The notes under the pieces: model-generated | Told to the model about the DNA's origin: nothing | Database searches by the model: none | The model's input: only the letters and a program-made list of their open reading frames with translations | Part shown: in pieces, positions 1 to 64,000 of the stretch | Numbering within the stretch: the first letter of the stretch is position 1 | Layout of the letters: every line of letters begins with the position of its first letter | Program-made: the position numbers and the translations under genes | Source of the DNA: Arenibacter sp. P308M17 | Lineage (GTDB): Bacteria; Bacteroidota; Bacteroidia; Flavobacteriales; Flavobacteriaceae | Direction of reading: 5' to 3' | Assembly: GCF_003426735.1 (NCBI RefSeq) | Contig: NZ_QVON01000002.1 | Span: 744,001-808,000 of the forward strand | DNA length: 64,000 nt

Positions 1-87
1 AACCAAACAATAATTTTAACAACATTAATCAATCCTTGAAATAAGCTTGCCCCCAAAAGTTCATTGCAAGACTAAAAAACAACGATC

Positions 88-813
88 ATGACAACACTAG
101 CAAGAATTACCATCATTTTAATTTTAACAATCCTATTTTCTTCCTGCGGCTTTGATATCAATATCGGAAATGGCAAAAAGGGAAATGGAATTATTGAAGA
201 GGACAATAGAGCTGTTGCCTCCAACTTTACGGCCATATCAGCTTCCGAGGGCTTGAACGTATATGTTGCCCAAGGCGATGATTTCGAAATTGTGGTAGAG
301 GCAGACGAAAATATTTTGGCCCTGATCGGAACGGAAATCAAAAATGGGACCCTACGGATTCATGCCATTGAAAATATTGGTAGGGCCACCAAAAATGTCC
401 ATGTTACCCTACCTGTCATAACGGCATTGGAAACTTCCAGCGGTGCTGCCCTATCTACCATAAATGCCATAGCGGTCCAAAACATTGAATTGAACTCCAG
501 CAGTGGTTCCAATCTACAAATTGGGGAGCTTAAGGCAAACAAGGTAATAGCGGAATCCAGTAGTGGGGCCCATATCAAAGTGGGCGGAGAAACAGAAACA
601 TTCAGCAGTAATGCCAGTAGCGGCTCAGGAATAAAAGCGGAAAATTTAAGCGCCTCCAAATGCAACGCCAGTGCTAGTAGCGGGGCCGGAATAACAGTAA
701 ACGCATCCGAAACTTTAATTGCAAAAGCGACTAGTGGGGGAGAGATCCGTTATACCGGAAATGCTAAAGTGGAACATGAAAAATCGAGCTCTGGAAGTGT
801 CAGTGCCCTATAA
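88..813 (+). CDS. Head-GIN domain (DUF2807) lipoprotein
   Basis: A 241-residue exported protein. It has a hydrophobic N-terminus ending in a lipobox (FSSC, Cys about residue 20), so it should be a lipoprotein. The rest resembles the DUF2807 putative auto-transporter adhesin (head GIN) family: an N-terminal segment with NVYVAQGDDFEIVVEAD, then many short beta-strand repeats rich in Ser-Ser-Gly (SSSGSN, SSSGAH, ASSGSG, ASSGAG, SSSGSV), which suggests a right-handed parallel beta-helix. The biochemical role of this family is not known; a surface or adhesive role is only inferred from the name. No operon partner is close; a hairpin-rich repeat and a terminator-like hairpin follow. The ATG at 88 places the signal sequence correctly. 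Confidence 0.85.
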   Translation: MTTLARITIILILTILFSSCGFDINIGNGKKGNGIIEEDNRAVASNFTAISASEGLNVYVAQGDDFEIVVEADENILALIGTEIKNGTLRIHAIENIGRATKNVHVTLPVITALETSSGAALSTINAIAVQNIELNSSSGSNLQIGELKANKVIAESSSGAHIKVGGETETFSSNASSGSGIKAENLSASKCNASASSGAGITVNASETLIAKATSGGEIRYTGNAKVEHEKSSSGSVSAL

Positions 814-836
814 ATAGTAAACTACCTCGGGGCAAG

Positions 837-956
837 CCTGTCTGCCGACAAAGGCAGGCCCGCGAGGCATTGAAAGGAAATTCAAGTTTGATTTCGACGC
901 CTGTCCGAACGGCACGGGCGGGCAAGCGTCGAAGCACCTGCCTGCGGCAGGCAGGT
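837..956. repeat. Dispersed GC-rich REP-like hairpins
   Basis: GC-rich hairpins follow the head-GIN gene. Positions 837-860 are an exact 24-nt inverted copy of 15989-16012, and the similarity extends to about 50 bp including flanking ACTACCTC and CGAGG. Positions 936-956 are a perfect 21-nt palindrome (arms ACCTGCCTGC). Related GCCTGCC/GGCAGGC sequences occur near 3318 and 5577. The copies lie between genes, as REP-type elements do. Confidence 0.7.
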
Positions 957-1020
957 TTAAATCTCGATTATCGAGTAAACCTTGTATCAATAAGGATCCC
1001 ACTGTACCAAAATTTGCAAG

Positions 1021-1044
1021 CCCACTAAGATTTCAGTGGGTTTT
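1021..1044 (+). terminator. Putative rho-independent terminator
   Basis: Stem CCCACT/AGTGGG with an 8-nt loop, followed by TTTTCATTTT. It lies some 200 bp after the head-GIN gene and before the dipeptide epimerase promoter. Confidence 0.5.
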
Positions 1045-1093
1045 CATTTTCCAATACACCATCTTTCTTTATATTCGTTCAATAATTCATCCT

Positions 1094-2104
1094 ATGAAGA
1101 TTACTACTAAAAAATATGTGCTACCGTTAAAGCACACTTTCAGTATTTCCAGGGAATCCCACGATTTTCAAGATTCAATGATCGTTGCACTGGAACTGGA
1201 TGGTGTAACGGGCTATGGCGAGGCAACATCCAACCCCTACTATAGAATAACCTTTGAAACCATGCAGGAGGAGATTGAAAATGTCAGGGAGGAAATCGAG
1301 GGGTTCAATTTTAGGGATCCAGAAGGCTTCCATGCATTCTTGGTATCCAAAAAATTGAGCAATTTTGCTATCTGCGCCCTAGATCTTGCCGCCAATGATC
1401 TGTACGGAAAAATACTGGGCAAACCATTATATGAAATATGGGATACGGACAACAGTAAATATCCCATAACCAATTATACCATAGGATTGGATTCTATTGA
1501 AAAAATGGTGGCCAAGATGAAAGAAATGCCTTGGCCAATTTATAAAATTAAATTGGGTACCGATAGGGATGTGGAGATAGTAAGGGAACTTCGCAAACAT
1601 ACCGATGCCATCTTCAGGGTGGATGCCAATTGCGCCTGGACAGCGGAGGAAACCATTGCCAATGCCCTATTATTAAAGGACTTGGGGGTTGAGTTCCTGG
1701 AGCAACCGCTTAAGGCGGATGATTGGACCGGGATGGAAGCGGTTATGCACAAAAGTGTGCTGCCCGTTATTGCCGATGAAAGCTGTATTGTGGAATCGGA
1801 CGTAGAGAAATGCGCGCTTCATTTTAACGGGATCAATATAAAATTGACAAAGTGTGGTGGACTTACCCCGGCAAGGCGAATGATAAAAAGGGCCAAGGAA
1901 TTGAATCTTCAGGTAATGGTAGGCTGTATGACCGAATCCACTGTAGGTATTTCGGCCATAGCCCAACTAATACCACAATTGGATTATGTGGATATGGATG
2001 GCGCCATGTTGTTAAGGGAAGATATTGCAGATGGGGTGATCATTCAGGAAAAGGGCAAAGTAATCTTTCCTACCACCGGAGGAAGTGGAATACGTTTACA
2101 TTGA
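1094..2104 (+). CDS. Dipeptide epimerase (L-Ala-D/L-Glu epimerase type, enolase superfamily)
   Basis: A 336-residue cytoplasmic enzyme of the muconate-lactonizing subgroup of the enolase superfamily. Visible active-site elements are the KxK pair at 151/153 (YKIKLG), the metal ligands D177 (VDAN), E203 (LEQP) and D228 (ADES), the second catalytic lysine at 250 or 253 (IKLTKCGG), and the DxD motif at 300/302 (VDMDG) that marks dipeptide epimerases. Enzymes of this family interconvert L-Ala-L-Glu and L-Ala-D-Glu in recycling of murein peptides; other dipeptide substrates are known, so the exact substrate is open. The stop codon overlaps the next start in an ATGA arrangement, so the two genes are translationally coupled. 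Confidence 0.88.
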   Translation: MKITTKKYVLPLKHTFSISRESHDFQDSMIVALELDGVTGYGEATSNPYYRITFETMQEEIENVREEIEGFNFRDPEGFHAFLVSKKLSNFAICALDLAANDLYGKILGKPLYEIWDTDNSKYPITNYTIGLDSIEKMVAKMKEMPWPIYKIKLGTDRDVEIVRELRKHTDAIFRVDANCAWTAEETIANALLLKDLGVEFLEQPLKADDWTGMEAVMHKSVLPVIADESCIVESDVEKCALHFNGINIKLTKCGGLTPARRMIKRAKELNLQVMVGCMTESTVGISAIAQLIPQLDYVDMDGAMLLREDIADGVIIQEKGKVIFPTTGGSGIRLH

Positions 2105-3159
2105 TGATTATCTATACCGATGGGTTCCCTGGAAGGGAATTGGAGTTTGGCCATAGGAAGCTTTTGTATTTTGGAGGCACCTCCTATCTGGGGCTTCAGA
2201 CCGACACAATTTTTCAAGAAATTTTTATATCCAATATCCGGAAATATGGTACCGGTTATGGGGCCTCCAGAAAATCCAACGTACGTATTACCGTTTTTGA
2301 AAGGGCAGAACAATACCTGTCCCAATTGGTGGGGTGTGAATCCAGTACCACTTTATCTTCTGGGTATTTGGCCGGACAGTTGGTAAGGCAAACTATGGAT
2401 ACCAAGGAACATAGGCTGTTCTATGCCCCCAATACCCATGCTGCCCTCTATACCCCTACCCCTTCAACAAAACTAAAACCATACATCACTTTTACGGCCT
2501 TGAACATAGCCCTTAGGGCCCATTTGGAAACCGATCCAGAAATTTGTCCGGTGCTATTTTTGGATGCGATCGATTTTTCCGGAGCCAATTATCCCGATTT
2601 TGAAGGGTTAAAAATGTTGCCTTTGGAAAATATTATCCTAGTGGTGGACGATTCCCATGGCATAGGAATTGTGGGCGAAAATGGTGGTGGCGTTTTTCGT
2701 AGGCTCCAGAAATTAAACCCAAAGGAACTTATTGTTTGTTGCTCCTTGGGAAAAGGGTTCGGAGTTCAGGCGGGGTCCATTTTTGGAAATAAAAAAAGAA
2801 TTGAACAATTCATGGACACTCCTTTTTTTGGCGGGGCAAGTCCGGCAGCTCCCGCCGCTGTAGCCAGTCTTATGGACAGCAAGTCACTCTTCCTTGATAA
2901 AAGGTCAATTCTGATCCATAATATGGACCTATTCAAGTCCAATATTAAAACTTTGGATAGATTTAAATTCATGGAGGGTCATCCAACCTTCAGCTTTGCA
3001 GATGAAAATCTGGTAAATTATCTGGAAAGGGAAAATATTTTGGTGACCAGCTTTCGTTATCCCAATGAGGATTCCCAACTTATGAGTAGAATTGTAATAA
3101 GTGCCCAGCATAAAAAGGAGGATATCCTTTTATTATGTGAAATTATCAACTCTTTTTAA
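2104..3159 (+). CDS. PLP-dependent alpha-oxoamine-synthase-like enzyme
   Basis: A 351-residue fold-type I PLP enzyme related to 8-amino-7-oxononanoate synthase and 2-amino-3-ketobutyrate CoA ligase. The DDSHGIGIVGE segment (residues 182-192) supplies the cofactor-ring Asp and His, and SLGKGFGVQAG holds the Schiff-base lysine K217. The open frame extends upstream inside the epimerase gene, but ATG at 2104 overlaps the epimerase stop and gives the N-terminus expected for the family (YFGGTSYLGL). It is about 40 residues shorter than typical AONS or KBL. A CoA-thioester acceptor cannot be inferred. The coupling with a dipeptide epimerase suggests a shared amino-acid or peptide substrate, but the reaction is unknown. 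Confidence 0.8.
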   Translation: MIIYTDGFPGRELEFGHRKLLYFGGTSYLGLQTDTIFQEIFISNIRKYGTGYGASRKSNVRITVFERAEQYLSQLVGCESSTTLSSGYLAGQLVRQTMDTKEHRLFYAPNTHAALYTPTPSTKLKPYITFTALNIALRAHLETDPEICPVLFLDAIDFSGANYPDFEGLKMLPLENIILVVDDSHGIGIVGENGGGVFRRLQKLNPKELIVCCSLGKGFGVQAGSIFGNKKRIEQFMDTPFFGGASPAAPAAVASLMDSKSLFLDKRSILIHNMDLFKSNIKTLDRFKFMEGHPTFSFADENLVNYLERENILVTSFRYPNEDSQLMSRIVISAQHKKEDILLLCEIINSF

Positions 3160-3229
3160 GACAATATTGCCTTAGTCCCATGGACTCCAAATCCTCCCTT
3201 TTGACACGCTTTTTTTAACATATTCTCCT

Positions 3230-3403
3230 TAGTACATGACAAAATTAAATTTCCCAAGATTTTCCTCAATTTTTGACCCCGAACCTAAAGGGGGAAATCG
3301 AGGAAAATCAGGCTCCCCTGCCTACCGGACAGGCAGGCTTTAGGGCTTGGGGTAAAACAGATTTTCCGAAGAACTTTATTAAGACAATTTTTGTCATGTA
3401 ACA
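3230..3403. repeat. MITE-like element with TTAGTACATGACAAAA ends
   Basis: About 170 bp bounded by imperfect inverted ends, TTAGTACATGACAAAATT on the left and AATTTTTGTCATGTAAC on the right. It contains an inner GCCTGCC/GGCAGGC hairpin and no coding frame. Similar ends flank 12167-12328. It lies in the 322-bp gap before the secreted protein gene. Non-autonomous mobile origin is inferred from the ends only. Confidence 0.4.
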
Positions 3404-3481
3404 AACTATTCCCTATTTAATATGTTAATATTCTAAAAAAGTCGTAACTTATTAGTATCTAATCCTTTAAATTAATAAGCC

Positions 3482-3928
3482 ATGAAAAAAATACTTGGAA
3501 TAGTTTTCCTGATGTTATTTTTGGTTTCTGCTACTGAAATTGCATCTCCAGTACCTCAAAATCCCAAAACCTTGGAAGGTACATGGGAATTGGAAAGTTT
3601 TAACAATTACGATGGTAACGATGTAGTACAGACCATACCTCCTTCAGATGGCTACCGGCAAATTAAAATGTATTATAATGGAAAGGTAATGTGGACCAGA
3701 TATGTGCCCACAGATTCCATTGAATGGTTTGGCTATGGTTCTTATAAGGCTACGGACAGTACCTTGACCGAAAAATTGGAATATATGTCCGCATCCATGA
3801 AAAAAGTGGCCAATGAGAACATGGAATGGCATATGGAACTCCAATTGGAGGGAGACAGGTACCGCCAAATCTTTATTGACGAGGATGGCAACCGAATAAA
3901 TTCAGAAAACTACAAACGGCTAAACTAG
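3482..3928 (+). CDS. Small secreted lipocalin-like protein of unknown function
   Basis: A 148-residue protein with an N-terminal signal peptide (MKKILGIVFLMLFLVSA) and a mature region beginning near PVPQNPKTLEGTWELESF. The L-x-GTW-x-L start followed by alternating beta strands (RQIKMYYNGKVMW, GSYKATDSTLTEKLEY, MELQLEGDRYRQIF) resembles the small lipocalin-like domains common in Flavobacteriia. No catalytic motif is visible and I cannot assign a ligand. It is monocistronic. Its stop codon lies inside a CTAGTGTC motif that resembles the end of the MITE-like element further downstream at 4069. Confidence 0.7.
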   Translation: MKKILGIVFLMLFLVSATEIASPVPQNPKTLEGTWELESFNNYDGNDVVQTIPPSDGYRQIKMYYNGKVMWTRYVPTDSIEWFGYGSYKATDSTLTEKLEYMSASMKKVANENMEWHMELQLEGDRYRQIFIDEDGNRINSENYKRLN

Positions 3929-4068
3929 TGTCAAGTCAACCGTGAAATGACTTCTCGACTCCGCTCGAAGAGACGACAGATTGTCCGGTCGAGGGCCCGC
4001 CCGTACCGAACAGTACGTTCGGGCGGGGATAGAGACCTAAATTCAATAACAAAACATACTTAACATAA

Positions 4069-4238
4069 CACTAGTGTCGTGTCAATGCTACTGTGTCGTT
4101 TAAGTCGCCGTTATTTTTTATCTGGGCAAGGCAAAAAAATGTTGCATAGCCGAAGCTACGGAACTGTTTTTTAACGCAGGCCGGGTGAAAAAGAACAAGA
4201 CTTGGGATGGCTAAAGTAGGGTTGACAGGACACTAGTG
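4069..4238. mobile_element. MITE-like element with 23-bp CACTAGTG inverted ends
   Basis: A 170-bp element. The left end is CACTAGTGTCGTGTCAATGC and continues TAC; the right end read on the other strand is CACTAGTGTCCTGTCAACCC and continues TAC, giving about 20 of 23 matches. The interior has a hairpin-like GCATAGCC-GAAGC-TACGG stretch and no reading frame. Another single end-like sequence (ACTAGTGTCAAGTCAACC) lies at 3926. The size, ends and lack of coding suggest a non-autonomous transposable element. I could not identify the parent transposase. Confidence 0.6.
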
Positions 4239-4287
4239 TCCTGGTATTACTTTTCAGTGAGCCGCTTCAAATCTACGGACCATCACT

Positions 4288-4333
4288 AAAAAGACGATCT
4301 GTAGTTGGAACCTATGTTCCAACTACAGATCGT
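4288..4333 (-). terminator. Rho-independent terminator of trxB
   Basis: A perfect 18-bp stem (4294-4311 with 4316-4333) and a 4-nt loop. On the minus strand it is followed by a T-run (4292-4288). It is about 40 bp downstream of the trxB stop codon. Confidence 0.85.
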
Positions 4334-4374
4334 TTTAAATTGACCAATTTAAATTTGGACCTATTCCAATTCGT

Positions 4375-5343
4375 CTAAGACGAAACTACATGATGACTTT
4401 CAATGGTGGCCAAATACCGCTCCGCATCAAGTGCTGCCATACATCCGGTACCTGCCGCCGTAACGGCCTGTCTGTATTCCTTGTCCTGGACATCCCCGCT
4501 CGCAAAAACTCCGGGTTTGCTGGTTTTGGTGGTTTTACCCTGGGTAATTAAATATCCAGTTTCATCCATTTCCAGTTGTCCTTTAAAAATATCCGTATTG
4601 GGCGTATGCCCAATGGCAATGAACAATCCGGTAATGGCTATGTCCTCCTTTTCTCCGGTAACATTGTTCACCATTCTTAAACCTTCCACAACCTGATCGC
4701 CCAAAACGGTATCTACTTCCGTATTATAACGAATCTCAATATTGTCCAGGCTGTTCACCCTATGTTGCATTGCCTTTGAAGCCCGCATTTCGTCCCTTCG
4801 CACCAACATAGTCACTTTTTTGCAAATATTGGCCAAATAGGAAGCCTCTTCGGCAGCGGTATCCCCTGCACCTACAATAGCTACTTCCTGTCCCTTATAA
4901 AAGAAACCGTCACATACGGCACATGCCGATACACCGCCCCCGCGAAGCTTTTGTTCGCTAGGGATACCTAAATACTTCGCCGTTGCCCCTGTGGAAATAA
5001 TTACGGTCTCCGCCTCAATAACCTTGCTGTCATCTATGGTGACCTTGTGTATTCCTCCTACTTCGTCACTAAAATCGACAGCTGTAGCCATACCTATACG
5101 GACTTCCGTACCAAATCTTTCCGCCTGTTGCTGTAATTGTACCATCATTGTAGGCCCGTCAACTCCCTCTGGGTATCCTGGAAAATTATCCACCTCCGTT
5201 GTAGTGGTCAATTGTCCACCAGGTTCCATACCAGTATACAATACCGGTTTAAGATCCGCCCTGGAAGCATATATAGCTGCAGTATATCCTGCAGGTCCCG
5301 AACCAATAATCAACGTTTTTAAACGCTCCACTTTATCTGCCAT
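4375..5343 (-). CDS. trxB: Thioredoxin-disulfide reductase
   Basis: A 322-residue FAD/NADPH flavoenzyme that reduces thioredoxin in the cytoplasm. It shows the N-terminal FAD-binding GSGPAGYTAAIYASRA motif, the redox-active CAVC disulfide (C141 and C144) followed by DGFF, the NADPH-binding GAGDTAAEEA motif, and the C-terminal FAD motif GVFASGDV. Length and domain order match bacterial low-molecular-weight TrxB. The gene stands alone, with a perfect terminator downstream and a consensus TACATTTG box 32-39 bp upstream of the ATG. No thioredoxin gene is adjacent. Confidence 0.97.
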   Translation of the reverse strand: MADKVERLKTLIIGSGPAGYTAAIYASRADLKPVLYTGMEPGGQLTTTTEVDNFPGYPEGVDGPTMMVQLQQQAERFGTEVRIGMATAVDFSDEVGGIHKVTIDDSKVIEAETVIISTGATAKYLGIPSEQKLRGGGVSACAVCDGFFYKGQEVAIVGAGDTAAEEASYLANICKKVTMLVRRDEMRASKAMQHRVNSLDNIEIRYNTEVDTVLGDQVVEGLRMVNNVTGEKEDIAITGLFIAIGHTPNTDIFKGQLEMDETGYLITQGKTTKTSKPGVFASGDVQDKEYRQAVTAAGTGCMAALDAERYLATIESHHVVSS

Positions 5344-5841
5344 AATAAAAACTTCTATTATACTTATTAGAAAACAAATGTAGGATTTTCAATAAAAAAC
5401 ATCCCCCAAAAGTTATAAAAAGTTATTATAAAACTAGTTGCATAAACTATGGATACAACCCCATCTTAAGGGAAACACTCCCTTTTGCCATAAAAGTTGG
5501 AACCAATTCTTACTATTAGTATAGCAAAATGGTCCAATAAAAAATTTCTTGAAACAGACTATCCCCAAGGCAAAGCCCTGTCTGTCCTACAAATGCAGGC
5601 CAGTGCGACCGGAACGGACGGGCTTCGGGGAATTATTTAGATTAAAAAGGCCCCTTATTCATTGCTCTTGGGAAATATAAGCTCTCATTTGAATTTCAAG
5701 AAAAGGCCAAGCCATCAATTAATATAGCTTGTTCTATTGTTTTTATGTTTTTATGTTTTTAAAACATATTACCAAAATAGGCCTCAAGTCTATTTCCAAT
5801 CAATTTTCCATTAAATTTAGCGGGAACCAAACGAATAATTC
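5344..5841. other. Non-coding gap with dispersed repeats
   Basis: The region between trxB and the cbpA promoter. No supported gene. Positions 5536-5564 are an exact 29-nt inverted copy of 30286-30314, followed by a GC-rich REP-like hairpin (about 5575-5632) of the same kind as that at 837. The rest is AT-rich. Confidence 0.6.
5375..5382 (-). promoter_or_regulatory. trxB -7 promoter box
   Basis: On the minus strand this reads TACATTTG, an exact match to the Bacteroidota -7 consensus TAnnTTTG, 32 bp before the trxB ATG. I did not find a convincing -33 TTG. Confidence 0.55.
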
Positions 5842-5885
5842 ATGACTTTAATCAGTTTCATGTACTCTGTTTTTTTATAATTTTA
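5842..5885 (+). promoter_or_regulatory. CRP/FNR-type site and -7 box for cbpA-cbpM
   Basis: The inverted repeat ATGAC-TTTA-ATCAG (5842-5855) is centred at 5848.5. The -7 box TAATTTTA starts at 5878, 29.5 bp downstream. This is the same spacing as at eight other sites in the window. The predicted transcript begins near 5890, leaving a leader of about 120 nt. Confidence 0.75.
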
Positions 5886-6009
5886 CTTTGATACTTAGGA
5901 GGGATACAAATATTATTATTGAATTTGCTTTGCGTAAATCCCCATAATAGGTATATATTACATTTGGTTCAACAATCCACAAGAATAAGGGAAAACAAAT
6001 AACTGCTAG

Positions 6010-6903
6010 GTGAAATTTATAGACTACTACAAAATCTTGGAATTGGACAAAAGTGCCAGTCAAAACGAAATTAAAAAGGCCTATCGGAAATTGGCAAGAA
6101 AACATCATCCGGATGTCAACCCCAACGACAAGGAGGCCGAAAGAAAGTTTAAGGAAATCAATGAGGCCAATGAGGTACTGAGCGATCCGGAAAAACGTAA
6201 AAAATACGATAAATACGGAAAGGATTGGGAACATGCGGAAGAGTTTGAAAAGGCCAGAGCGTCCCAGCAGTCGGCCTATGGCGGTGGTGGGCAGACTTAT
6301 TCGCAAAGTTATGGGGAACAAGATTTTTCGGATTTTTTCGAATCCATGTTTGGAGGGTCCGGTGGCTTTTCCCAAAGGAGAAAGGCAGGTTTTAGAGGAC
6401 AGGATCTAAACGCAGAGTTAAAATTGCACCTTAGGGATGTATATACGGCCCATAAGCAAACCCTTAATGTAAACGGTAAAAATATTAGAATTACCGTCCC
6501 GGCCGGAATTGAGAATGGGCAGACCATAAAAATTAGTGGTCATGGCGGGCCCGGACACCAAGGGGGGCCCAAAGGCGACCTTTATATAACCTTTGGTATT
6601 ATAAACGATACCGACTTTAAAAGGGACGGCAACAATCTATACACTAAGATAAACCTGGATCTTTATACGGCCCTTTTGGGCGGTGAAATAATGGTGAATA
6701 CCTTTGACGGACAGGTGAAATTGAACGTTAAGCCGGAAACACAGAACGGCACCAAGATCAAATTAAAAGGCAAGGGCTTCCCGGTATATAAAAAAACAGG
6801 GGTTTACGGGGATTTGTACATTACCTACAATCTGGTTACCCCTACCAATTTAACGGTCAAGGAAAAGGAACTTTTTAGGGAATTGGCCAATCTGAGAAAA
6901 TAA
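6010..6903 (+). CDS. cbpA: DnaJ-family co-chaperone (CbpA-type)
   Basis: A 297-residue J-domain co-chaperone for DnaK. The J domain spans residues 4-70 with the HPD motif at 33-35. A Gly/Phe/Ser-rich linker ([16 protein letters not shown]) follows, then two beta-barrel substrate-binding domains (about 125-295). The zinc-finger CxxCxGxG repeats of classical DnaJ are absent, which makes it CbpA-like. The start is GTG at 6010; no ATG is available before the J domain. It is followed 60 bp later by a CbpM-like gene. The upstream CRP/FNR-type site ties it to the stress regulon of the 41-64 kb island. Confidence 0.9.
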
Positions 6904-6963
6904 GTTATCTATGAAAGGAGCAAACTACACTAGGACATCAAACAATTATACTTATCAAAGTTA

Positions 6964-7257
6964 ATGCTTATGGACCAGGAATATATACTTATTACCGACT
7001 TTTGCACAAGTCATAACATAGAAACCCATTTCGTATTGGAGCTATACGAGTACGGACTGGTAGATGTAGTGGTTAAGGAAAATACGCATTACCTCCCCAT
7101 ACAGCAGTTGCCGAAAGCGGAAAAAATACTTAGACTGCATTCCGATCTCGATATTAATTTGGAAGGTATCGCCGTTATTACGCGACTTCTAAATAGGATG
7201 GAAAAAATGCAAAATGAAATTACCCGGCTAAAGAATAAATTGGACCTCTATAATTAA
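6964..7257 (+). CDS. CbpM-like chaperone modulator
   Basis: A 97-residue protein with a MerR-like helix-turn-helix N-terminus (ITDFCTSHNIETHFVLELYEYGLV) and a C-terminal coiled coil (RLLNRMEKMQNEITRLKNKLDLYN). This is the layout of CbpM, which binds the J domain of CbpA and inhibits it. Its position directly behind the cbpA-type gene supports the call. Sequence identity to E. coli CbpM is expected to be low. A second ATG two codons downstream (6970) is also possible. The stop lies only 18 bp from the convergent galT stop. Confidence 0.8.
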   Translation: MLMDQEYILITDFCTSHNIETHFVLELYEYGLVDVVVKENTHYLPIQQLPKAEKILRLHSDLDINLEGIAVITRLLNRMEKMQNEITRLKNKLDLYN

Positions 7258-7275
7258 GGGAGCACCTTTATCAGA

Positions 7276-8325
7276 TTATTCTTCCCCACTCCCACTATAA
7301 TGCCAATTGGGCAATGTCTTCATCGTTTCCGCTGCCTGTTCGGCAGTGATATCCCGTTGTGGATTGGCAAACATTTCATAACCTACCATAAATTTTTTCA
7401 CCGTAGCCGATCGCAATAAGGGCGGGTAAAAAGACATATGGAAGTGCCACTCCGGGTGGTCCCTGCCATCTGTGGGCGCTTGATGAATTCCCGCAGAATA
7501 GGGAAAAGAAGTATTGAAAATATTATCGTACTTTATGGTAAGTTGTTTCAGGATTTCGGCATAGGATACCTTTTCGGGTTCCGAAAGTAAACCAATATGT
7601 GCCAATTTTCTTTTAGGAATGATCATCGTCTCATAAGGCCATATCGCCCAATAGGGAATCAATGCCACAAAATGTTCATTTTCAAGAATATTACGTTCCT
7701 GCAATTCTAATTCCTGGACCATGTAATCTTCCAAAATACTTCTACCGTGCTTTTTCCAATAAGCCAGCAGGTTTCCGGATTTCTTGTGCACTTCCTGTGG
7801 AATATTATGCTGTGCCCAAATTTGCCCATGCGGATGGGGATTGCTACACCCCATTATGGCTCCTTTATTTTCAAATATCTGAACATACTCAATACCTTCC
7901 CTGGCCCCTAATTCCTTATATTCTTTTTGCCAGAGCGAGATTACGTCCGTAATGTCCGGAACGGACATTAAAGGCAATGTAAGGGAGTGATCGGGTGAAA
8001 AGCAGACTACCTTACAGATACCGGATTCCGATTCTGCGTACAAAAGTCCGTTTTTATAGGTCTCCTCCTTAACATTGGGCAATAGGGCCGAAAAATCATT
8101 GACAAAGGAATAGGGTTTTTCATAGTTGGGGTTGAACCCGCCTCCCATTCTTTCATTTGTAGGGCAAAGATAGCAGGAAGTGTCGTAAGCAGGTAGGTCT
8201 GTCCTAGCACTTTTTTCGGTCTTTCCCTGCCATGGCCTTTTGGTCCTATGGGGAGAAACCAAAATCCATTCCCCTGTAAGAATATTTAATCTTCTATGGG
8301 GATTATTATTAAAACTATTTTCCAT
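7276..8325 (-). CDS. galT: Galactose-1-phosphate uridylyltransferase
   Basis: A 349-residue Leloir-pathway enzyme that exchanges galactose-1-phosphate and UDP-glucose. It has the catalytic HPH triad in GCSNPHPHGQ, metal and substrate-binding segments (LCPTNERMGGG near residue 54), and the second-domain motif PYWAIWPYETMIIPKR. Length is normal for the family. The ATG overlaps the galK stop (TAATG), so galK and galT form one operon transcribed from the galK promoter. Confidence 0.97.
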   Translation of the reverse strand: MENSFNNNPHRRLNILTGEWILVSPHRTKRPWQGKTEKSARTDLPAYDTSCYLCPTNERMGGGFNPNYEKPYSFVNDFSALLPNVKEETYKNGLLYAESESGICKVVCFSPDHSLTLPLMSVPDITDVISLWQKEYKELGAREGIEYVQIFENKGAIMGCSNPHPHGQIWAQHNIPQEVHKKSGNLLAYWKKHGRSILEDYMVQELELQERNILENEHFVALIPYWAIWPYETMIIPKRKLAHIGLLSEPEKVSYAEILKQLTIKYDNIFNTSFPYSAGIHQAPTDGRDHPEWHFHMSFYPPLLRSATVKKFMVGYEMFANPQRDITAEQAAETMKTLPNWHYSGSGEE

Positions 8326-9461
8326 TATACGCTACTATGTATGTAAGTTCCTGCACTGGGTTGCACCCCAAAGGCCTCCAAATCAATATTGAAAGCTTCC
8401 TTATATGCCTTAGTGGCTTCCTCTACAAAGGCCTCCACCTTATCCTTATGCACAATGTTCAAAACACAGCCTCCAAATCCACCACCGGTCTGTCTTGCCC
8501 CCAATACGGCATCAAATTGTTTGGAAAAATCAACCAAAAAATCGGATTCCGGACAACTTACCTCGTATAATGTACTGATCCCTTCATGTGCCTCGTAGAG
8601 CAGGGTTCCCAAAAGTTTAATATCATTGGCCTTTAAGGCATTTGCCGCTTTCAGCACCCTCTCATTTTCACTAACAATAAAACTGCTCCTTTTAAAAAGT
8701 GTGGTGTCCATTGTATTCTTAAACTCCTCTATCATGATAGCCGTTACATCCCTTAACGACCGTACTTCCGGATATTTTCCCCGAATAATGTCCACAGCTT
8801 CACCACATTCCCGCCGCCTGGTATTATACTCACTGGAGGCTAGGTTATGGGACACTTTTGTATTCAGCATTATCATTTTGTAGGGTTCCATTTGGATCGG
8901 GATCTGCTGATGCTCCAGGGACTTGCAATCCAATAAAATAACATGTCCCTTTTCGCTCATTACCGAAGCAAATTGGTCCATGATTCCACATTGGGTACCT
9001 ACAAAAGTATGCTCTGCCTTTTGCGATAGATGCACTATATCCATTTTGGAAAGCCCCAGATCAAATAATTCATTGAGTCCAAAGGCCAAACCACATTCCA
9101 AGGCAGCGGATGAACTGAGACCCGAACCCATTGGTAATTTACTATCAATGGTACAATCGAACCCCCTTAACCTATCCGTTCTCAGCAAAATTTCATTGAT
9201 AACGCCCAGAATATAATTTTCCCATTCCACCCCGCTCCTGGCAATTTTATCCAATTGTAGGGTGAAGCCGGTATTGTAACCCAAACTATACAGTCTGCAC
9301 TCCTTATCGGAATGGTTTCGTTTGAATTTAAAGGTGATTTTCTTCCCTATGGCCGTAGGCAATACATAGCCCAGGTTATAATCCGTATGTTCCCCTATCA
9401 AATTGATCCTTCCGGGGGATTCAATAACTAGTTCTGGGGAGAAATTGTCGGGAAACGGCAT
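8325..9461 (-). CDS. galK: Galactokinase
   Basis: A 378-residue GHMP kinase that phosphorylates galactose at C1. Motifs in order are the signature SPGRINLIGEHTDYN near residue 14, the ATP-binding PMGSGLSSSAALE near 130, and GARQTGGGFGGC near 335. It is the first gene of galKT; galM and galE are not in the window. A TATATTTG promoter box and a 43-bp palindrome stand directly upstream, so transcription is probably controlled by a sugar-responsive regulator that is not encoded nearby. Confidence 0.97.
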   Translation of the reverse strand: MPFPDNFSPELVIESPGRINLIGEHTDYNLGYVLPTAIGKKITFKFKRNHSDKECRLYSLGYNTGFTLQLDKIARSGVEWENYILGVINEILLRTDRLRGFDCTIDSKLPMGSGLSSSAALECGLAFGLNELFDLGLSKMDIVHLSQKAEHTFVGTQCGIMDQFASVMSEKGHVILLDCKSLEHQQIPIQMEPYKMIMLNTKVSHNLASSEYNTRRRECGEAVDIIRGKYPEVRSLRDVTAIMIEEFKNTMDTTLFKRSSFIVSENERVLKAANALKANDIKLLGTLLYEAHEGISTLYEVSCPESDFLVDFSKQFDAVLGARQTGGGFGGCVLNIVHKDKVEAFVEEATKAYKEAFNIDLEAFGVQPSAGTYIHSSV

Positions 9462-9482
9462 ATACTTTCAGTGTTTAGACCA

Positions 9483-9534
9483 CAAATATAGAAAATATAT
9501 TTTAAATGTAAATTTTACGTTTAAAATATATTTT
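9483..9534 (-). promoter_or_regulatory. galK promoter with 43-bp palindromic operator
   Basis: The minus strand carries TATATTTG at 9490-9483, an exact TAnnTTTG match, 22 bp before the galK ATG. Directly upstream, 9492-9534 form a palindrome with 21-nt arms around T9513 and one mismatch (9507/9519). It contains only A and T apart from GTAAA/TTTAC and one extra CG, so it is not a terminator. It covers the -33 region, which suggests an operator. Confidence 0.6.
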
Positions 9535-9665
9535 ATTATACCATAGACTTTCAGACCAAGCCAAAAAAAATCCCCTTGGCATGGCCTAGAGGACTAAAAC
9601 TTAAGGTGAATTCGATTACTGTTTAAATGCTTAATGCAAGATAATTAATTGCCAATAAAATGATT

Positions 9666-9745
9666 GTCATTTCAACAGAGTGAGGAACGAACGACGAGAA
9701 ATCCCATTGTTGTGGGATTCCTTCTCGTACCTCGTTCGGAATGAC
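9666..9745. repeat. REP/MITE-like hairpin (GTCAT...ATGAC)
   Basis: An 80-bp imperfect inverted repeat. The outer arms are GTCATTTC/GGAATGAC and an inner stem is GAGAAATCCCA/TGGGATTCCTTCTC. Related hairpins occur at 12194-12287 and 53447-53514. Confidence 0.6.
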
Positions 9746-9833
9746 GGATGTTTTATGGTATTATTATATAACTATCTGAAAAACAGTATTTTTAAAATCG
9801 AACTCAGGATAATTTTAAAAAAAACAGAAAATA

Positions 9834-10973
9834 CTATTTATTCCCTGCTAGCATATCTACGGTGGCCACTGTCCTAAAACCCAGGTGCTCCAAGGAAGAA
9901 TCCAAGCTGGAGGCCATCCTGGAAGAAATCCTATAGCTGGCACAATAGGAAGCATTACATAGAAAGGACCCTCCCCTCATTACCTTCTCCTTGGCATAGG
10001 GCATACTGGGGTTATAGGCCGTGGCTGCGCCTTGGGGGTTGACCACCGGACCATTCAAGGCACCCAATTCCTTATAATAATTGGTATTGTACCAATCACT
10101 GGTCCATTCCCAAACATTACCGGCCATATCGTAAAGGCCAAAATCGTTGGGAGGGTAGGATTTAACTTTGGCGCGCTGTTCAAAACCATCGGCTTTGGTA
10201 TTGGTTACCGGAAATTCCCCTTCCCAGGTATTGGCCATTTGGGACAAATTGGAATCGTCATCGCCCCAGAAATAGATACTTTCGGTTTTATTGCCCCTGG
10301 CAGCCCTTTCCCACTCCGCCTCCGTAGGCAACCTTCTACCTGCCCATTCACAATAGGCCAGGGCATCCTCATAGGCCACCTGTACTACAGGCTCATTATC
10401 CTTACCCTCAATAGAACTTCCAGGTCCATTGGGGTGTTTCCAATTGGCCCCAATGGTCCAGTTCCACCATTGTGAAAAGTCGTATAGATTGGGTACGGAG
10501 CTCTTGGTTTTCTTAAAGGTCAGAGAACCTGGTTGTAAAATGGAATCATGGGGCTTGGGAGTACCCTCAGGAACCTGGGTCTTCATTTCCTCCCAATCTA
10601 TGGCCCGCTCGGCTACGGTAACGTAGCCCGTTTCCTTGACAAATTGTGCAAATTGGGCATTGGTCACCTCTGTTTCATCCATAAAAAAACCATCTAGCTT
10701 CACCTTATGGGCAGGCTTTTCATGTTCCATCGCCATTTTATCCCCTTTTACGGCTCCTTGTGTAAATTCACCTCCGGGTATCCATACCATGCCATCCGGG
10801 GCATTTACATTTTCGGGCTGTTCTATCAAAATAGAGGTAGTATCTGCGGTAGATTCCGAAACCTCCGATATAGGGGAATTATTTTCTTCCTTTTGGGCCG
10901 ACTTACTTTCTTCCTTGCATTGAACCATCAAAACCAATAGAAAAAGGGCAGTTAAAACATTATTTTTTTGCAT
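9834..10973 (-). CDS. Formylglycine-generating enzyme, lipoprotein (SUMF1-type)
   Basis: A 379-residue lipoprotein (lipobox ending at C19, LMVQC). The FGE-sulfatase domain spans about residues 60-372 and begins MVWIPGGEF. The C-terminal RGGSFLCNASYC carries both active-site cysteines (C339 and C344, spacing C-x4-C as in aerobic copper FGEs), followed by YRISSRMASSLDSS and LGFRTV. Both cysteines are present, so it can be a real sulfatase-activating oxidase rather than a non-catalytic paralogue. It would convert the Cys of a sulfatase CxPxR motif to formylglycine on the outer side of the inner membrane. The CAPAR sulfatase 1.6 kb away is the likely substrate. Confidence 0.88.
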   Translation of the reverse strand: MQKNNVLTALFLLVLMVQCKEESKSAQKEENNSPISEVSESTADTTSILIEQPENVNAPDGMVWIPGGEFTQGAVKGDKMAMEHEKPAHKVKLDGFFMDETEVTNAQFAQFVKETGYVTVAERAIDWEEMKTQVPEGTPKPHDSILQPGSLTFKKTKSSVPNLYDFSQWWNWTIGANWKHPNGPGSSIEGKDNEPVVQVAYEDALAYCEWAGRRLPTEAEWERAARGNKTESIYFWGDDDSNLSQMANTWEGEFPVTNTKADGFEQRAKVKSYPPNDFGLYDMAGNVWEWTSDWYNTNYYKELGALNGPVVNPQGAATAYNPSMPYAKEKVMRGGSFLCNASYCASYRISSRMASSLDSSLEHLGFRTVATVDMLAGNK

Positions 10974-11017
10974 TCCAAAATTTTTAATCCTTACAAATGT
11001 AAAGAACGAAAGTGATT

Positions 11018-11998
11018 CTAGTCTACTTGCGGAATAAATTTCATGTCATAAGATGTTGAAGCTACCTTCATTATGGCATTATATATATATTCGCAAACCT
11101 GTTTTTGACCTTCAAAGTTAATCAGTTCTACCGTATCCTCGGGCGTATGGTATTGTAGATGGCCCCCGGTATGGATTCCAAGTACGGAAATATTCTTTTT
11201 ATAAAAGGAAACATGATCCGAACCTCCAACAGACCCTGCATGTACTACTGGCGACAAGCCCAATGGGGGTCCCAATTCCTTCATTAATTCTACCCCGTCC
11301 GGAAAGGTTCCGGCTCCGCCCATATAAACCTGCTTGGCATCGTTCAACCGTCCCACCATATCCATATTGATCATTAACTTAATCTGTGATAAGGGAACTA
11401 CAGGGTGGTCCGTAAAATATGCACTCCCCAAAAGGCCCTGTTCCTCTGCCCCAAAGGCGACCAGCAAAACACTTCTTTTTAGGGTCGGCCTATGGGCCAT
11501 TAATTTCTCCCCTATTTCCAGTAGTGCCGAAGTACCACTTGCGTTATCGTCCGCGCCATGGTGTATCCCCATTTTATCCGATTTTGAAGACGGTCCGCCC
11601 CCCATTCCCAAATGATCGTAATGGGCCCCCAACACAATATATTCGTTCTTTAATACGGGGTCGTTACCCTCTATATAGCCTATGACATTCCAAGTTTTAA
11701 CCGCCTTTTTTGGCCTTTCCCCTTTCTTTACACGTAATTGCGCCACAAAAGGCTGCCTATAGGATGGTAAAAAGGGAGGTATACCCGATTTATTAAATTC
11801 CTTTTTTAAATACTTGACGACTCTTTTATTGGCTTTCCCTCCTGGATAACGACCAGAATTTTTATCGGAGGTCAAGAACGAAATATGATCTTTTAATTCC
11901 TTTTCCGTAATTTCTTCTTGGGCCATTGAAAAATTCACCCATAATGCAACAGTAAGCAAGGTGATGTAAAATCCCCTTGTGTAAAAATCTTTGAACAT
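11018..11998 (-). CDS. M28-family metallopeptidase (exported)
   Basis: A 326-residue protein with an N-terminal signal peptide (to about residue 26, SMAQ). Zinc ligands of the M28 aminopeptidase family are visible: H126 (GAHYDHLG), D150/D151 (GADDNASGT), the catalytic Glu and ligand in FGAEEQG (185/186), D213 (NMDMVGR) and a C-terminal His (H284, QYHTPEDT). It should release N-terminal amino acids from peptides in the periplasm or outside the cell. It sits between FGE and sulfatase on the same strand, 44 bp from FGE, but has no obvious part in glycan breakdown; it could process glycopeptides. Confidence 0.9.
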   Translation of the reverse strand: MFKDFYTRGFYITLLTVALWVNFSMAQEEITEKELKDHISFLTSDKNSGRYPGGKANKRVVKYLKKEFNKSGIPPFLPSYRQPFVAQLRVKKGERPKKAVKTWNVIGYIEGNDPVLKNEYIVLGAHYDHLGMGGGPSSKSDKMGIHHGADDNASGTSALLEIGEKLMAHRPTLKRSVLLVAFGAEEQGLLGSAYFTDHPVVPLSQIKLMINMDMVGRLNDAKQVYMGGAGTFPDGVELMKELGPPLGLSPVVHAGSVGGSDHVSFYKKNISVLGIHTGGHLQYHTPEDTVELINFEGQKQVCEYIYNAIMKVASTSYDMKFIPQVD

Positions 11999-12120
11999 AA
12001 AGCACCATATTATTTAAGCCGGTAAAAGTACCATTATTTCACTTTCCAAAAAAATCGACTCCAATTTATGCTCGTGTTGATGCATTGCAGTTATGATTGA
12101 AGATTGCAATAGCCGGTAGC

Positions 12121-12148
12121 CAGTAGGCAGTAGGCAGTAGGCAGTAGC
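12121..12148. repeat. 7-bp tandem repeat
   Basis: About four consecutive GCAGTAG units in the gap between the peptidase and sulfatase genes. Confidence 0.6.
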
Positions 12149-12166
12149 CAAATTAACTCATTTCCT

Positions 12167-12328
12167 TGAGTACACGACAAAAACTAATTTTTTGTCACTG
12201 CGAGGACATAGAGTTTGGAAGTATGCTGTTTAGCAACTTTCATTTTGCAGATGGCTTCGTCTTTCGTTCCTCATTCCTCGCCATGACGTATTTTTTTTAT
12301 GCTCCAATCAGTCTTGGTCATGTACTAA
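12167..12328. repeat. MITE-like element containing a nested hairpin
   Basis: The ends GAGTACACGACAAAAA and TTGGTCATGTACTAAAC are imperfect inverted copies and resemble the ends of the 3230-3403 element. Inside lies a GTCACTGCGAGG...CCTCGCCATGAC hairpin (12194-12287) of the type at 53447. This looks like one repeat inserted into another. Confidence 0.4.
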
Positions 12329-12339
12329 ACCCATTTCCA

Positions 12340-12555
12340 AATTAACTCATTTCCTAATTATCAAATTAACCCATTGGTTCATTGGTTCATTGGTTCATTG
12401 GTACATTGGTACATTGGTACATTTCCCCATTGACCACAATTAACCCATTTTCAAATCATCAAATCATCAAATTGATTTATTGGTACATTGTTACATTTCC
12501 CCATTGAACAATTAACCCATTTCCAAATCATCAAATCATCGAAATATCAAATCAA
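12340..12555. repeat. Tandem CATTGGTT/CATTGGTA array downstream of sulfatase gene
   Basis: Six consecutive 8-bp units (CATTGGTT three times, CATTGGTA three times) occupy 12372-12419. They are embedded in looser AAATCATCAAAT and AATTAACCCATTT repeats. A closely related array lies on the other side of the sulfatase gene at 14211-14465. No reading frame or CRISPR-like spacing. Confidence 0.75.
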
Positions 12556-12559
12556 ATTA

Positions 12560-14107
12560 CTACTTTAAATTAGGGATTTTAAACTTTTCAATGCTAGGTT
12601 CCGTGTGCTGGCTTTCCAATATTTTGGCGGCTTTTTCCAATATTTCCGGATGTTGATCCGCTACATTGGTGGTTTCTCTTATATCTGTTTTTAAGTTGTA
12701 GAGTTCCAAGGTAGGTTCATTTTTTTCGTCCTTCAGATGGGTTTTTACCATTTTCCAATCGCCCATTCTAATGGCCAATTGCCCCCCATATTCGGGGAAT
12801 TCCCAATATAGAAAATCGTGTTCCTTTTGATCTTCCTGCGAAAACAGGGTAGGCAAAAAACTAAGTCCATCCGTATAGCTTGGTTTTTCATAGCCCGCCA
12901 CATCGGCCAGCGTGGCCATAACGTCATAATGTACGGAGATATGATCGGTTTTGCTGGCCGCTTTTATCTTTCCCGGCCAAGTGGCGATCATTGGTACCCT
13001 GATCCCTCCTTCATAAACAAAGCCTTTTCCCCTACCATACTCACTTCTAAAAGGTTTTGCGCTATCAAACCAAGGCGAATCGGTTCCACCGTTAAATGAA
13101 GGGCCATTATCCGAGGTAAATATAATCAGGGTATTGTCATAGAGTCCGTCCGCCTTCAATTTGTCCACCAGTTTCCCAATATTTTCATCCAAATAAGAAA
13201 CCATGGCTGCGTAACCCGCCCGTGGGTTTGGATGCGGAAAATAACCTCTTTCCCCTAAGTAGGGTACTTCTTCCCCAAATTTGTTCTTATAATGATCCAC
13301 CCATCTTTGGGGCGCTTGTATGGCCGCATGCGGTATGGGGGTTGCCCAGTATATAAAAAATGGGCCTTTCTTGTTTCTATCTACAAAACCTGTAAGTTCA
13401 TTGAACATAAGGTCCGGTGCATATTCGTTCAAGGTATAGGAAGCATAACTTTGGGGGTCGTTAATATCCGCTCCTTGGGCCAATTTGGTGTTTGGGGCAA
13501 TGGTATCGTTATTCAAATGAACCCTATTTTCATTTTTGTACAAATGCAAAGGATAATAGGTATGTGCCTGTCGCTGGCAATTATATCCGAAAAAGTAATC
13601 GAATCCCATTGTGGTGGGAATGGAATGGGTGTGGGGCGCACCCAGGCCCCATTTTCCGAACATGGCCGTGCTATAGCCCACCTCCTTTAATTTTTTGGCA
13701 ATGGTAATGGTACTGTCGGGCATGGGCCTTTGTCCCTCCAATACGGAATCTTTGGCCATGGCCCTGTAATTCCATACTTCCCCTCGCTCTCCCCATTCCT
13801 CATTCCCACGAATATGCGCATGACCGGAATGCGTACCTGTTAACAACATATAACGTGCAGGGGCACAGACCGGGGCACTGGTATAGTGTTGGGTAAACAA
13901 CATACCTTCTTTGGCCAGGGCGTCAATATTGGGTGTTTCAATTTTTTCCTGTCCATAGGCCCCTATTTCCGCATATCCCAGATCATCCGCCAAAATGTAG
14001 ATAATATTTGGCCTTAGGGGCCGATCCAACTTTAGCGTTTTGGTTTTTTCCTCCTTACAGGAAATCAGGCTACTTGCTATTAAGGTCAAGGCAATTAATT
14101 TCTTCAT
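12560..14107 (-). CDS. Cys-type sulfatase, lipoprotein (S1 family)
   Basis: A 515-residue lipoprotein (lipobox ends at C17, SLISC). The N-terminal metal site is seen in NIIYILADDLGY (D41, D42). The sulfatase signature CAPAR (C81-R85) followed by YMLLTGTHSGHAHIRGN shows that formylglycine would be formed from cysteine. Later motifs are FGKWGLG and TSDNGPSFNGG. It hydrolyses sulfate esters, presumably on a polysaccharide outside the inner membrane; the sugar cannot be told from sequence. Activation would be by the FGE lipoprotein at 9834. The gene is bracketed by very similar tandem-repeat arrays. Confidence 0.93.
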   Translation of the reverse strand: MKKLIALTLIASSLISCKEEKTKTLKLDRPLRPNIIYILADDLGYAEIGAYGQEKIETPNIDALAKEGMLFTQHYTSAPVCAPARYMLLTGTHSGHAHIRGNEEWGERGEVWNYRAMAKDSVLEGQRPMPDSTITIAKKLKEVGYSTAMFGKWGLGAPHTHSIPTTMGFDYFFGYNCQRQAHTYYPLHLYKNENRVHLNNDTIAPNTKLAQGADINDPQSYASYTLNEYAPDLMFNELTGFVDRNKKGPFFIYWATPIPHAAIQAPQRWVDHYKNKFGEEVPYLGERGYFPHPNPRAGYAAMVSYLDENIGKLVDKLKADGLYDNTLIIFTSDNGPSFNGGTDSPWFDSAKPFRSEYGRGKGFVYEGGIRVPMIATWPGKIKAASKTDHISVHYDVMATLADVAGYEKPSYTDGLSFLPTLFSQEDQKEHDFLYWEFPEYGGQLAIRMGDWKMVKTHLKDEKNEPTLELYNLKTDIRETTNVADQHPEILEKAAKILESQHTEPSIEKFKIPNLK

Positions 14108-14210
14108 TGTTTCTGGTTTCTTATCTGTGGTTTCTTGTTTCTGATTCTGATTTGTTTCTAATTTCTAGTTATGGTTTTGGCTCATAGCCCATGGCTCATG
14201 GCTTATGGTT

Positions 14211-14465
14211 TCCTAAATTAACAAATTTCCAAATTATCAAATTAACACATTGGTACATTGGTACATTGATATATTTCCAAATTAACCCATTTCCAAATCA
14301 TCAAATTAATACATTGGTACATTGGTACATTGGTTCATTGGTACATTGATATATTTCCAAATTAACCCATTTCCAAATTATCAAATTAACACATTGGTAC
14401 ATTGGTACATTGGTACATTGATATATTTCCAAATTAACCCATTCCCAAATTATCAAATTAACAAT
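14211..14465. repeat. Higher-order tandem repeat upstream of sulfatase gene
   Basis: About three copies of a unit of roughly 80 bp. Each copy consists of ACATTGGTACATTGG-type 8-bp repeats followed by ATTGATATATTTCCAAATTA, ACCCATTTCC and AAATTATCAAATTAA. The copies differ in the number of 8-bp units. It fills the gap between the DUF3472 and sulfatase genes and matches the downstream array at 12340-12555. Confidence 0.75.
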
Positions 14466-14467
14466 AG

Positions 14468-15826
14468 TTATTGCACGGGTTTCTCCAACAAAGAAAAATC
14501 GATTGTAGGGGCCACCCCGTTGGCAGCCCTTTCATGAAAGGTATCCATGGTGGTCCTTTCGTTAAAAAAACCGCAATTCTTCATAAAAAATTTGTTTCCG
14601 ACTGCCCCTCCGGCGTAATCTTCCCTAGAACCTTTCCTGGCGGTAGCGTCTGCAGTGAACTTTGCCTCTGTAAGTTCGTGCCACTCCCCTGCAGTATCCA
14701 TTATCCATTGGTTGGTATATTCTCCCATTCTTGAAATATGGCCTACTTCTGTCCTAAAATTTTCCAGAAAGGAATGTGGCCTTTTTAAATAGGTGGAAGT
14801 ATGCGGTCTTCTAAAACTGGCTATTAAGTTCCATTTTTCAGTTTCCACCTCATAGAAATAGGCGGTATAGTCCGTAGAGTTATTTACTGATGGCTCCCCC
14901 TTTAATAAAAACTTATAGGTATTGCCCGCCTTCCAATTGAATACTTTATAACTTTGTCCGCCAGAGCCTTCGTTGCCAAATTCACCTGTGGTTACCCCTT
15001 CCCCTTTGCCAAGCAAAATTATTCGATATTCTTCAGGAATACTTTTGGGGTCCTGGGTTTCGAACGGACTCCATACGGAAAAGAGGATCCTCCTTTCGGT
15101 TTCAGAATTTACCTGCATACCAAAATAGCCCTCCCCAAAGCCGTTGGCCATATAATAGGATCCTATAACATCCTCATTTTTAGGAACCGTTATTTCATTA
15201 TAAAACCATAATATATCCTTATTTTCCGGAGCGGTGTAGCTTAAATGTACGGATGGCCCCCTTCTGCCCCAATAAAAATCCTCCTTTACGTAAGTAAGTT
15301 TACCATTGGCAGCCTGCCCTCCTATAAGTACTTCATTGACATCCGCAAAATTGGTTGCATTTTTTTCAAGCCCCTCCAGTTCAACAAAGTGATAACCGGG
15401 TGTTGTAATCTCAAAGACACCTACATCCACCTTTTCAAAATCATGATTGGAAACTTGGATCTCTTTTGTGGTCCCGTTCAGGGAAACCCTGATTTTGGAA
15501 GTACCATCGCTCACCTTAAGGTTTAGCCCTACATTTAATTGACCCGTTTGATCGGTCTTAAAATAAGTTCTAATAATAGAACCCGGATCATTCCAATTTC
15601 TTATTCCCTTGTCGGAAATTAGATGACGATTATCCTTTACTTCATTCACCGCCCAACTGTTGCCCCCTGGTTGTATACTGTCCGTAAAGCTCAATCTTTC
15701 CATGGAAATATCTTCCGCATTATCCTGCTTGGACAAGGTTGTACAGGAACCTGCCATAAGCAAAAGGCCCAATCCTATATGATGTATACTCCTTTTGCCA
15801 ACTAACATTGTATTTTTAGTAGTCAT
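14468..15826 (-). CDS. DUF5077/DUF3472 lipoprotein
   Basis: About 452 residues from ATG 15826 (an upstream in-frame ATG at 15865 adds 13 residues). The signal sequence ends in a lipobox (LLMAGSC). The first third (SWAVNEVKDNRHLISD..., with FKTDQTGQLNVGLNLKVSDG) resembles the carbohydrate-binding-like DUF5077 domain. The remainder (ILWFYNEITVPKNEDVIGSYYMANGFGEGYFGMQV...) resembles DUF3472. Proteins with this pair are common in polysaccharide-utilisation loci, but their activity has not been established to my knowledge. It lies upstream of the sulfatase on the same strand and behind the hybrid regulator, so it is probably part of the same glycan locus. Confidence 0.8.
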   Translation of the reverse strand: MTTKNTMLVGKRSIHHIGLGLLLMAGSCTTLSKQDNAEDISMERLSFTDSIQPGGNSWAVNEVKDNRHLISDKGIRNWNDPGSIIRTYFKTDQTGQLNVGLNLKVSDGTSKIRVSLNGTTKEIQVSNHDFEKVDVGVFEITTPGYHFVELEGLEKNATNFADVNEVLIGGQAANGKLTYVKEDFYWGRRGPSVHLSYTAPENKDILWFYNEITVPKNEDVIGSYYMANGFGEGYFGMQVNSETERRILFSVWSPFETQDPKSIPEEYRIILLGKGEGVTTGEFGNEGSGGQSYKVFNWKAGNTYKFLLKGEPSVNNSTDYTAYFYEVETEKWNLIASFRRPHTSTYLKRPHSFLENFRTEVGHISRMGEYTNQWIMDTAGEWHELTEAKFTADATARKGSREDYAGGAVGNKFFMKNCGFFNERTTMDTFHERAANGVAPTIDFSLLEKPVQ

Positions 15827-15988
15827 TTTAAAAAATCTGGATTTCAAATAGGTTATTGCCATCATTGTAATTGTTAGCGTTATTATTCAAATATTTTGCA
15901 CTATGCAGTTTAATCCCATTAAATGGGTGTAATTCCTCGATGTTCTTCATCGAAATGGGTAAAGTTTTGTTCATTTGAATACCTCGAG

Positions 15989-16012
15989 GGCCTGCCTTTG
16001 TCGGCAGACAGG
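15989..16012. repeat. Dispersed repeat, inverted copy of 837-860
   Basis: Exact 24-nt reverse complement of 837-860 with partly conserved flanks, just downstream of the hybrid regulator stop codon. Confidence 0.75.
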
Positions 16013-16033
16013 ATTTCCCAGAGGTAGTTGATT

Positions 16034-19000
16034 TTAAATCTCCCTATGCGACCCGCTTTTTTCCTTTAACTTCCTCGGGCTCTTCCCAAACTCCCTTTTA
16101 AAACATTTCGAAAAATATTTGGGGTCGTTAAAACCCACCAAAAAAGCGGCCTCGGATACGGAGTAATTACATTCGGCGATTAAGACGGCCGCCTTTTTAA
16201 GGCGCATGGTCCTAACAAAGTCCACTATCTTCTTCCCGGTCAGCCCCTGAAATTTTCTATAAATGGCGGAATAGCTCATATTTAGGTCCTGTGAAAGATC
16301 TTCGGTCTTAAAATCTGGATTACTGATCTGATTTTCCACAAGATGTATCAAATTCTCTAGAAAAACCTCATCTTGGGACCTATTTCCCCCATTTTTGGGC
16401 GTAGTAATTAAATCGTTCTTATATTTCATGATCAACCGATCACTACGGGTAATGATGTTGTTCACCTTTAAAACCAGTTCATTGATATTAAATGGTTTAT
16501 TAATGTATTCGACCGCACCGGCCCGCAACCCTAAGATTTTATTTTTTGCCGCTTTTTTGGCGGTAAGCAATATTATTGGGATATGGGTAGTAAGTTCGTT
16601 TTTTTGGAGCATTTTGCTCATTTCAATTCCGTCCAGTTTGGGCATCATGATATCACTTATTATCAGATCAGGGTTATGTTCCATGGCCAGGGCATAACCT
16701 TCCTCCCCATTTTCTGCCAGAAGAACATTATAGTAATCGTTAAAAATATCTTTCAATGATATCTGTAGTTCATAATTATCCTCCACCACCAATATGGTCT
16801 TTGCCAATTTAGCAGTACCCGTGCCCATATTTTCCTCCTTCAAATCATAATCCACTTCCTCAACTTCTACCATTGCCGCTTCCATGGCTCCCTCGTTTTC
16901 AACATCCTCCCTCCTGTTTTTATCAATTGGAAAGCTAACGCTAAAGCAAGTGCCCTTAATGGGGTCCGATTTTACATCTATCTTCCCTTGGTGCAGATCT
17001 ACCAATTCTTTGGTCAATGCCAGGCCAATCCCGGTACCTGCTTTTTGCTTCCCGGTATCGGCCTGATAAAACAATTGAAAAACATTTTCAAGTTCCTCCC
17101 TTGGAATACCAGGTCCAGAATCGGTAACGGATATCTTTACATTTCTATCCCAGTCCTCTACTATTACATCCAAGGTAATGGCCCCGCCTTTAGGGGTAAA
17201 CTTGAAGGCATTGGATAAAAGATTAAAGAATATATGTTCCATTTTATCCTTGTCGTACCACATTTTCAATTCATCACAGGGGTAACTACATCTAAAGTTG
17301 ATGCCCTTGAACTTAGCTTGCTCTTCAAAGGAGCTGGTTATTTCCGATAGATCGGCAACAATATTGTGCTCTGCCGCCCTCAACACCAATTTTTCCAATT
17401 CCTTGTCCCTTAAGGAGGTTAATTCGAATACAATTCTGGACAAGCGATTTGCGTTGTTGGAAATTAATCTTAATCGCTGTTGCAACAGTACATTGCCACT
17501 TTTCACGGCACGTTGCAACATGTTTTCCAAGGGAATCAAGATCAAGGTCAGTGGGGTCTGGATTTCATGCGACATCTTGGCAAAGAAATCCATTTTTAAT
17601 GCATAAAGCTCCTTTTCATGTTTGTGTTCCAACTCATCGGCAATTACCCGGTTCCTAAGTCTGATCCAGACGACCATTCCGTAGACGAGGCCGAATACTA
17701 TAAGTAAATAAATAAACTGGGCCAGGTTTGAACGCCAAAATGGCCGTGAAATACTTATGGCAACCGATTTTTCCTTAATATCCCAGTCTCCATTACCGGT
17801 ACTGGCCTTGACTTCAAAAACATAATTTCCGGGAGGGATATTGGTATAGGTTGCCAGACGCTCCTTTTCGGAATCTATCCAGTTATCATTAAAACCTTTT
17901 AGCCGATACGCATAATTATAATTGGAAAACAACACATTGTCTATTGCCAAAAACCGGAAGGAAAATGAGGATTGATCATGATCCAATTTCAATAACTCCA
18001 ACTTCTCCACCCCTTCTTCCACCTGATCCGGAATGACCTTTATGGCAGGCTGGTTCAGGATTTCTATGTCTTCAATAAACAATTTGGCTATAGTTTCCTC
18101 TTTTTTAATTTGATTGGGCTTAAAGTAGCTTACCCCGTTCAGGCCCCCAAAATAAATATTCCCCTCCCTACCCTTATGTGCACTTCTTTGCATAAAGGAA
18201 TCATCCTGTAGGCCATCTACTTTTTGAAACACCCTCGATATGGAATCCCTCACGTTTATATGCCAGATACCCTTGGTGGAACCCAACCATAAATTGTCCG
18301 GGTCCTCCAATACTACGGATCTAAAGATGGTATTGTCATAGGTCCCGTTTATATTTATTTTTTCCAGCTGTTGATCCGCTATATTAAATTTAATCAATCC
18401 ACCACTTACCATTACCAGCCAAATGGCATCGGTACTGCTAGCGGCCATGGACCATATATCGTAATTCTTATTGGTAATGAGCGTATCGGCAACATGTTGG
18501 TACCTGGTAAAATTGGATTTGGCAATGTCTTTTTCATCTTCATTGAACCTAAATAATCCTCCTCCGTTATAGGCAAGCCAGACGGTACCGGAGGCATCCT
18601 CAACAACAGATTGGGAAATGGACCCTACTAAACCGACCGTGCCATTTTCAAAACGTGCCAACAATTTGTCGTTGGAAAACAAATAAATTCCCATGTCGGT
18701 CGTTACCCATATCCTATCTTTGGAGTCCTTAAAAATAAATCGAACGTCCAGGACCATATTGTTCCTGGAATTGCTCAATGGTACCTTGGAGAACCCACCT
18801 TTATCCGGACGATACACCCATAGTCCGTTTTTATAAGTTCCCATCCATATATTACCATTATTATCCTCATTGATAGAGTGGATATAAAACCCTTTACTTT
18901 GGGCCGAATTGTTAAAAAATTGCGCTTCCTTTCCATTGGGAGCCACCTTGGTGACCCCGTCCCCGTCCGTCCCTATCCACAACGTTCCATCCATTGCCCT

Positions 19001-20113
19001 GTAAGAGGACAACACCCGTGAAGGACTTCCCAGAACAGCTCCCGAATGATAATTTATCTGATTGTTCCTATTGCGCAAGATGTTTATATCCCCATAATTG
19101 GTAAGTACCCATAAATTGTTTTTAAGGTCTTCATTTATTCCGATCACCGTATTGGTACTCAAGGAAAACCCATTAAGATGATTGTGCTTGTAAATCGTTA
19201 ATTCGCCAGACTCCGTATCTATTCTGTACAATCCATTTCCGTCCGTTCCCAACCAAACAAAACCATTAACATCACAATACATTGCCGTAAACAATTCATT
19301 TAACTGACTTCGCCATTGCGCATTTATAATCCCATCCTGAACAAAGGATTCTTTGTCAAAATCATATACCATTATACCATGCCCCACATAGGAAGAACCT
19401 ATCCAAAGTCTATTTTTTTTATCCAAGAGCAATAGGCTGTTATCGGCCAAGGTGTAGTCATATGGCACCTCCAATTTCTCCAGACGCTTGGTTTCCAAGT
19501 AATAAATATAAAGAGGTCCCTTATAGGTACTTACTATTAATTGATCGGATTTCCTAAGGACCATGGAGTTGATCTCATTAAGGCCCGGGGTATTCACCGG
19601 AATAGTGGTTATACTATCCAATACACCCTTCCCATGGTCATAGGAATAAATGTCCCCTTTGTCCGTAGCCAACCAGATAACACCATCTCCCTCCTTAACA
19701 ATAGTGACCTTATGCCTCTTCTGGAAGCCCTCTATGGCATTGTCTATGGACAAAAATGTTCCATTTTTCTCCAAATAGGATATTTGTCCGTTCATGGACA
19801 GGGCCCAAATTACCCCTTTGGCATCCTTCACTATTTTTTTAACCTCATCCGAAGCGGTACCCTCCTTAAAAATAGATCCCTTGGGAATGAATTCGAAATT
19901 GTAACCATCGTACTTGGAAATTCCTTCAGCATGGGCCAACCAAACAAACCCTAGGCTATCCTGTACGGTGTGGGTTACCTTTATATTACGATTGTCCAGT
20001 TTACTGGAAAGGTGGATAAAATTGGAAGAATGTTGCCCATATGAATAGGACCGGCAAAACAACGCCAGTATTAAGAAAACGTAAATCCTATTCCTATTTA
20101 ACTTCTTGTTCAA
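16034..20113 (-). CDS. Hybrid two-component system regulator (HTCS: sensor kinase, receiver, AraC DNA-binding)
   Basis: A 1359-residue one-protein signalling system typical of polysaccharide-utilisation loci. Order: signal sequence (1-26), periplasmic beta-propeller repeats of reg_prop type (about 40-680, with many VWLA, LWIGT, IWMGT blades), Y_Y_Y domain (about 715-785), one transmembrane helix (about 797-818), histidine kinase with H849 (KMSHEIQTPL), ATPase with N-box NLLSNAFKF and GTGIGLAL, receiver with phosphoacceptor D1154 (IISDIMMP), and an AraC-type double helix-turn-helix (about 1265-1352). The H-box has Gln where Arg is usual (HEIQTP), a minor change. It should sense an oligosaccharide in the periplasm and activate the adjacent susC/susD operon and GH109-like gene. 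Confidence 0.95.
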   Translation of the reverse strand: MNKKLNRNRIYVFLILALFCRSYSYGQHSSNFIHLSSKLDNRNIKVTHTVQDSLGFVWLAHAEGISKYDGYNFEFIPKGSIFKEGTASDEVKKIVKDAKGVIWALSMNGQISYLEKNGTFLSIDNAIEGFQKRHKVTIVKEGDGVIWLATDKGDIYSYDHGKGVLDSITTIPVNTPGLNEINSMVLRKSDQLIVSTYKGPLYIYYLETKRLEKLEVPYDYTLADNSLLLLDKKNRLWIGSSYVGHGIMVYDFDKESFVQDGIINAQWRSQLNELFTAMYCDVNGFVWLGTDGNGLYRIDTESGELTIYKHNHLNGFSLSTNTVIGINEDLKNNLWVLTNYGDINILRNRNNQINYHSGAVLGSPSRVLSSYRAMDGTLWIGTDGDGVTKVAPNGKEAQFFNNSAQSKGFYIHSINEDNNGNIWMGTYKNGLWVYRPDKGGFSKVPLSNSRNNMVLDVRFIFKDSKDRIWVTTDMGIYLFSNDKLLARFENGTVGLVGSISQSVVEDASGTVWLAYNGGGLFRFNEDEKDIAKSNFTRYQHVADTLITNKNYDIWSMAASSTDAIWLVMVSGGLIKFNIADQQLEKININGTYDNTIFRSVVLEDPDNLWLGSTKGIWHINVRDSISRVFQKVDGLQDDSFMQRSAHKGREGNIYFGGLNGVSYFKPNQIKKEETIAKLFIEDIEILNQPAIKVIPDQVEEGVEKLELLKLDHDQSSFSFRFLAIDNVLFSNYNYAYRLKGFNDNWIDSEKERLATYTNIPPGNYVFEVKASTGNGDWDIKEKSVAISISRPFWRSNLAQFIYLLIVFGLVYGMVVWIRLRNRVIADELEHKHEKELYALKMDFFAKMSHEIQTPLTLILIPLENMLQRAVKSGNVLLQQRLRLISNNANRLSRIVFELTSLRDKELEKLVLRAAEHNIVADLSEITSSFEEQAKFKGINFRCSYPCDELKMWYDKDKMEHIFFNLLSNAFKFTPKGGAITLDVIVEDWDRNVKISVTDSGPGIPREELENVFQLFYQADTGKQKAGTGIGLALTKELVDLHQGKIDVKSDPIKGTCFSVSFPIDKNRREDVENEGAMEAAMVEVEEVDYDLKEENMGTGTAKLAKTILVVEDNYELQISLKDIFNDYYNVLLAENGEEGYALAMEHNPDLIISDIMMPKLDGIEMSKMLQKNELTTHIPIILLTAKKAAKNKILGLRAGAVEYINKPFNINELVLKVNNIITRSDRLIMKYKNDLITTPKNGGNRSQDEVFLENLIHLVENQISNPDFKTEDLSQDLNMSYSAIYRKFQGLTGKKIVDFVRTMRLKKAAVLIAECNYSVSEAAFLVGFNDPKYFSKCFKREFGKSPRKLKEKSGSHREI

Positions 20114-20155
20114 ACTGCTTCAATTTCAATTAATCCTCCCTAATTCTGGACTTAA

Positions 20156-20163
20156 CAAATGTA
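20156..20163 (-). promoter_or_regulatory. -7 box upstream of the HTCS gene
   Basis: Reads TACATTTG on the minus strand, an exact TAnnTTTG match, 42 bp upstream of the HTCS start codon. Confidence 0.5.
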
Positions 20164-20341
20164 CCCAAAATTGACCTTACCCTAAAGGGGATATTTTATG
20201 CAAAAAGGTGGAAAAAAACACTAAATAACCCAATTATCCGAAAATTTACCCCTAGAACGCAGAAAAAGAACACCTAAGTAATTAACATAATATTAATATT
20301 TGCGAAACACAATGATCAAGTATCCCAATTTAAAGTAACAT

Positions 20342-21706
20342 ATGAACCAGAGAAGAAATTTTATTAAAAAGACTGCCATTACAGGGGCCGGCATAGCATT
20401 ATTGCCCAACTTGAGCTTAGGAAATGGTTTTGCAAAAGACACCCAAAAATTGAGAGTGGGCGTAATAGGTGTCGGACTCAGGGGAACCAATCATTTGGAC
20501 AACCTTTTAAAGAGAACCGATGTTGTGGTAACCGCCATTTGCGACATAGACCAAAACCGCATTGATATTGCTCAGGATCATATTGTAAAAGCAGGCCAAA
20601 AAAAGGCAAAAGCCTTTGGAAAGAATGAACAGGATTACAAAAATCTATTGGCATTGACAGAGGTGGATGCTGTGGTCATTGCCACTCCTTGGTTATGGCA
20701 TACCAAGATGGCGGTAGATTCCATGAAGGCCGGGAAATATACCGGGCTCGAAGTATCAGCGGCCAATACTCTTGAAGAGTGTTGGGACTTGGTAAACACC
20801 CATGAAGAAACGGGTTCCCATCTTATGATATTGGAAAATGTCAACTACAGACGGGATGTGCTTGCCGTATTGAATATGGTTAAACAGAATGTTTTTGGGG
20901 AACTTTTGCATTTCAGATGTGGATATCAGCACGACCTTCGAGGGGTAAAGTTCAATGATGGCAAAACTGCCTACGGAAAAGGTGCCGAGTTCGGCACCAA
21001 GGGTATCTCGGAATCGGCCTGGAGAACACAGCATTCCTTGTTGAGGAATGCGGATGTATATCCAACCCATGGCCTTGGACCCATAGCGGTTATGGCAGAT
21101 ATAAACAGGGGCAATCGTTTACTTTCGCTTACCTCACATGCTACCAAAGGTGTTGGCCTGCATAAATATATTGTAGATACTGCTGGCGAAAACCATCCCA
21201 ACGCCAAATTAAAATTTAAACAGGGAGATATCATTACCTCCACCATAGAGACCTCCAATGGGGAGACCATCATTGTTACCCATAATGTAAACAACCCCCA
21301 CCCCTACTCCTTGGGCTTTAAGGTTCAGGGGGGCCAAGGACTTACGGACTTTGATTACCACACCCAACGCATCCATATTGAAGGTACTACAGAGGGACAT
21401 GGATGGGAATCCATGGACAAATGGTTTGAAAAATATGATCATCCGCTTTGGAAAAAATTTGGTGATGGTGCTACCGAAGCGGGCCATGGAGGAATCGATT
21501 TCTTTGTCATGAACGCCTTTATAGAATCGGCCAAAGAGAATATTGCCCCTCCCATGGATGCCTATGACGCTGCTGCCTGGAGTGCGGTTACCCCACTGTC
21601 CGAGCTATCTATAGAAAACAATGGGGAACCACAGGATTTCCCTGATTTCACCAGGGGCACTTGGATAAAGAGAAAACCGTACAACTGGATAAAGGATACC
21701 TACTAA
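20342..21706 (+). CDS. GH109-like Gfo/Idh/MocA protein (alpha-N-acetylgalactosaminidase type)
   Basis: A 454-residue protein with a twin-arginine signal (RRNFIKK, residues 4-10), so it is exported folded with cofactor. The Rossmann motif GVIGVGLRG (40-48) binds NAD. Several features match family GH109 rather than ordinary dehydrogenases: ENVNYRRD (165-172), WRTQHSLLRNADVYPTHGLGP (227-247, Tyr240 and His243) and GHGGIDFF (381-388). GH109 enzymes cleave alpha-N-acetylgalactosaminides by an NAD-dependent redox mechanism, and some accept beta-GlcNAc-type substrates. It is divergent from the HTCS gene and upstream of susC, which supports a role in the locus. The exact glycosidic linkage is inference. 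Confidence 0.82.
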   Translation: MNQRRNFIKKTAITGAGIALLPNLSLGNGFAKDTQKLRVGVIGVGLRGTNHLDNLLKRTDVVVTAICDIDQNRIDIAQDHIVKAGQKKAKAFGKNEQDYKNLLALTEVDAVVIATPWLWHTKMAVDSMKAGKYTGLEVSAANTLEECWDLVNTHEETGSHLMILENVNYRRDVLAVLNMVKQNVFGELLHFRCGYQHDLRGVKFNDGKTAYGKGAEFGTKGISESAWRTQHSLLRNADVYPTHGLGPIAVMADINRGNRLLSLTSHATKGVGLHKYIVDTAGENHPNAKLKFKQGDIITSTIETSNGETIIVTHNVNNPHPYSLGFKVQGGQGLTDFDYHTQRIHIEGTTEGHGWESMDKWFEKYDHPLWKKFGDGATEAGHGGIDFFVMNAFIESAKENIAPPMDAYDAAAWSAVTPLSELSIENNGEPQDFPDFTRGTWIKRKPYNWIKDTY

Positions 21707-21751
21707 AAATTACCAAAAAGATTTTGAGTTGTTTGATTAGTTGTTTTTCAT

Positions 21752-21779
21752 AACCCATTTCATGAAAATGGAATGGGTT
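21752..21779 (+). terminator. Hairpin after the GH109-like gene
   Basis: Stem AACCCATT/AATGGGTT with a 12-nt loop, 46 bp after the stop. Only a weak T-run follows, so it may be an attenuating or processing hairpin before susC. Confidence 0.35.
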
Positions 21780-21887
21780 TAAAACCAAAACACACAAATA
21801 ACCTTGGCCAAGGATCATACTCTGATAGACCGCCAGAAGAATTTTGCAATTTTTAAACTCAACCAATTATTAACTTAAACTAGATCA

Positions 21888-24800
21888 ATGAAAAAACCAT
21901 TCTATTATTTACTAATTCTATTTTTGAGCGTAGGTCATTTTGCCCATGCTCAAAATATAACGGTCCAAGGAACCGTTTTCGATGACAATGGAGTTCCTCT
22001 ACCTGGAGCTTCAATCGTAGTTAAAGGAACCACTAGCGGAACACAAACCGACTTTGATGGTAATTTTTATATAGACGTACAAGGTTCGCAATCCATATTG
22101 GCTGTATCCTATCTTGGTTTTAAGCCACAGGAAATAATTGTGGGTAACCAAACACAGGTAAATATCACCTTGGCCCCAGATGCTACACAATTGGACGATG
22201 TAGTTTTGATTGGGTACCAAAAAGTCTTTAAAAGGGATGTTACCAGTGCGGTATCCAGTATTAAGAGCGAGGATATTGAAGGAATCCCGGTATTGGATGT
22301 ATCAGGGTTGATAGCCACCCAGGCCACAGGTATTCAGAGCGTAAATATGACAGGGGCACCCGCAGGCAGGGGAGCTTTAATTATTCGTGGCAATACAAGC
22401 ATCGGAGGCAATATTGATGCCGATTTAGCTTATAGTAGCCCATTATATGTAATTGATGGGGTCCAGACCAGCCTAGAGGATTTGGCAGGTTATGGTGTTT
22501 CCAATGTAGACTTCTTGGCCTCGCTTAACCCTAACGACATTGCCAGCATAGATGTTCTTAAAGATGCCTCGGCAGCGGCCATCTACGGATCCCGGGGAGC
22601 CAATGGGGTTATTATTATTGAAACCAAGAAAGGTGTTGCGCTAGACAAACCAGAATTTTCGTTTTCCTCCAGTTTGGGATTGCAGCCAAAACCCAACTTG
22701 GTACCCATGTTGGTTGGGGCAGCCGAACGCCAAGCTAAAATGGGGATGATCCAAAGATGGTGGCATACGGACGAATTACAATCCGATCAAACACCAATGG
22801 TCTTGACCGATAGTATAAACCCAGCATTTAACAACAATATAGATTATCAAGGCCTGTTCTATAAAACGGGGATTGATCAGCAATACGACTTCAGTGTTCG
22901 AGGTGGCAGTGAAAAAACCAACTATAGGGTTTCACTTGGATATGACAATCAGGAAGGTGTTATAAAGGGGACCGGGGTAGACAGGATTACTTTTTCTTCC
23001 AATCTCAATTTTAAGGCCGGTGAAAAATTTCGCGACCAATTAATTACACGGTTTACGCATACCGATCTACAAACTGGACAGGGAAATCCTTACCAAGGAA
23101 GTTTTAACCTTAACTCTTCCTTACCAGTGGATCCTGCTGGACTACAATCTTCCCTTTTTTATATCACAGACGAAAGAACACAGTCGTTAAGCGGTGAACT
23201 GGAAGGAAAGTTGAACGAGGATAGAACCGTAAACTTTACCATTTCCAATTTTGCCACCTATGATCTTTTACCAAGTCTTAGCCTAAATTCACAATTAAGT
23301 TTCGTATATGACAGTAATAAAAAGAACTTTTATGAGCCGTCTACCATACGGACAGAAGGAGATGGTTTTGCTAGTTATGCCCTGTATAACAGAAAAAACT
23401 TGACTGCTGAAACCTATTTAAGCCTCTTTAAAAACATAGGCGCCAATAACGATCATGAAGTTACCGGAGTATTGGGAAATAGAGTGGATTACAACAAATA
23501 TGAGGACATGGCCATGACCGCCTTTGGTTTTGGTAGTGATGCTATTCAAACCATTAACAACAGATACACCCAGGACCAGATAAGTGGATACACCGATATT
23601 AGTGCCAATGCTTTGGTATCCTATTTTGGGCGTGTGAGCTATAAGTACAAAAATCGTTACATGATTGGTGGAAACTTCAGTATCGATGGTTCTTCCAGAT
23701 TTGGTAAAGATGTGCGTTGGGCCAAGTTCCCTTCCCTAAATGCAGGTTGGGTTATTTCGGATGAGCCCTTCCTTAAACCCCACATTTCCGGTTTTATAGA
23801 TTATTTAAAGATAAGGGGTAGCTGGGGTATCAACGGGAAGCAATTCCCGGAAAACTACTTACGTTTCGGAAAATACAATCTAGGTTACGGTGGTAATCCA
23901 TATTGGGCCAATCAAATGAATGTTTCCAGCTATGGAGGTGTAACCGGAGTTATTCCAAATTACGACCAAATTGGGAATGCATCCCTTTCATGGGAAGAAA
24001 CCGAACAATGGAATATTGGGTTTGATCTGGATATGTTCAACAGAAGGGTAAGTCTCGCGTTTGATGCGTACAACAAGAGTACGGACAAGCTATTTTTTGA
24101 CGTAGCTTTCCCTGCCTACTCGGGTTATAATTCCGCTCCCACCAATGTTGCCGGGGTCTTAAACTACGGTTGGGAATCCATGCTACGTTACCACGTTTTC
24201 CCCAGGACCAACGATCTTCGCTTGGAGTTGTCCGTAGGTTTTGCCCAGAACAAGAATTACGTTTCCAAATTGCCCAATGGCAATCAGGATTATATAGGTG
24301 GAGATTACGGATATGTAGTTGGGCGTCCCCTAAACCTATATAAAATGTTCATTAATGATTATATTATTGATGATTTGGACCAATTGCCTGTAAATCCATT
24401 TACTGGAGAGCCTTTACAAGGTAAATCCGCTTGGGCCAGCATCCGACCCGGTTTTCCAATATGGCAGGATCTTAACGGGGATTATTTACTTAATGAAGAA
24501 CACGATCTTAAGTTAACTACGGACTACTCTCCTATTCCCGATATTACCGGTTCTTTCAATATCAACCTACAGTATAAAAAATGGTATTTCCAGGCCTATA
24601 GTCAATTCTCGTTTGGTGCCGATATTAAAAATACTGTGCTAAATAGTTATATGGATAGCTACGATAGAGGAGGTGATGATTGGGCAAGAAGAGGACTTGC
24701 AGACCTAAGTGATTATACTTTTTGGCAGCAACCCGGTGATGGTGCTGCAGGAGTAGACTTTCCTGCAATGTACCCACAGAGCCCTACGCTTGGAGCCTTT

Positions 24801-25079
24801 TACGGTTTCAGGGACAATCAGACGCTTTGGATAGAAAGCGGTGACTATTGGAAAGTCAACAATGCTTCAATTGGATACACTTTTGATCAGAACGACAACT
24901 TTATGAAGAACATTGGACTATCACGTTTAAGAATCTACGGAGCTATGTTGAATCCTTACCAGTGGCAAAGATCCAAGAAGGTGGTAGATGCCTCCATGGT
25001 GGATGCCAAAGGACATACTTATGGAAATGGATATCCACAAGCTAGGACAATTACCATTGGAATTGACACAAAATTTTAA
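21888..25079 (+). CDS. SusC/RagA-family TonB-dependent outer-membrane transporter
   Basis: A 1063-residue outer-membrane protein. A signal peptide (to about residue 22, AHAQ) precedes a carboxypeptidase D regulatory-like domain (VQGTVFDDNGVPLPGASIVVKG, 25-100), the plug domain with the SusC signature DVLKDASAAAIYGSRGANGVIII (about 222-246), and a TonB-dependent beta-barrel to the C-terminal Phe. It has no extra N-terminal signalling domain, in line with control by the HTCS rather than a sigma/anti-sigma pair. It imports oligosaccharides with energy from TonB, capped by the SusD partner encoded 10 bp downstream. Confidence 0.97.
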   Translation: MKKPFYYLLILFLSVGHFAHAQNITVQGTVFDDNGVPLPGASIVVKGTTSGTQTDFDGNFYIDVQGSQSILAVSYLGFKPQEIIVGNQTQVNITLAPDATQLDDVVLIGYQKVFKRDVTSAVSSIKSEDIEGIPVLDVSGLIATQATGIQSVNMTGAPAGRGALIIRGNTSIGGNIDADLAYSSPLYVIDGVQTSLEDLAGYGVSNVDFLASLNPNDIASIDVLKDASAAAIYGSRGANGVIIIETKKGVALDKPEFSFSSSLGLQPKPNLVPMLVGAAERQAKMGMIQRWWHTDELQSDQTPMVLTDSINPAFNNNIDYQGLFYKTGIDQQYDFSVRGGSEKTNYRVSLGYDNQEGVIKGTGVDRITFSSNLNFKAGEKFRDQLITRFTHTDLQTGQGNPYQGSFNLNSSLPVDPAGLQSSLFYITDERTQSLSGELEGKLNEDRTVNFTISNFATYDLLPSLSLNSQLSFVYDSNKKNFYEPSTIRTEGDGFASYALYNRKNLTAETYLSLFKNIGANNDHEVTGVLGNRVDYNKYEDMAMTAFGFGSDAIQTINNRYTQDQISGYTDISANALVSYFGRVSYKYKNRYMIGGNFSIDGSSRFGKDVRWAKFPSLNAGWVISDEPFLKPHISGFIDYLKIRGSWGINGKQFPENYLRFGKYNLGYGGNPYWANQMNVSSYGGVTGVIPNYDQIGNASLSWEETEQWNIGFDLDMFNRRVSLAFDAYNKSTDKLFFDVAFPAYSGYNSAPTNVAGVLNYGWESMLRYHVFPRTNDLRLELSVGFAQNKNYVSKLPNGNQDYIGGDYGYVVGRPLNLYKMFINDYIIDDLDQLPVNPFTGEPLQGKSAWASIRPGFPIWQDLNGDYLLNEEHDLKLTTDYSPIPDITGSFNINLQYKKWYFQAYSQFSFGADIKNTVLNSYMDSYDRGGDDWARRGLADLSDYTFWQQPGDGAAGVDFPAMYPQSPTLGAFYGFRDNQTLWIESGDYWKVNNASIGYTFDQNDNFMKNIGLSRLRIYGAMLNPYQWQRSKKVVDASMVDAKGHTYGNGYPQARTITIGIDTKF

Positions 25080-25089
25080 ATTATAAACG

Positions 25090-26634
25090 ATGAAACAGAT
25101 AAAAAGTTTTAAAACATATATCATGGTCCTATGTCTTCTAGGTGCAGCCAGTTGTTCCGATTTGTTGGACCAGGAGCCGATAAGCATTACCCATCCCGAT
25201 GTTTTTTGGGATAGTCAGGCCAACGCCGAACAAGCCGTAGCAGGTGCCTATGGTCTATTTAAGGAGGCTATTATGACACAATCCAATTTTTTGTATTGGG
25301 GTGAATGGACCGGGATGACCTTTATGAACAGTCGTAACTGGATTGTTGACTATATTGAAGGTAGTGGCAATTACGTTTTGGCATACCGCGATGCTTCCAT
25401 GAACTGGAAAAACTTCTACAGGGCTGCCAACTGGGCCTATACCATTGAGCAATATATTACCGACATGCCCGTGGATATGTTCGATTCCCAGGCAGAAAAG
25501 GATCGTCTTTTAGGAGAAGCTGCATTCATTAGATCACTGACCTATTTTTATATGGCCCGTATTTGGGGAGATGTGCCCATTGTAGAGCAATCGATAGAAA
25601 GTTCTGACCAGCTTATTTCAGAAGACGGATACATTGTGGAAAATGCGAGGGTAGATGAACTTGAGGTTTTGGATTATGCGTTGGAAGCCGTTAATAAATC
25701 CATAGGATTACTGCAATATTCCAGTCCCGGAGCTTCCAATTGGGCCATAACCGCCAATAAGGCAAGCGCTGAAGCCTTAAAAGCCCATATTACTCTTTGG
25801 TATGCCGGTAGGGACAATGACAATCCGGAAATGATTCAACAAGCCATTGACGCAACTACATCGGTTATCAATAATAGTGGTGCCAGTTTAATCGATTACG
25901 TAAATGAGGGTGAAGAAGGTTTTGATGAAATGTGTATTGGCCAATCCAAGACAGGCTTGTTCGAAATCAACATCAGCTCGGATATGAACGAATCCTTTAG
26001 GTTGATCCAATATGATGATAACCACACAGGACTCACCTTAAATTACCCGGTTTGGCAAAGTGTCAATACGGGAATAAGCCCTTATATGGATCCGGATTTC
26101 TATGGAAATGAGATGATGGCCACAGATGCGGATAGGGCCAACGATGTTCGTAAAGATCTTTTCTTTTATGAATATGGGACCAATACAGATTACGCTTATC
26201 TTCAGAAATATTCGCATTCCGCACAAGATGAAGCTTCCGAAGATGCCTATGCCCAATTTTCCGAGTCCAATATCTTAATTTTTAGGTTGGCCGACATGTA
26301 TTTATTAAGAGCAGAAGCCAATGCTAGAAAGGGCGTTTCCGGACCCGCTATTTCCGATTTAAATACTATAAGAAGTAAAGCCAACGTACCGGATTATACA
26401 GGTGGAACAGACCGTGAATCCCTTATGAAGGCCATATTTGATGAACGTGCCATTGAATTGGTTGGTGAAGCGCATTCCGGATATGATAGAATCCGAATGG
26501 ATTATTACGACGGAGTGCCATGGGCAAATCAAGCAAGAAATGCAAAAAAAGGGTATTTCTGGCCTATCCTTCCGGCCGTGATATCCAGGAACCCCTCTAT
26601 TCTACAGACTGAATATTGGAGAGGTAAATTGTAG
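25090..26634 (+). CDS. SusD/RagB-family surface glycan-binding lipoprotein
   Basis: A 514-residue lipoprotein (lipobox LLGAASC, about C22) followed by the SusD start DLLDQEPISITHPDVFW. It has TPR-like helices characteristic of the family (AEQAVAGAYGLFKEA, RLLGEAAFIRSLTYFYMARIWGDVPIV) and the C-terminal segment LADMYLLRAEANARKGVSGPAISDLNTIRSKANV. It forms the lid of the SusC transporter and binds glycan at the cell surface. It is co-transcribed with susC (10-bp gap) and with the two following lipoprotein genes. Confidence 0.96.
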   Translation: MKQIKSFKTYIMVLCLLGAASCSDLLDQEPISITHPDVFWDSQANAEQAVAGAYGLFKEAIMTQSNFLYWGEWTGMTFMNSRNWIVDYIEGSGNYVLAYRDASMNWKNFYRAANWAYTIEQYITDMPVDMFDSQAEKDRLLGEAAFIRSLTYFYMARIWGDVPIVEQSIESSDQLISEDGYIVENARVDELEVLDYALEAVNKSIGLLQYSSPGASNWAITANKASAEALKAHITLWYAGRDNDNPEMIQQAIDATTSVINNSGASLIDYVNEGEEGFDEMCIGQSKTGLFEINISSDMNESFRLIQYDDNHTGLTLNYPVWQSVNTGISPYMDPDFYGNEMMATDADRANDVRKDLFFYEYGTNTDYAYLQKYSHSAQDEASEDAYAQFSESNILIFRLADMYLLRAEANARKGVSGPAISDLNTIRSKANVPDYTGGTDRESLMKAIFDERAIELVGEAHSGYDRIRMDYYDGVPWANQARNAKKGYFWPILPAVISRNPSILQTEYWRGKL

Positions 26635-26666
26635 ACTAATTTTTAGAACTAAAGAAAACAATCACG

Positions 26667-27311
26667 ATGAAAAAAATAATAATCATACTAACGGCAATAG
26701 TAGTCCTTTATTCTTGTGATAAGGATGGGAATTACCTTGTGGATGGAGGAATTAGCAGTCCAGAGGTGGGAACTACCACCATGGAATTTTTCAGATCCCA
26801 TAATCAATTGGATACTTTGGCCATTCTCATAGAAAAAGCTGGCATGGCCGATTTGGTGAACGGAAACAACACCATCTTTGCTCCCAATAACCTTTCTATA
26901 AAGAATTATGTAAACGCTGTACTGACCGATATGAGGGAAATAGATCCCCAGGCCGAATTTACTATAAACGATATTCCTACGGATACCCTTACCAAATATA
27001 TGGGAGGTTATATTTTTTCCGGAAAAATCAGGAGGGAAAACATGACCAAGGACCAAGGAAAAATCCTTATTGCCCAAAATGGTGAAGAAAGAAGAATTTC
27101 CTTGGAACCAACAGATCAATATAACAATGAGTTGGATTCCAAACCCGAATATGTTTATTTCACCTATAAGAAAGGTGATGACTGGGACGAATGGGATAAC
27201 ATTGAAGATGACGATAAGGTGGTAATAAAGACCTCCAATCTAATCTCAACCAATGGAGTTATTCATGTCCTGCAGGGAAACCATACTTTATTCAATTTCG
27301 AAAGGGACTAA
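26667..27311 (+). CDS. Fasciclin-domain lipoprotein
   Basis: A 214-residue protein with a short signal sequence ending YSC (about C16). The middle resembles a fasciclin (FAS1) domain: TMEFFRSHNQLDTLAILIEKAGMADLVNGNNTIFAPNN and, near the end, TNGVIHVLQGNHTLF. FAS1 domains mediate adhesion or ligand binding. Fasciclin lipoproteins often follow susD in Bacteroidota loci, and this is the third gene of the operon (32 bp after susD). A surface glycan-binding accessory role is inferred, not shown. Confidence 0.78.
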   Translation: MKKIIIILTAIVVLYSCDKDGNYLVDGGISSPEVGTTTMEFFRSHNQLDTLAILIEKAGMADLVNGNNTIFAPNNLSIKNYVNAVLTDMREIDPQAEFTINDIPTDTLTKYMGGYIFSGKIRRENMTKDQGKILIAQNGEERRISLEPTDQYNNELDSKPEYVYFTYKKGDDWDEWDNIEDDDKVVIKTSNLISTNGVIHVLQGNHTLFNFERD

Positions 27312-27333
27312 TAAAAATCTTAAAAACAAAAAG

Positions 27334-28422
27334 ATGAAAAATATATTATATTCCATACTGATCATTATTGTAATGGTCGCATCTTGTCAGCCTCCGGAAG
27401 TAGGTTATATCAGTGATAATATCCATGCCTTGGAAGACACCATTTCCGTTCCGCGCGGGGTTTTTAAAGTTGGGGCCGCACCGGCCATAGAAGGATCTAC
27501 CTATCCATTAAAATGGGAGATTACCAGTATAACGGATGCCCAGGGCAACCCTACCAACGATCTGTTCGACGAGTACGAGCTTTTAACTTGGAAATCGGCT
27601 TTTAATGCGGATACCGATACCACCTTGGCCTTAGTGGAAGAAAAGTTGGAGTTGGGCAACTACCCTACTATAATGATCAATGAAGTAAGTGGACAATTGG
27701 CCTTCACCCAGTCCAGTAAATTTGTAACCAACAATGACATTTACAAAATAAACGTTAAAGCAACCAATGTTAGGGGCGAACGTCAATTGGATGACTTTGT
27801 AATTGTTAAATTGGATGATTTTCAACCGGTTGAATTCCCCACAGAAATGCGTTCCAGACTACAATTGGGCACAGGTGGCGGAGCTTATGACATAGGTTAT
27901 ACCTCGACCATTATGAACGATTTTGACGACGGCGTCCCCAGTGTTTTGGATGGCACCCATCCTTATATCACAGTAACCAAAGTAAGTGAGGAACCTGCAT
28001 TGGGAGTAAAGGTTAAAATGATAATTGCCGACAGCTATGACCAACCTTTAAATCCCGAAAAGGTTATCTTTTATCCTTCTGGATCAACCTATTTACAAAA
28101 TTATCACGACAATTCCATAGATACTGAAGTGGATGCCATAGGTACCACATTTTCCTTGCCTGCTCCCCCATTCCCCCAATATGGCAGGAGCTATACCGGA
28201 ACCAGCTCCTATTTGATGTACTATCTAACCACCGATGATGCCTTTACGGTGGATACAGAGGCATTTGAAGCGGATAACGGCCCCAAGGACTGGTCACCTT
28301 ATCTGGATCCAGATACTGGTGAAATAAGAAATAGGGCATATATACGCTGGGGAATTAAAATAAATGATTCCGGTAGCTGGGAAATAAAAATGAAAATCCC
28401 CTATACCAAAATAAAGGAATAG
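27334..28422 (+). CDS. Surface lipoprotein of unknown function (possibly DUF5007-like)
   Basis: A 362-residue lipoprotein. The open frame extends upstream into the fasciclin gene, but ATG 27334 gives a clean signal sequence with lipobox VASC (C18) and follows the fasciclin stop by 22 bp. The mature part begins with PPEVGYISDNIHALEDTISVPRGVF and contains Ig-like and LamG-like beta-strand patterns and a C-terminal DSGSWEIKMKIPYTKIKE. I recall DUF5007 proteins in this operon position, but the assignment is tentative. Likely a glycan-binding component of the susCD system. Confidence 0.72.
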   Translation: MKNILYSILIIIVMVASCQPPEVGYISDNIHALEDTISVPRGVFKVGAAPAIEGSTYPLKWEITSITDAQGNPTNDLFDEYELLTWKSAFNADTDTTLALVEEKLELGNYPTIMINEVSGQLAFTQSSKFVTNNDIYKINVKATNVRGERQLDDFVIVKLDDFQPVEFPTEMRSRLQLGTGGGAYDIGYTSTIMNDFDDGVPSVLDGTHPYITVTKVSEEPALGVKVKMIIADSYDQPLNPEKVIFYPSGSTYLQNYHDNSIDTEVDAIGTTFSLPAPPFPQYGRSYTGTSSYLMYYLTTDDAFTVDTEAFEADNGPKDWSPYLDPDTGEIRNRAYIRWGIKINDSGSWEIKMKIPYTKIKE

Positions 28423-28448
28423 TATAAATTAACATTATATACCTTATA

Positions 28449-28497
28449 AATGGTTTGTTTTGGAGCAACTTAGGTTCCCATTACAAACCATTTTTTA
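28449..28497 (+). terminator. Terminator of the susCD operon
   Basis: Stem AATGGTTTGT (28449-28458) with ACAAACCATT (28483-28492), 24-nt loop, followed by TTTTATTT. Confidence 0.7.
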
Positions 28498-28545
28498 TTT
28501 CGCCAAAGCGCATTCCTTTAGGGGACAGTATAAAATAGTACAACC

Positions 28546-28588
28546 AAAAAAATCCCAAACTCTCTATAAAACAAGAAAGTTTGGGATT
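28546..28588 (-). terminator. Terminator of the Gfo/Idh/MocA gene at 28610
   Basis: An 11-bp stem AATCCCAAACT/AGTTTGGGATT (28551-28561 with 28578-28588), followed on the minus strand by a run of T. Confidence 0.8.
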
Positions 28589-28609
28589 ATTATTTTAGAA
28601 TGTAAAGGC

Positions 28610-29926
28610 TTAAATAACCACCGTCTTTCCCGGGATGGGAATATTATAGGTGCCATCGGCATTGGGCTGTACCGGTGCCGGGGAATCCCAGGTTAAATTG
28701 TCCGGTGCCAGATCTATATTGGAAGTCATGGCCTCCTCCCATTTAATTACCTGGCCCGAATAAGTGGCCATTCTGCCTATAATGGCACTCATAGTGCTAA
28801 AAGCCCCGTTTTCGGCATCGGAAATAACGCCTTTGTTCCTTATGGATTCGAAAAGCTTAATGTGTTCTACCTGATAAGGATTCGGATCATCCTTGCCCCG
28901 GTGTGTAAATATTTCACCTCCGTTATAATCCTTGATGAACGTATTGTCCCCATAGGTTTCAATAGTTCCTTTGGTTCCTTGGAAGGTTTCGGCCACCCTG
29001 CTCATGGTCTCCGGCATATGGCGACATTGACTGGCGATAACCGCACCACTTGGATAGGTGTACTCTACAAAGTGATGATCAAAAATTTCCCCATGGTCCT
29101 TGCCGGTCCTTACCTGTCTACCGCCAAAACCTTGGGCAGAAACAGGATATTCCCCAAGAAACCAGTTGGCAACATCTATGTTATGAATGTGCTGTTCCAA
29201 GATATGGTCTCCGCACAACCAGTTGAAATAATACCAATTGCGCATCTGGTATTCCAGCTCGGACTGTCCGGGCTGTCTTTCCCTTACCCAAACTCCCCCA
29301 CTGTTCCAGTACACCTGACCGGATACGATTTTACCAATTTTATTATCCTTTATATGTTGCAGACCTGCCAAATAGCTGTCCTGATAATGTCTTTGCAGAC
29401 CAACGACCACATTTAACTTCTTGTCCTTTGCTACTTGCGCCGCGGCCAACACCTTCCTAACCCCCGGTATGTCCGTAGCTACCGGTTTTTCCATAAATAC
29501 GTGTTTCCCTGCATTAACGGCATATTCAAAATGCTGCGGCCTAAATCCTGGAGGGGTGGCCAGTATAACCACGTCTGCCATGTCTATGGCCTTTTCGGCC
29601 CCATCAAAACCAACAAACTGATTGGCCCGGGGCACATTTACCTTCTTGGTATCCTTAAACTCCTTTTGCAAATTCATTAAACTTTCCTGCAACCTGTCCT
29701 CAAAAGCATCGGCCATTGCCACCAACTCAACATTCGGATCCGCGTTCAATGCCTGTTGTGCAGCACCTGTACCACGGCCACCACAACCGATCAAGGCTAT
29801 CTTTAATTTCTTGTCGTTAGCTACATTTACCATAGCATTCATCTGCATGGTAGGTAACATCATTGCTCCGGTTACCAAAGCACTGCTCTTAACAAAATCC
29901 CTTCTACTATTTTTAATATTGGTCAT
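28610..29926 (-). CDS. Exported Gfo/Idh/MocA-family oxidoreductase
   Basis: A 438-residue protein with a twin-arginine-like signal (SRRDFVKSSALVTGAMM, residues 7-23). The NAD(P)-binding motif is KIALIGCGGRGTGAAQQAL (about 41-59), followed by FMEKPVATDIPG (the EKP motif with the catalytic-region lysine, about 145). Family members oxidise or reduce sugar-type substrates with NAD or, in some cases, act as glycosidases. This one lacks the GH109 hallmarks of the 20342 gene (no YPTHG), so a sugar dehydrogenase role is more likely. It converges on the susCD operon, which places it in the same locus. Confidence 0.85.
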   Translation of the reverse strand: MTNIKNSRRDFVKSSALVTGAMMLPTMQMNAMVNVANDKKLKIALIGCGGRGTGAAQQALNADPNVELVAMADAFEDRLQESLMNLQKEFKDTKKVNVPRANQFVGFDGAEKAIDMADVVILATPPGFRPQHFEYAVNAGKHVFMEKPVATDIPGVRKVLAAAQVAKDKKLNVVVGLQRHYQDSYLAGLQHIKDNKIGKIVSGQVYWNSGGVWVRERQPGQSELEYQMRNWYYFNWLCGDHILEQHIHNIDVANWFLGEYPVSAQGFGGRQVRTGKDHGEIFDHHFVEYTYPSGAVIASQCRHMPETMSRVAETFQGTKGTIETYGDNTFIKDYNGGEIFTHRGKDDPNPYQVEHIKLFESIRNKGVISDAENGAFSTMSAIIGRMATYSGQVIKWEEAMTSNIDLAPDNLTWDSPAPVQPNADGTYNIPIPGKTVVI

Positions 29927-30372
29927 GGTATTTCCTGTTTGCTTAGTTTTTAGTTTTTATATAATAATTGATAGGTCATTGCCCAAGACAAAAATTGGAG
30001 GACAAGAACGGGTGGTCAAGATAGAGATTTATTTGGAAACGTACAATGTACATTTTTAAAGAATGCCATTTATTATGTTAAATATGCTACAATATCTTAA
30101 TATGGCGAAATTTAATCTAAACAATTCTCCGAAGGCTCTGCCTCGGGGTAACCAATTCACCTCTCCTTGGGAGAGGTCAGAACTGCCTTTTCGGGCAGTT
30201 TTGGGTGAGGTTAAATACAAAATTTCGGTTTTTGAACCTAAGGTCGAAACGAAACAGACGAAATACCTCTATGGCTCTGCCCCTAGGATAGTCTGTTTCA
30301 AGAAATTTTTTATTTCCCCTAATGCCAAAAAATAGGCCATAATTATCAGGTATCTACAAAGGGGGTTTTTGC
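29927..30372. other. Non-coding gap with dispersed hairpins
   Basis: 446 bp between two minus-strand genes. It holds hairpins CACCTCTCC/GGAGAGGT and AACTGCC/GGGCAGTT near 30155-30205, and 30286-30314, an exact 29-nt inverted copy of 5536-5564. The reading frames across it look like repeat sequence, not genes. Confidence 0.6.
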
Positions 30373-30882
30373 CTATATTTTAGACTTTTCTTCCTTAGCC
30401 TCCGGTTTAAATTGCCCAAACCTTTCCATCATTATATTTTGAAGGGAATCCATTTGTTGGAATAGTTTCCTCATGTCCGAAAAGTTATGGTGGCCCTGTC
30501 CTTCAAAGAAATCCTTAAAATATTGGTTGCCGGTCATGAGGGAATCCATTTCCATTGTCCGTCCCAAATTATACTCCTCCATAAAAGTGGATAGATCATC
30601 CTGTGAAAAAAACTTCATAGCTCCCATAATACTGTCCAGGTCCATCTCCATGGGCAAGTTCTTGAAATTGTTGTAAGAATAGGAGTAAAGGGAGTCATAG
30701 CCTATAACATTGCCGTTCTCATCGTATTTCTTATCTACCTTCCAACTTATTTTCGGTTTATCTACAGCACTACTATCCGTGTTTTTGTCCGCCAAATCAG
30801 CCCTGGATCTATTACGGTCGTCCTGGGCTTGGCATGAAGCCAACATTAGTCCCAACAAAAGGGTGGATAACAACTTTTTCAT
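30373..30882 (-). CDS. Small lipoprotein of unknown function
   Basis: A 169-residue protein with signal sequence and lipobox LMLASC (C17). The mature part is hydrophilic, rich in Asp, Met, Gln and Lys (SIMGAMKFFSQDDLSTFMEEYNLGRTMEMDSLM, then repeated short helices near DMRKLFQQMDSLQNIMMERF) and probably helical. I do not recognise a family. It is monocistronic and divergent from the GH63-like gene. Codon use is like the neighbours. Confidence 0.75.
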   Translation of the reverse strand: MKKLLSTLLLGLMLASCQAQDDRNRSRADLADKNTDSSAVDKPKISWKVDKKYDENGNVIGYDSLYSYSYNNFKNLPMEMDLDSIMGAMKFFSQDDLSTFMEEYNLGRTMEMDSLMTGNQYFKDFFEGQGHHNFSDMRKLFQQMDSLQNIMMERFGQFKPEAKEEKSKI

Positions 30883-31076
30883 ATGTTTAAAATTTTAATT
30901 AAACCTCCGTTTTTTTATCATTGGCCGCAAAAAAAATGCCATCCAAGTCATTATTTAAGCGATTGACAGGTTAAAAATGTGTTAAACATATACTATCTTT
31001 AATTATGGAATTCAAAGGCGCCAAATGCGCACCGCAATGGATATCCGTATTACCCTTTTTAAGTTATTTTAATTGA

Positions 31077-33713
31077 ATGGTTAAAGAAAGAATAGCTCAA
31101 GAACAAAAGCGATTGGACGATTCCCGATCGAAAAGCAAGGATTGGCTTAAATGGGGCCCATATTTAAGTGAGCGGCAATGGGGAACGGTCAGGGAAGATT
31201 ACAGTCCGGATGGGGATGCCTGGAACTACTTTTCGCACGACGATTCCCGCAGTAGGGCTTACAGATGGGGTGAAGATGGCATCGCCGGAATATCCGACCG
31301 ATATTGTAATATTTGCTTTGGAATTTCCCTCTGGAACGGCAAGGACCATATCTTAAAGGAGCGCCTATTTGGACTAACAGGGCCCCAAGGGAACCATGGT
31401 GAGGATGTTAAGGAACTCTATTATTATTTGGAGAATACCCCTACCCATTCCTATATGAAGCATCTGTACAAATATCCACAGAACCAATTTCCCTATGTAC
31501 AATTGGTGGAAGAAAACAGGAAGCGGGGAAAAAACGATGTAGAGTACGAGCTTTTGGATACCGGCATCTTCGACAACGATGAATATTTTGATGTTGTTAC
31601 GGAATATGCCAAGGCGGACAATGAAGACATTCTCATAAGAATTTCCATTGCCAATAGAAGTGCCAAGGCTGCCCCTATACATGTCCTGCCCACCCTTTGG
31701 ACGAGAAATCTGTGGAGTTTTGTGGGCATGCCCGAAAAACCTATCATAAAAAAGCAAATCCATAATGGCCAGACCTTTGTTTCCATAGATCACATCTACG
31801 TAGGCAACTACAACCTCTATTTTGAAGCTCCATCCCGATTGTTATTTACCGAAAACGAGACCAATATGGAGAAGATCTATGCGCAGCCCAACGATCATCC
31901 CTTCAAAAAAGATCTTTTTCACAGTTCCGTGATAAACAACGATTATTCCATAATAGCCGCAAATAATCAAGGTACCAAATTTGCACCCTTGTACCAATTG
32001 CACCTTGAAGGAGGGGAAACTAAGACCATTAAATTACGCTTGACCGCCTCTTCCTTGAACGACCCGTTCAACAAGGGTTTTGAAGCTACCTTTTCAAAAA
32101 GAATCCAGGAATCCCAGGAATTTCTGGATGCTACCTTTAAGACTGCCACCGAGGAAGCCAAAGAAATACAAAAACAGGCCATTGCGGGACTTTTATGGTC
32201 CAAGCAATACTACAATTACGAGGTGGAAAGATGGCTGAACGGGGACCACAAGGAGATGCCGCCCCCGCAAAGTAGATTTAACGGACGAAACAAGCAATGG
32301 AAAACACTGAGGAACCACGATATCCTTGCCATGCCGGACAAATGGGAATATCCCTGGTTCGCAGCTTGGGATACGGCATTCCATTGTGTTAGCCTGGCCC
32401 TGGTGGATCCTAGTTTTGCCAAGGATCAACTGTTGTTATTTACCAAAGAATGGTATATGGCCCCGAACGGACAGATCCCGGCATATGAATGGAATTTTAG
32501 CGATGTTAACCCTCCCGTACAAGCTTGGGCCTCCCTACAGGTTTATCAAATGGAGAAAAAAAAGACAGGGAAGGGAGACATTGCTTTTTTAAAACGGATG
32601 TTCAATAAGTTGGCCCTTAATTTTACCTGGTGGGTGAACCGGGAGGATAGTCTTGAAAACAACGTTTTTGAAGGAGGATTTTTAGGTCTGGACAATATTG
32701 GGGTCTTTGATCGTAGTCGCGATATCCCCGGGGGCGGGGTACTGGAACAGGTAGATGGAACCTCATGGATGGCCCTGTATTGCCTCAACATGTTGGAAAT
32801 GGCCTTGGAAATAGCGCTGGAAGATATTTCCTTTGAGGATATGACCATGAAATATTTTGGCCATTTTGTCTTTATCGCGGAAGCCCTGAACAATATAAGT
32901 CAGGATTATAACGGCTCATGGGATGAAAGCGAAGGTTTTTTCTATGATAAGTTGATATTTCCCAATGGGGAATCCTTACCCATTAAAGTGCGCTCCATTT
33001 CGGGATTGTTATCCCTAACGGCGGTATTGAATATCAAAAAGGAATATTTGGACAAACTGCCGCGGTTTAGAAAGAGTATGGAGTGGTTTCGTAGGCACCG
33101 TATCGAGAACGCAAAATATCAGGTTATGGAGGAATATTTCGAAAATCAGGATGTTTTGTTATCATTGGTACCCAAAGAGCGTTTGCAAAAGCTGATTGGA
33201 AGTATCTTGGACGAAAAGGAATTTCTTTCGCAATTCGGCATTAGATCCTTATCAAAAATCCATAAAAATCCTTACACCATCCACATAGATGGACAAATCT
33301 ATGGGATTAATTACGAACCTGCGGAGTCTACCACAGGACTATTTGGAGGCAATTCCAATTGGAGGGGACCCATTTGGATGCCCATGAACTATTTGTTTAT
33401 AAATTCCCTAAGGGAATACCATAGCTATTTTGGAAACAAGTTGGAATTTTCTTATCCCACGGGCAATGGCAATAGGATGAATTTAAAGGATATCAGTGAT
33501 GAAATCGGCAAAAGACTGATACTGCTTTTTGAAAAGGATGCCAACGGCAATAGGCCCATTCACCAATTACACGAAAAGCATTACCGGGACCCCCATTTCA
33601 AGGACCTAATACTATTTTATGAGTATTTTCATGGGGACAGTGGCAGGGGCGTCGGGGCTTCACATCAAACCGGATGGACCGCTTTGGTAGTGAATTTAAT
33701 GGAAGAAATATAA
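31077..33713 (+). CDS. GH63-like / MGH1-like glucosidase
   Basis: An 878-residue cytoplasmic protein with no signal peptide. It resembles the large bacterial glucosidases of the GH63 clan with an (alpha/alpha)6 barrel: N-terminal YLSERQWGTVREDYSPDGDAWNYFSHDDSRSRAYRWGEDG, then the catalytic barrel with WFAAWDTAFHCVSLALVDP, PNGQIPAYEWNFSDVNPPV and, near the end, NSNWRGPIWMPMNYL and HQTGWTALV. The exact substrate (alpha-glucoside or mannosylglycerate-type) is not known. It is followed 7 bp later by a glycogen-debranching enzyme, so the pair probably works on an intracellular alpha-glucan or compatible-solute glucoside. Confidence 0.85.
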   Translation: MVKERIAQEQKRLDDSRSKSKDWLKWGPYLSERQWGTVREDYSPDGDAWNYFSHDDSRSRAYRWGEDGIAGISDRYCNICFGISLWNGKDHILKERLFGLTGPQGNHGEDVKELYYYLENTPTHSYMKHLYKYPQNQFPYVQLVEENRKRGKNDVEYELLDTGIFDNDEYFDVVTEYAKADNEDILIRISIANRSAKAAPIHVLPTLWTRNLWSFVGMPEKPIIKKQIHNGQTFVSIDHIYVGNYNLYFEAPSRLLFTENETNMEKIYAQPNDHPFKKDLFHSSVINNDYSIIAANNQGTKFAPLYQLHLEGGETKTIKLRLTASSLNDPFNKGFEATFSKRIQESQEFLDATFKTATEEAKEIQKQAIAGLLWSKQYYNYEVERWLNGDHKEMPPPQSRFNGRNKQWKTLRNHDILAMPDKWEYPWFAAWDTAFHCVSLALVDPSFAKDQLLLFTKEWYMAPNGQIPAYEWNFSDVNPPVQAWASLQVYQMEKKKTGKGDIAFLKRMFNKLALNFTWWVNREDSLENNVFEGGFLGLDNIGVFDRSRDIPGGGVLEQVDGTSWMALYCLNMLEMALEIALEDISFEDMTMKYFGHFVFIAEALNNISQDYNGSWDESEGFFYDKLIFPNGESLPIKVRSISGLLSLTAVLNIKKEYLDKLPRFRKSMEWFRRHRIENAKYQVMEEYFENQDVLLSLVPKERLQKLIGSILDEKEFLSQFGIRSLSKIHKNPYTIHIDGQIYGINYEPAESTTGLFGGNSNWRGPIWMPMNYLFINSLREYHSYFGNKLEFSYPTGNGNRMNLKDISDEIGKRLILLFEKDANGNRPIHQLHEKHYRDPHFKDLILFYEYFHGDSGRGVGASHQTGWTALVVNLMEEI

Positions 33714-33720
33714 TAACAAT

Positions 33721-35709
33721 TTGGAAAATTTGTTCAACAAGGAATGGTTGGCCACCAATGGCCTGGGCGGATATGCCTCGGGTGCCGTTAACGGTGCCAA
33801 TACAAGACAGTACCACGGCCTATTGGTAGCTGCCCTTGTACCACCTACAGACCGCACCGTAGTGGTGGCAAAAATTGAAGAACGCATTCTAATGGATGGT
33901 CAATATCATGATATTTCCACCAATCAATATCCCAAAGTCGTTTTTCCGGATGGAGGTCGATATTTAAAGGGTTTTGATGTTGATCCCACTCCTACCTGGC
34001 AATATGGGGACAATGATTGGGCCTTGCGTAAAAATGTACAAATGATATCAGGGTCCAACACCACTTTACTGACCTATGGTAACTGTGGAAAAAGGCCATT
34101 TGTCCTGGAGTTGCACCCACTCTACGCCTATAACGACTTTCATACCACCTTTCACGAAGCGTCATGCTATAATTTCTTCACCGAGTTCCATAAGGACCAC
34201 CTAAAAACCTACCCCAAATATGGGTGCAATCCTGTTTTTACCGGGTGGACGGCAGGGCAATATTTTGAGGCGCGTAGTTGGTTTAAAAATATTATCCTCT
34301 CCAAGGGCAAGGCCCGTGGCCTTGGTTCGGTATGCGACTATTATAGGATCGGATACCTGGTACATGAACTGCTGCCCGGGGAAGAACTTGTAATGTATTT
34401 CACCGTCGAAGAGGACATGGTAGGGAAAAGCATAGAAAAAATACCATCCCTAGCCGACAAAAAATATACTTGGAACCAAGAAAAACCTGCCCATGGGTTC
34501 TTCCATGACCTAATGGTATCCGGAGAACAATTTTTGGTCAACAGAAAATCTACGAATAGCATGTCCATCATTGCCGGCTATCATTGGTTTACGGATTGGG
34601 GAAGGGATACCATGATCGCCATGCGCGGATTGACCATAGCTACGGGAAAAAAAGAGTTGTCCCGTTCTATTTTGAATACTTTCTTTAAAAGTGTGGATCG
34701 GGGAATGATCCCGGACCGATTTCCCGATAACTCCAAAGATCCGGTTCATTATAACACCATGGACGCCACGCTTTGGCTTTTTGTGGCAAGCTACGATTAC
34801 CATCAAAAATTTGAGGATAATGAATTCCTGGAAGATCATATTGGGATATTAAAAAATATATTGGACCAGCATATTGCGGGTGCCCGCTATAATATTCAAA
34901 TTACCAAGGAAGGATTTATCTACGGTGGGGAACCCGATGTACAGCTCACCTGGATGGACGCCATAGTAGGCGGCAAAGTAATTACCCCAAGAATAGGATG
35001 CCCTTTGGAGGTGAATGCACTTTGGTACAATGCCCTAAGGATTTACGAAAATTTCTGCCAAATTCTTGAGCTCGAAATTGAAACCTGTTACTTGGAATTG
35101 ATCAACAAGTTCGAATCCAATTTCACCAAATTTTTCACCAATGCACAAGGAACCTTATATGATGTGATCATCCCCGGGATATCACAGGACAATAGCTTGC
35201 GCCCCAATCAAATATATTGCCTTAGCCTACCTTTCTGCATTTTGGACACCGAACAACAAAAGACCATTTTTGAGACGATAGAAAACAAACTTTATACCCC
35301 CTATGGCCTTCGTACCCTGGATCCTGACAACCCTGAATATAAACCGAACTATGAAGGTAACCAATGGTCTCGGGACCATGCCTACCACCAAGGAACGGTA
35401 TGGCCTTTTCTACTTCACGAATATTTTCAGGCCTATTTCAAAATCTTCGGTACTTCCTTAAATAACAAGAAAAAAGTATTGTTGGAACTGGAGCCGTTGC
35501 GCAAACATTTTTATAAGGACAATGGCATCCATTGCATTTCCGAGATTTTTAACGGCAGCGGCCCCCAGGAGGGAAAAGGTTGTATTCACCAAGCTTGGTC
35601 CGTAGCAGCCATTATTAAATTGTATATAGACTTTGGACTCGACAAAATTGAACAGGAAATATTGTCAGAACAGGAACAAAACCTTAAAAAAGCTAAAAGT
35701 GGAATTTAG
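33721..35709 (+). CDS. Amylo-alpha-1,6-glucosidase (glycogen debranching enzyme)
   Basis: A 662-residue cytoplasmic enzyme. The N-terminal domain starts at once with KEWLATNGLGGYASGAVNGANTRQYHGLL, the glycogen-debranching N-terminal domain. The C-terminal (alpha/alpha)6 domain has AGYHWFTDWGRDTMIAMRGL, YNTMDATLWLF, VQLTWMDA and NQWSRDHAYHQGTVWPFLL (active-site region). It should hydrolyse alpha-1,6 branch points of limit dextrins. The start must be TTG at 33721: the frame is closed by a stop at 33697-33699 and the first ATG lies inside the domain. It is coupled to the GH63-like gene upstream. Confidence 0.9.
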   Translation: MENLFNKEWLATNGLGGYASGAVNGANTRQYHGLLVAALVPPTDRTVVVAKIEERILMDGQYHDISTNQYPKVVFPDGGRYLKGFDVDPTPTWQYGDNDWALRKNVQMISGSNTTLLTYGNCGKRPFVLELHPLYAYNDFHTTFHEASCYNFFTEFHKDHLKTYPKYGCNPVFTGWTAGQYFEARSWFKNIILSKGKARGLGSVCDYYRIGYLVHELLPGEELVMYFTVEEDMVGKSIEKIPSLADKKYTWNQEKPAHGFFHDLMVSGEQFLVNRKSTNSMSIIAGYHWFTDWGRDTMIAMRGLTIATGKKELSRSILNTFFKSVDRGMIPDRFPDNSKDPVHYNTMDATLWLFVASYDYHQKFEDNEFLEDHIGILKNILDQHIAGARYNIQITKEGFIYGGEPDVQLTWMDAIVGGKVITPRIGCPLEVNALWYNALRIYENFCQILELEIETCYLELINKFESNFTKFFTNAQGTLYDVIIPGISQDNSLRPNQIYCLSLPFCILDTEQQKTIFETIENKLYTPYGLRTLDPDNPEYKPNYEGNQWSRDHAYHQGTVWPFLLHEYFQAYFKIFGTSLNNKKKVLLELEPLRKHFYKDNGIHCISEIFNGSGPQEGKGCIHQAWSVAAIIKLYIDFGLDKIEQEILSEQEQNLKKAKSGI

Positions 35710-35717
35710 TTATTCCC

Positions 35718-35975
35718 TTATAAAGAAAACAGCCCCTTGGGTATGGCATGAAACCCTAAACCTTTTACCATATTTTCAATCTCTTTTATTTCTACCATCT
35801 TTGTGGTATGCACTGTGAACTCTACAGGGAAATCATCGTTGAAAATTACATTTTCTATACCATTGATTTTTAATAGATGTTCCTTAATGCGCCTTAGGTC
35901 TTTAACCTCTTTGGCATTGGTCCCAAATACTTTTCCATGATTTCCGGGAATTACATTTTCCGATAGAATGCCCAT
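35718..35975 (-). CDS. HMA-like small protein without metal-binding cysteines
   Basis: An 85-residue protein with a ferredoxin-like beta-alpha-beta pattern (LLKINGIENVIFNDDFPVEFTVHTTKMVEIKEIENMVKGLGFHAIP) like heavy-metal-associated domains. The CxxC metal site is absent and the protein has no cysteine at all, so copper binding as in CopZ is unlikely. Function unknown. It converges with the debranching-enzyme gene (8 bp between stops). No CRP/FNR-type site of the island type is visible upstream. Confidence 0.7.
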   Translation of the reverse strand: MGILSENVIPGNHGKVFGTNAKEVKDLRRIKEHLLKINGIENVIFNDDFPVEFTVHTTKMVEIKEIENMVKGLGFHAIPKGLFSL

Positions 35976-36519
35976 AATAAATTTCTGTTTGTCAAAATAT
36001 ATTTCATGGACCTAAACCTCTTTAAAACTATATCCATTTAAGTGCGGTAAGTCCTATATAAATTTACAAAAACTAAAACGGAAAAGGGTCATAATTATAA
36101 TAACTTTAAATATGAATCCAACATCGCCCAATTCCTGAATTTTTAAAGGAAATTTATCCCCTGGGGAACCAATGACCCTAGAATTAGTGGGAATTCCACA
36201 CTGCTTTGAAAGCTTCCTTATTTTTTCCAGGCCATGTTGCCCCTTCCTTTTTCAACATATTGGATATGGATATCTGGATAGGCTTGCTGCATGAAGAATT
36301 GGACCACCTTATCGCCAAAATCAGGAATTATTGAATATTTAGTAAATTCAAGCTGAGATGATGTAGGACATCATGAATAAAATAAAAGGTCAACGGAAAT
36401 CCTGATATTTAAGGCCCAATAAATCACCTAACAAAATTTTATATAGATTTATAATTCAGGATAGAAGATATTTCGTATTTTTTGAAAACCAATAAATCCG
36501 TTAAATAAATAAACTAACC
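35976..36519. other. Non-coding gap
   Basis: 544 bp without a supported intact gene. It contains a coding-like fragment on the minus strand (36218-36370), a 17-bp palindrome ATGATGT-AGG-ACATCAT at 36358-36374, and AT-rich sequence before the Gfo/Idh/MocA start. Confidence 0.5.
36218..36370 (-). pseudogene. Possible gene remnant
   Basis: A 50-codon open frame without a good start that reads like a protein end (SIIPDFGDKVVQFFMQQAY, then PDIHIQYVEKGRGNMAWKK, stop). The residue mix looks coding, but the frame is closed upstream by TGA at 36373-36371. It may be the tail of a decayed gene or chance. I do not recognise the parent. Confidence 0.25.
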
Positions 36520-37896
36520 ATGGAAACCAAAATGTTCAACATCAATAGAAGACACTTTTTAAAGGGGGCTGCGGCATCCCTGGCACTTTCCTCCTTCGGA
36601 TCCTATGGCATGGAACTAATTTATCGGGACAAACCGCTTCGTGTTGGACTTATTGGTACGGGTTGGTATGGAAAAAGCGATCTTTTTAGGCTGATGCAGG
36701 TGACCAAGGTAGACGTAGTTTCTATCTGTGATGTGGACGGTAATTTACTGAAAGAAGCAGCCCAACTGATCGGCCTTAGACAGTCCTCCGGAAAAACCCC
36801 CAGAATGTACAGGGATTATAGAAAAATGCTGGCAGAAAAGGATTTGGACATTGTACTTATTGGTACCCCGGACCATTGGCATGCCCTGCAGGCCATAGAA
36901 GCCTTAAAATCCGGGGCACATGTTTATGTGCAAAAACCTATAAGCGTTGATGTAATTGAGGGGGAAGCCATGGTAGCTGCTGCCAGAAAATACAACAGGG
37001 TAGTTCAGGTAGGTACCCAGCGTAAAAGTACCCCACATCTTATTGAAGCTAAAAAAAACATTGTGGATGCGGGGCTTTTGGGCAAGGTTTCCCATGTGGA
37101 GATGTGTTGTTATTACCATATGAGGGCCAATGGCAATCCTCCCATAGAGAAGGTCCCGGATTTTTTGGATTATGAAATGTGGACAGGTCCCGCACCCCTG
37201 CGGCCATACGATGGAATTCCGCACAGGCGTTGGTGGCGTACCTTTATGGAGTATGGCAATGGCATTATGGGCGATATGTGCGTGCATATGTTGGACACCG
37301 TTAGGTGGATGTTGGAACTGGATTGGCCAAAAAGAATAAGTTCTACTGGTGGGATCTATGTACAAAAAGATGGGAAATCCAACATTGCCGATACCCAAAC
37401 CGCCATTTTTGAATATGGGGAACTCAACTGTGTATGGCAACATAGAAGTTGGGGAACCCCTGCTGACCCCGATTATCCCTGGTCGTTTAAACTCTATGGG
37501 GAAAAAGGTACTTTGTCCGGAAGTACCATGAGAGCGGATTTTGTCCCGCATGGGGATGGGGAAAAAATACATTTGGATGTTGTTTATGAAAAAGAAAAAT
37601 ATCCGGAAGACCTTACCGAGAAAGATATAGAACTGAATGCCGCCCCTGCGACCAGGCTGCATATGTTGGACTTCCTGGCCGCCATTGATAAAGGCACCTT
37701 GCCTATTGCCGATATCCGGGAAGGTCATGTGTCTACCGCCAGCTGTATTTTGGCCAATATGGCCATGGCCACTGGAAGACCTTTAATTTATGATCCCAAA
37801 AATATCGTGGTGGTGAATGATGCCGAGGCAACGGCACTCCTACAAAGGGATTATCGTGCTCCTTGGAAGCATCCACATCCCAAAGATTTTATGTAG
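36520..37896 (+). CDS. Exported Gfo/Idh/MocA-family oxidoreductase
   Basis: A 458-residue protein with a twin-arginine signal (NRRHFLKGAAASLALSSFG); the start may be ATG 36520 or ATG 36532. The Rossmann motif is RVGLIGTGWYGKSD (about 41-54), followed by IGTPDHWHALQAIEAL and VYVQKPISVDVIEG (the Lys of the KP motif). The C-terminal part has RRWWRTFMEYGNGIMGDMCVHMLDTVRWML. It is an NAD(P)-dependent oxidoreductase acting on a sugar-like substrate outside the cytoplasm; the substrate is unknown. It stands alone between the glucan genes and a convergent ABC operon. Confidence 0.85.
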   Translation: METKMFNINRRHFLKGAAASLALSSFGSYGMELIYRDKPLRVGLIGTGWYGKSDLFRLMQVTKVDVVSICDVDGNLLKEAAQLIGLRQSSGKTPRMYRDYRKMLAEKDLDIVLIGTPDHWHALQAIEALKSGAHVYVQKPISVDVIEGEAMVAAARKYNRVVQVGTQRKSTPHLIEAKKNIVDAGLLGKVSHVEMCCYYHMRANGNPPIEKVPDFLDYEMWTGPAPLRPYDGIPHRRWWRTFMEYGNGIMGDMCVHMLDTVRWMLELDWPKRISSTGGIYVQKDGKSNIADTQTAIFEYGELNCVWQHRSWGTPADPDYPWSFKLYGEKGTLSGSTMRADFVPHGDGEKIHLDVVYEKEKYPEDLTEKDIELNAAPATRLHMLDFLAAIDKGTLPIADIREGHVSTASCILANMAMATGRPLIYDPKNIVVVNDAEATALLQRDYRAPWKHPHPKDFM

Positions 37897-37935
37897 GGCT
37901 TTACTGGTTTACGAGCTGTATTGTCCCATAGAACA

Positions 37936-38610
37936 TTAATTCAAAATACGTCCGTCCTCCATCTGGATGATGCGATCGGTACGTTTTGCAAAATCTTCGT
38001 CATGGGTTACTATCAATAGGGAGAGGCCTTCCTCCTCTTTGAGACGTTTAAAAATACTGAAGACATTTTCCGAGTTATGGCTGTCCAGATTTCCGGTGGG
38101 TTCATCTCCCATAAGTATGGAAGGATTGTTGATCAATGCCCTGGCAATGGCTACCCGCTGTTTTTCCCCACCGGAGATACGGGAAGCCCGTTGCATTGCC
38201 AACTTTTCTATCCCTAACATTCTTAATTTTTCCATGGCATCATGCTCTATTTCCGACAAGGACTTTTCTGCCAGTTTCTTGGCAGGAAGCATTACATTTT
38301 CAAGTACACTGAATTCGGACAATAAATAATGAAACTGGAATACGAATCCTATATTTTTATTTCGGATCTTGGAAAGTTCGTGACGCTTCTGTCCGGTAAC
38401 CAATTTATTATTTAGGTATAGTTCTCCTGTATAGTCCGTATCCATGGTAGACAGAATATAAAGTAAGGTAGACTTTCCCGAACCCGATTTACCCATGATA
38501 GAGGCAAATTCCCCCTTTTCTATTCCGAAAAAAATATCTTTGAGCACATGGAATTCCACGGGCTTTTCAAAGTACTTATTAATGTTTTTTGTCTCTAAAA
38601 CGAATTCCAT
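37936..38610 (-). CDS. ABC transporter ATP-binding protein (LolD/MacB type)
   Basis: A 224-residue ATPase with Walker A GKSGSGKST (about 39-47), Q-loop FVFQFHYLLSEFSVLENV, signature ISGGEKQRVAIARAL, Walker B ILMGDEPTGNLDS and H-loop VTHDEDFA. It is the MacB/LolD subgroup that drives FtsX-type permeases. Third gene of a three-gene operon with an HlyD-type adaptor and permease. The operon resembles MacAB-like efflux, but with the ATPase as a separate protein. Confidence 0.93.
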   Translation of the reverse strand: MEFVLETKNINKYFEKPVEFHVLKDIFFGIEKGEFASIMGKSGSGKSTLLYILSTMDTDYTGELYLNNKLVTGQKRHELSKIRNKNIGFVFQFHYLLSEFSVLENVMLPAKKLAEKSLSEIEHDAMEKLRMLGIEKLAMQRASRISGGEKQRVAIARALINNPSILMGDEPTGNLDSHNSENVFSIFKRLKEEEGLSLLIVTHDEDFAKRTDRIIQMEDGRILN

Positions 38611-38619
38611 TTGTCTTGC

Positions 38620-39882
38620 TTATGTTCCCCTAATAATACGCACAGGGTCTATGCGCTTTGCTTTATTGGAAGGCAACCAACCGGCAACGAAGGTCGAGAT
38701 CAGTGCAAAGGAAATTCCAATGACATAATACCATGCATTATAGTTTATAGGATATGTGGTTATGGTTGGCAATGCCTCGGTCTCGAAGGCCACATTGTCT
38801 ATTAGTTTGGAAAGGACAAACCCAACAATTAGCCCAAAGATCCCGCCTATAGCACCAATGATCATGGCCTGGCTCATAAATATAAGTTGCACATCATTTC
38901 CAGAGAATCCGGTAGCTTTTAAAATGGCGATATCCTTCATCTTTTCATAAATGAGCATGTTGAGGATATTGTAGATGCCAAATCCGGCCACAATCAATAA
39001 AGTAATGGATACGGCGTAGGTAATAAGGTTACGGATATTGGATCCTGTTTCGAATTGGGCATTGGCCTCGTTGATACTTGTTGCCTTTACCTGAAATTGC
39101 TGGCCAAAGCTTTTTGCCATGCTAGTGGCTTCATTAATGTCATATAACTTAACATTGATATCGGTAATATAGTTCTGGGCCTCTCCCAAAATACGTTGTA
39201 TCGTCTTTAAATTGGTATAACTTTGAATATTATCTATATCTGCAATTCCACTTTGGTAAATACCAACAATTTTCAGGGGAAAAACATCTCCCTTTATGGT
39301 GCTGACCTGTACCCGATCCCCTTTTTTAAGCGACATTTTTTTAGCGAGTCCTGCGCCCAAAAGTATCCCATTTTCACTATTTTTTAGATCCTGAGCCGTT
39401 CCCTCAACTATATAGTCGCCAATATTTGAAAGTTTTGCCTCCTCCATAATATCCACACCTACCAAATTACCACCCAATTCTATAGATCCTGACAGATAAA
39501 AGATCTGTGCTCTGAGCTGTGGCGTAGCGCCATACACCTTTTTGTCCCTTTTTAGATAATTCAGAATGGGCAGGCCGTTATGAATCTTCTTTTGACTTTG
39601 TTTGGGTTTAATGGAATTTACCACATTAAAGGCATCCTCAAATTCTTGGTAGAGGGCAATAGGCTGCTTCTCCGAGGGCTCTATCTCATTGTAAATATGG
39701 ATATGCGGTGTTTGGTTCAAAATAAGGCTGTCCAACATTTCGTTAAGCCCAGTCATAAAGCTTACCAAAGTAATATATGCCCCAATTCCAAACGTAACTC
39801 CAAGGGAGGCCGTCACCGTAGATTTCATTTTAGTGAGCAGATGGGTTTTGGCAATGTTCAATATGACCTTCCAGTTGATCAT
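38620..39882 (-). CDS. ABC transporter permease (FtsX/MacB type)
   Basis: A 420-residue inner-membrane protein. A first transmembrane helix near residue 25-45 is followed by a large periplasmic MacB_PCD-like domain (about 50-280) and three C-terminal helices of the FtsX domain (about 285-415), with the characteristic YNILNMLIYEKMKDIAILKATGF stretch and final GWLPSNKAKRIDPVRIIRG. It overlaps the adaptor gene upstream by 4 nt and precedes the ATPase by 9 bp. It acts as a mechanotransmission permease for export or lipoprotein handling; the substrate is unknown. Confidence 0.92.
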   Translation of the reverse strand: MINWKVILNIAKTHLLTKMKSTVTASLGVTFGIGAYITLVSFMTGLNEMLDSLILNQTPHIHIYNEIEPSEKQPIALYQEFEDAFNVVNSIKPKQSQKKIHNGLPILNYLKRDKKVYGATPQLRAQIFYLSGSIELGGNLVGVDIMEEAKLSNIGDYIVEGTAQDLKNSENGILLGAGLAKKMSLKKGDRVQVSTIKGDVFPLKIVGIYQSGIADIDNIQSYTNLKTIQRILGEAQNYITDINVKLYDINEATSMAKSFGQQFQVKATSINEANAQFETGSNIRNLITYAVSITLLIVAGFGIYNILNMLIYEKMKDIAILKATGFSGNDVQLIFMSQAMIIGAIGGIFGLIVGFVLSKLIDNVAFETEALPTITTYPINYNAWYYVIGISFALISTFVAGWLPSNKAKRIDPVRIIRGT

Positions 39883-40961
39883 TCTTCCGGTTTTAGAATT
39901 TCCGTATACTCGTTGATCCCATTCAAAATTTCGACTCGCTCCAAATTTTTCAATCCGGTAACCACCTCAACTACTCCATCCGCTGTCCTCACCTTATTCC
40001 CTTCCAACAAGAATTCCCTGGGAATACTCAAGACGCTCTCCTTTTCGGAAATAATAATATTTCCTTCCCCGGCCAAACCAGGGTAAAGAGCGGTCGGGGG
40101 AGTGTTAAAAATGGCCTCTGCCTTAAAGGTCTGGGAACGCTCGTCCTTTTTGGGATATATTTTGCTGACTTTGGCATCAAAGACGCTATCCCCATAAGCA
40201 TCCAAAGTAATAAGTGCTTTTTGGCCCAATTGAAGTTTAACGATATCGACCTCGTCTATCAACAATTCGATAATAAAATCCGTAGCACTGCCCACCGAAG
40301 CCAATGGCTCCATGGTACTGACTATTTCCCCTGGTTTTTTGTATAGGGCATACACCTTTCCGTTGATCTTACTACTAACGGTAAAGTCTTTGGTAGAGAG
40401 TTCTGAGGTATTATAATTATTGAGTGCTTGCCGGACTTGGGTAGAAAGTTCGTTCTTGGTCTGGACATACTTATCTTTAAGTTGTTCTAAATTATTTCCT
40501 GAAATTTCATAGGCCAACTTACGGGTCTCGAACTGCACTTGTGATCCAATATTTTGGTCCCAAAGCCTTTTTTGCCTGAAGTAATTCATGGAATCGTTTT
40601 TATAGGATAAGGTTGCAGATCGGATCCCCTCTTCCAAGGAACTCAAAACAGCCGAAGGTCCACTAAAATTTTCCTGTGCCAACTGAAGCGCCAAACGGGC
40701 ATTATCCGACTGCAGTTTCGGAGTACTGTTCACCATCTGGATCATTGGCGTTCCCCGCCTTACCAAATCCCCTTCCTCCAATAAATTACGATCCAAAATA
40801 CCCGCTACGGGGGCATAGGCCTGGTACAGACTATCGGGCTGTACGGTTACGGAAGCATATACGGATTCTGTTAAATGTACTTTAGCGGGAAATATTTTTT
40901 CTTGCTTATCCACGCAAGCAAAAAAAAGAAATAGATATGGGGCCAATAGAAAATTCTTCAT
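39879..40961 (-). CDS. HlyD/MacA-type periplasmic adaptor lipoprotein
   Basis: A 360-residue lipoprotein (lipobox LFFAC, C16). It shows the membrane-fusion-protein order: a lipoyl-like half (VAGILDRNLLEEGDLVRRGTPMIQM), a coiled-coil hairpin (about 80-190), the second lipoyl half (VSSKINGKVYALYKKPGEIV), a beta-barrel and a membrane-proximal domain. It would link the FtsX-type permease to an outer-membrane channel not encoded in the window. First gene of the operon, overlapping the permease by 4 nt. Confidence 0.9.
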   Translation of the reverse strand: MKNFLLAPYLFLFFACVDKQEKIFPAKVHLTESVYASVTVQPDSLYQAYAPVAGILDRNLLEEGDLVRRGTPMIQMVNSTPKLQSDNARLALQLAQENFSGPSAVLSSLEEGIRSATLSYKNDSMNYFRQKRLWDQNIGSQVQFETRKLAYEISGNNLEQLKDKYVQTKNELSTQVRQALNNYNTSELSTKDFTVSSKINGKVYALYKKPGEIVSTMEPLASVGSATDFIIELLIDEVDIVKLQLGQKALITLDAYGDSVFDAKVSKIYPKKDERSQTFKAEAIFNTPPTALYPGLAGEGNIIISEKESVLSIPREFLLEGNKVRTADGVVEVVTGLKNLERVEILNGINEYTEILKPEE

Positions 40962-41122
40962 AGATAATATAAAATATTATAGCCTAAAATAACGGGAATT
41001 AAACTTTTTAGAATATGAGGAAAGTCATGATTGCTTTTTTCTTTCCAAATCAGCGCGGTTTTAAGTGAATGATCTATTGAAATGAATAAACCCTAGATAT
41101 GGATTTAATAAAATATACCAAA

Positions 41123-41166
41123 CTGACGGATATCATATTTTACCCAAAAAGAAGAAACTAGATTTG
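41123..41166 (+). promoter_or_regulatory. CRP/FNR-type site and -7 box for the PNPOx-like gene
   Basis: CTGAC-GGAT-ATCAT (41123-41136) is centred at 41129.5. The -7 box TAGATTTG, an exact TAnnTTTG match, starts at 41159, 29.5 bp away. Confidence 0.8.
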
Positions 41167-41247
41167 ATTCAATTGAAAGATTGAAGATTTTAAAAAAGCA
41201 TTCCATAAAAAGAAAGCCAAGGGGGTTTCTTGACCATTAAAAGACAT

Positions 41248-41700
41248 ATGACAGATTTAACCGTTCACGAAAGCATTCGCCTACTCAAGGATAACTATAT
41301 TGGCCACTTGGGATATATTTCCCAGCATCTGCCTTATGTAATTCCTATTACCTATTACTATGACAAGGAAGATAATTCCCTTATAAGTTATTCGGCAGAC
41401 GGCCATAAGATCGATGCCATGCGCAAGAATACTGCCGTGACATTATTGGTTGAGGAAATAAAATCGTCCTACAACTGGCAATCGGTTATGGTCCATGGCA
41501 CCTATGAGGAACTTCAGGGTCCGGATGCCAAGTTTAAATTGCACCAGTTTACAGAAGGGGTCAAGGACATTATCCTTCGGAAAGAGAAAAGGGAAACCGA
41601 ATATATAAGTGAGTTTTCCAGCAAATTGTATTCTCGTGGTAATCCAACCGTATACCGTATCAAAATATTGGAGATTACTGGAAAAAGAAAAGAGACCTAG
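41248..41700 (+). CDS. Pyridoxamine-5'-phosphate-oxidase-like flavin-binding protein
   Basis: A 150-residue protein of the PNPOx-like split-barrel family: LTVHESIRLLKDNYIGHLGYISQHLPYVIPITYYYD, SYSADGHKIDAMRKNTAVTLLVEEI and NWQSVMVHGTYEEL. These proteins bind FMN, F420 or heme and are often stress-related; true PNPOx activity is unlikely. ATG 41248 is chosen; an in-frame TTG at 41230, six codons upstream and preceded by AAGGGGG, is an alternative. It carries one of the best examples of the shared island promoter and is followed 102 bp later by ppsA, which may be read from the same promoter. Confidence 0.85.
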   Translation: MTDLTVHESIRLLKDNYIGHLGYISQHLPYVIPITYYYDKEDNSLISYSADGHKIDAMRKNTAVTLLVEEIKSSYNWQSVMVHGTYEELQGPDAKFKLHQFTEGVKDIILRKEKRETEYISEFSSKLYSRGNPTVYRIKILEITGKRKET

Positions 41701-41802
41701 AAGCGAAATCTACAAGGTTGGTTCCCCTAATTTTTCCAGCTTATAGCCATTGGCCTTACATCTCCAAAGTACCTGATCCAATAACCAATTAATGTATAGG
41801 AG

Positions 41803-44211
41803 ATGATAAACTACATAAAACACTTTAACGAAATAGACATTGGCAATGTCCAAGAAGTAGGAGGCAAAAATGCCTCATTGGGTGAAATGTATCAAAAGCT
41901 GACCTCCAAGGGAATACAAGTTCCCGACGGATTCGCCACTACCACTGAGGCCTATTGGCTCTTTCTTAAGGAGGCCAAGTTATTGGATTTCATTTTCGGA
42001 GAAATTGAAAAATTGGACAAAGAGGATTTTTCAAATCTAAGGGAAGTGGGATCGGCCATAAGGCAAGAAATTGCACAGGCAGAATTTCCTGAAGCCATTA
42101 AAAATTCAGTGGCAAACGGATATAATGCCCTTGTAAAAAAATATGGCAATGAAATTTCCCTAGCGGTCAGAAGTAGCGCTACGGCAGAAGATCTTCCCAA
42201 TGCCAGCTTTGCAGGACAGCAAGAAACCTATCTCAACGTAAAGGGCATCGATGGGCTAATTGCTGCCTGCCACAAATGTTACGCCTCCCTATTTACGGAT
42301 AGGGCCATAAAATACAGGGAAGACAATCACTTTGACCAGACAAAGGTGGCCCTATCCATAGGCGTACAGTTAATGGTACGCTCGGATTTGGCCAGTTCCG
42401 GCGTAAATTTCACCTTGGATCCCGATACCGGATTTGATAAGGTAGTTCTTGTTTCCAGTATTTGGGGTCTAGGTGAAAATATAGTTCAGGGCAGTGTAAA
42501 TCCCGACGAATACTTCGTTTATAAACCCAGTCTAAAAAATAGCATTCGCCAACCCATCATTTCAAGAAAACTGGGCAGCAAGGAAAAAACCATGATCTAT
42601 GATAGCTCTGGTAGCGGTACCCTTAACCTCGACACCAAAATAGAAAAACAAGAAAAATTTGTACTTACAGATGCAGAAGTAGTAAAACTTGCCAACTGGT
42701 CCATCATCATTGAAGAACATTATGGACGTCCAATGGATATAGAATGGGCCAAGGATGGATTGACCAATGAATTGTTTATAGTCCAGGCCAGACCGGAGAC
42801 GGTGCAAAGTGCAAAAAAGGATAAACTTAAAATTAGTACCTATTCCTTAATTGATAAAGGCAAGGAAATTACCAGGGGAATGGGTCTGGGCAATAAAATA
42901 GCCGCTGGCAAAGCACGGATTATCCATAGCCCCCTAGAATCCTATAAGTTACGACCTGGAGAAATTCTTATAACGGAAAAGACCGATCCCGATTGGGACC
43001 CTATCCTTAAAAAGGCTGCCGGCATCATTACGGACCAAGGAGGACGTACCAGTCATGCCGCCATTGTTGCCCGTGAAGTTGGTGCTGCGGCCATAGTTGG
43101 TACCCTCAATGCCACTAAAACCATTACGGATGGCCAGCAAATTACCATTTCCTGTGCGGATGGTGACACCGGGGTCGTCTACGACGGAATACTGAAATGG
43201 GATGAAAAAACAGTGGATACCAAATCCCTTAAAAAACCTGCAACCCAACCCATGCTCATTTTGGCAGATCCTGAGCAGGCATTTAAACTATCGTTCTACC
43301 CCTCGGCCGGGGTGGGCCTGATGCGATTGGAATTCGTTATCAACAATTCCATACAAATCCATCCTATGGCCTTAAAACATTTTGACAATTTAAAGGATAC
43401 TTCTGTCAGAACACTTATTGAAAAACTTACCAATCACTACCCGGACAAGGCAGATTATTTTGTGCACAAGCTGGCAGAGGGCATTGCTACCATCGCGGCC
43501 GCATTCCACCCCAAAGATGTTATAGTGCGTACCAGTGATTTTAAATCCAACGAATACGCCAACCTCATCGGAGGCAAAGAATTTGAGCCAGTGGAATCCA
43601 ACCCCATGATAGGATTTCGGGGAGCCTCACGCTACTATCATCCCAAATACCAGGAGGCCTTTGAACTGGAATGTAAAGCTTTGAAAATGGTCAGGGAGGA
43701 TATGGGTCTGAATAATGTTAAGATTATGATTCCTTTCTGCCGTACCCTTAAAGAGGCTGAAAAAGTAGTAGCCCTTATGGCCCATTACGGGTTGAAAAGG
43801 GGAGAAAACGGCCTAGAGCTATTTATGATGACCGAGATACCCAATAATGTTATTTTGGCCGAAGAGTTTTCACGTTTTTTTGATGGCTTTTCAATAGGCT
43901 CCAACGACCTTACCCAATTGACCCTGGGAGTGGATCGGGACTCCGAACTACTGGGCGATATTTTTGACACCAATGATCCGGGAGTAAAAAAAATGATAGC
44001 GATGGTCATTGCCTCCGCCCATAAAACGAATACAAAAATTGGTCTTTGCGGACAAGCCCCGAGCGACTATCCAGAATTTGCCCAATTCCTCGTGGAAGCT
44101 GGAATTAACTCCATTTCCTTCAATCCCGATGCACTCATTGAAGGCATCAGGAATATAAATATGGCAGAACAAAGTAAGATCAGTTTCGGAATGGCCGAAA
44201 GTAGTAATTAA
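41803..44211 (+). CDS. ppsA: Phosphoenolpyruvate synthase
   Basis: An 802-residue enzyme converting pyruvate, ATP and water to PEP, AMP and phosphate (reversible in principle). The N-terminal ATP-grasp domain starts VGGKNASLGEMYQKL and has AVRSSATAEDLPNASFAGQQETYLN. The central swivelling domain carries the phospho-histidine in GGRTSHAAIVAREVG. The C-terminal barrel has VGLMRLEF, MIGFRGASRY, FSIGSNDLTQLTLGVDRDS and GLCGQAPSD with its catalytic Cys. Normal length. It lies in a run with the PNPOx-like gene, PfkB kinase and glucokinase, all plus strand. Confidence 0.95.
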   Translation: MINYIKHFNEIDIGNVQEVGGKNASLGEMYQKLTSKGIQVPDGFATTTEAYWLFLKEAKLLDFIFGEIEKLDKEDFSNLREVGSAIRQEIAQAEFPEAIKNSVANGYNALVKKYGNEISLAVRSSATAEDLPNASFAGQQETYLNVKGIDGLIAACHKCYASLFTDRAIKYREDNHFDQTKVALSIGVQLMVRSDLASSGVNFTLDPDTGFDKVVLVSSIWGLGENIVQGSVNPDEYFVYKPSLKNSIRQPIISRKLGSKEKTMIYDSSGSGTLNLDTKIEKQEKFVLTDAEVVKLANWSIIIEEHYGRPMDIEWAKDGLTNELFIVQARPETVQSAKKDKLKISTYSLIDKGKEITRGMGLGNKIAAGKARIIHSPLESYKLRPGEILITEKTDPDWDPILKKAAGIITDQGGRTSHAAIVAREVGAAAIVGTLNATKTITDGQQITISCADGDTGVVYDGILKWDEKTVDTKSLKKPATQPMLILADPEQAFKLSFYPSAGVGLMRLEFVINNSIQIHPMALKHFDNLKDTSVRTLIEKLTNHYPDKADYFVHKLAEGIATIAAAFHPKDVIVRTSDFKSNEYANLIGGKEFEPVESNPMIGFRGASRYYHPKYQEAFELECKALKMVREDMGLNNVKIMIPFCRTLKEAEKVVALMAHYGLKRGENGLELFMMTEIPNNVILAEEFSRFFDGFSIGSNDLTQLTLGVDRDSELLGDIFDTNDPGVKKMIAMVIASAHKTNTKIGLCGQAPSDYPEFAQFLVEAGINSISFNPDALIEGIRNINMAEQSKISFGMAESSN

Positions 44212-44448
44212 GGAGGGAAAAAAGAATTATGGAAACGGACCGTCCAATGGGCATCGCCCCTTTCGAAAGGCACGGGCGGACCTAAAGCTACCCGCCCGAC
44301 AAGGCCGTTCTGGCAGATTTCGCATTACCGATAGCTCCTACCCACATCGGCACCCTGATAGGCAACCGGGGGCGCCCCAACTTAAAGGACCAATTACGGT
44401 CCAGATCTAAAATCATTAAGCGGTGAACAATCATAAATTTCAACAAGG
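44212..44448. other. GC-rich intergenic region
   Basis: 237 bp between ppsA and the PfkB gene. It contains GC-rich inverted segments (CGGGCGG/CCGCCCG near 44274-44310) like the REP-type elements elsewhere. No gene and no island-type TGAY-N4-RTCA site. Confidence 0.45.
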
Positions 44449-45384
44449 ATGCACAACAAAATAGTAACTCTTACCCTAAACCCGGTAATAGACAAAAACG
44501 TTACCGTTGCCGGCATTAGCCCCAATACCAAATTACGCTGTTCCTCCCCCACCTACTATGCTGGGGGCGGGGGAATAAATGTTTCCCGGGCCATTAAAAA
44601 ATTGGGAGGGGATTCTCTTTGTGCCTATTTGGCCGGAGGCCCTACAGGAGAACACTTAAGGCAACTTTTGAATGAGGTGGGTATTGATCAATTAGTGGTT
44701 CCCATTAAGGGATGGACACGGGATAATCTTGCCGTTACAGATACCATAACCAAACTGCAGTACCGCTTCGGAGTTCCCGGACCAAAAGTGGACAAAGAAG
44801 AATGGGAGACCTTACTTGATCAATTGGAAAAAAAATTGGAAGATGGTGATTATTTGGTGGCCAGTGGTAAACTGCCCCCTGGAATGCCCAATGATTTTTA
44901 TGTTCAGGTAGCAGAGATGGCCGATAGGAAAAAAGTCCGCTTTGTTTTGGACACTTCCGGGGAAGCCCTGATCAATGCCGTTAAATCCAAAATATTCCTG
45001 CTAAAACCCAACTTGGGCGAATTGGGTACCTTGTGCGGGGTTAACTCAATTTCCGCAATGGAATTGGAACCCCTTGCCAAAAAGTTTCTGGAGGAGCACG
45101 ATTGTGAAATACTTGTTGTCTCCTTGGGAGCCAAAGGGGCCCTATTGGCCACTAAGCATCTAATACAGCACATTCCGGCCCCTACCGTATTGCAAAAAAG
45201 TACTATCGGAGCAGGAGATAGCATGGTAGCCGGTATGTTAACGAGTTTGTTAGGGGGCAGGACCTTCAGCGAAATGGCAAAATACGGCGTTGCCTGCGGT
45301 ACTGCAGCTACCATGCATGAAGGAACACAATTGTGCAACAGGGAGGATGCGGATAATTTGTACCAATGGATCCTAAGACAATAA
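44449..45384 (+). CDS. PfkB-family hexose-phosphate kinase (1-phosphofructokinase/PfkB type)
   Basis: A 311-residue ribokinase-superfamily enzyme. N-terminal TLNPVIDKNVTVAGI and AGGGGINVSRAIKKLGGDSLCAYLAGG are typical of the 1-phosphofructokinase/PfkB (LacC-like) group; the C-terminal STIGAGDSMVAGML supplies the anion hole and catalytic Asp. It phosphorylates fructose-6-phosphate, fructose-1-phosphate or tagatose-6-phosphate; sequence does not decide which. Its place between ppsA and glucokinase suggests fructose-6-phosphate, making it a glycolytic PfkB-type enzyme. A PfkB member also belongs to the DosR dormancy regulon of mycobacteria. Confidence 0.88.
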   Translation: MHNKIVTLTLNPVIDKNVTVAGISPNTKLRCSSPTYYAGGGGINVSRAIKKLGGDSLCAYLAGGPTGEHLRQLLNEVGIDQLVVPIKGWTRDNLAVTDTITKLQYRFGVPGPKVDKEEWETLLDQLEKKLEDGDYLVASGKLPPGMPNDFYVQVAEMADRKKVRFVLDTSGEALINAVKSKIFLLKPNLGELGTLCGVNSISAMELEPLAKKFLEEHDCEILVVSLGAKGALLATKHLIQHIPAPTVLQKSTIGAGDSMVAGMLTSLLGGRTFSEMAKYGVACGTAATMHEGTQLCNREDADNLYQWILRQ

Positions 45385-45478
45385 AATAGTAACAATTGAA
45401 TACCGTGAACCTATTGGGGATAATGCCCCTTTCCCAGATTTTTTTTAACGATTTCCAATATTTTTCTTTTAAACCTTT

Positions 45479-45491
45479 TATGACAGTCATA
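45479..45491. promoter_or_regulatory. 13-bp palindrome upstream of glk
   Basis: TATGACAGTCATA, perfect except for its central base, 70-82 bp upstream of the glk start. The TGAC half-sites resemble the island sites, but the spacing is 1 instead of 4 and no -7 box stands at the usual distance, so it is a different motif if functional. Confidence 0.3.
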
Positions 45492-45560
45492 GAATTACTT
45501 ATTTTAATCGAGAATATTCCACTTAAAAAGAACATAACCACTGTGTAAAAGATAAACTTC

Positions 45561-46637
45561 ATGAAAAATTTCACAAAATTCCCATTATCGGCCATACATG
45601 AAGGAAAAATTCCGTTGGCCCTGATGAACGCTGGCCAACCCAACAACAAAGGTGTAGTCTTGGCTGCCGATGTGGGGGGTACAAAAACCAATTTGGCCCT
45701 TTTTGAAATCAAGTCGGGAGATCTGGTAGTCCTAAAGGAAAAATCCTATCCCACCAAGAAATATAAATCCTTTTTAGAAATAGTAAAGGCTTTCCAAACC
45801 CCCGCAATGCCCAGAATAAATGCAATCTGCCTGGGTGTTGCCGGACCAGTAACCCAAGGTAAGGTATATGGTACCAATTTTCCTTGGGCCATTGATAGGG
45901 AAGAAATAAGCCGGGAACTGCATATACGTTATGTTTCGCTTATCAATGATATGGAAGCAAATGCCTATGGGCTGGCGGTGCTCCAAGAAAAAGACTTTGA
46001 AACCCTAAAATACGGATCAAAAATACCGGGCAACGTCGCTTTAATATCTCCTGGTACAGGGCTTGGGGAAGCTGGCATGTTCTGGGATGGATCGTACTAC
46101 CATCCATTTGCCTGCGAGGGCGGTCATTGTGATTTTAGCCCCCGAAATGAAACGGACATAAAAATCTTACGGCACCTCCAACAAAAATACGGACATGTTA
46201 GCTGGGAAAGGTTGGTATCCGGTCCCGGCATCTTGGATCTATATTCCTTCAATCGGGCAGAAAGTAGCGAAACGGAACCGCAGTGGTTGAGGGATAAGAT
46301 GGCGCAGAACGATCCTTCCGCCGTAATAACAGAGACCGCTCTTGCCGGAAAAGATCCGGTCTGTATGGCCACATTGAATCTTTTTATTCGATTCCTGGCC
46401 ATAGAATCGGCACAGCTTGCCCTAAAATTTAAGGCTACCGGGGGTATTTATATAGGTGGGGGCATCTTGCCAAAAATTATCCAAGGCATGAAAAAGGAAG
46501 TTTTTTATAATAATTTCGTACAGTCCGGAAGACTGAACCCCCTCCTTGAAATGGTACCTGTAAAAGTAATCCTTAATGAAAAAACAGCGCTTCTGGGAGC
46601 TGCCTATTATGGGGCCATGGCCTTGCGATGGGATTAA
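45561..46637 (+). CDS. glk: Glucokinase
   Basis: A 358-residue ATP-dependent glucokinase of the E. coli Glk type. The phosphate-binding motif AADVGGTKTNLALFE is preceded by about 30 extra residues. The catalytic region ICLGVAGPV, TNFPWAIDREEI, LINDMEANAYGL is followed by SPGTGLGEAGM and CEGGHCDFSPRNE, whose EGGH is the glucose-binding motif. It makes glucose-6-phosphate from free glucose, as released by the debranching and GH63-like enzymes. The start at 45561 is the first ATG with any space; a start closer to the domain is possible. An 11-bp tandem array begins 62 bp after the stop. Confidence 0.92.
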   Translation: MKNFTKFPLSAIHEGKIPLALMNAGQPNNKGVVLAADVGGTKTNLALFEIKSGDLVVLKEKSYPTKKYKSFLEIVKAFQTPAMPRINAICLGVAGPVTQGKVYGTNFPWAIDREEISRELHIRYVSLINDMEANAYGLAVLQEKDFETLKYGSKIPGNVALISPGTGLGEAGMFWDGSYYHPFACEGGHCDFSPRNETDIKILRHLQQKYGHVSWERLVSGPGILDLYSFNRAESSETEPQWLRDKMAQNDPSAVITETALAGKDPVCMATLNLFIRFLAIESAQLALKFKATGGIYIGGGILPKIIQGMKKEVFYNNFVQSGRLNPLLEMVPVKVILNEKTALLGAAYYGAMALRWD

Positions 46638-46699
46638 GGCGGATTAATCTCAAAAGTGGTGTGTGAATAGGAATAAGATAGAATTTACCATTCCAAACT

Positions 46700-46842
46700 C
46701 CATAGATAGTCCATAGATAGTCCATAGATAGTCCATAGTTAGTCCATAGATAGTCCATAGATAGTCCATAGTTAGTCCATAGATACTCCATAGATAGTCC
46801 ATAGTTAGTCCATAGATAGTCCATAGTTAGTCCATAGTTAGT
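46700..46842. repeat. 11-bp minisatellite, 13 units
   Basis: Thirteen contiguous units of CCATAGATAGT or CCATAGTTAGT (one CCATAGATACT), without interruption. The two main variants alternate irregularly. The array lies between the convergent glk and usp genes. Because 11 is not a multiple of 3, each frame gives an 11-residue peptide repeat; this is an artefact. No spacer sequences. Confidence 0.9.
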
Positions 46843-47004
46843 CCGTATATGAATCGGGCATGGCCAAAATTTGGTCGCCAGCCCAAAAAATTCATTCTGG
46901 TGGGCAAACTCAAATGAAGATATGCGAATTACACCCGCCTGGCCTTATGGCAACAATCATGTCTTCCTTTAAGAATTGCCGAAGACCAATAATAACCCAT
47001 ACCT

Positions 47005-47865
47005 TTAAAAATATAAGGTCTGGTGATTGTGCTCATTAAAGCTGATCAGGATTACCTGTCCATATTCCTCCATTCTCTTTACAAGGTCATTATGGAACCA
47101 TTTATTGGAAAATCCTTTCCTTTCCCTTTCCAACATGGCCACAACATCTGCATTTACCTCGCCTAGATAGCCTTGGAGTGTGCTAAATACATCTTCCGAG
47201 AACAAAAGTTCAAAGGCCAAATCCTGGTAGTCTACCTTGGAATGAAGCATTTCCTTGAACCATTCCATCAACAAATCCCCGGCATATTCTTGCTTGGCTG
47301 AAATATGCACTACTTTAATCTTTGCCTTTAAGGGTTGGGTTATTTCCAGAAGCTTTTGGATAGCATGTATATCTTCCTCTTCAAAATCCGTGGCGTAGAC
47401 TATGGTGCGGATCGTCCTAGGCTTCATATCCATAGGAATTGCCACTACCGGACATGGCGCTTTTTCTATGAGCTTCTTGGTAGTACTTCCCAAAATCATT
47501 TCTTCAATACCACTTTTTCCTTTGGTTCCCACCAAAATCAATTGCGCCCTATATTCTTCCGCCTTTGAAATAATCCCATTTGGCACCGAATTGTGCTGTA
47601 CAGGTTCCAATAGGATGTTGGGACTTTCCCACTTGCTCCCAAGGCATTCATTACAGAATTTTTCCAACTCCGATCGGTGCAGTTTAAACGGATTTATTTC
47701 CAGAAGCGGCCTTACATCAAGGCCTTCCATACCCAATACCTTAGGGTAATTAAAAACATGGGTAATAACCAACCGTGTACCCAAATCCCGACTCAAACTA
47801 TAGGCCGACTGCAAAGCGGAAACCGAACTTTTGGAATAATCCGTGGCATAAAGAAGTGCTTTCAT
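47005..47865 (-). CDS. Universal stress protein, tandem UspA domains
   Basis: A 286-residue cytoplasmic protein with two Usp domains (about 1-142 and 150-280). The first carries the ATP-binding pattern G-x2-G-x9-GS in GTKGKSGIEEMILGSTTKKL followed by APCPVVAIP. In the second the pattern is not kept (DVVAMLERERKGFSNKWF), so only one ATP site is expected. Usp proteins support survival under starvation or anoxia. The divergent intergenic region to pta contains an island-type CRP/FNR site directed towards usp. Confidence 0.92.
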   Translation of the reverse strand: MKALLYATDYSKSSVSALQSAYSLSRDLGTRLVITHVFNYPKVLGMEGLDVRPLLEINPFKLHRSELEKFCNECLGSKWESPNILLEPVQHNSVPNGIISKAEEYRAQLILVGTKGKSGIEEMILGSTTKKLIEKAPCPVVAIPMDMKPRTIRTIVYATDFEEEDIHAIQKLLEITQPLKAKIKVVHISAKQEYAGDLLMEWFKEMLHSKVDYQDLAFELLFSEDVFSTLQGYLGEVNADVVAMLERERKGFSNKWFHNDLVKRMEEYGQVILISFNEHNHQTLYF

Positions 47866-47959
47866 TATACAATTTATATGGGTTTATTGGCAAAACTTAC
47901 AGGCATCGTACCATATGCGGTTGAAGCCAATTACTTTGAATGGGATAAAATCTATTTGT

Positions 47960-48003
47960 TAAAATTAAGGGCTATTGTGGTATCCATAAATGACTTCTAT
48001 CAT
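47960..48003 (-). promoter_or_regulatory. CRP/FNR-type site and -7 box for usp
   Basis: On the minus strand, ATGAT-AGAA-GTCAT (48003-47990), centred at 47996.5. The -7 box TAATTTTA begins at 47967, 29.5 bp away and identical to the boxes of three other island promoters. The leader is about 90 nt. No -7 box stands at the matching distance towards pta. Confidence 0.75.
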
Positions 48004-48085
48004 ATATGCTCATGTTTCTAAGCCCGAACTTCGCAATTGATAAATAATAGGTTTTAATTTACAGGCCTTTAAATTTTATATATAA

Positions 48086-50179
48086 ATGAGCAAAGCCATA
48101 TATATTGCCACCACGGAACCCAATAGTGGAAAATCGATCGTTTCCTTGGGGCTTATGCAGTTATTATTGGGAAAAACCGCCAAAGTTGGCTATTTCAGAC
48201 CCATTATAGATGACTTTGAAGTGGGAAAAGTGGATGACCACATAGATACAGTGTTGAAACATTTTGAAGTAGATCAGCAATTTGAGGACTCCTATGCCTA
48301 TACCAGAAACCAGGTGGTACAGCTTAAAAACATGGATAAGGATGATGAAATTATGGGCCACATCATCAATAAATATAAGGCCATTGAGGACAGGTTCGAT
48401 ATTGTATTGGTAGAAGGTACCGATTTTTCCGGGGAAGGTGCCATCATTGAATGGGACATCAATGTACTTATTGCAAAAAATTTAGGTATCCCTGCAGTAA
48501 TAATCGCCAATGGTATGGGAAAAAGTCTGCAAGAACTGGCCGGAAATATATACATGGCCTATGACTCCTTTAGGGAAAAGGGGGTTGAAGTATTATTAAC
48601 GGTTGCCAACAAGGTGCCATCCCAAAATGTGGATGATGTAGTTGCAGCGCTCCAGAAGAAATTACCTTCAAAAATCTTGGTGGGGGCTATACCCTATAAT
48701 CCCATATTGGGAAATCCTACAGTCAAGGAAATTGCACAAAAGCTATCGGCCAAGGTCCTGTTCGGTGAAGACTTTTTAAATAATCAAGTGGGGGAATTTA
48801 GTGTAGGGGCCATGCAGCTCCGTAATTATATTACCCACTTAAAAAAAGATGGCCTGGTCATTACTCCCGGCGATAGGGCAGACATTATTTTGGGGGCACT
48901 ACAGGCCAACATTTCCAGAAATTATCCCAATCTGTCCGGTATAGTACTTACGGGTGGACTCCTGCCAGAGGAATCTATAATTAAGCTTATTGAGGGACTG
49001 TCCGATATTATTCCGATTATTTCCGTTGCAGATGGTACTTTCTCGGTAACCAATCGAATAGGCACCATTAAACCCAGAATATATCCGGAGAACAAGGTGA
49101 AAATTATGGCTTCCATACAAGAGTTCGAAAAATACGTCCCCATCAACGATCTGGCCGAACGTCTAATTACTTTTCAGGCAGAAGGAATTACCCCAAGGAT
49201 GTTTCAGTACAATCTTTTAAAAAGGGCCAAATCTTCACAAAAGCATATTGTTCTCCCCGAAGGTACGGACCAACGCATCCTAATGGCCACTAAAAAACTA
49301 ATAGATACCAAGGCCGTAAAGATTACCCTATTGGGAGAACGGGAACAAATACTCGCTAAAATAAATGAGCTGGACCTTAATTTGGATTCCGACGGTATCG
49401 CTATAATAGACCCCAAGAATTCCCCCTTCTTTTTGGATTATGCCACTACCCTTTATGAACTGCGAAAGGGTAAGAATGTTAACCTTGCCATGGCAAAAGA
49501 CCTTATGGAAGATGTTTCCTATTTTGGAACCATGATGGTCTATAAAGGACATGCGGACGGAATGGTTTCTGGAGCGGTACACACCACCCAACATACGATA
49601 AGGCCTGCCTTGCAATTCATTAAGACCAGGCCAGAGGTCTCCATCGTTTCCTCCGTCTTTTTTATGTGCCTGCCAAACCGTGTCACTATTTTTGGCGATT
49701 GTGCCATTAACCCCAATCCCACTGCAGAACAACTGGCAGAAATCGCCATTTCTTCGGCGGCCACAAGCGCATCATTTGGTATTGAGCCCAAAATTGCCAT
49801 GCTTTCCTATTCCTCCGGATCCTCAGGGATTGGCGAAGACGTGGATAGGGTCCGAAAAGCAACGGAAATAATAAAAAGAAAAAGGCCCGATCTAAAAGTG
49901 GAAGGTCCTATCCAGTATGATGCCGCCGTGGACATCAATGTAGGCAAAAGCAAATTGCCCAACTCAGAAGTTGCAGGCCAGGCAAGTGTATTTATATTTC
50001 CCGACCTAAATACAGGTAACAACACCTATAAGGCCGTTCAAAGAGAAACCGGTGCCCTCGCCATTGGCCCCATGCTACAAGGGTTGAACAAACCGGTAAA
50101 CGACCTAAGCCGTGGCTGCACGGTGGACGATATCTTTAATACCGTAATTATAACTGCAATACAGGCCCAAGGCCTTTAA
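48086..50179 (+). CDS. pta: Phosphate acetyltransferase (long form)
   Basis: A 697-residue enzyme interconverting acetyl-CoA and acetyl phosphate. The N-terminal P-loop-like domain (AIYIATTEPNSGKSIVSLGLMQLL) and central DRTGG domain (about 215-330) have a regulatory role in long Pta proteins. The catalytic PTA_PTB domain (about 375-697) has VLPEGTDQRILMATKKL, GMVSGAVHTTQHTIRPALQ, SYSSGSSGIGEDVDRVRKAT and VFIFPDLNTGNNTYKAVQR. It is followed 24 bp later by ackA; together they form ATP and acetate from acetyl-CoA. Confidence 0.96.
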   Translation: MSKAIYIATTEPNSGKSIVSLGLMQLLLGKTAKVGYFRPIIDDFEVGKVDDHIDTVLKHFEVDQQFEDSYAYTRNQVVQLKNMDKDDEIMGHIINKYKAIEDRFDIVLVEGTDFSGEGAIIEWDINVLIAKNLGIPAVIIANGMGKSLQELAGNIYMAYDSFREKGVEVLLTVANKVPSQNVDDVVAALQKKLPSKILVGAIPYNPILGNPTVKEIAQKLSAKVLFGEDFLNNQVGEFSVGAMQLRNYITHLKKDGLVITPGDRADIILGALQANISRNYPNLSGIVLTGGLLPEESIIKLIEGLSDIIPIISVADGTFSVTNRIGTIKPRIYPENKVKIMASIQEFEKYVPINDLAERLITFQAEGITPRMFQYNLLKRAKSSQKHIVLPEGTDQRILMATKKLIDTKAVKITLLGEREQILAKINELDLNLDSDGIAIIDPKNSPFFLDYATTLYELRKGKNVNLAMAKDLMEDVSYFGTMMVYKGHADGMVSGAVHTTQHTIRPALQFIKTRPEVSIVSSVFFMCLPNRVTIFGDCAINPNPTAEQLAEIAISSAATSASFGIEPKIAMLSYSSGSSGIGEDVDRVRKATEIIKRKRPDLKVEGPIQYDAAVDINVGKSKLPNSEVAGQASVFIFPDLNTGNNTYKAVQRETGALAIGPMLQGLNKPVNDLSRGCTVDDIFNTVIITAIQAQGL

Positions 50180-50203
50180 AATTAACCTTATAAAAATTAC
50201 ATA

Positions 50204-51394
50204 ATGAACATACTGATCCTTAACGCAGGTAGTTCCTCCATCAAATATCAAGTTATCCAAATGCCTAGGGAGCGTCTGATCTGTAAGGGAATGGTAGAGT
50301 GTATCGGTTCCAAAAATGCCACCTTAAAGTTCAAAACCGATAGGACAGAAATTAAGGACATCATGGCCATTCCCGATCACAGAACAGGGTTGTTAAAAAT
50401 GGTGGAACTGTTAATGGATCCAGGGCACGGGGTAATAAAAAATGTCAACGATATTGACATAGTAAGCCACAGGGTGGTACATGGCGGGAATACCTATTCC
50501 AAAACAACTTTGGTCACCAAGGAAGTAAAGAATAAAATCAGGGAACTCTCAAAACTGGCCCCATTGCACAATCCACATAACTTGGAAGGAATTATATTGG
50601 CTGAGCAAGTTTTTCCCCATGCCCAACAAATTGCAGTATTTGATACCGCTTTTCACCAGACCATGCCGATAAAGGCAAAAAAATACGCCTTGCCCAATGA
50701 ATTTTATACAAAATCCGGGATCCAGGCCTATGGGTTCCACGGAACCAGTCACAAATATGTGTCCGAAAAAGCTATTTCTTATTTACAGACCAAAGAATCC
50801 AAGATTATTACCATGCACTTGGGGCATGGCTGTAGTGTAACAGCTGTTAAAAATGGAAAAAGTGTTGATCATTCCATGGGTTTTACTCCTTCCAACGGAC
50901 TAATTATGGGTACCAGAAGTGGGGATATAGATCATGCCCTGATATTCTATTTGGTAAATAGCCTAGGGTATAACCTGGAGGACGTAAATATCCTGCTCAC
51001 CAAAAAAAGTGGAATGCTGGGACTTACGGGCTACAATGACATGAGGGATATCGAGAGCCAGATAGCTGCTGGGAATCCTGAATGTTTGCTGGCCTTGGAA
51101 ATGAACGCCTACCGCATAAAAAAATACATAGGAGCCTATATCGCTGCCATGAACGGCCTGGATGCCCTAGTTTTTACCGCTGGTATAGGAGAAAATTCCA
51201 GCACGCTCAGAAAACTTGTATGTGCGGATATGGAGTATTTCGGCATTGTACTGGATGTTTCCAGAAACGAAGAGAAATCCTCGGAATTGAGGATAATAAA
51301 CAGCGACAGCTCGAAAATCAAAATTATGGTAATCCCAACCAATGAAGAGTTGGAAATCGCGAAACAGGCCTATAAACTTTCCCATGACCTATGA
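50204..51394 (+). CDS. ackA: Acetate kinase
   Basis: A 396-residue ASKHA-fold kinase that transfers phosphate from acetyl phosphate to ADP. Motifs: N-terminal ILNAGSSSIKYQVI, HRVVHGG (about 87-93), AFDTAFHQTMP-like VFDTAFHQTMP, YGFHGTSHKYVSEKA, HLGHGCSV (normally HLGNGAS), MGFTPSNGLIMGTRSGDID and TAGIGENS. The substitution of HGC for NGA in HLGxGxS is unusual but other active-site residues are intact. Second gene of the pta-ackA operon, giving the substrate-level ATP step of acetate fermentation. Confidence 0.95.
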   Translation: MNILILNAGSSSIKYQVIQMPRERLICKGMVECIGSKNATLKFKTDRTEIKDIMAIPDHRTGLLKMVELLMDPGHGVIKNVNDIDIVSHRVVHGGNTYSKTTLVTKEVKNKIRELSKLAPLHNPHNLEGIILAEQVFPHAQQIAVFDTAFHQTMPIKAKKYALPNEFYTKSGIQAYGFHGTSHKYVSEKAISYLQTKESKIITMHLGHGCSVTAVKNGKSVDHSMGFTPSNGLIMGTRSGDIDHALIFYLVNSLGYNLEDVNILLTKKSGMLGLTGYNDMRDIESQIAAGNPECLLALEMNAYRIKKYIGAYIAAMNGLDALVFTAGIGENSSTLRKLVCADMEYFGIVLDVSRNEEKSSELRIINSDSSKIKIMVIPTNEELEIAKQAYKLSHDL

Positions 51395-51494
51395 TTTTGA
51401 TTTCATAGATTTGGGCCACTTTTGGTAAAAATCCTATTTTCCATCATAATCAATGTTTAGGATATAAAGTATTGTAGAATTGCAGAACCAAGGC

Positions 51495-51704
51495 CTATTT
51501 CCTTTTTGCCCCACATGTTTTTATTCCCAATGGAAGGTACAACGGACAAAAGCCCATAAAACTGGTCAGGAAAAAAATTATGGCCAAAACCACCAGTACA
51601 ATACCCAAGGTTCCCGAGATGGTACCGTTATAATACAGCGCTATCAAAGCCGCGGCGACCACAAACCGCAAGATTCGGTCCAAATTACCCATATTTTTCT
51701 TCAT
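51495..51704 (-). CDS. Small DUF2892-type membrane protein
   Basis: A 69-residue protein beginning MKKNMGNLDRILRFVVAAALIALYY, followed by a second hydrophobic helix (LGIVLVVLAIIFFLTSFMGFCPLYLPLGI). This is the pattern of the DUF2892 (YgaP-like transmembrane) family, including the CPLY motif near the end; function unknown. The island site at 51913-51926 has a TTACTTTG sequence at the correct distance in its direction (51890-51883), one mismatch to TAnnTTTG, so it may belong to the regulon with a leader of about 175 nt. Confidence 0.8.
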   Translation of the reverse strand: MKKNMGNLDRILRFVVAAALIALYYNGTISGTLGIVLVVLAIIFFLTSFMGFCPLYLPLGIKTCGAKRK

Positions 51705-51912
51705 GACAATAAAATTAAGTTACACAATTTATAAAGGCCCACAACAGACCTACCATACCATTGTTCATGGCTTTTTCAAATAAGTATTGGCTACCTATCC
51801 ACCTGTTAAAAGTACCCAATGGAGTTAAACCCTAAAAGTTCCGATCAAATTTCGGATTTCACCAATTTTTATCTTGATAATTCAAAGTAAATGGATATAC
51901 ATACCACTCCAA

Positions 51913-51956
51913 ATGATATAAGTCATTTTAGGGGCCCATGTATTTAAATAATTTTA
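51913..51956 (+). promoter_or_regulatory. CRP/FNR-type site and -7 box for small paralogue A
   Basis: ATGAT-ATAA-GTCAT (51913-51926), centred at 51919.5. The -7 box TAATTTTA starts at 51949, 29.5 bp away. A weaker TTACTTTG lies at the same distance on the minus strand (51890-51883), towards the DUF2892 gene. Confidence 0.8.
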
Positions 51957-51993
51957 CAGCAAACTGCATTTATAATGATTAAATCCAAAAATC

Positions 51994-52380
51994 ATGCAAA
52001 AAGAAATCATATTTAATTCGAACCTGCATTTTGAACACCAACTTTGGAAGCGCGAACTCCTTTTTTGGAAGGATGAATTGGTGTTTTTCAATAATAGGCT
52101 AAGTGAAATGGTAACTAGATGGACCAAAAAAGAGGTACTGATAAAACTGGAACATTTTCAAAACGAATTTATCCTGCACGGAGGAGTAATAGAAGATATG
52201 TTGGAAGCCATTGAAATACATGAAACCCGTATAGCAGGACAAGATCTAATGGGACAGGATGCCCTGGATACCGCCATGGTAAAAAAGCACATGGAATTTA
52301 GAAATAAAATGGAGACCCAGGAACGGATCTATGCAGATCTAAAAAAGGAATTCTTCATGTTTTTATCCAAGTACCTATAA
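51994..52380 (+). CDS. Small helical protein, paralogue A of an unrecognised family
   Basis: A 128-residue cytoplasmic protein, all helical and coiled-coil in appearance, without a signal or membrane segment. I do not recognise a named family. It is related to the proteins at 53605 and 63443: all three start with H-x-x-LW/EW-x5-FW/YM-K/E-D/N-E-x2-FF/FI-x2-LL/RL (here LWKRELLFWKDELVFFNNRL), have a central His-containing helix, and end in an R-x-K...LK-x4-F-x-F-L-x-KYL stretch. All three have the island promoter. A stress or dormancy role is inferred from regulation only. Confidence 0.8.
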   Translation: MQKEIIFNSNLHFEHQLWKRELLFWKDELVFFNNRLSEMVTRWTKKEVLIKLEHFQNEFILHGGVIEDMLEAIEIHETRIAGQDLMGQDALDTAMVKKHMEFRNKMETQERIYADLKKEFFMFLSKYL

Positions 52381-52613
52381 ATTAAACGATTGGCATAAAA
52401 TTCCCTAAGTAACATAGTATAAAAAGATACCATGTCCTAATTGGGATATTTGCCAAATATAGTTTTGAAGTTACTATGGCCGGTAGTATCAATCCCTTCC
52501 CACAAAAGGGTCGATTGCCCAAAACTTTCCCGGGGTATTTTTTATTAATTGTTCCGATTCATTATCTTTATTCCGCTACATTAAGACAACCTATTTAAAA
52601 TAAGATCGAAGCA

Positions 52614-53378
52614 ATGAAAATAATTTCATGGAACGTCAACGGCATTAGGGCCGTTGCCAAAAAAAGTTTTTTTGAATCCGTAAATAAAATGGCACCGGAT
52701 ATTCTCTGTCTTCAAGAAACCAAGGCCCAGGACCATGAGGTTGAAGATACCCTAGCTTCCATCCCAAATTACAACAAACATTATAATTCTGCCAATACCA
52801 AGGGATATTCCGGGACGGCCCTTTTGAGCAAAATAGCACCTCTTGGCCTTGCAATGGATATGAATGTTTCGGAGCATGACACCGAAGGCCGCATACAATG
52901 TGCAGAGTACGATAATTTCTTTTTGGTAAATGTATACGTGCCCAATTCAGGGCAACAATTGGACAGGTTGGACTATCGTAAACAGTGGGATGCTGATTTT
53001 TTAAGGTACCTTAAAAACCTTGAAAAAACCAAACCGGTAATTGCCTGTGGGGATTTTAACGTGGCCCATAGACCAATAGATCTTAAAAACGACAAAAGCA
53101 ATTACAACAAAACGGCTGGCTATACCCAAATTGAAATTGACGGTATGGATAATTTTATCAAGGCAGGGTTTGTGGATTCCTTTAGACATTTACATCCCGA
53201 TGCCGTGGAATATACCTATTGGAGTTACCGTTTTAAGTCGCGCGAAAGAAATACGGGCTGGCGTATAGACTATTTCTTGGTAAGCCGATCTTTGGTAGAC
53301 CACGTCAAGTCTGTAAACATCCTTTCGGATTATTTTGGTTCCGACCACTGCCCCATCTCCTTGGAAATTGAAATCTAG
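52614..53378 (+). CDS. xth: Exodeoxyribonuclease III (AP endonuclease)
   Basis: A 254-residue endonuclease/exonuclease/phosphatase-fold DNA-repair enzyme. Motifs: MKIISWNVNGIRA (Asn), DILCLQETKAQ (metal-binding Glu), the YSGTALLSK segment, VNVYVPNSG, CGDFNVAH (catalytic Asp and Asn) and FGSDHCPI at the C-terminus (catalytic Asp-His). It incises at abasic sites in base-excision repair. It lies between paralogues A and B but has no island-type site of its own, so it is probably expressed separately. Confidence 0.95.
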   Translation: MKIISWNVNGIRAVAKKSFFESVNKMAPDILCLQETKAQDHEVEDTLASIPNYNKHYNSANTKGYSGTALLSKIAPLGLAMDMNVSEHDTEGRIQCAEYDNFFLVNVYVPNSGQQLDRLDYRKQWDADFLRYLKNLEKTKPVIACGDFNVAHRPIDLKNDKSNYNKTAGYTQIEIDGMDNFIKAGFVDSFRHLHPDAVEYTYWSYRFKSRERNTGWRIDYFLVSRSLVDHVKSVNILSDYFGSDHCPISLEIEI

Positions 53379-53446
53379 TGTCTTATTATCCGTTTAAAAT
53401 AGGAATTTGACCGTACATAACAAAAACCGATTGAACATAAAAAATG

Positions 53447-53514
53447 CGTCATTGCGAACAAAGTGATACAATCTGCCCAATGGGCGACAGATCGCTTCGT
53501 ACCTCGCGATGACG
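53447..53514. repeat. REP/MITE-like hairpin (CGTCATTGCGA...TCGCGATGACG)
   Basis: A 68-bp imperfect palindrome with outer arms CGTCATTGCGA/TCGCGATGACG and an inner ATCTGCCC/GGGCGACAGAT stem. It lies just after xth and resembles the hairpins at 9666 and 12194. This type of element is widespread in Bacteroidota intergenic DNA. Confidence 0.7.
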
Positions 53515-53604
53515 AAAAACTATTTTTTGTCATTTACTTGATAGGGATTTACATAATTTTTAATGTTATGCTGATTTGGATCGTGATATTGTACAGAGCC
53601 ATTG

Positions 53605-54000
53605 TCATAATTTCTTGGCATAGCCAAAGACCATTTTTTTTAGTTCGATAAAGTCTTTGGTAAACAGATCCATTTGATCCCTTAAATTTGTATGTTTTTC
53701 CCTGTAATCCTGATCTGATATTCCTTTCTGCCCCTCTATTAAACGGGACAAAAGACTTTCATGGGCTACAATGTCCTCGGCCAAATAATCAAAAAGGGTT
53801 TGGTGGACCTTGTCCATGTATTGAAGCATCTGTCCGTATTCCGAAGCATTTACGTTTTCCCTATCCAGCAAGTCCTTAAAGAACTTGGCTTCGTCCTTCC
53901 AAAAGGCTATGGTATTCAACCATTCCGTACTTTCCCTGTGCAGGGCGTTCAACCCTTCACCCAACAATATTTCTTTTTTGGCATTTGATCCAGTGTCCAT
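53605..54000 (-). CDS. Small helical protein, paralogue B of an unrecognised family
   Basis: A 131-residue helical, soluble protein homologous to the 51994 and 63443 products. The shared core here is HRESTEWLNTIAFWKDEAKF followed by FKDLLD; the middle helix has AEDIVAHESLL and the end reads RDQMDLFTKDFIELKKMVF then GYAKKL. No cofactor or catalytic motif is seen. It is divergent from the ytxH operon and shares the site at 54067-54080, with a -7-like TAAATTGG at the correct distance on its strand, 37 bp upstream of the ATG. Confidence 0.8.
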   Translation of the reverse strand: MDTGSNAKKEILLGEGLNALHRESTEWLNTIAFWKDEAKFFKDLLDRENVNASEYGQMLQYMDKVHQTLFDYLAEDIVAHESLLSRLIEGQKGISDQDYREKHTNLRDQMDLFTKDFIELKKMVFGYAKKL

Positions 54001-54036
54001 AGTGCAGTAAATTATAGTTTTAGTCTCCTGTCAACC

Positions 54037-54110
54037 CCAATTTAAGAACTTAAGCTTGTAATGGATATGATTTATATCATTTACAAATCATTTTAATAGG
54101 TTTATTTTTG
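54037..54110. promoter_or_regulatory. Bidirectional CRP/FNR-type promoter (paralogue B and ytxH operon)
   Basis: ATGAT-TTAT-ATCAT (54067-54080, perfect arms), centred at 54073.5. Towards ytxH, TATTTTTG (exact TAnnTTTG) starts at 54103; towards paralogue B, TAAATTGG (one mismatch) starts at 54044 on the minus strand. Both are 29.5 bp from the centre. Confidence 0.8.
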
Positions 54111-54154
54111 AGTATCATATTTAAAATATATAATAATCAAAAAAATCAATAATC

Positions 54155-54484
54155 ATGACAAACAATAATGGAAATATTCTTTTGGCTTTATTGACAGGGG
54201 CTGCCATAGGTGCAGGAATAGGGATTCTGTACGCTCCCGACAAGGGAACGGAGACCAGGCATAAAATAAAGCAAAAAGTAGGGGAGACTACGCACGATCT
54301 GTCCGAAAGAATCTCCCATGCCAAGGAAGAACTTACCAAAACGGCCATTGAGAAAAAAGATGCCTTTGACCGCAAACTGGATGAGGCCATATCCACAATG
54401 AGCTATAAGGCGGATGATATCATCTCCACCCTGGAGCGCAAATTGGAAGACTTAAAAAAGAAAAACGCCCAATTTCAAAAATAA
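54155..54484 (+). CDS. YtxH-domain protein
   Basis: A 109-residue protein with one N-terminal glycine-rich transmembrane segment (ILLALLTGAAIGAGIGILYAPDKGTETR), the hallmark of YtxH/gas-vesicle-associated small proteins, followed by a long charged amphipathic helix (KIKQKVGETTHDLSERISHAKEELTK). YtxH proteins are general-stress membrane proteins in other bacteria (for example SigB-controlled in Bacillus), without known biochemistry. First gene of a three-gene operon under the island promoter. Confidence 0.88.
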   Translation: MTNNNGNILLALLTGAAIGAGIGILYAPDKGTETRHKIKQKVGETTHDLSERISHAKEELTKTAIEKKDAFDRKLDEAISTMSYKADDIISTLERKLEDLKKKNAQFQK

Positions 54485-54490
54485 GGGAAT

Positions 54491-54835
54491 ATGGCCTTGG
54501 AAGCACTTAAGAGAGACCTTACCGGGGCCGAGGCCGACGTAAGGTCTTATCTGGAAAATAGCGAGGAGTATGCCAAGCTTAAAATATTTAAGATACTCAT
54601 GGAGCTTGTGACCGCCTTTGCACAAACCCTACTTATAGGGGCTATGCTTTTATTGGCCATGCTCCTATTGTCCTGGGCAGCGGCTAATGCCCTGAACGAG
54701 GCGTTGGAAAGTCATTGCTTAGGATTTTTAATAATAGGTTTAGGCTATATGTTTGTAGCTATGCTTTGTTTTTTTCTTAGGGATAGACTAAATGGGCCAA
54801 TACTACGCACATTTTCCAAACATTATTTTGATTAA
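54491..54835 (+). CDS. Phage-holin-family-like membrane protein
   Basis: A 114-residue protein with an amphipathic N-terminal helix and two transmembrane helices (about 38-66 FAQTLLIGAMLLLAMLLLSWAA, and 79-97 GFLIIGLGYMFVAMLCFFL). This resembles the so-called phage holin (Holin-X-like) family that is common in chromosomal stress clusters. There is no phage context here, so lysis is not implied. It starts 6 bp after the YtxH gene and is followed by a 72-residue gene after 4 bp. Confidence 0.75.
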   Translation: MALEALKRDLTGAEADVRSYLENSEEYAKLKIFKILMELVTAFAQTLLIGAMLLLAMLLLSWAAANALNEALESHCLGFLIIGLGYMFVAMLCFFLRDRLNGPILRTFSKHYFD

Positions 54836-54839
54836 GATT

Positions 54840-55058
54840 ATGGGGAAGCAGTACAGTTCTTTTAAAGAGATTGATGAAAGACTAAAGATCTTGAAATTAC
54901 ATCGTAAAATTGAAATTGAAAGCCTTAAACTTAATATCCATCAGGTAAAGACATATTTTGGACCACAGTATTTGGCAGGGAACCTTAAGGGCAACATTCA
55001 ACAAATGTTGTTGGTCTTTGCCATAAGGAAACTCAAGGCCATATTTAACAGAAGGTAG
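54840..55058 (+). CDS. 72-residue basic protein, third gene of ytxH operon
   Basis: A basic helical protein (SSFKEIDERLKILKLHRKIEIESLKLNIHQVK) with a weakly hydrophobic tail (NIQQMLLVFAIRKLKAIFNRR). The open frame starts earlier, at 54792 inside the holin-like gene, but ATG 54840 follows that stop by 4 bp and gives the sensible N-terminus. I recognise no family, though small proteins of this type follow YtxH/holin pairs in other Flavobacteriia. Probable membrane-associated partner. Confidence 0.65.
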   Translation: MGKQYSSFKEIDERLKILKLHRKIEIESLKLNIHQVKTYFGPQYLAGNLKGNIQQMLLVFAIRKLKAIFNRR

Positions 55059-55096
55059 CACTTTAAGTTTTGAGCAATATCCCCACAATGACTTCC

Positions 55097-56164
55097 CTAA
55101 AAATCCGCTACCTCCCTAAGGCCCTTTTCATTTATAATAAGGATCCTTCTTCCGTGGTCTGTGGCAATGAGGCCTTCGTCCTTGAAATCGGATAAGGTGC
55201 GGATTGCGGTTTCGGTTGCGGTACCGATCATCCCTGCAAAATCCTCCCGTGGAATTCCTATTCCACCATTGGGCCTGTCCTGTACAACATGTTTGTCATA
55301 AAGTTCCAACAGGGCCTTTGCCGCCCTCTGCCTTACCGACGCAAAGGCCATATCCACCAATTGTTCCTGTAAGTGCATTAGATTATTGGATATCATTCCA
55401 ATAAATTTTTGGGAAACCACCGAATTGCCATATAACAATTTCGTAAAATCTTCCCTAGGAATGGCACAGATCCGGGCATCCTCCATAGCAGTGGCATTTT
55501 CTATATAAGACTTATTTGAATTCAACATCGACATTTGCCCAATAAAATCTCCGGGACCAAAAATACCTGTCACAAATTCCTTTCCGGATTCAGTGCTTTT
55601 ATACGTCTTTACACTTCCCTTCTCAATAAAATATAAGGAATGTGCATTATCTCCTTCCCAATAAATAATTTCTTTTTTACTGTAATCCTTAAGGGTGTAA
55701 TTCTTGGATAGGTTTTTAAGATCACTGTATTGGGAGGCTTCGTCCAAAAATTTGTGTATCCCTTCCATGTTTTTGGCTATCTCTGCCTTAAGAAAATCAC
55801 TTTTACGCAATCGTGAGGCAACGGCATCCAACAATTCCTTTTCTTCAAAGGGTTTGGTCAAATAATCGTCCGCCCCTAAATTCATTCCCAACCTCACTTC
55901 CGACCTATCCGTCTTTGCCGTTAAAAATATAAGGGGAATACCAGATGTGGCACCGCTCTTTCCCAAAGCTTCCAAGACCCCGTAACCATCCAGTTCGGGC
56001 ATCATAATATCACATATTACCAGGTCCGGCCCAAATCGTTTTGCCAGGTCTACCCCTATCCTTCCATTCTCGGCCGCCAATACTTGGTAATTGGCCAACT
56101 CCAAAATATCCTTTGTATTTTCCCTAACATCCTTGTTGTCCTCAATTAATAGAATTTTTTTCAT
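55097..56164 (-). CDS. Response regulator with CRP/FNR-type DNA-binding module (REC-CRP)
   Basis: A 355-residue fusion. The receiver domain (1-120) has the acidic pair E8/D9, phosphoacceptor D52 (VICDIMMPELDG) and K104 (TKPF). A cyclic-nucleotide-binding-like fold (about 155-270) follows, with FIGQMSML where CRP has GELALL and without the cAMP-binding Arg, so cAMP is unlikely as ligand. The C-terminal winged helix (about 275-350) has a recognition helix with E318-x3-R322, as in CRP and FNR, which read TGA half-sites. It has no N-terminal Fe-S cysteines. Its start overlaps the end of the kinase gene by 23 nt. It is the prime candidate for the TGAY-N4-RTCA activator. Confidence 0.93.
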   Translation of the reverse strand: MKKILLIEDNKDVRENTKDILELANYQVLAAENGRIGVDLAKRFGPDLVICDIMMPELDGYGVLEALGKSGATSGIPLIFLTAKTDRSEVRLGMNLGADDYLTKPFEEKELLDAVASRLRKSDFLKAEIAKNMEGIHKFLDEASQYSDLKNLSKNYTLKDYSKKEIIYWEGDNAHSLYFIEKGSVKTYKSTESGKEFVTGIFGPGDFIGQMSMLNSNKSYIENATAMEDARICAIPREDFTKLLYGNSVVSQKFIGMISNNLMHLQEQLVDMAFASVRQRAAKALLELYDKHVVQDRPNGGIGIPREDFAGMIGTATETAIRTLSDFKDEGLIATDHGRRILIINEKGLREVADF

Positions 56165-58895
56165 ATTCGCTTTTATTAACGGGAATCCTTAAGCTAAAGG
56201 TACTACCATTCCCCAGTTTACTTTTAAACCTTATACTACCACCGAGAAGCCCCGTGTAATGTTTTACTATATGAAGTCCAAGGCCGGTCCCTTGGAAATT
56301 GGTGGCATTTTCTGCACGAAAAAACCGAGTGAACAACTTTTTCCGATCTGCCTTCGGGATGCCTATTCCCTGATCATTAATATGAATGGTTACCTCTTTT
56401 TCATTTGCCTCTACCACCATTCCTATAATTTGTCCCTCCATAGAGTACTTAATGGCATTGGAAAGTAAATTAATAATAATATGGTTCAATAGTTTGGGAT
56501 CAAGATTAACCCATATAGAGGGGTCGGAATGATCAAAAATAATGACCTGCCCCTCTTTTTTGATAGGTTCCATCTCATCGACCAACATTTTTATAAATTG
56601 TATTAATTCAAAAGACTGGGCCATTACCTGTACCTTACCCTCTTCCAACTTGCTCAAGGACAGAAAATCGTTAAGGATAACAACAAGATCCTTGACATTG
56701 GTCCTTATCCTGGAGACATGTTTCATTCTCCGTTCCTCTTTGCCCGGCTCGTTTTGTTTTCCTATCAGGATGGCCGAAGAAAGAATGGCGCTCAAGGGCG
56801 TACGGAATTCATGGGAGGCCATGGAAATAAAACGGGATTTGAGTTCATTAAGCTCCTTTTCCACTTTAACGGTCTTTTCCAATTCATACTGTATCTTCTT
56901 CTGTTTGCTAACATTATTGTAAACAAATAGGGCCCACATTATTTTATTTTGATCGGAATAGAGTGGTGTGGAATTCACGGCATAACTTTGATCCTGAAAA
57001 TCTACCTCAAAAGAAATATTGGCCCCTTTCAATGTCCTTCTAATATCCGACTTTATTTTTGTGATCTGCCGTCTGGAAAAAATAGGAATGTTGTCTATGG
57101 GAAGTCCCTCAACACTGGACTTGTTGAGATGTATCCAGTCCATTTCCTTTCCTTCCACATAGACCAATTCAAAATCCGTATTAAAGACCATGATAACACC
57201 ATTGGGAAAATTATGGGCAATAGCCGTAAACAACGCCCTACTGAGACTTGCCTTCCTTTGGGCCCTTTGCGTCTCTAATATTTGATCTTCCAGGCTTAAA
57301 TTGGTCGATACCAGTTTTTGTACCGTAATTTGAACTTCCCTTGTCCGTTCCTCCACCTTATCTTCCAAGGCCTGGGCATATATCTCCAGTTTTTTCTTGG
57401 CCTCCTGAATTTCGGTAACATCGTTCAGAACCCCAATGAAATGGGTTAATTTCTGACCGTTATCATACAGGGGGGTAATAGACAGGTCATTCCAAAAAAG
57501 GGTGCCATCCTTTCGGTAATTTCGAACCAATGCCCTACAGGGGGTACCGTGACCAATTGCTTTGGACATGAAAGCGATTTCAGGCTGATTACTATCCCCC
57601 TTCTGCAAGAATCTACAATTTTTCCCAAGAACTTCATGGGATTCATACCCGGTAATTTGGGTAAAGGCCTTATTCGTATATAGAATGGGAAGTTCGGGAT
57701 GTTGGGCATCCACTATGATAATCCCGTTCCCAACAGCTTCCATGGCCCTGTTTCTTATTCTCAAGGTCTCCTGTGTCAATTTGTTTTCAGTGACATCCAA
57801 TCCAGAACTTACGACCCCTATAATTTCATTGTTTCCATTCCTTAGGGCAGCATTGCTCCATTGAATTAGGCGCTTCTGCCCACCTTTGGCAATAACATGG
57901 TTTTCGTGAAAGTTGGGTAGGTTTAATTTATCCGCAAAAATAGATTCAAACAATTCGATAAGTTGATTTTTGTTCTTTTTGGGTATAAATTCTGTAAACC
58001 AGTTTTTGTTCAAGATAGCATTTTGATCAAGTCCCAATATATCGCAGGTACTTTTATTTACCAATTGAACGGTGTAGTCCTTATCAATGGCCAAAAACAT
58101 GGAAGGGGAAGTATCCATATATTGACGGAGCAATTCTTTTTCCTTGACCAGTGCATTTTCAATCGTCCTAAGATCCGTTACATCCTGAATAAAGCCTTCC
58201 CGCCTGATGGGAGTATTGGTATTGTCCACAACAAAGTTACCCTGCTCCCAGATCCACTTTATTTCCTTATTGGAGGTCATTATCCTATAGGAAAGCTGAT
58301 AGCCTCCTTTTCCCTTAACGGCCATGGCAAGCCCATCCATCACCTTTGGTAAATCTTCAGGGTAGATCAGGTTTTCCCAATAGAGTTCGGAATCGTCATA
58401 AAATTGTTGGGATGAATAACCACAAATGGTCTGGCAATTCTCGCTGATAAACTCCATATAATAGGGTCTATTTGGCATACAGCTATAGACTATCCCTGCA
58501 ACATTGGACACCAAAGTCCGAAACTTTCTATCACTTTCAAAAACGGAAGTATCCGCCGGTTTACAATAAATTGAATATAGAATTTGCCCTTTTAAAACTG
58601 TTGGGGCACACCTAATATCCAATGGAAAATGAATTCCATTTTTTTTAAGGCCAAAAAGCGGAATTGGCGCTACCCTATTTTTCTTGGATCGGGTGGTCTC
58701 TACCTTTTTCTTCCAATCGGGGACGATTATTTGCATATTCATATTGGTCAATTCTCCAGTACTGAAACCGAAAAGATTTTCCATTGCACGGTTTGCAGCA
58801 AGAATAGCCCCAAGTTCATCGATTACCAACAATCCGTCCAAAGAAACATCAAAACTGACTTGCAAAAGATCGTTATTTGTTATTCTGCCGTTCAT
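56142..58895 (-). CDS. Multi-PAS/LOV sensor histidine kinase
   Basis: A 917-residue protein from ATG 58895 (a GTG at 58964 would add 23). Several PAS domains in tandem are followed by HisKA (H695 in ASHEFRTPLSAIL) and an HATPase domain (N813, D841 in NDQGIGIP, GTGLGL). No transmembrane segment, so it is cytoplasmic. The PAS domain at about 379-495 is LOV-like: GKNCRFLQ with the photoactive Cys at 427, FMN-contacting N459 (RNYRKDG) and N469 (FWND), but the usual Gln of the GVQxDVT strand is Leu490 and the second phosphate-binding Arg is missing. It forms an operon with the REC-CRP gene and is preceded by an island-type site, implying autoregulation. Confidence 0.93.
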   Translation of the reverse strand: MNGRITNNDLLQVSFDVSLDGLLVIDELGAILAANRAMENLFGFSTGELTNMNMQIIVPDWKKKVETTRSKKNRVAPIPLFGLKKNGIHFPLDIRCAPTVLKGQILYSIYCKPADTSVFESDRKFRTLVSNVAGIVYSCMPNRPYYMEFISENCQTICGYSSQQFYDDSELYWENLIYPEDLPKVMDGLAMAVKGKGGYQLSYRIMTSNKEIKWIWEQGNFVVDNTNTPIRREGFIQDVTDLRTIENALVKEKELLRQYMDTSPSMFLAIDKDYTVQLVNKSTCDILGLDQNAILNKNWFTEFIPKKNKNQLIELFESIFADKLNLPNFHENHVIAKGGQKRLIQWSNAALRNGNNEIIGVVSSGLDVTENKLTQETLRIRNRAMEAVGNGIIIVDAQHPELPILYTNKAFTQITGYESHEVLGKNCRFLQKGDSNQPEIAFMSKAIGHGTPCRALVRNYRKDGTLFWNDLSITPLYDNGQKLTHFIGVLNDVTEIQEAKKKLEIYAQALEDKVEERTREVQITVQKLVSTNLSLEDQILETQRAQRKASLSRALFTAIAHNFPNGVIMVFNTDFELVYVEGKEMDWIHLNKSSVEGLPIDNIPIFSRRQITKIKSDIRRTLKGANISFEVDFQDQSYAVNSTPLYSDQNKIMWALFVYNNVSKQKKIQYELEKTVKVEKELNELKSRFISMASHEFRTPLSAILSSAILIGKQNEPGKEERRMKHVSRIRTNVKDLVVILNDFLSLSKLEEGKVQVMAQSFELIQFIKMLVDEMEPIKKEGQVIIFDHSDPSIWVNLDPKLLNHIIINLLSNAIKYSMEGQIIGMVVEANEKEVTIHINDQGIGIPKADRKKLFTRFFRAENATNFQGTGLGLHIVKHYTGLLGGSIRFKSKLGNGSTFSLRIPVNKSEYEKNSIN

Positions 58896-59015
58896 TGCTG
58901 ATGATGGATTTAACCAAAAATTGTTTTCCCAAAAAGAAAAAGGGCCGATTGGAGGTATTGGCACTGGTAAACCTATTCTATTGCAAGTATTTCAACCCAT
59001 TCCCACTAAGTCCAG

Positions 59016-59059
59016 CAAATGTATTGGTATCCTCCTCTGTAAGAAATGACATCCGTCAT
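59016..59059 (-). promoter_or_regulatory. CRP/FNR-type site and -7 box of the kinase/regulator operon
   Basis: ATGAC-ATCC-GTCAT (59046-59059, perfect arms), centred at 59052.5. On the minus strand TACATTTG, an exact TAnnTTTG match, begins at 59023, 29.5 bp away. This indicates autoregulation of the operon. Confidence 0.82.
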
Positions 59060-59089
59060 AATATGGCCCATGGGTAGATTTCCTTAAAC

Positions 59090-59133
59090 CTGATAAAGGT
59101 CATATGACCATTTCCCTGTATATAATAATTTTG
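59090..59133 (+). promoter_or_regulatory. CRP/FNR-type site and -7 box for the patatin gene
   Basis: CTGAT-AAAG-GTCAT (59090-59103), centred at 59096.5. TAATTTTG, an exact TAnnTTTG match, starts at 59126, 29.5 bp away. This rules out the upstream ATG at 59104 as the start and supports ATG 59158. Confidence 0.82.
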
Positions 59134-59157
59134 AATCAAATTTTAAATAAAATACAT

Positions 59158-59991
59158 ATGACAACAGGCCTCGTCCTATCCGGTGGTGGTATTCGCGGGG
59201 TTGCCCATATTGGGGCCATTAAGGCCATGCAAGAATATGGCATTTCACCTTCCCATATTGCCGGGACCAGTGCAGGGGCCATAGTAGGAGCCCTTTATGC
59301 CGCTGGCCGTACCTGGGAAGAAATGTTGGATTTTTTTAAAGCAACGCAGATTTTCAGTATAAACAATTATGCCAAGGGAAAACCAGGTTTTTTGGATACG
59401 GAAAAGTTCTATGATCAATTTAAATCCTACTTGCGCCATGATTCCTTTGAAGCTTTGGAGATCCCTCTTTATATAACGGCAACCAACTTACTGGACGGGA
59501 CACTGAAGGTATTTGATAGTGGTGAACTTATTCAACCAATATTGGCATCGTCTGCCGTTCCAGGATTATTTGCACCCGTACAGATCAAGAATGGCTATTA
59601 TGTAGATGGCGGTACCCTGAACAATTTTCCGGTAGACCTTATTAAACAGATCTGTAACAAGATCATTGGAGTATATGTAAACCCTTTCAACAGTGTTAAA
59701 ATAGAGGAGTTGAATCACGTGACCAAGGTTTTGGAAAGGACCTATCATGTAATGATGGCCAATAAGGCCAACCTTAAATTCAACGATTGCGATTTATTGA
59801 TAAGGCCTCTGAATATGGATAGATATAGTATGTTCAGCTTAAAAAATTTGGACAATATTTTCAATTTGGGGTATGCCGCTGCCCAGGATATCTTAAAAAT
59901 CAGCCCTCTTGCCACTGAATTACTTCAGGCAGCAGAATTGGAAGCCATGAATGGTTTTTCAATGGATACTTCCGTTATAGACTCCCATTAA
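59158..59991 (+). CDS. Patatin-like phospholipase
   Basis: A 278-residue serine lipid hydrolase of the bacterial patatin (RssA-like) type. The oxyanion hole GGGIRGVAHIG (9-19), nucleophile S38 in GTSAG and the second dyad residue D150 in YVDGGTLNNFP are all present. It has no signal peptide, so it is cytoplasmic or inner-membrane-associated. It would release fatty acids from phospholipids or other acyl esters; the substrate is unknown. The start is set at ATG 59158 because the first ATG of the open frame (59104) lies upstream of the -7 box. Confidence 0.9.
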   Translation: MTTGLVLSGGGIRGVAHIGAIKAMQEYGISPSHIAGTSAGAIVGALYAAGRTWEEMLDFFKATQIFSINNYAKGKPGFLDTEKFYDQFKSYLRHDSFEALEIPLYITATNLLDGTLKVFDSGELIQPILASSAVPGLFAPVQIKNGYYVDGGTLNNFPVDLIKQICNKIIGVYVNPFNSVKIEELNHVTKVLERTYHVMMANKANLKFNDCDLLIRPLNMDRYSMFSLKNLDNIFNLGYAAAQDILKISPLATELLQAAELEAMNGFSMDTSVIDSH

Positions 59992-60221
59992 TAATATACT
60001 CACTGAAATAACTTTGTATCCATGGTTCTTCCATTTTAAAAATTAATAATATTAAAATTCTAAGTTTTATCTACAAAGATTTCAAATACATACTAGATCT
60101 TACTTATTCCAAAGACCTCGAGTGAGGTTTCTATATTCAAAACCCTCCCGCCCAAACCCCCCACATGGACATATATTGGGTTTTGACGGGAAGGCATTGC
60201 TAACAAATAACCAACCAATAG
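59992..60221. other. Intergenic region between convergent patatin and hsp20 genes
   Basis: 230 bp without a gene. It contains an 8-bp inverted pair CAAAACCC/GGGTTTTG (60138-60145 with 60178-60185) and a short hairpin near 60113-60131. Either may serve as a weak terminator. Confidence 0.35.
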
Positions 60222-60686
60222 CTATCCGATAAGTATTTTCTTAGGGGGCATTTTTTTTGCCTCTTCTTTTTTTGATAGATTAAAGCTCAAAATACCATCC
60301 TTGTATGCTGCCTTAATGGCTTCCTGCTTAACGGAATCCGGTAACTGTAAAGAACGTTGAAAGGAATTATAACTAAACTCCCTACGGGTATAGTCGTCCT
60401 CCTTATCCTCTTTGGATTCGGACTTCTCTGCTGCAATATTTAAACAACCATCATCAATGGTAACCTCAAAATCCTTCTTTTGAAATCCGGGAGCGGCCAG
60501 TTCGATCTCAAAATGGTCATCGGTTTCTTTAATGTTCAATGCAGGTTCCATTCTCTTTCCGTTCCAGAAACGATCGGGCAACATATCCCTGACCCATCTA
60601 CGGTTATCAAAAAAATCGTCCATGTCAAAAAAATCCTGGGACATTAAATTGCCAAATGGCCTACTTTTAAATTTTACTAGTGTCAT
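60222..60686 (-). CDS. Hsp20/alpha-crystallin small heat-shock protein
   Basis: A 154-residue ATP-independent holdase. The alpha-crystallin domain (about 48-140) includes PALNIKETDDHFEIELAAPGF, KKDFEVTIDDGCLNIAAEKS, YNSFQRSLQLPDSV and KAAYKDGILSFNLSKKEE (the A-x-x-x-x-G-x-L motif as YKDGILSF). A C-terminal tail with KILIG gives the I-x-I oligomerisation motif. It is divergent from the P-type ATPase; both face the single site at 60755-60768. The mycobacterial counterpart HspX is the hallmark of the DosR regulon. Confidence 0.95.
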   Translation of the reverse strand: MTLVKFKSRPFGNLMSQDFFDMDDFFDNRRWVRDMLPDRFWNGKRMEPALNIKETDDHFEIELAAPGFQKKDFEVTIDDGCLNIAAEKSESKEDKEDDYTRREFSYNSFQRSLQLPDSVKQEAIKAAYKDGILSFNLSKKEEAKKMPPKKILIG

Positions 60687-60724
60687 AATATCTTATTTTT
60701 AAGGGTTACATATTTATTATGCTT

Positions 60725-60798
60725 CTAAAGTACATCCAACTGTGTTTGTACAAAATGATTTAGGTCAGTCCCACAAATTTTCTTTACATTTAATTTTA
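60725..60798. promoter_or_regulatory. Bidirectional CRP/FNR-type promoter (hsp20 and P-type ATPase)
   Basis: ATGAT-TTAG-GTCAG (60755-60768), centred at 60761.5. Towards the ATPase, TAATTTTA starts at 60791; towards hsp20, TACTTTAG starts at 60732 on the minus strand. Both are 29.5 bp from the centre, a mirror-symmetric arrangement. Confidence 0.8.
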
Positions 60799-60910
60799 CG
60801 ATATCCAATAACAGCATCACAACAATATTTTTCCCTGTCCAATATTGGGATAACAAGTGCGGTCCGATTTTTAAGACAGGGAACAGTTCATTTTTTTATT
60901 TCAGGTCCCT

Positions 60911-63415
60911 ATGATCAATCCAACCGATTTTGGCATTCACGGGCTTTCCGATGAAGCCGTAGAACAATCCAGAGAAAAGCACGGAGAAAATAGCCTTAGC
61001 TATAAAAGTAACAATGGTTTTTTGGAAGCTTTAAAAAGTATCGCCCAAGAACCTATGGTCATCTTATTGATAGTAGCCACCTCCATTTACTTTATTACAG
61101 GAAATAACGGGGATGGCATATTTATGGCCTCCGCGATTATCCTGGTAGCCTCAATTTCCCTTTACCAGGATTCCAAAAGCAGGATGGCCTTGGAGAAATT
61201 AAAAGACCTTACCCAACCCAATAGTCAGGTCATCCGAAACGGTGTAATCAAAGAAATTCCCAGTGAGGAATTGGTGGTAGGCGATAGCCTTATGATAGAA
61301 GAGGGCAATACCATTCCCGCAGATGGTACCATAGTACATTCCAACGATTTTTCGGTTAACGAATCCATACTCACAGGTGAGTCGCTTTCCGTTTTTAAGG
61401 ATGCTACCAAATTGGACAATAAAATATATAGTGGCACTACGGTAGCAAGCGGATTGGCCATTGCAACCATCACCGGGATCGGCAACGAAACCCGATTGGG
61501 TAAAATTGGAAAAAGCCTTGAAGGTATACAGGACGAAAAGACACCACTGGAAAGACAGATTTCCGGTTTCGTTAAAAGCATGTCCCTGTGGGGCGGCATT
61601 ATTTTCCTATTGGTTTGGGGAATTAATTATTTTCAGTCCAAGGAAGTTTTGGATAGTCTGCTCAAAGCCCTCACCTTGGCCATGAGTATCCTGCCCGAAG
61701 AGATCCCCGTGGCATTCACCACCTTTATGGCCCTGGGTGCCTTTAGGTTGATGAAAATGGGTGTCGTGGTAAAACATATGAAAACTGTGGAATCCCTGGG
61801 AAGCGCTACGGTGATATGTGCCGATAAAACCGGTACCCTTACCCAAAACAAAATGGAACTCGCCAAACTTTATAGCCTAGAAACGGGAGAGATAGTTGTC
61901 CCCGACGGTCCACTCAATGCCTCCTTGAAACAACTGCTGACAATGGCCATGTGGGCCAGCGAACCCATACCTTTTGACCCTATGGAAAAGGCACTTCACA
62001 ATGCCTATGGCAACATGGTTACAGAAGACCGGAGGCCCCAATTTAAAATGGTGCACGAATATCCGCTAAGCGGGAAACCTCCAATGATGACACATCTGTT
62101 CGAAAATAATGAAGGCGAGCGTATTATCGCCTCCAAAGGGGCCCCAGAGGCCATTATGGCGGTTTCCATATTAACGGATGCCCAAAAAAATAGAATCAAG
62201 GACATATTGACTCAATTGGGGCAGGAAGGATACCGTATGTTAGGGGTGGGACAAGCCCATTTTAAAGGATACGATTATCCTCAAAAACAGCAGGACTTTA
62301 AGTTTTCGTTCATTGGAATAGTAGCCTTTTATGATCCCCCGAAGAAAAACATCTCCAAGGTCCTAAAAGAATTTGATGGGGCGGGAATCAAAGTGAAATT
62401 GGTTACGGGGGACAACCCCACAACTTCCATGGCAATTTGTAAACAAATACATTTTCCCGGATATGAAAAAAACATGACCGGGGATCAACTCATGCAATTA
62501 AGCGATGCAGAATTGCAACAAAAAGTTATGGATACGCAAGTCTTTACGCGTATGTTTCCCGAAGCCAAATTAAGAATAGTCAATGCCATTAAGGCGAATA
62601 ACGAAGTGGTTGCCATGACAGGCGACGGGGTCAATGACGGTCCGGCACTGAAAGCCTCCCATATTGGTATAGCCATGGGCAAGAAGGGGACGGAAATTGC
62701 CAAGCAGGCCGCCTCCCTGATCCTGCTAGACGACGACCTGTCCAAAATGGTCGATGCCATTGCCATGGGCAGAAAGATTTATAATAACTTAAAAAAGGCC
62801 ATCCAGTATATTATATCCATTCATATCCCTATTATATTAACGGTGTTTATCCCCTTGGCCCTAGGATGGGCCTATCCTTCAATTTTTTCACCTTCCCATG
62901 TTATTTTACTGGAATTGATAATGGGGCCCACCTGCTCCATCATCTATGAAAACGAGCCCCTGGAGAAAAATGCGATGATTAAAAAACCAAGGCCGTTCAC
63001 CACTACATTTTTTAAGTTCAAGGAATTGATAACCAGTATCGTTCAGGGACTGGTGATTACCTTAGGGGCTTTATCGGTATATCAATACGCCGTTTTCCAG
63101 GATTATAACGAAACCATCACCAGGACTATGGTATTCATGGTTTTGATCTCCGCCAATATTTTTCTGACCTTGGTCAACCGCTCCTTCTATTATTCCCTAT
63201 GGACAACCATTAAATATAGGAACAATTTGGTGCCATTGATCATCGGTATTACCTTGGCATTGGTTATCCTATTGCTCTTTGTACCTCCTCTTACCAGATT
63301 TTTTCAATTCGAAACCTTAAAAGGGCATCAACTGGGGATTTCCGTCCTTGCTGGTATGTTATCCGTTCTTTGGTATGAAATCGTGAAAGGAATAAAACGT
63401 GCCAGAAAAGAATAA
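60911..63415 (+). CDS. P-type cation-transporting ATPase (P2-like)
   Basis: An 834-residue inner-membrane pump. Motifs: N-terminal cation-ATPase domain, TGES (155-158) of the actuator, PEEIP (262-266) in M4, phosphorylation site D305 (CADKTGTLTQNK), KGAPE (409-413) of the nucleotide domain and TGDGVNDGPALKASHIGIAMG (hinge). Overall it is closest to the P2A/CtpF-like calcium-type pumps. In M6, LLELIMGPTCSIIYENEP replaces the usual Asn-Asp-rich calcium-ligand stretch, so the ion is uncertain. CtpF of mycobacteria is in the DosR regulon, a parallel to this regulated copy. Confidence 0.92.
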   Translation: MINPTDFGIHGLSDEAVEQSREKHGENSLSYKSNNGFLEALKSIAQEPMVILLIVATSIYFITGNNGDGIFMASAIILVASISLYQDSKSRMALEKLKDLTQPNSQVIRNGVIKEIPSEELVVGDSLMIEEGNTIPADGTIVHSNDFSVNESILTGESLSVFKDATKLDNKIYSGTTVASGLAIATITGIGNETRLGKIGKSLEGIQDEKTPLERQISGFVKSMSLWGGIIFLLVWGINYFQSKEVLDSLLKALTLAMSILPEEIPVAFTTFMALGAFRLMKMGVVVKHMKTVESLGSATVICADKTGTLTQNKMELAKLYSLETGEIVVPDGPLNASLKQLLTMAMWASEPIPFDPMEKALHNAYGNMVTEDRRPQFKMVHEYPLSGKPPMMTHLFENNEGERIIASKGAPEAIMAVSILTDAQKNRIKDILTQLGQEGYRMLGVGQAHFKGYDYPQKQQDFKFSFIGIVAFYDPPKKNISKVLKEFDGAGIKVKLVTGDNPTTSMAICKQIHFPGYEKNMTGDQLMQLSDAELQQKVMDTQVFTRMFPEAKLRIVNAIKANNEVVAMTGDGVNDGPALKASHIGIAMGKKGTEIAKQAASLILLDDDLSKMVDAIAMGRKIYNNLKKAIQYIISIHIPIILTVFIPLALGWAYPSIFSPSHVILLELIMGPTCSIIYENEPLEKNAMIKKPRPFTTTFFKFKELITSIVQGLVITLGALSVYQYAVFQDYNETITRTMVFMVLISANIFLTLVNRSFYYSLWTTIKYRNNLVPLIIGITLALVILLLFVPPLTRFFQFETLKGHQLGISVLAGMLSVLWYEIVKGIKRARKE

Positions 63416-63442
63416 AAATTCTTTTCTAATCGAGAACAAATC

Positions 63443-63841
63443 CTACATAAGGCTTCCCAAGTATTCGAATACATTTGTTTTGTAATCATTGAAATCCTTA
63501 TAATGCTCCTCGAACCGGTCTTTTAGCTCTTTATGGCTATCCAGATAATAAGTGTCGCAATTAATTTCCTCACACTCCAAAATTCCTTTTAACTCATCCC
63601 CGTATTGTTCTATCGCTTTTTTGAAGGCATGTGTTTCCTTAGTTTTGGTTTCCATTTCTCCCTTGAATTGCTGCAAATGCTCAAAAAGATTAGGGGTGTT
63701 TCCCTTAAAAGTATTTGAGTTCAATAATCGGGTAATGAATTGTATTTCGTTTTCCATATATCCAATCATCAATTTCCACCATTCGGCTTCACGGTGGAAG
63801 GCCGAAAATTCTTCTTCCTGTGTGTTCTGTTCGCTGGGCAT
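63443..63841 (-). CDS. Small helical protein, paralogue C of an unrecognised family
   Basis: A 132-residue helical protein related to those at 51994 and 53605: HREAEWWKLMIGYMENEIQF with ITRLLN, a central HAFKKAIEQYGDELKGIL, and a C-terminal DRFEEHYKDFNDYKTNVFEYL. The open frame continues to the window edge, adding a hydrophobic stretch, but ATG 63841 gives the same length as the paralogues and lies 23 bp after the -7-like box, whereas the extension would run through the CRP/FNR-type site. No catalytic motif is seen. An alternative membrane-anchored form cannot be excluded from this window. Confidence 0.75.
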   Translation of the reverse strand: MPSEQNTQEEEFSAFHREAEWWKLMIGYMENEIQFITRLLNSNTFKGNTPNLFEHLQQFKGEMETKTKETHAFKKAIEQYGDELKGILECEEINCDTYYLDSHKELKDRFEEHYKDFNDYKTNVFEYLGSLM

Positions 63842-63863
63842 TTTATTATATTTTAATATGGAA

Positions 63864-63907
63864 GAAAGATAATTCCACCAGCGAATTATAACAATGACCA
63901 TTATCAG
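63864..63907 (-). promoter_or_regulatory. CRP/FNR-type site and -7-like box for paralogue C
   Basis: ATGAC-CATT-ATCAG (63894-63907), centred at 63900.5. On the minus strand TATCTTTC begins at 63871, 29.5 bp away, one mismatch to TAnnTTTG. Confidence 0.72.
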
Positions 63908-64000
63908 TTTCATTATGTTAAAAAAAGAATGGTCCGATCCCAACTGGATCCGGCCCAATAGAAATAGGAGGCCCCCAAATGCGCTAGGTAATATTTTCAA

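Follow-up and report, generated by a model that had tools for sequence, protein, structure and literature searches.

A site centred near −41.5 is the established class II position for activators of the CRP/FNR family, and hemN, ccoNO and nirK are classic targets of FNR-type regulators. In the rhizobial FixLJ-FixK2 cascade, a PAS kinase acts through a CRP/FNR regulator on micro-oxic genes, including those for the cbb3 oxidase. The mycobacterial dormancy regulon, whose response regulator DosR is of the LuxR type and has operators of a different kind, contains genes for Hsp20, universal stress proteins, PfkB and a P-type ATPase. The output of the alphaproteobacterial general stress response is formed by PhyR and a sigma factor. 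In the CRP/FNR family, the regulons of HcpR, DNR and NnrR have the palindrome TTGACnnnnGTCAA (HcpR) and FNR-like boxes, the FNR cysteine motif is missing from HcpR and from proteins of the DNR type, and HcpR2 in most Bacteroides is predicted to control hcp only, according to the relevant passages of PMC1274295. In Flavobacterium psychrophilum, a genome-wide start-site study placed the promoter box at −12 to −5 and found increased cbb3 oxidase and haem synthesis when oxygen is low; the low-oxygen regulator is unnamed in its passages on this response, and FNR or CRP terms are absent from its main text (PMC9723704). Among open-licence papers, at the level of titles and abstract openings, none described the operator reported below, a REC-CRP regulator in Flavobacteriaceae, or its joint use with FNR.

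The window (the whole 64-kb stretch of DNA analysed here) contains nine intergenic TGAY-N4-RTCA sites that a preliminary description had listed together with TAnnTTTG-like boxes. All nine sites and boxes were found, each one position higher in 1-based numbering, with site starts at 5843, 41124, 47991, 51914, 54068, 59047, 59091, 60756 and 63895. The operators are two-fold palindromes of the CRP/FNR type, TGA-N6-TCA. Four of the boxes match TAnnTTTG exactly, four read TAATTTTA, and one, at site 63895, reads TATCTTTC; sites 5843, 51914, 54068 and 60756 carry a box with at most one mismatch in both directions. The motif alone is unremarkable: it occurs 11 times in the window, including 57454 and 63165, which lie within ORFs and are without a box, and dinucleotide-shuffled windows hold a mean of 3.6, with 13 as the highest count (n = 200). 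What is enriched is the distance. At offset 23 (29.5 bp from site centre to box start), 13 of the 22 site-directions are followed by a box that has no mismatch or a single one, all other offsets within 0-59 give no more than two boxes each, and shuffled windows give 0.105 offset-23 boxes on average and 2 at maximum.

The same arrangement was found throughout the genome and the family. In the genome, which is that of a marine bacterium near Arenibacter, a complete scan for operator and box at the fixed distance yielded 33 promoters; reversing the pattern as a control gave 2. When the gap was left free between 9 and 39 and only the TGAT half was required, gap 23 accounted by eye for 18 of the 40 matches listed, gap 17 for five and gap 24 for three; the entries at window positions 54068 and 60756 stand under gap 17 because one match is given per start, and both also possess a gap-23 box. 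Across 149 Flavobacteriaceae genera, 2506 sites were counted, against 178 with the reversed pattern and 383 with a spacing shorter by 1 bp. The claim that the constant distance is not due to chance is thus upheld by the offset, genome and family controls, which rule out chance as the cause of the pairing. Outside the family there are weak signs of the rule, the mean number of sites being 10.7 (reversed control 2.0) in three genomes of the same order, 5.8 (0.67) in 30 of the same class and 1.3 (0.39) in 179 of the same phylum. Since the flavobacterial box occupies −12 to −5 in F. psychrophilum (start-site passages of PMC9723704), the 29.5-bp spacing puts the operator centres at −41.5, supporting the class II geometry predicted earlier.

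Outside the island, operator TGACTTTAATCA (5843..5854) is flanked by boxes at 5878-5885 (+) and 5812-5819 (−), the former directed to a cbpA-like dnaJ gene (ORF 6010-6903, +; Pfam DnaJ) and the latter towards a trxB-like ORF (4375-5343, −; Pfam Pyr_redox_2) with its start codon about 460 bp off. Predicted targets in the island include the gene for a pyridoxamine-phosphate-oxidase-like protein (PNPOx; 41230..41700, +; PF12900), preceded by operator TGACGGATATCA (41124..41135, +) and box TAGATTTG (41159-41166), and usp (universal stress protein; 47005..47865, −; PF00582), preceded by TGATAGAAGTCA (47991..48002, minus strand) and box TAATTTTA (47960-47967). Operator TGATATAAGTCA (51914..51925, +) with box TAATTTTA (51949-51956) faces small paralogue 1 (51994-52380), and TGATAATGGTCA (63895..63906, minus strand) with box TATCTTTC (63864-63871) faces small paralogue 3 (ORF 63443-64000, −; likely start ATG 63841). 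Operator TGATTTATATCA (54068..54079) serves both directions: box TATTTTTG (54103-54110, +) points to the ytxH operon (YtxH-like protein, 54155..54484, +; PF12732), with plus-strand ORFs following at 54491-54835 (a holin-like match under the family cut-off) and 54792-55058, and a weak box TAAATTGG (54037-54044, −) points to small paralogue 2 (53605-54000). The small paralogues at 51994-52380, 53605-54000 and 63443-63841 are related to one another and to a further member on a different contig; the three in the window gave no match in a Pfam search.

Operator TGACGGATGTCA (59047..59058, minus strand) with box TACATTTG (59016-59023) is directed to a single operon encoding a sensor kinase (56142..58964, −; several PAS-type domains and HisKA/HATPase in Pfam, and a LOV domain) and the response regulator REC-CRP A (55097..56164, −). 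Nearby, operator TGATAAAGGTCA (59091..59102, +) with box TAATTTTG (59126-59133) is directed to the patatin gene (ORF 59104-59991, likely start ATG 59158, +; PF01734). Operator TGATTTAGGTCA (60756..60767) again has two boxes, TAATTTTA (60791-60798, +) for a cation-transporting P-type ATPase (60911..63415, +; PF00122, PF00689) and TACTTTAG (60725-60732, −) for the small heat-shock protein Hsp20 (60222..60686, −; PF00011). The likeness of this island to the DosR regulon is confined to gene content.

Three regulators with a near-identical recognition helix are encoded in the genome, REC-CRP A, REC-CRP B and an FNR-like protein, GxATExxIR being common to all three by eye; the helix of the genome's other CRP-type genes differs by eye, and these were rejected as the regulator. 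In REC-CRP A and B alike, Pfam shows a receiver, a cNMP-binding fold and HTH_Crp_2 on a single chain, and the phospho-acceptor Asp is invariant in all 26 REC-CRPs that could be parsed among 30 fetched. A profile of the FNR-like protein built from 20 relatives matches the solved FNR structures 5cvr/5e44 (E 1.2e-26). Its Cys 4, 7, 53 and 106 are invariant in 80/80 loci, a count repeated after an earlier one in which 26 of 30 loci were usable. Cys 4, 7 and 106 align with cysteines of the solved FNR, so that three of the four canonical Fe-S cysteines are present, the fourth being Asn; the best NCBIfam model is Fnr (NF008365) at 102.2 bits, under the curated cut-off of 228. With its CxxC and two further invariant Cys, the protein is a probable Fe-S oxygen sensor. 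A site at the fixed distance was found upstream of fnr in 54 of 80 loci and within 420 bp downstream in 76 of 80.

The LOV domain of the kinase (GKNCRFLQ) carries the GxNCRFLQ motif with the adduct Cys and matches LOV structures in PDB with E down to 9.4e-34; the adduct Cys is present in all nine kinases of the genus having the protein, the window's included. A C-terminal Gln is a conserved part of the LOV flavin pocket; it was found in three of these nine kinases, Leu replacing it in six, among them that of the window. The domain is probably a blue-light sensor. A haem-type PAS domain was also considered for the kinases and set aside, no convincing His match being seen by eye against FixL. 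The neighbouring REC-CRP is supported as the likely activator of the island; the earlier account had missed the LOV domain of its partner kinase.

The flavobacterial promoters resemble E. coli-type FNR/CRP class II promoters in a regulator of the dimeric CRP/FNR fold with an E..R recognition helix, in the centre at −41.5 and in targets such as hemN and cbb3 oxidase. They differ in acting together with the Bacteroidota TAnnTTTG box and in an operator that is predicted to serve REC-CRP regulators as well. The FNR-like protein, unlike E. coli FNR, lacks the third N-terminal Cys and has the invariant Cys 53 instead. The outer T...A of the FNR box TTGATnnnnATCAA is absent from the window (0/20 half-sites in ten site-directions of nine palindromes) and from FNR neighbourhoods (0/432), and was seen in 2/46 half-sites elsewhere in the genome. 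In contrast to FixLJ-FixK2, receiver and CRP/FNR output are fused in REC-CRP, which is predicted to bind promoters directly, and the sensor has a LOV domain. The outer T/A of HcpR, DNR and NnrR boxes (as given in passages of PMC1274295) is likewise lacking. The alphaproteobacterial general stress response also links a LOV histidine kinase to a stress regulon (PMC4438053), whereas the flavobacterial output is a predicted REC-CRP activator.

Among the 149 genera, the mean number of sites per genome was 28.9 with both FNR and REC-CRP (43 genomes), 17.7 with REC-CRP only (31), 12.6 with FNR only (53) and 2.1 with neither (22; reversed control 1.0), all counted over genomes linked by phylogeny, kinship included. 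Presence was scored at hand-set cut-offs (FNR-like, E up to 1e-50; REC-CRP, E up to 1e-60), at which the borderline genomes G018 (E 3e-42) and G040 (E 4e-48), with 2 and 3 sites, count as lacking FNR. Seven of the 53 FNR-only genomes have little or no site excess. Genomes that lack both regulators are often small; in the eight of them that reach about 3 Mb, 21 sites were counted altogether, against 15 in the reversed control.

The genome-wide regulon takes in micro-oxic respiration genes, and hemN, ccoNO and nirK are among the targets named. In a survey of 11 genomes picked for having listed sites and covering the stretches around part of those sites, hemN and/or ccoNO carried a site in all six FNR-only and all five REC-CRP-only genomes, and patatin, Hsp20, P-type ATPase, small-paralogue and TerB-like targets appeared exclusively in REC-CRP-only genomes. 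Conservation in relatives supports the earlier proposal: the site was retained at 25 of 47 orthologues of site genes and lacking at 22, against 3/34 other named and 21/116 unnamed ORFs with a site. The site was kept in 7/7 ytxH, 6/11 kinase and 5/9 patatin orthologues, and, among the few examined, in 0/2 for PNPOx, 0/3 for small paralogue 2 and 0/1 for cbpA. A REC-CRP-B stretch (L195) was excluded from the island counts here and in the core comparison.

The core of the operator differs between groups of sites. An A-N2-T core is found in 0/9 window palindromes against 11/22 elsewhere in the genome (p = 0.012). Between relatives the contrast draws on redundant close kin, and by unique 12-mers it stands at 15/32 near FNR genes against 7/48 in REC-CRP-A islands. 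Sites with neither A nor T at these positions are the most frequent in REC-CRP-A genomes (mean 9.5 with FNR, 7.25 without) and average 2.2 in FNR-only genomes. As a clean discriminator the core is only partly borne out: A-N2-T sites are equally common in REC-CRP-B-only (mean 4.74) and FNR-only genomes (4.45), and the other core class has a median of 2 in both, so that it fails to separate FNR from REC-CRP B.

Taken together, we favour, at a probability of about 0.78, the reading that the nine sites belong to a genome- and family-wide class II regulon whose operator is common to the FNR-like protein and REC-CRP regulators, the island being most likely controlled by REC-CRP A and hemN, ccoNO and fnr most likely by FNR. 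A CRP/FNR-family dimer would bind [A/C]TGAY-N4-RTCA[T/G] centred at −41.5 and substitute for the −33 element next to the housekeeping TAnnTTTG box. Since no palindrome of the nine in the window shows the A-N2-T core that is common around FNR genes, the adjacent REC-CRP A with its LOV-kinase partner probably drives the island; most likely, the PAS/LOV kinase would phosphorylate REC-CRP A, encoded in the same autoregulated operon, which then acts on the island promoters, while FNR would drive hemN, ccoNO and fnr. The core promoters of hemN, ccoNO and usp would be maintained by either kind of regulator alone. The proposal of a CRP/FNR-type regulon covering the island is thereby supported, but not that of one activator, given three regulators with nearly the same helix, a genome-wide regulon and sites kept with FNR only or REC-CRP only.

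If the FNR-like protein alone read all sites, the REC-CRPs binding elsewhere or serving as cofactors, the island would be an ordinary oxygen regulon. The FNR-type targets hemN, ccoNO and nirK and the mean of 12.6 sites in FNR-only genomes agree with this, but the 31 genomes scored by threshold as lacking the FNR-like protein retain a mean of 17.7, hemN and/or ccoNO sites persist in 5/5 REC-CRP-only genomes examined, and the A-N2-T core dominant near fnr is absent from all nine window palindromes, making such a regulon improbable. Equal binding of every site by all three regulators, in competition or cooperation and with no island specialist, so that the active protein sets the output, would fit the common helix, core targets that need just either type, and the equal frequency of A-N2-T sites in FNR-only and REC-CRP-B-only genomes. 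It is nevertheless rather unlikely in view of the core differences that set window sites apart from those elsewhere (p = 0.012) and that separate regulator classes, and of the patatin, Hsp20, P-type ATPase, small-paralogue and TerB-like targets confined to REC-CRP-only genomes among the 11 examined at part of their sites.

Repression, with a CRP/FNR protein at −41.5 blocking polymerase, is compatible with site position taken by itself, and nothing repression-specific was found. It is very improbable, because −41.5 is the established position of class II activators. F. psychrophilum also makes more cbb3 oxidase and haem when oxygen is scarce, which fits activation (passages of PMC9723704).

For a large marine family, the analysis provides an operator that can be tested, its fixed distance to the box and the candidate proteins; with the rule (operator, 23 bases, TAnnTTT), regulons can be predicted from the sequence itself. 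The preferred reading, an operator common to FNR-like and REC-CRP proteins, also connects a stress regulon with a probable blue-light sensor, and suggests that a protein of the oxygen-sensor type and kinase-driven regulators read the same switch interchangeably, an apparent natural case in which a one-component sensor and a two-component regulator replace one another on the same promoters. Tentatively, and with somewhat more doubt than belief, the low-oxygen and general stress response of Flavobacteriaceae may be built on a variant FNR that senses oxygen and on REC-CRPs that are phosphorylated and in part gated by blue light, all acting at one operator class at exactly −41.5 where other bacteria would use a stress sigma factor; both types would be evolutionarily exchangeable, REC-CRP having taken over cbb3 and hemN from FNR in 31 of the 149 genera.

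The nine operator sites (TGAY-N4-RTCA) and TAnnTTTG-like boxes of the preliminary description were all found in the sequence, at positions larger by 1 in 1-based numbering. The window includes a total of 11 such palindromes, the two additional ones being located within ORFs and without a box. When offsets of 0-59 bases were scanned on both sides, boxes with at most one mismatch were detected at 13 of the 22 site-directions at offset 23, which places the site centre 29.5 bp from the box start, and at no more than 2 of the 22 at any other offset. Boxes of this quality exist on both sides of four sites. The fixed distance had been claimed not to be due to chance, and 200 dinucleotide shuffles gave a mean of 0.105 and a maximum of 2, as compared with 13 observed. 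The observation holds, on far firmer evidence than reading of the sequence alone could provide. For activators of the CRP/FNR family, −41.5 is the class II position. In a start-site study of Flavobacterium psychrophilum, the TAnnTTTG box is located from −12 to −5 (PMC9723704), and with the box starting at −12 the site centre lies at −41.5.

In the genome of 5.04 Mb, the strict pattern (operator, 23 bases and TAnnTTT) was detected 33 times and the reversed pattern twice. With the gap left free between 9 and 39 bases for the TGAT half, gap 23 was counted by eye in 18, gap 17 in 5 and gap 24 in 3 among the 40 matches listed, two of the gap-17 matches being window sites that also carry a gap-23 box. 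Outside the window are 23 of the 33 strict matches. By mechanical gene calls, 9 of these precede an ORF start by 13 to 22 bases; in other cases the leader is longer or the gene start uncertain. One match, at 50143 of contig C21, lies within an ORF with no plausible gene downstream, and thus chance may account for a few of the 33. The genes behind the outside matches include oxygen-independent hemN, ccoNO (cbb3 oxidase), thioredoxin, copper nitrite reductase, nadA and several universal stress protein genes (two by Pfam, the rest by eye). The FNR-like gene itself has a site (C1:764743; gene start, 764809). An operator precedes the gene (1747-3207 of the DNA stretch L041) for a copper nitrite reductase fused to a cytochrome c domain.

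Among 149 genera of Flavobacteriaceae, the strict pattern occurred 2506 times, against 178 for the reversed pattern and 383 for the pattern one base shorter; since the latter count exceeds the reversed one, a distance of 28.5 bp may be used occasionally. The excess falls off beyond the family, from a mean of 10.7 sites per genome (reversed, 2.0; 3 genomes) in the same order to 5.8 (0.67; 30 genomes) in the same class and 1.3 (0.39; 179 genomes) in the same phylum. The same architecture is present at orthologues in related genera: in 11 stretches around REC-CRP A, the response regulator of the window with receiver and CRP fold, 25 of the 47 orthologues of site-bearing genes had a site at the fixed distance, as compared with 3 of 34 other named genes and 21 of 116 unnamed ORFs (p = 1.2e-6). 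It was kept for YtxH (7/7), Usp (2/2), the kinase (6/11), patatin (5/9), the P-type ATPase (1/2), the small paralogue small1 (1/2) and Hsp20 (3/8), and was absent in these stretches from orthologues of small2 (0/3), PNPOx (0/2) and CbpA (0/1).

HTH_Crp_2 matches six proteins of the genome, five above the cut-off. As judged by eye, REC-CRP A, the second such protein REC-CRP B and the one-component FNR-like protein have the recognition-helix pattern GxATExxIRxxSxFK in common, from which the others deviate. The REC-CRP B gene is located about 19 kb from that of REC-CRP A, adjoining its own PAS kinase and a usp gene cluster. This cluster of several universal-stress-protein-like genes beside the second kinase/REC-CRP pair (stretch L037, 12577-19442) carries operators repeated at the fixed distance. 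In ORF lists, short repeats in tandem, coding for runs like MDYLWTNYGL and MAYGLWL, were noticed by eye at 46573-46824 of the window and 12342-12554 of L037.

The number of sites follows the presence of these regulators within the family. The raw genome averages, whose statistics ignore kinship among genomes, were 28.9 sites in 43 genomes with both FNR and REC-CRP, 17.7 in 31 with REC-CRP only, 12.6 in 53 with FNR only and 2.1 in 22 with neither, the reversed-pattern controls ranging from 1.0 to 1.4. In the FNR-only group, 7 genomes out of 53 had little excess. The lack of sites is not simply a consequence of small genomes, since the eight that have neither regulator and reach about 3 Mb or above total 21 sites against 15 in the control.

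The targets, examined for part of the listed sites in six FNR-only and five REC-CRP-only genomes, overlap between the two groups. A site precedes hemN and/or ccoNO in all 6 and all 5, respectively. Genes resembling usp, with 25 to 49% identity to those of the window genome, follow sites in 4 of the 6 FNR-only and all 5 REC-CRP-only genomes. Some of the proteins behind sites in both groups resemble, by eye, ribosome hibernation factors. Among the sites examined in these 11 genomes, patatin, Hsp20, P-type ATPase, TerB-like and small-paralogue targets were met only in REC-CRP-only genomes, and a nirK-like target only in one FNR-only genome. The small paralogous proteins (window 51994-52380, 53605-54000 and 63443-63841; stretch L046, 3025-3486) form a family of which the three window members gave no Pfam match; a strict operator is located upstream of 4 of the 9 members tested, and members also lie behind sites in the REC-CRP-only genome G124.

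With few exceptions, the operator has [A/C] and [T/G] as its outer bases. In contrast, the FNR box, TTGATnnnnATCAA, has outer T and A, and the HcpR palindrome is TTGACnnnnGTCAA, both as given in PMC1274295. Among half-sites, the outer T/A of the FNR box was seen in none of the 20 from the window, 2 of 46 from the rest of the genome and none of 432 near FNR genes. The core A-N2-T is present in 183 of 216 sites near FNR genes and 9 of 54 in REC-CRP-A islands (by unique 12-mers, 15/32 and 7/48), and in none of 9 window palindromes versus 11 of 22 elsewhere in the genome (p = 0.012). Sites with neither A nor T at the core places average 9.5 with FNR and 7.25 without (medians 9 and 6.5) in REC-CRP A genomes, 5.4 and 4.2 (medians 4 and 2) in REC-CRP B genomes, 2.2 (median 2) in FNR-only genomes and 1.0 with neither regulator. 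By the number of A-N2-T sites across the family, FNR-only genomes (4.45) are not set apart from B-only genomes (4.74). On these core-base statistics, the stress-island sites look like REC-CRP-A sites, the difference being a matter of degree.

The three candidate regulators differ in sensory parts. Among NCBIfam models, the FNR-like protein (L032; C1:764809-765492 of the genome) scores highest with Fnr, at 102.2 bits where the cut-off is 228. Its closest named relatives among the matches listed come from 11 Arenibacter records, at 79 to 93% identity. In this protein, Cys 4, 7, 53 and 106 are invariant in 80 of 80 relatives. Three of the four align with Cys of solved FNR, Cys 53 being extra. No Cys stands where FNR has its third N-terminal one, and the remaining ligand position is Asn, which together with Cys 53 makes a swap of the fourth ligand plausible but unproven. 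REC-CRP A has a receiver with the invariant phospho-acceptor Asp and no CxxC at its start; one Cys near the place of Cys 106 (by eye) is common to 5 of 26 REC-CRPs. Besides several domains of PAS type, the adjacent kinase (56142-58964) has a LOV domain matching solved LOV proteins (E down to 9.4e-34). It is nearly full length in 9 of 16 genomes of the genus, its own included; all nine keep the LOV Cys, and the usual flavin-pocket Gln is Leu in six, including that of the window, and Gln in three. Of the kinases from 11 further genera that have REC-CRP A, the LOV motif was recognised in 7 and not matched in 4.

In the open-licence literature, we found no description of an operator of this type or of its sharing between regulators. 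The terms Crp, cNMP and LOV do not occur in the main text of PMC6365647, and PMC8510549 gives a differing interpretation, assigning CRP/FNR homologues of one Flavobacteriales genome to carbon sensing. The preliminary interpretation of an activator-controlled regulon was right in kind, but a single activator is probably too few. REC-CRP A is probably the island's own regulator, as read there, and the sequence comparisons indicate that both REC-CRP proteins and a variant of FNR have the regulon in common.
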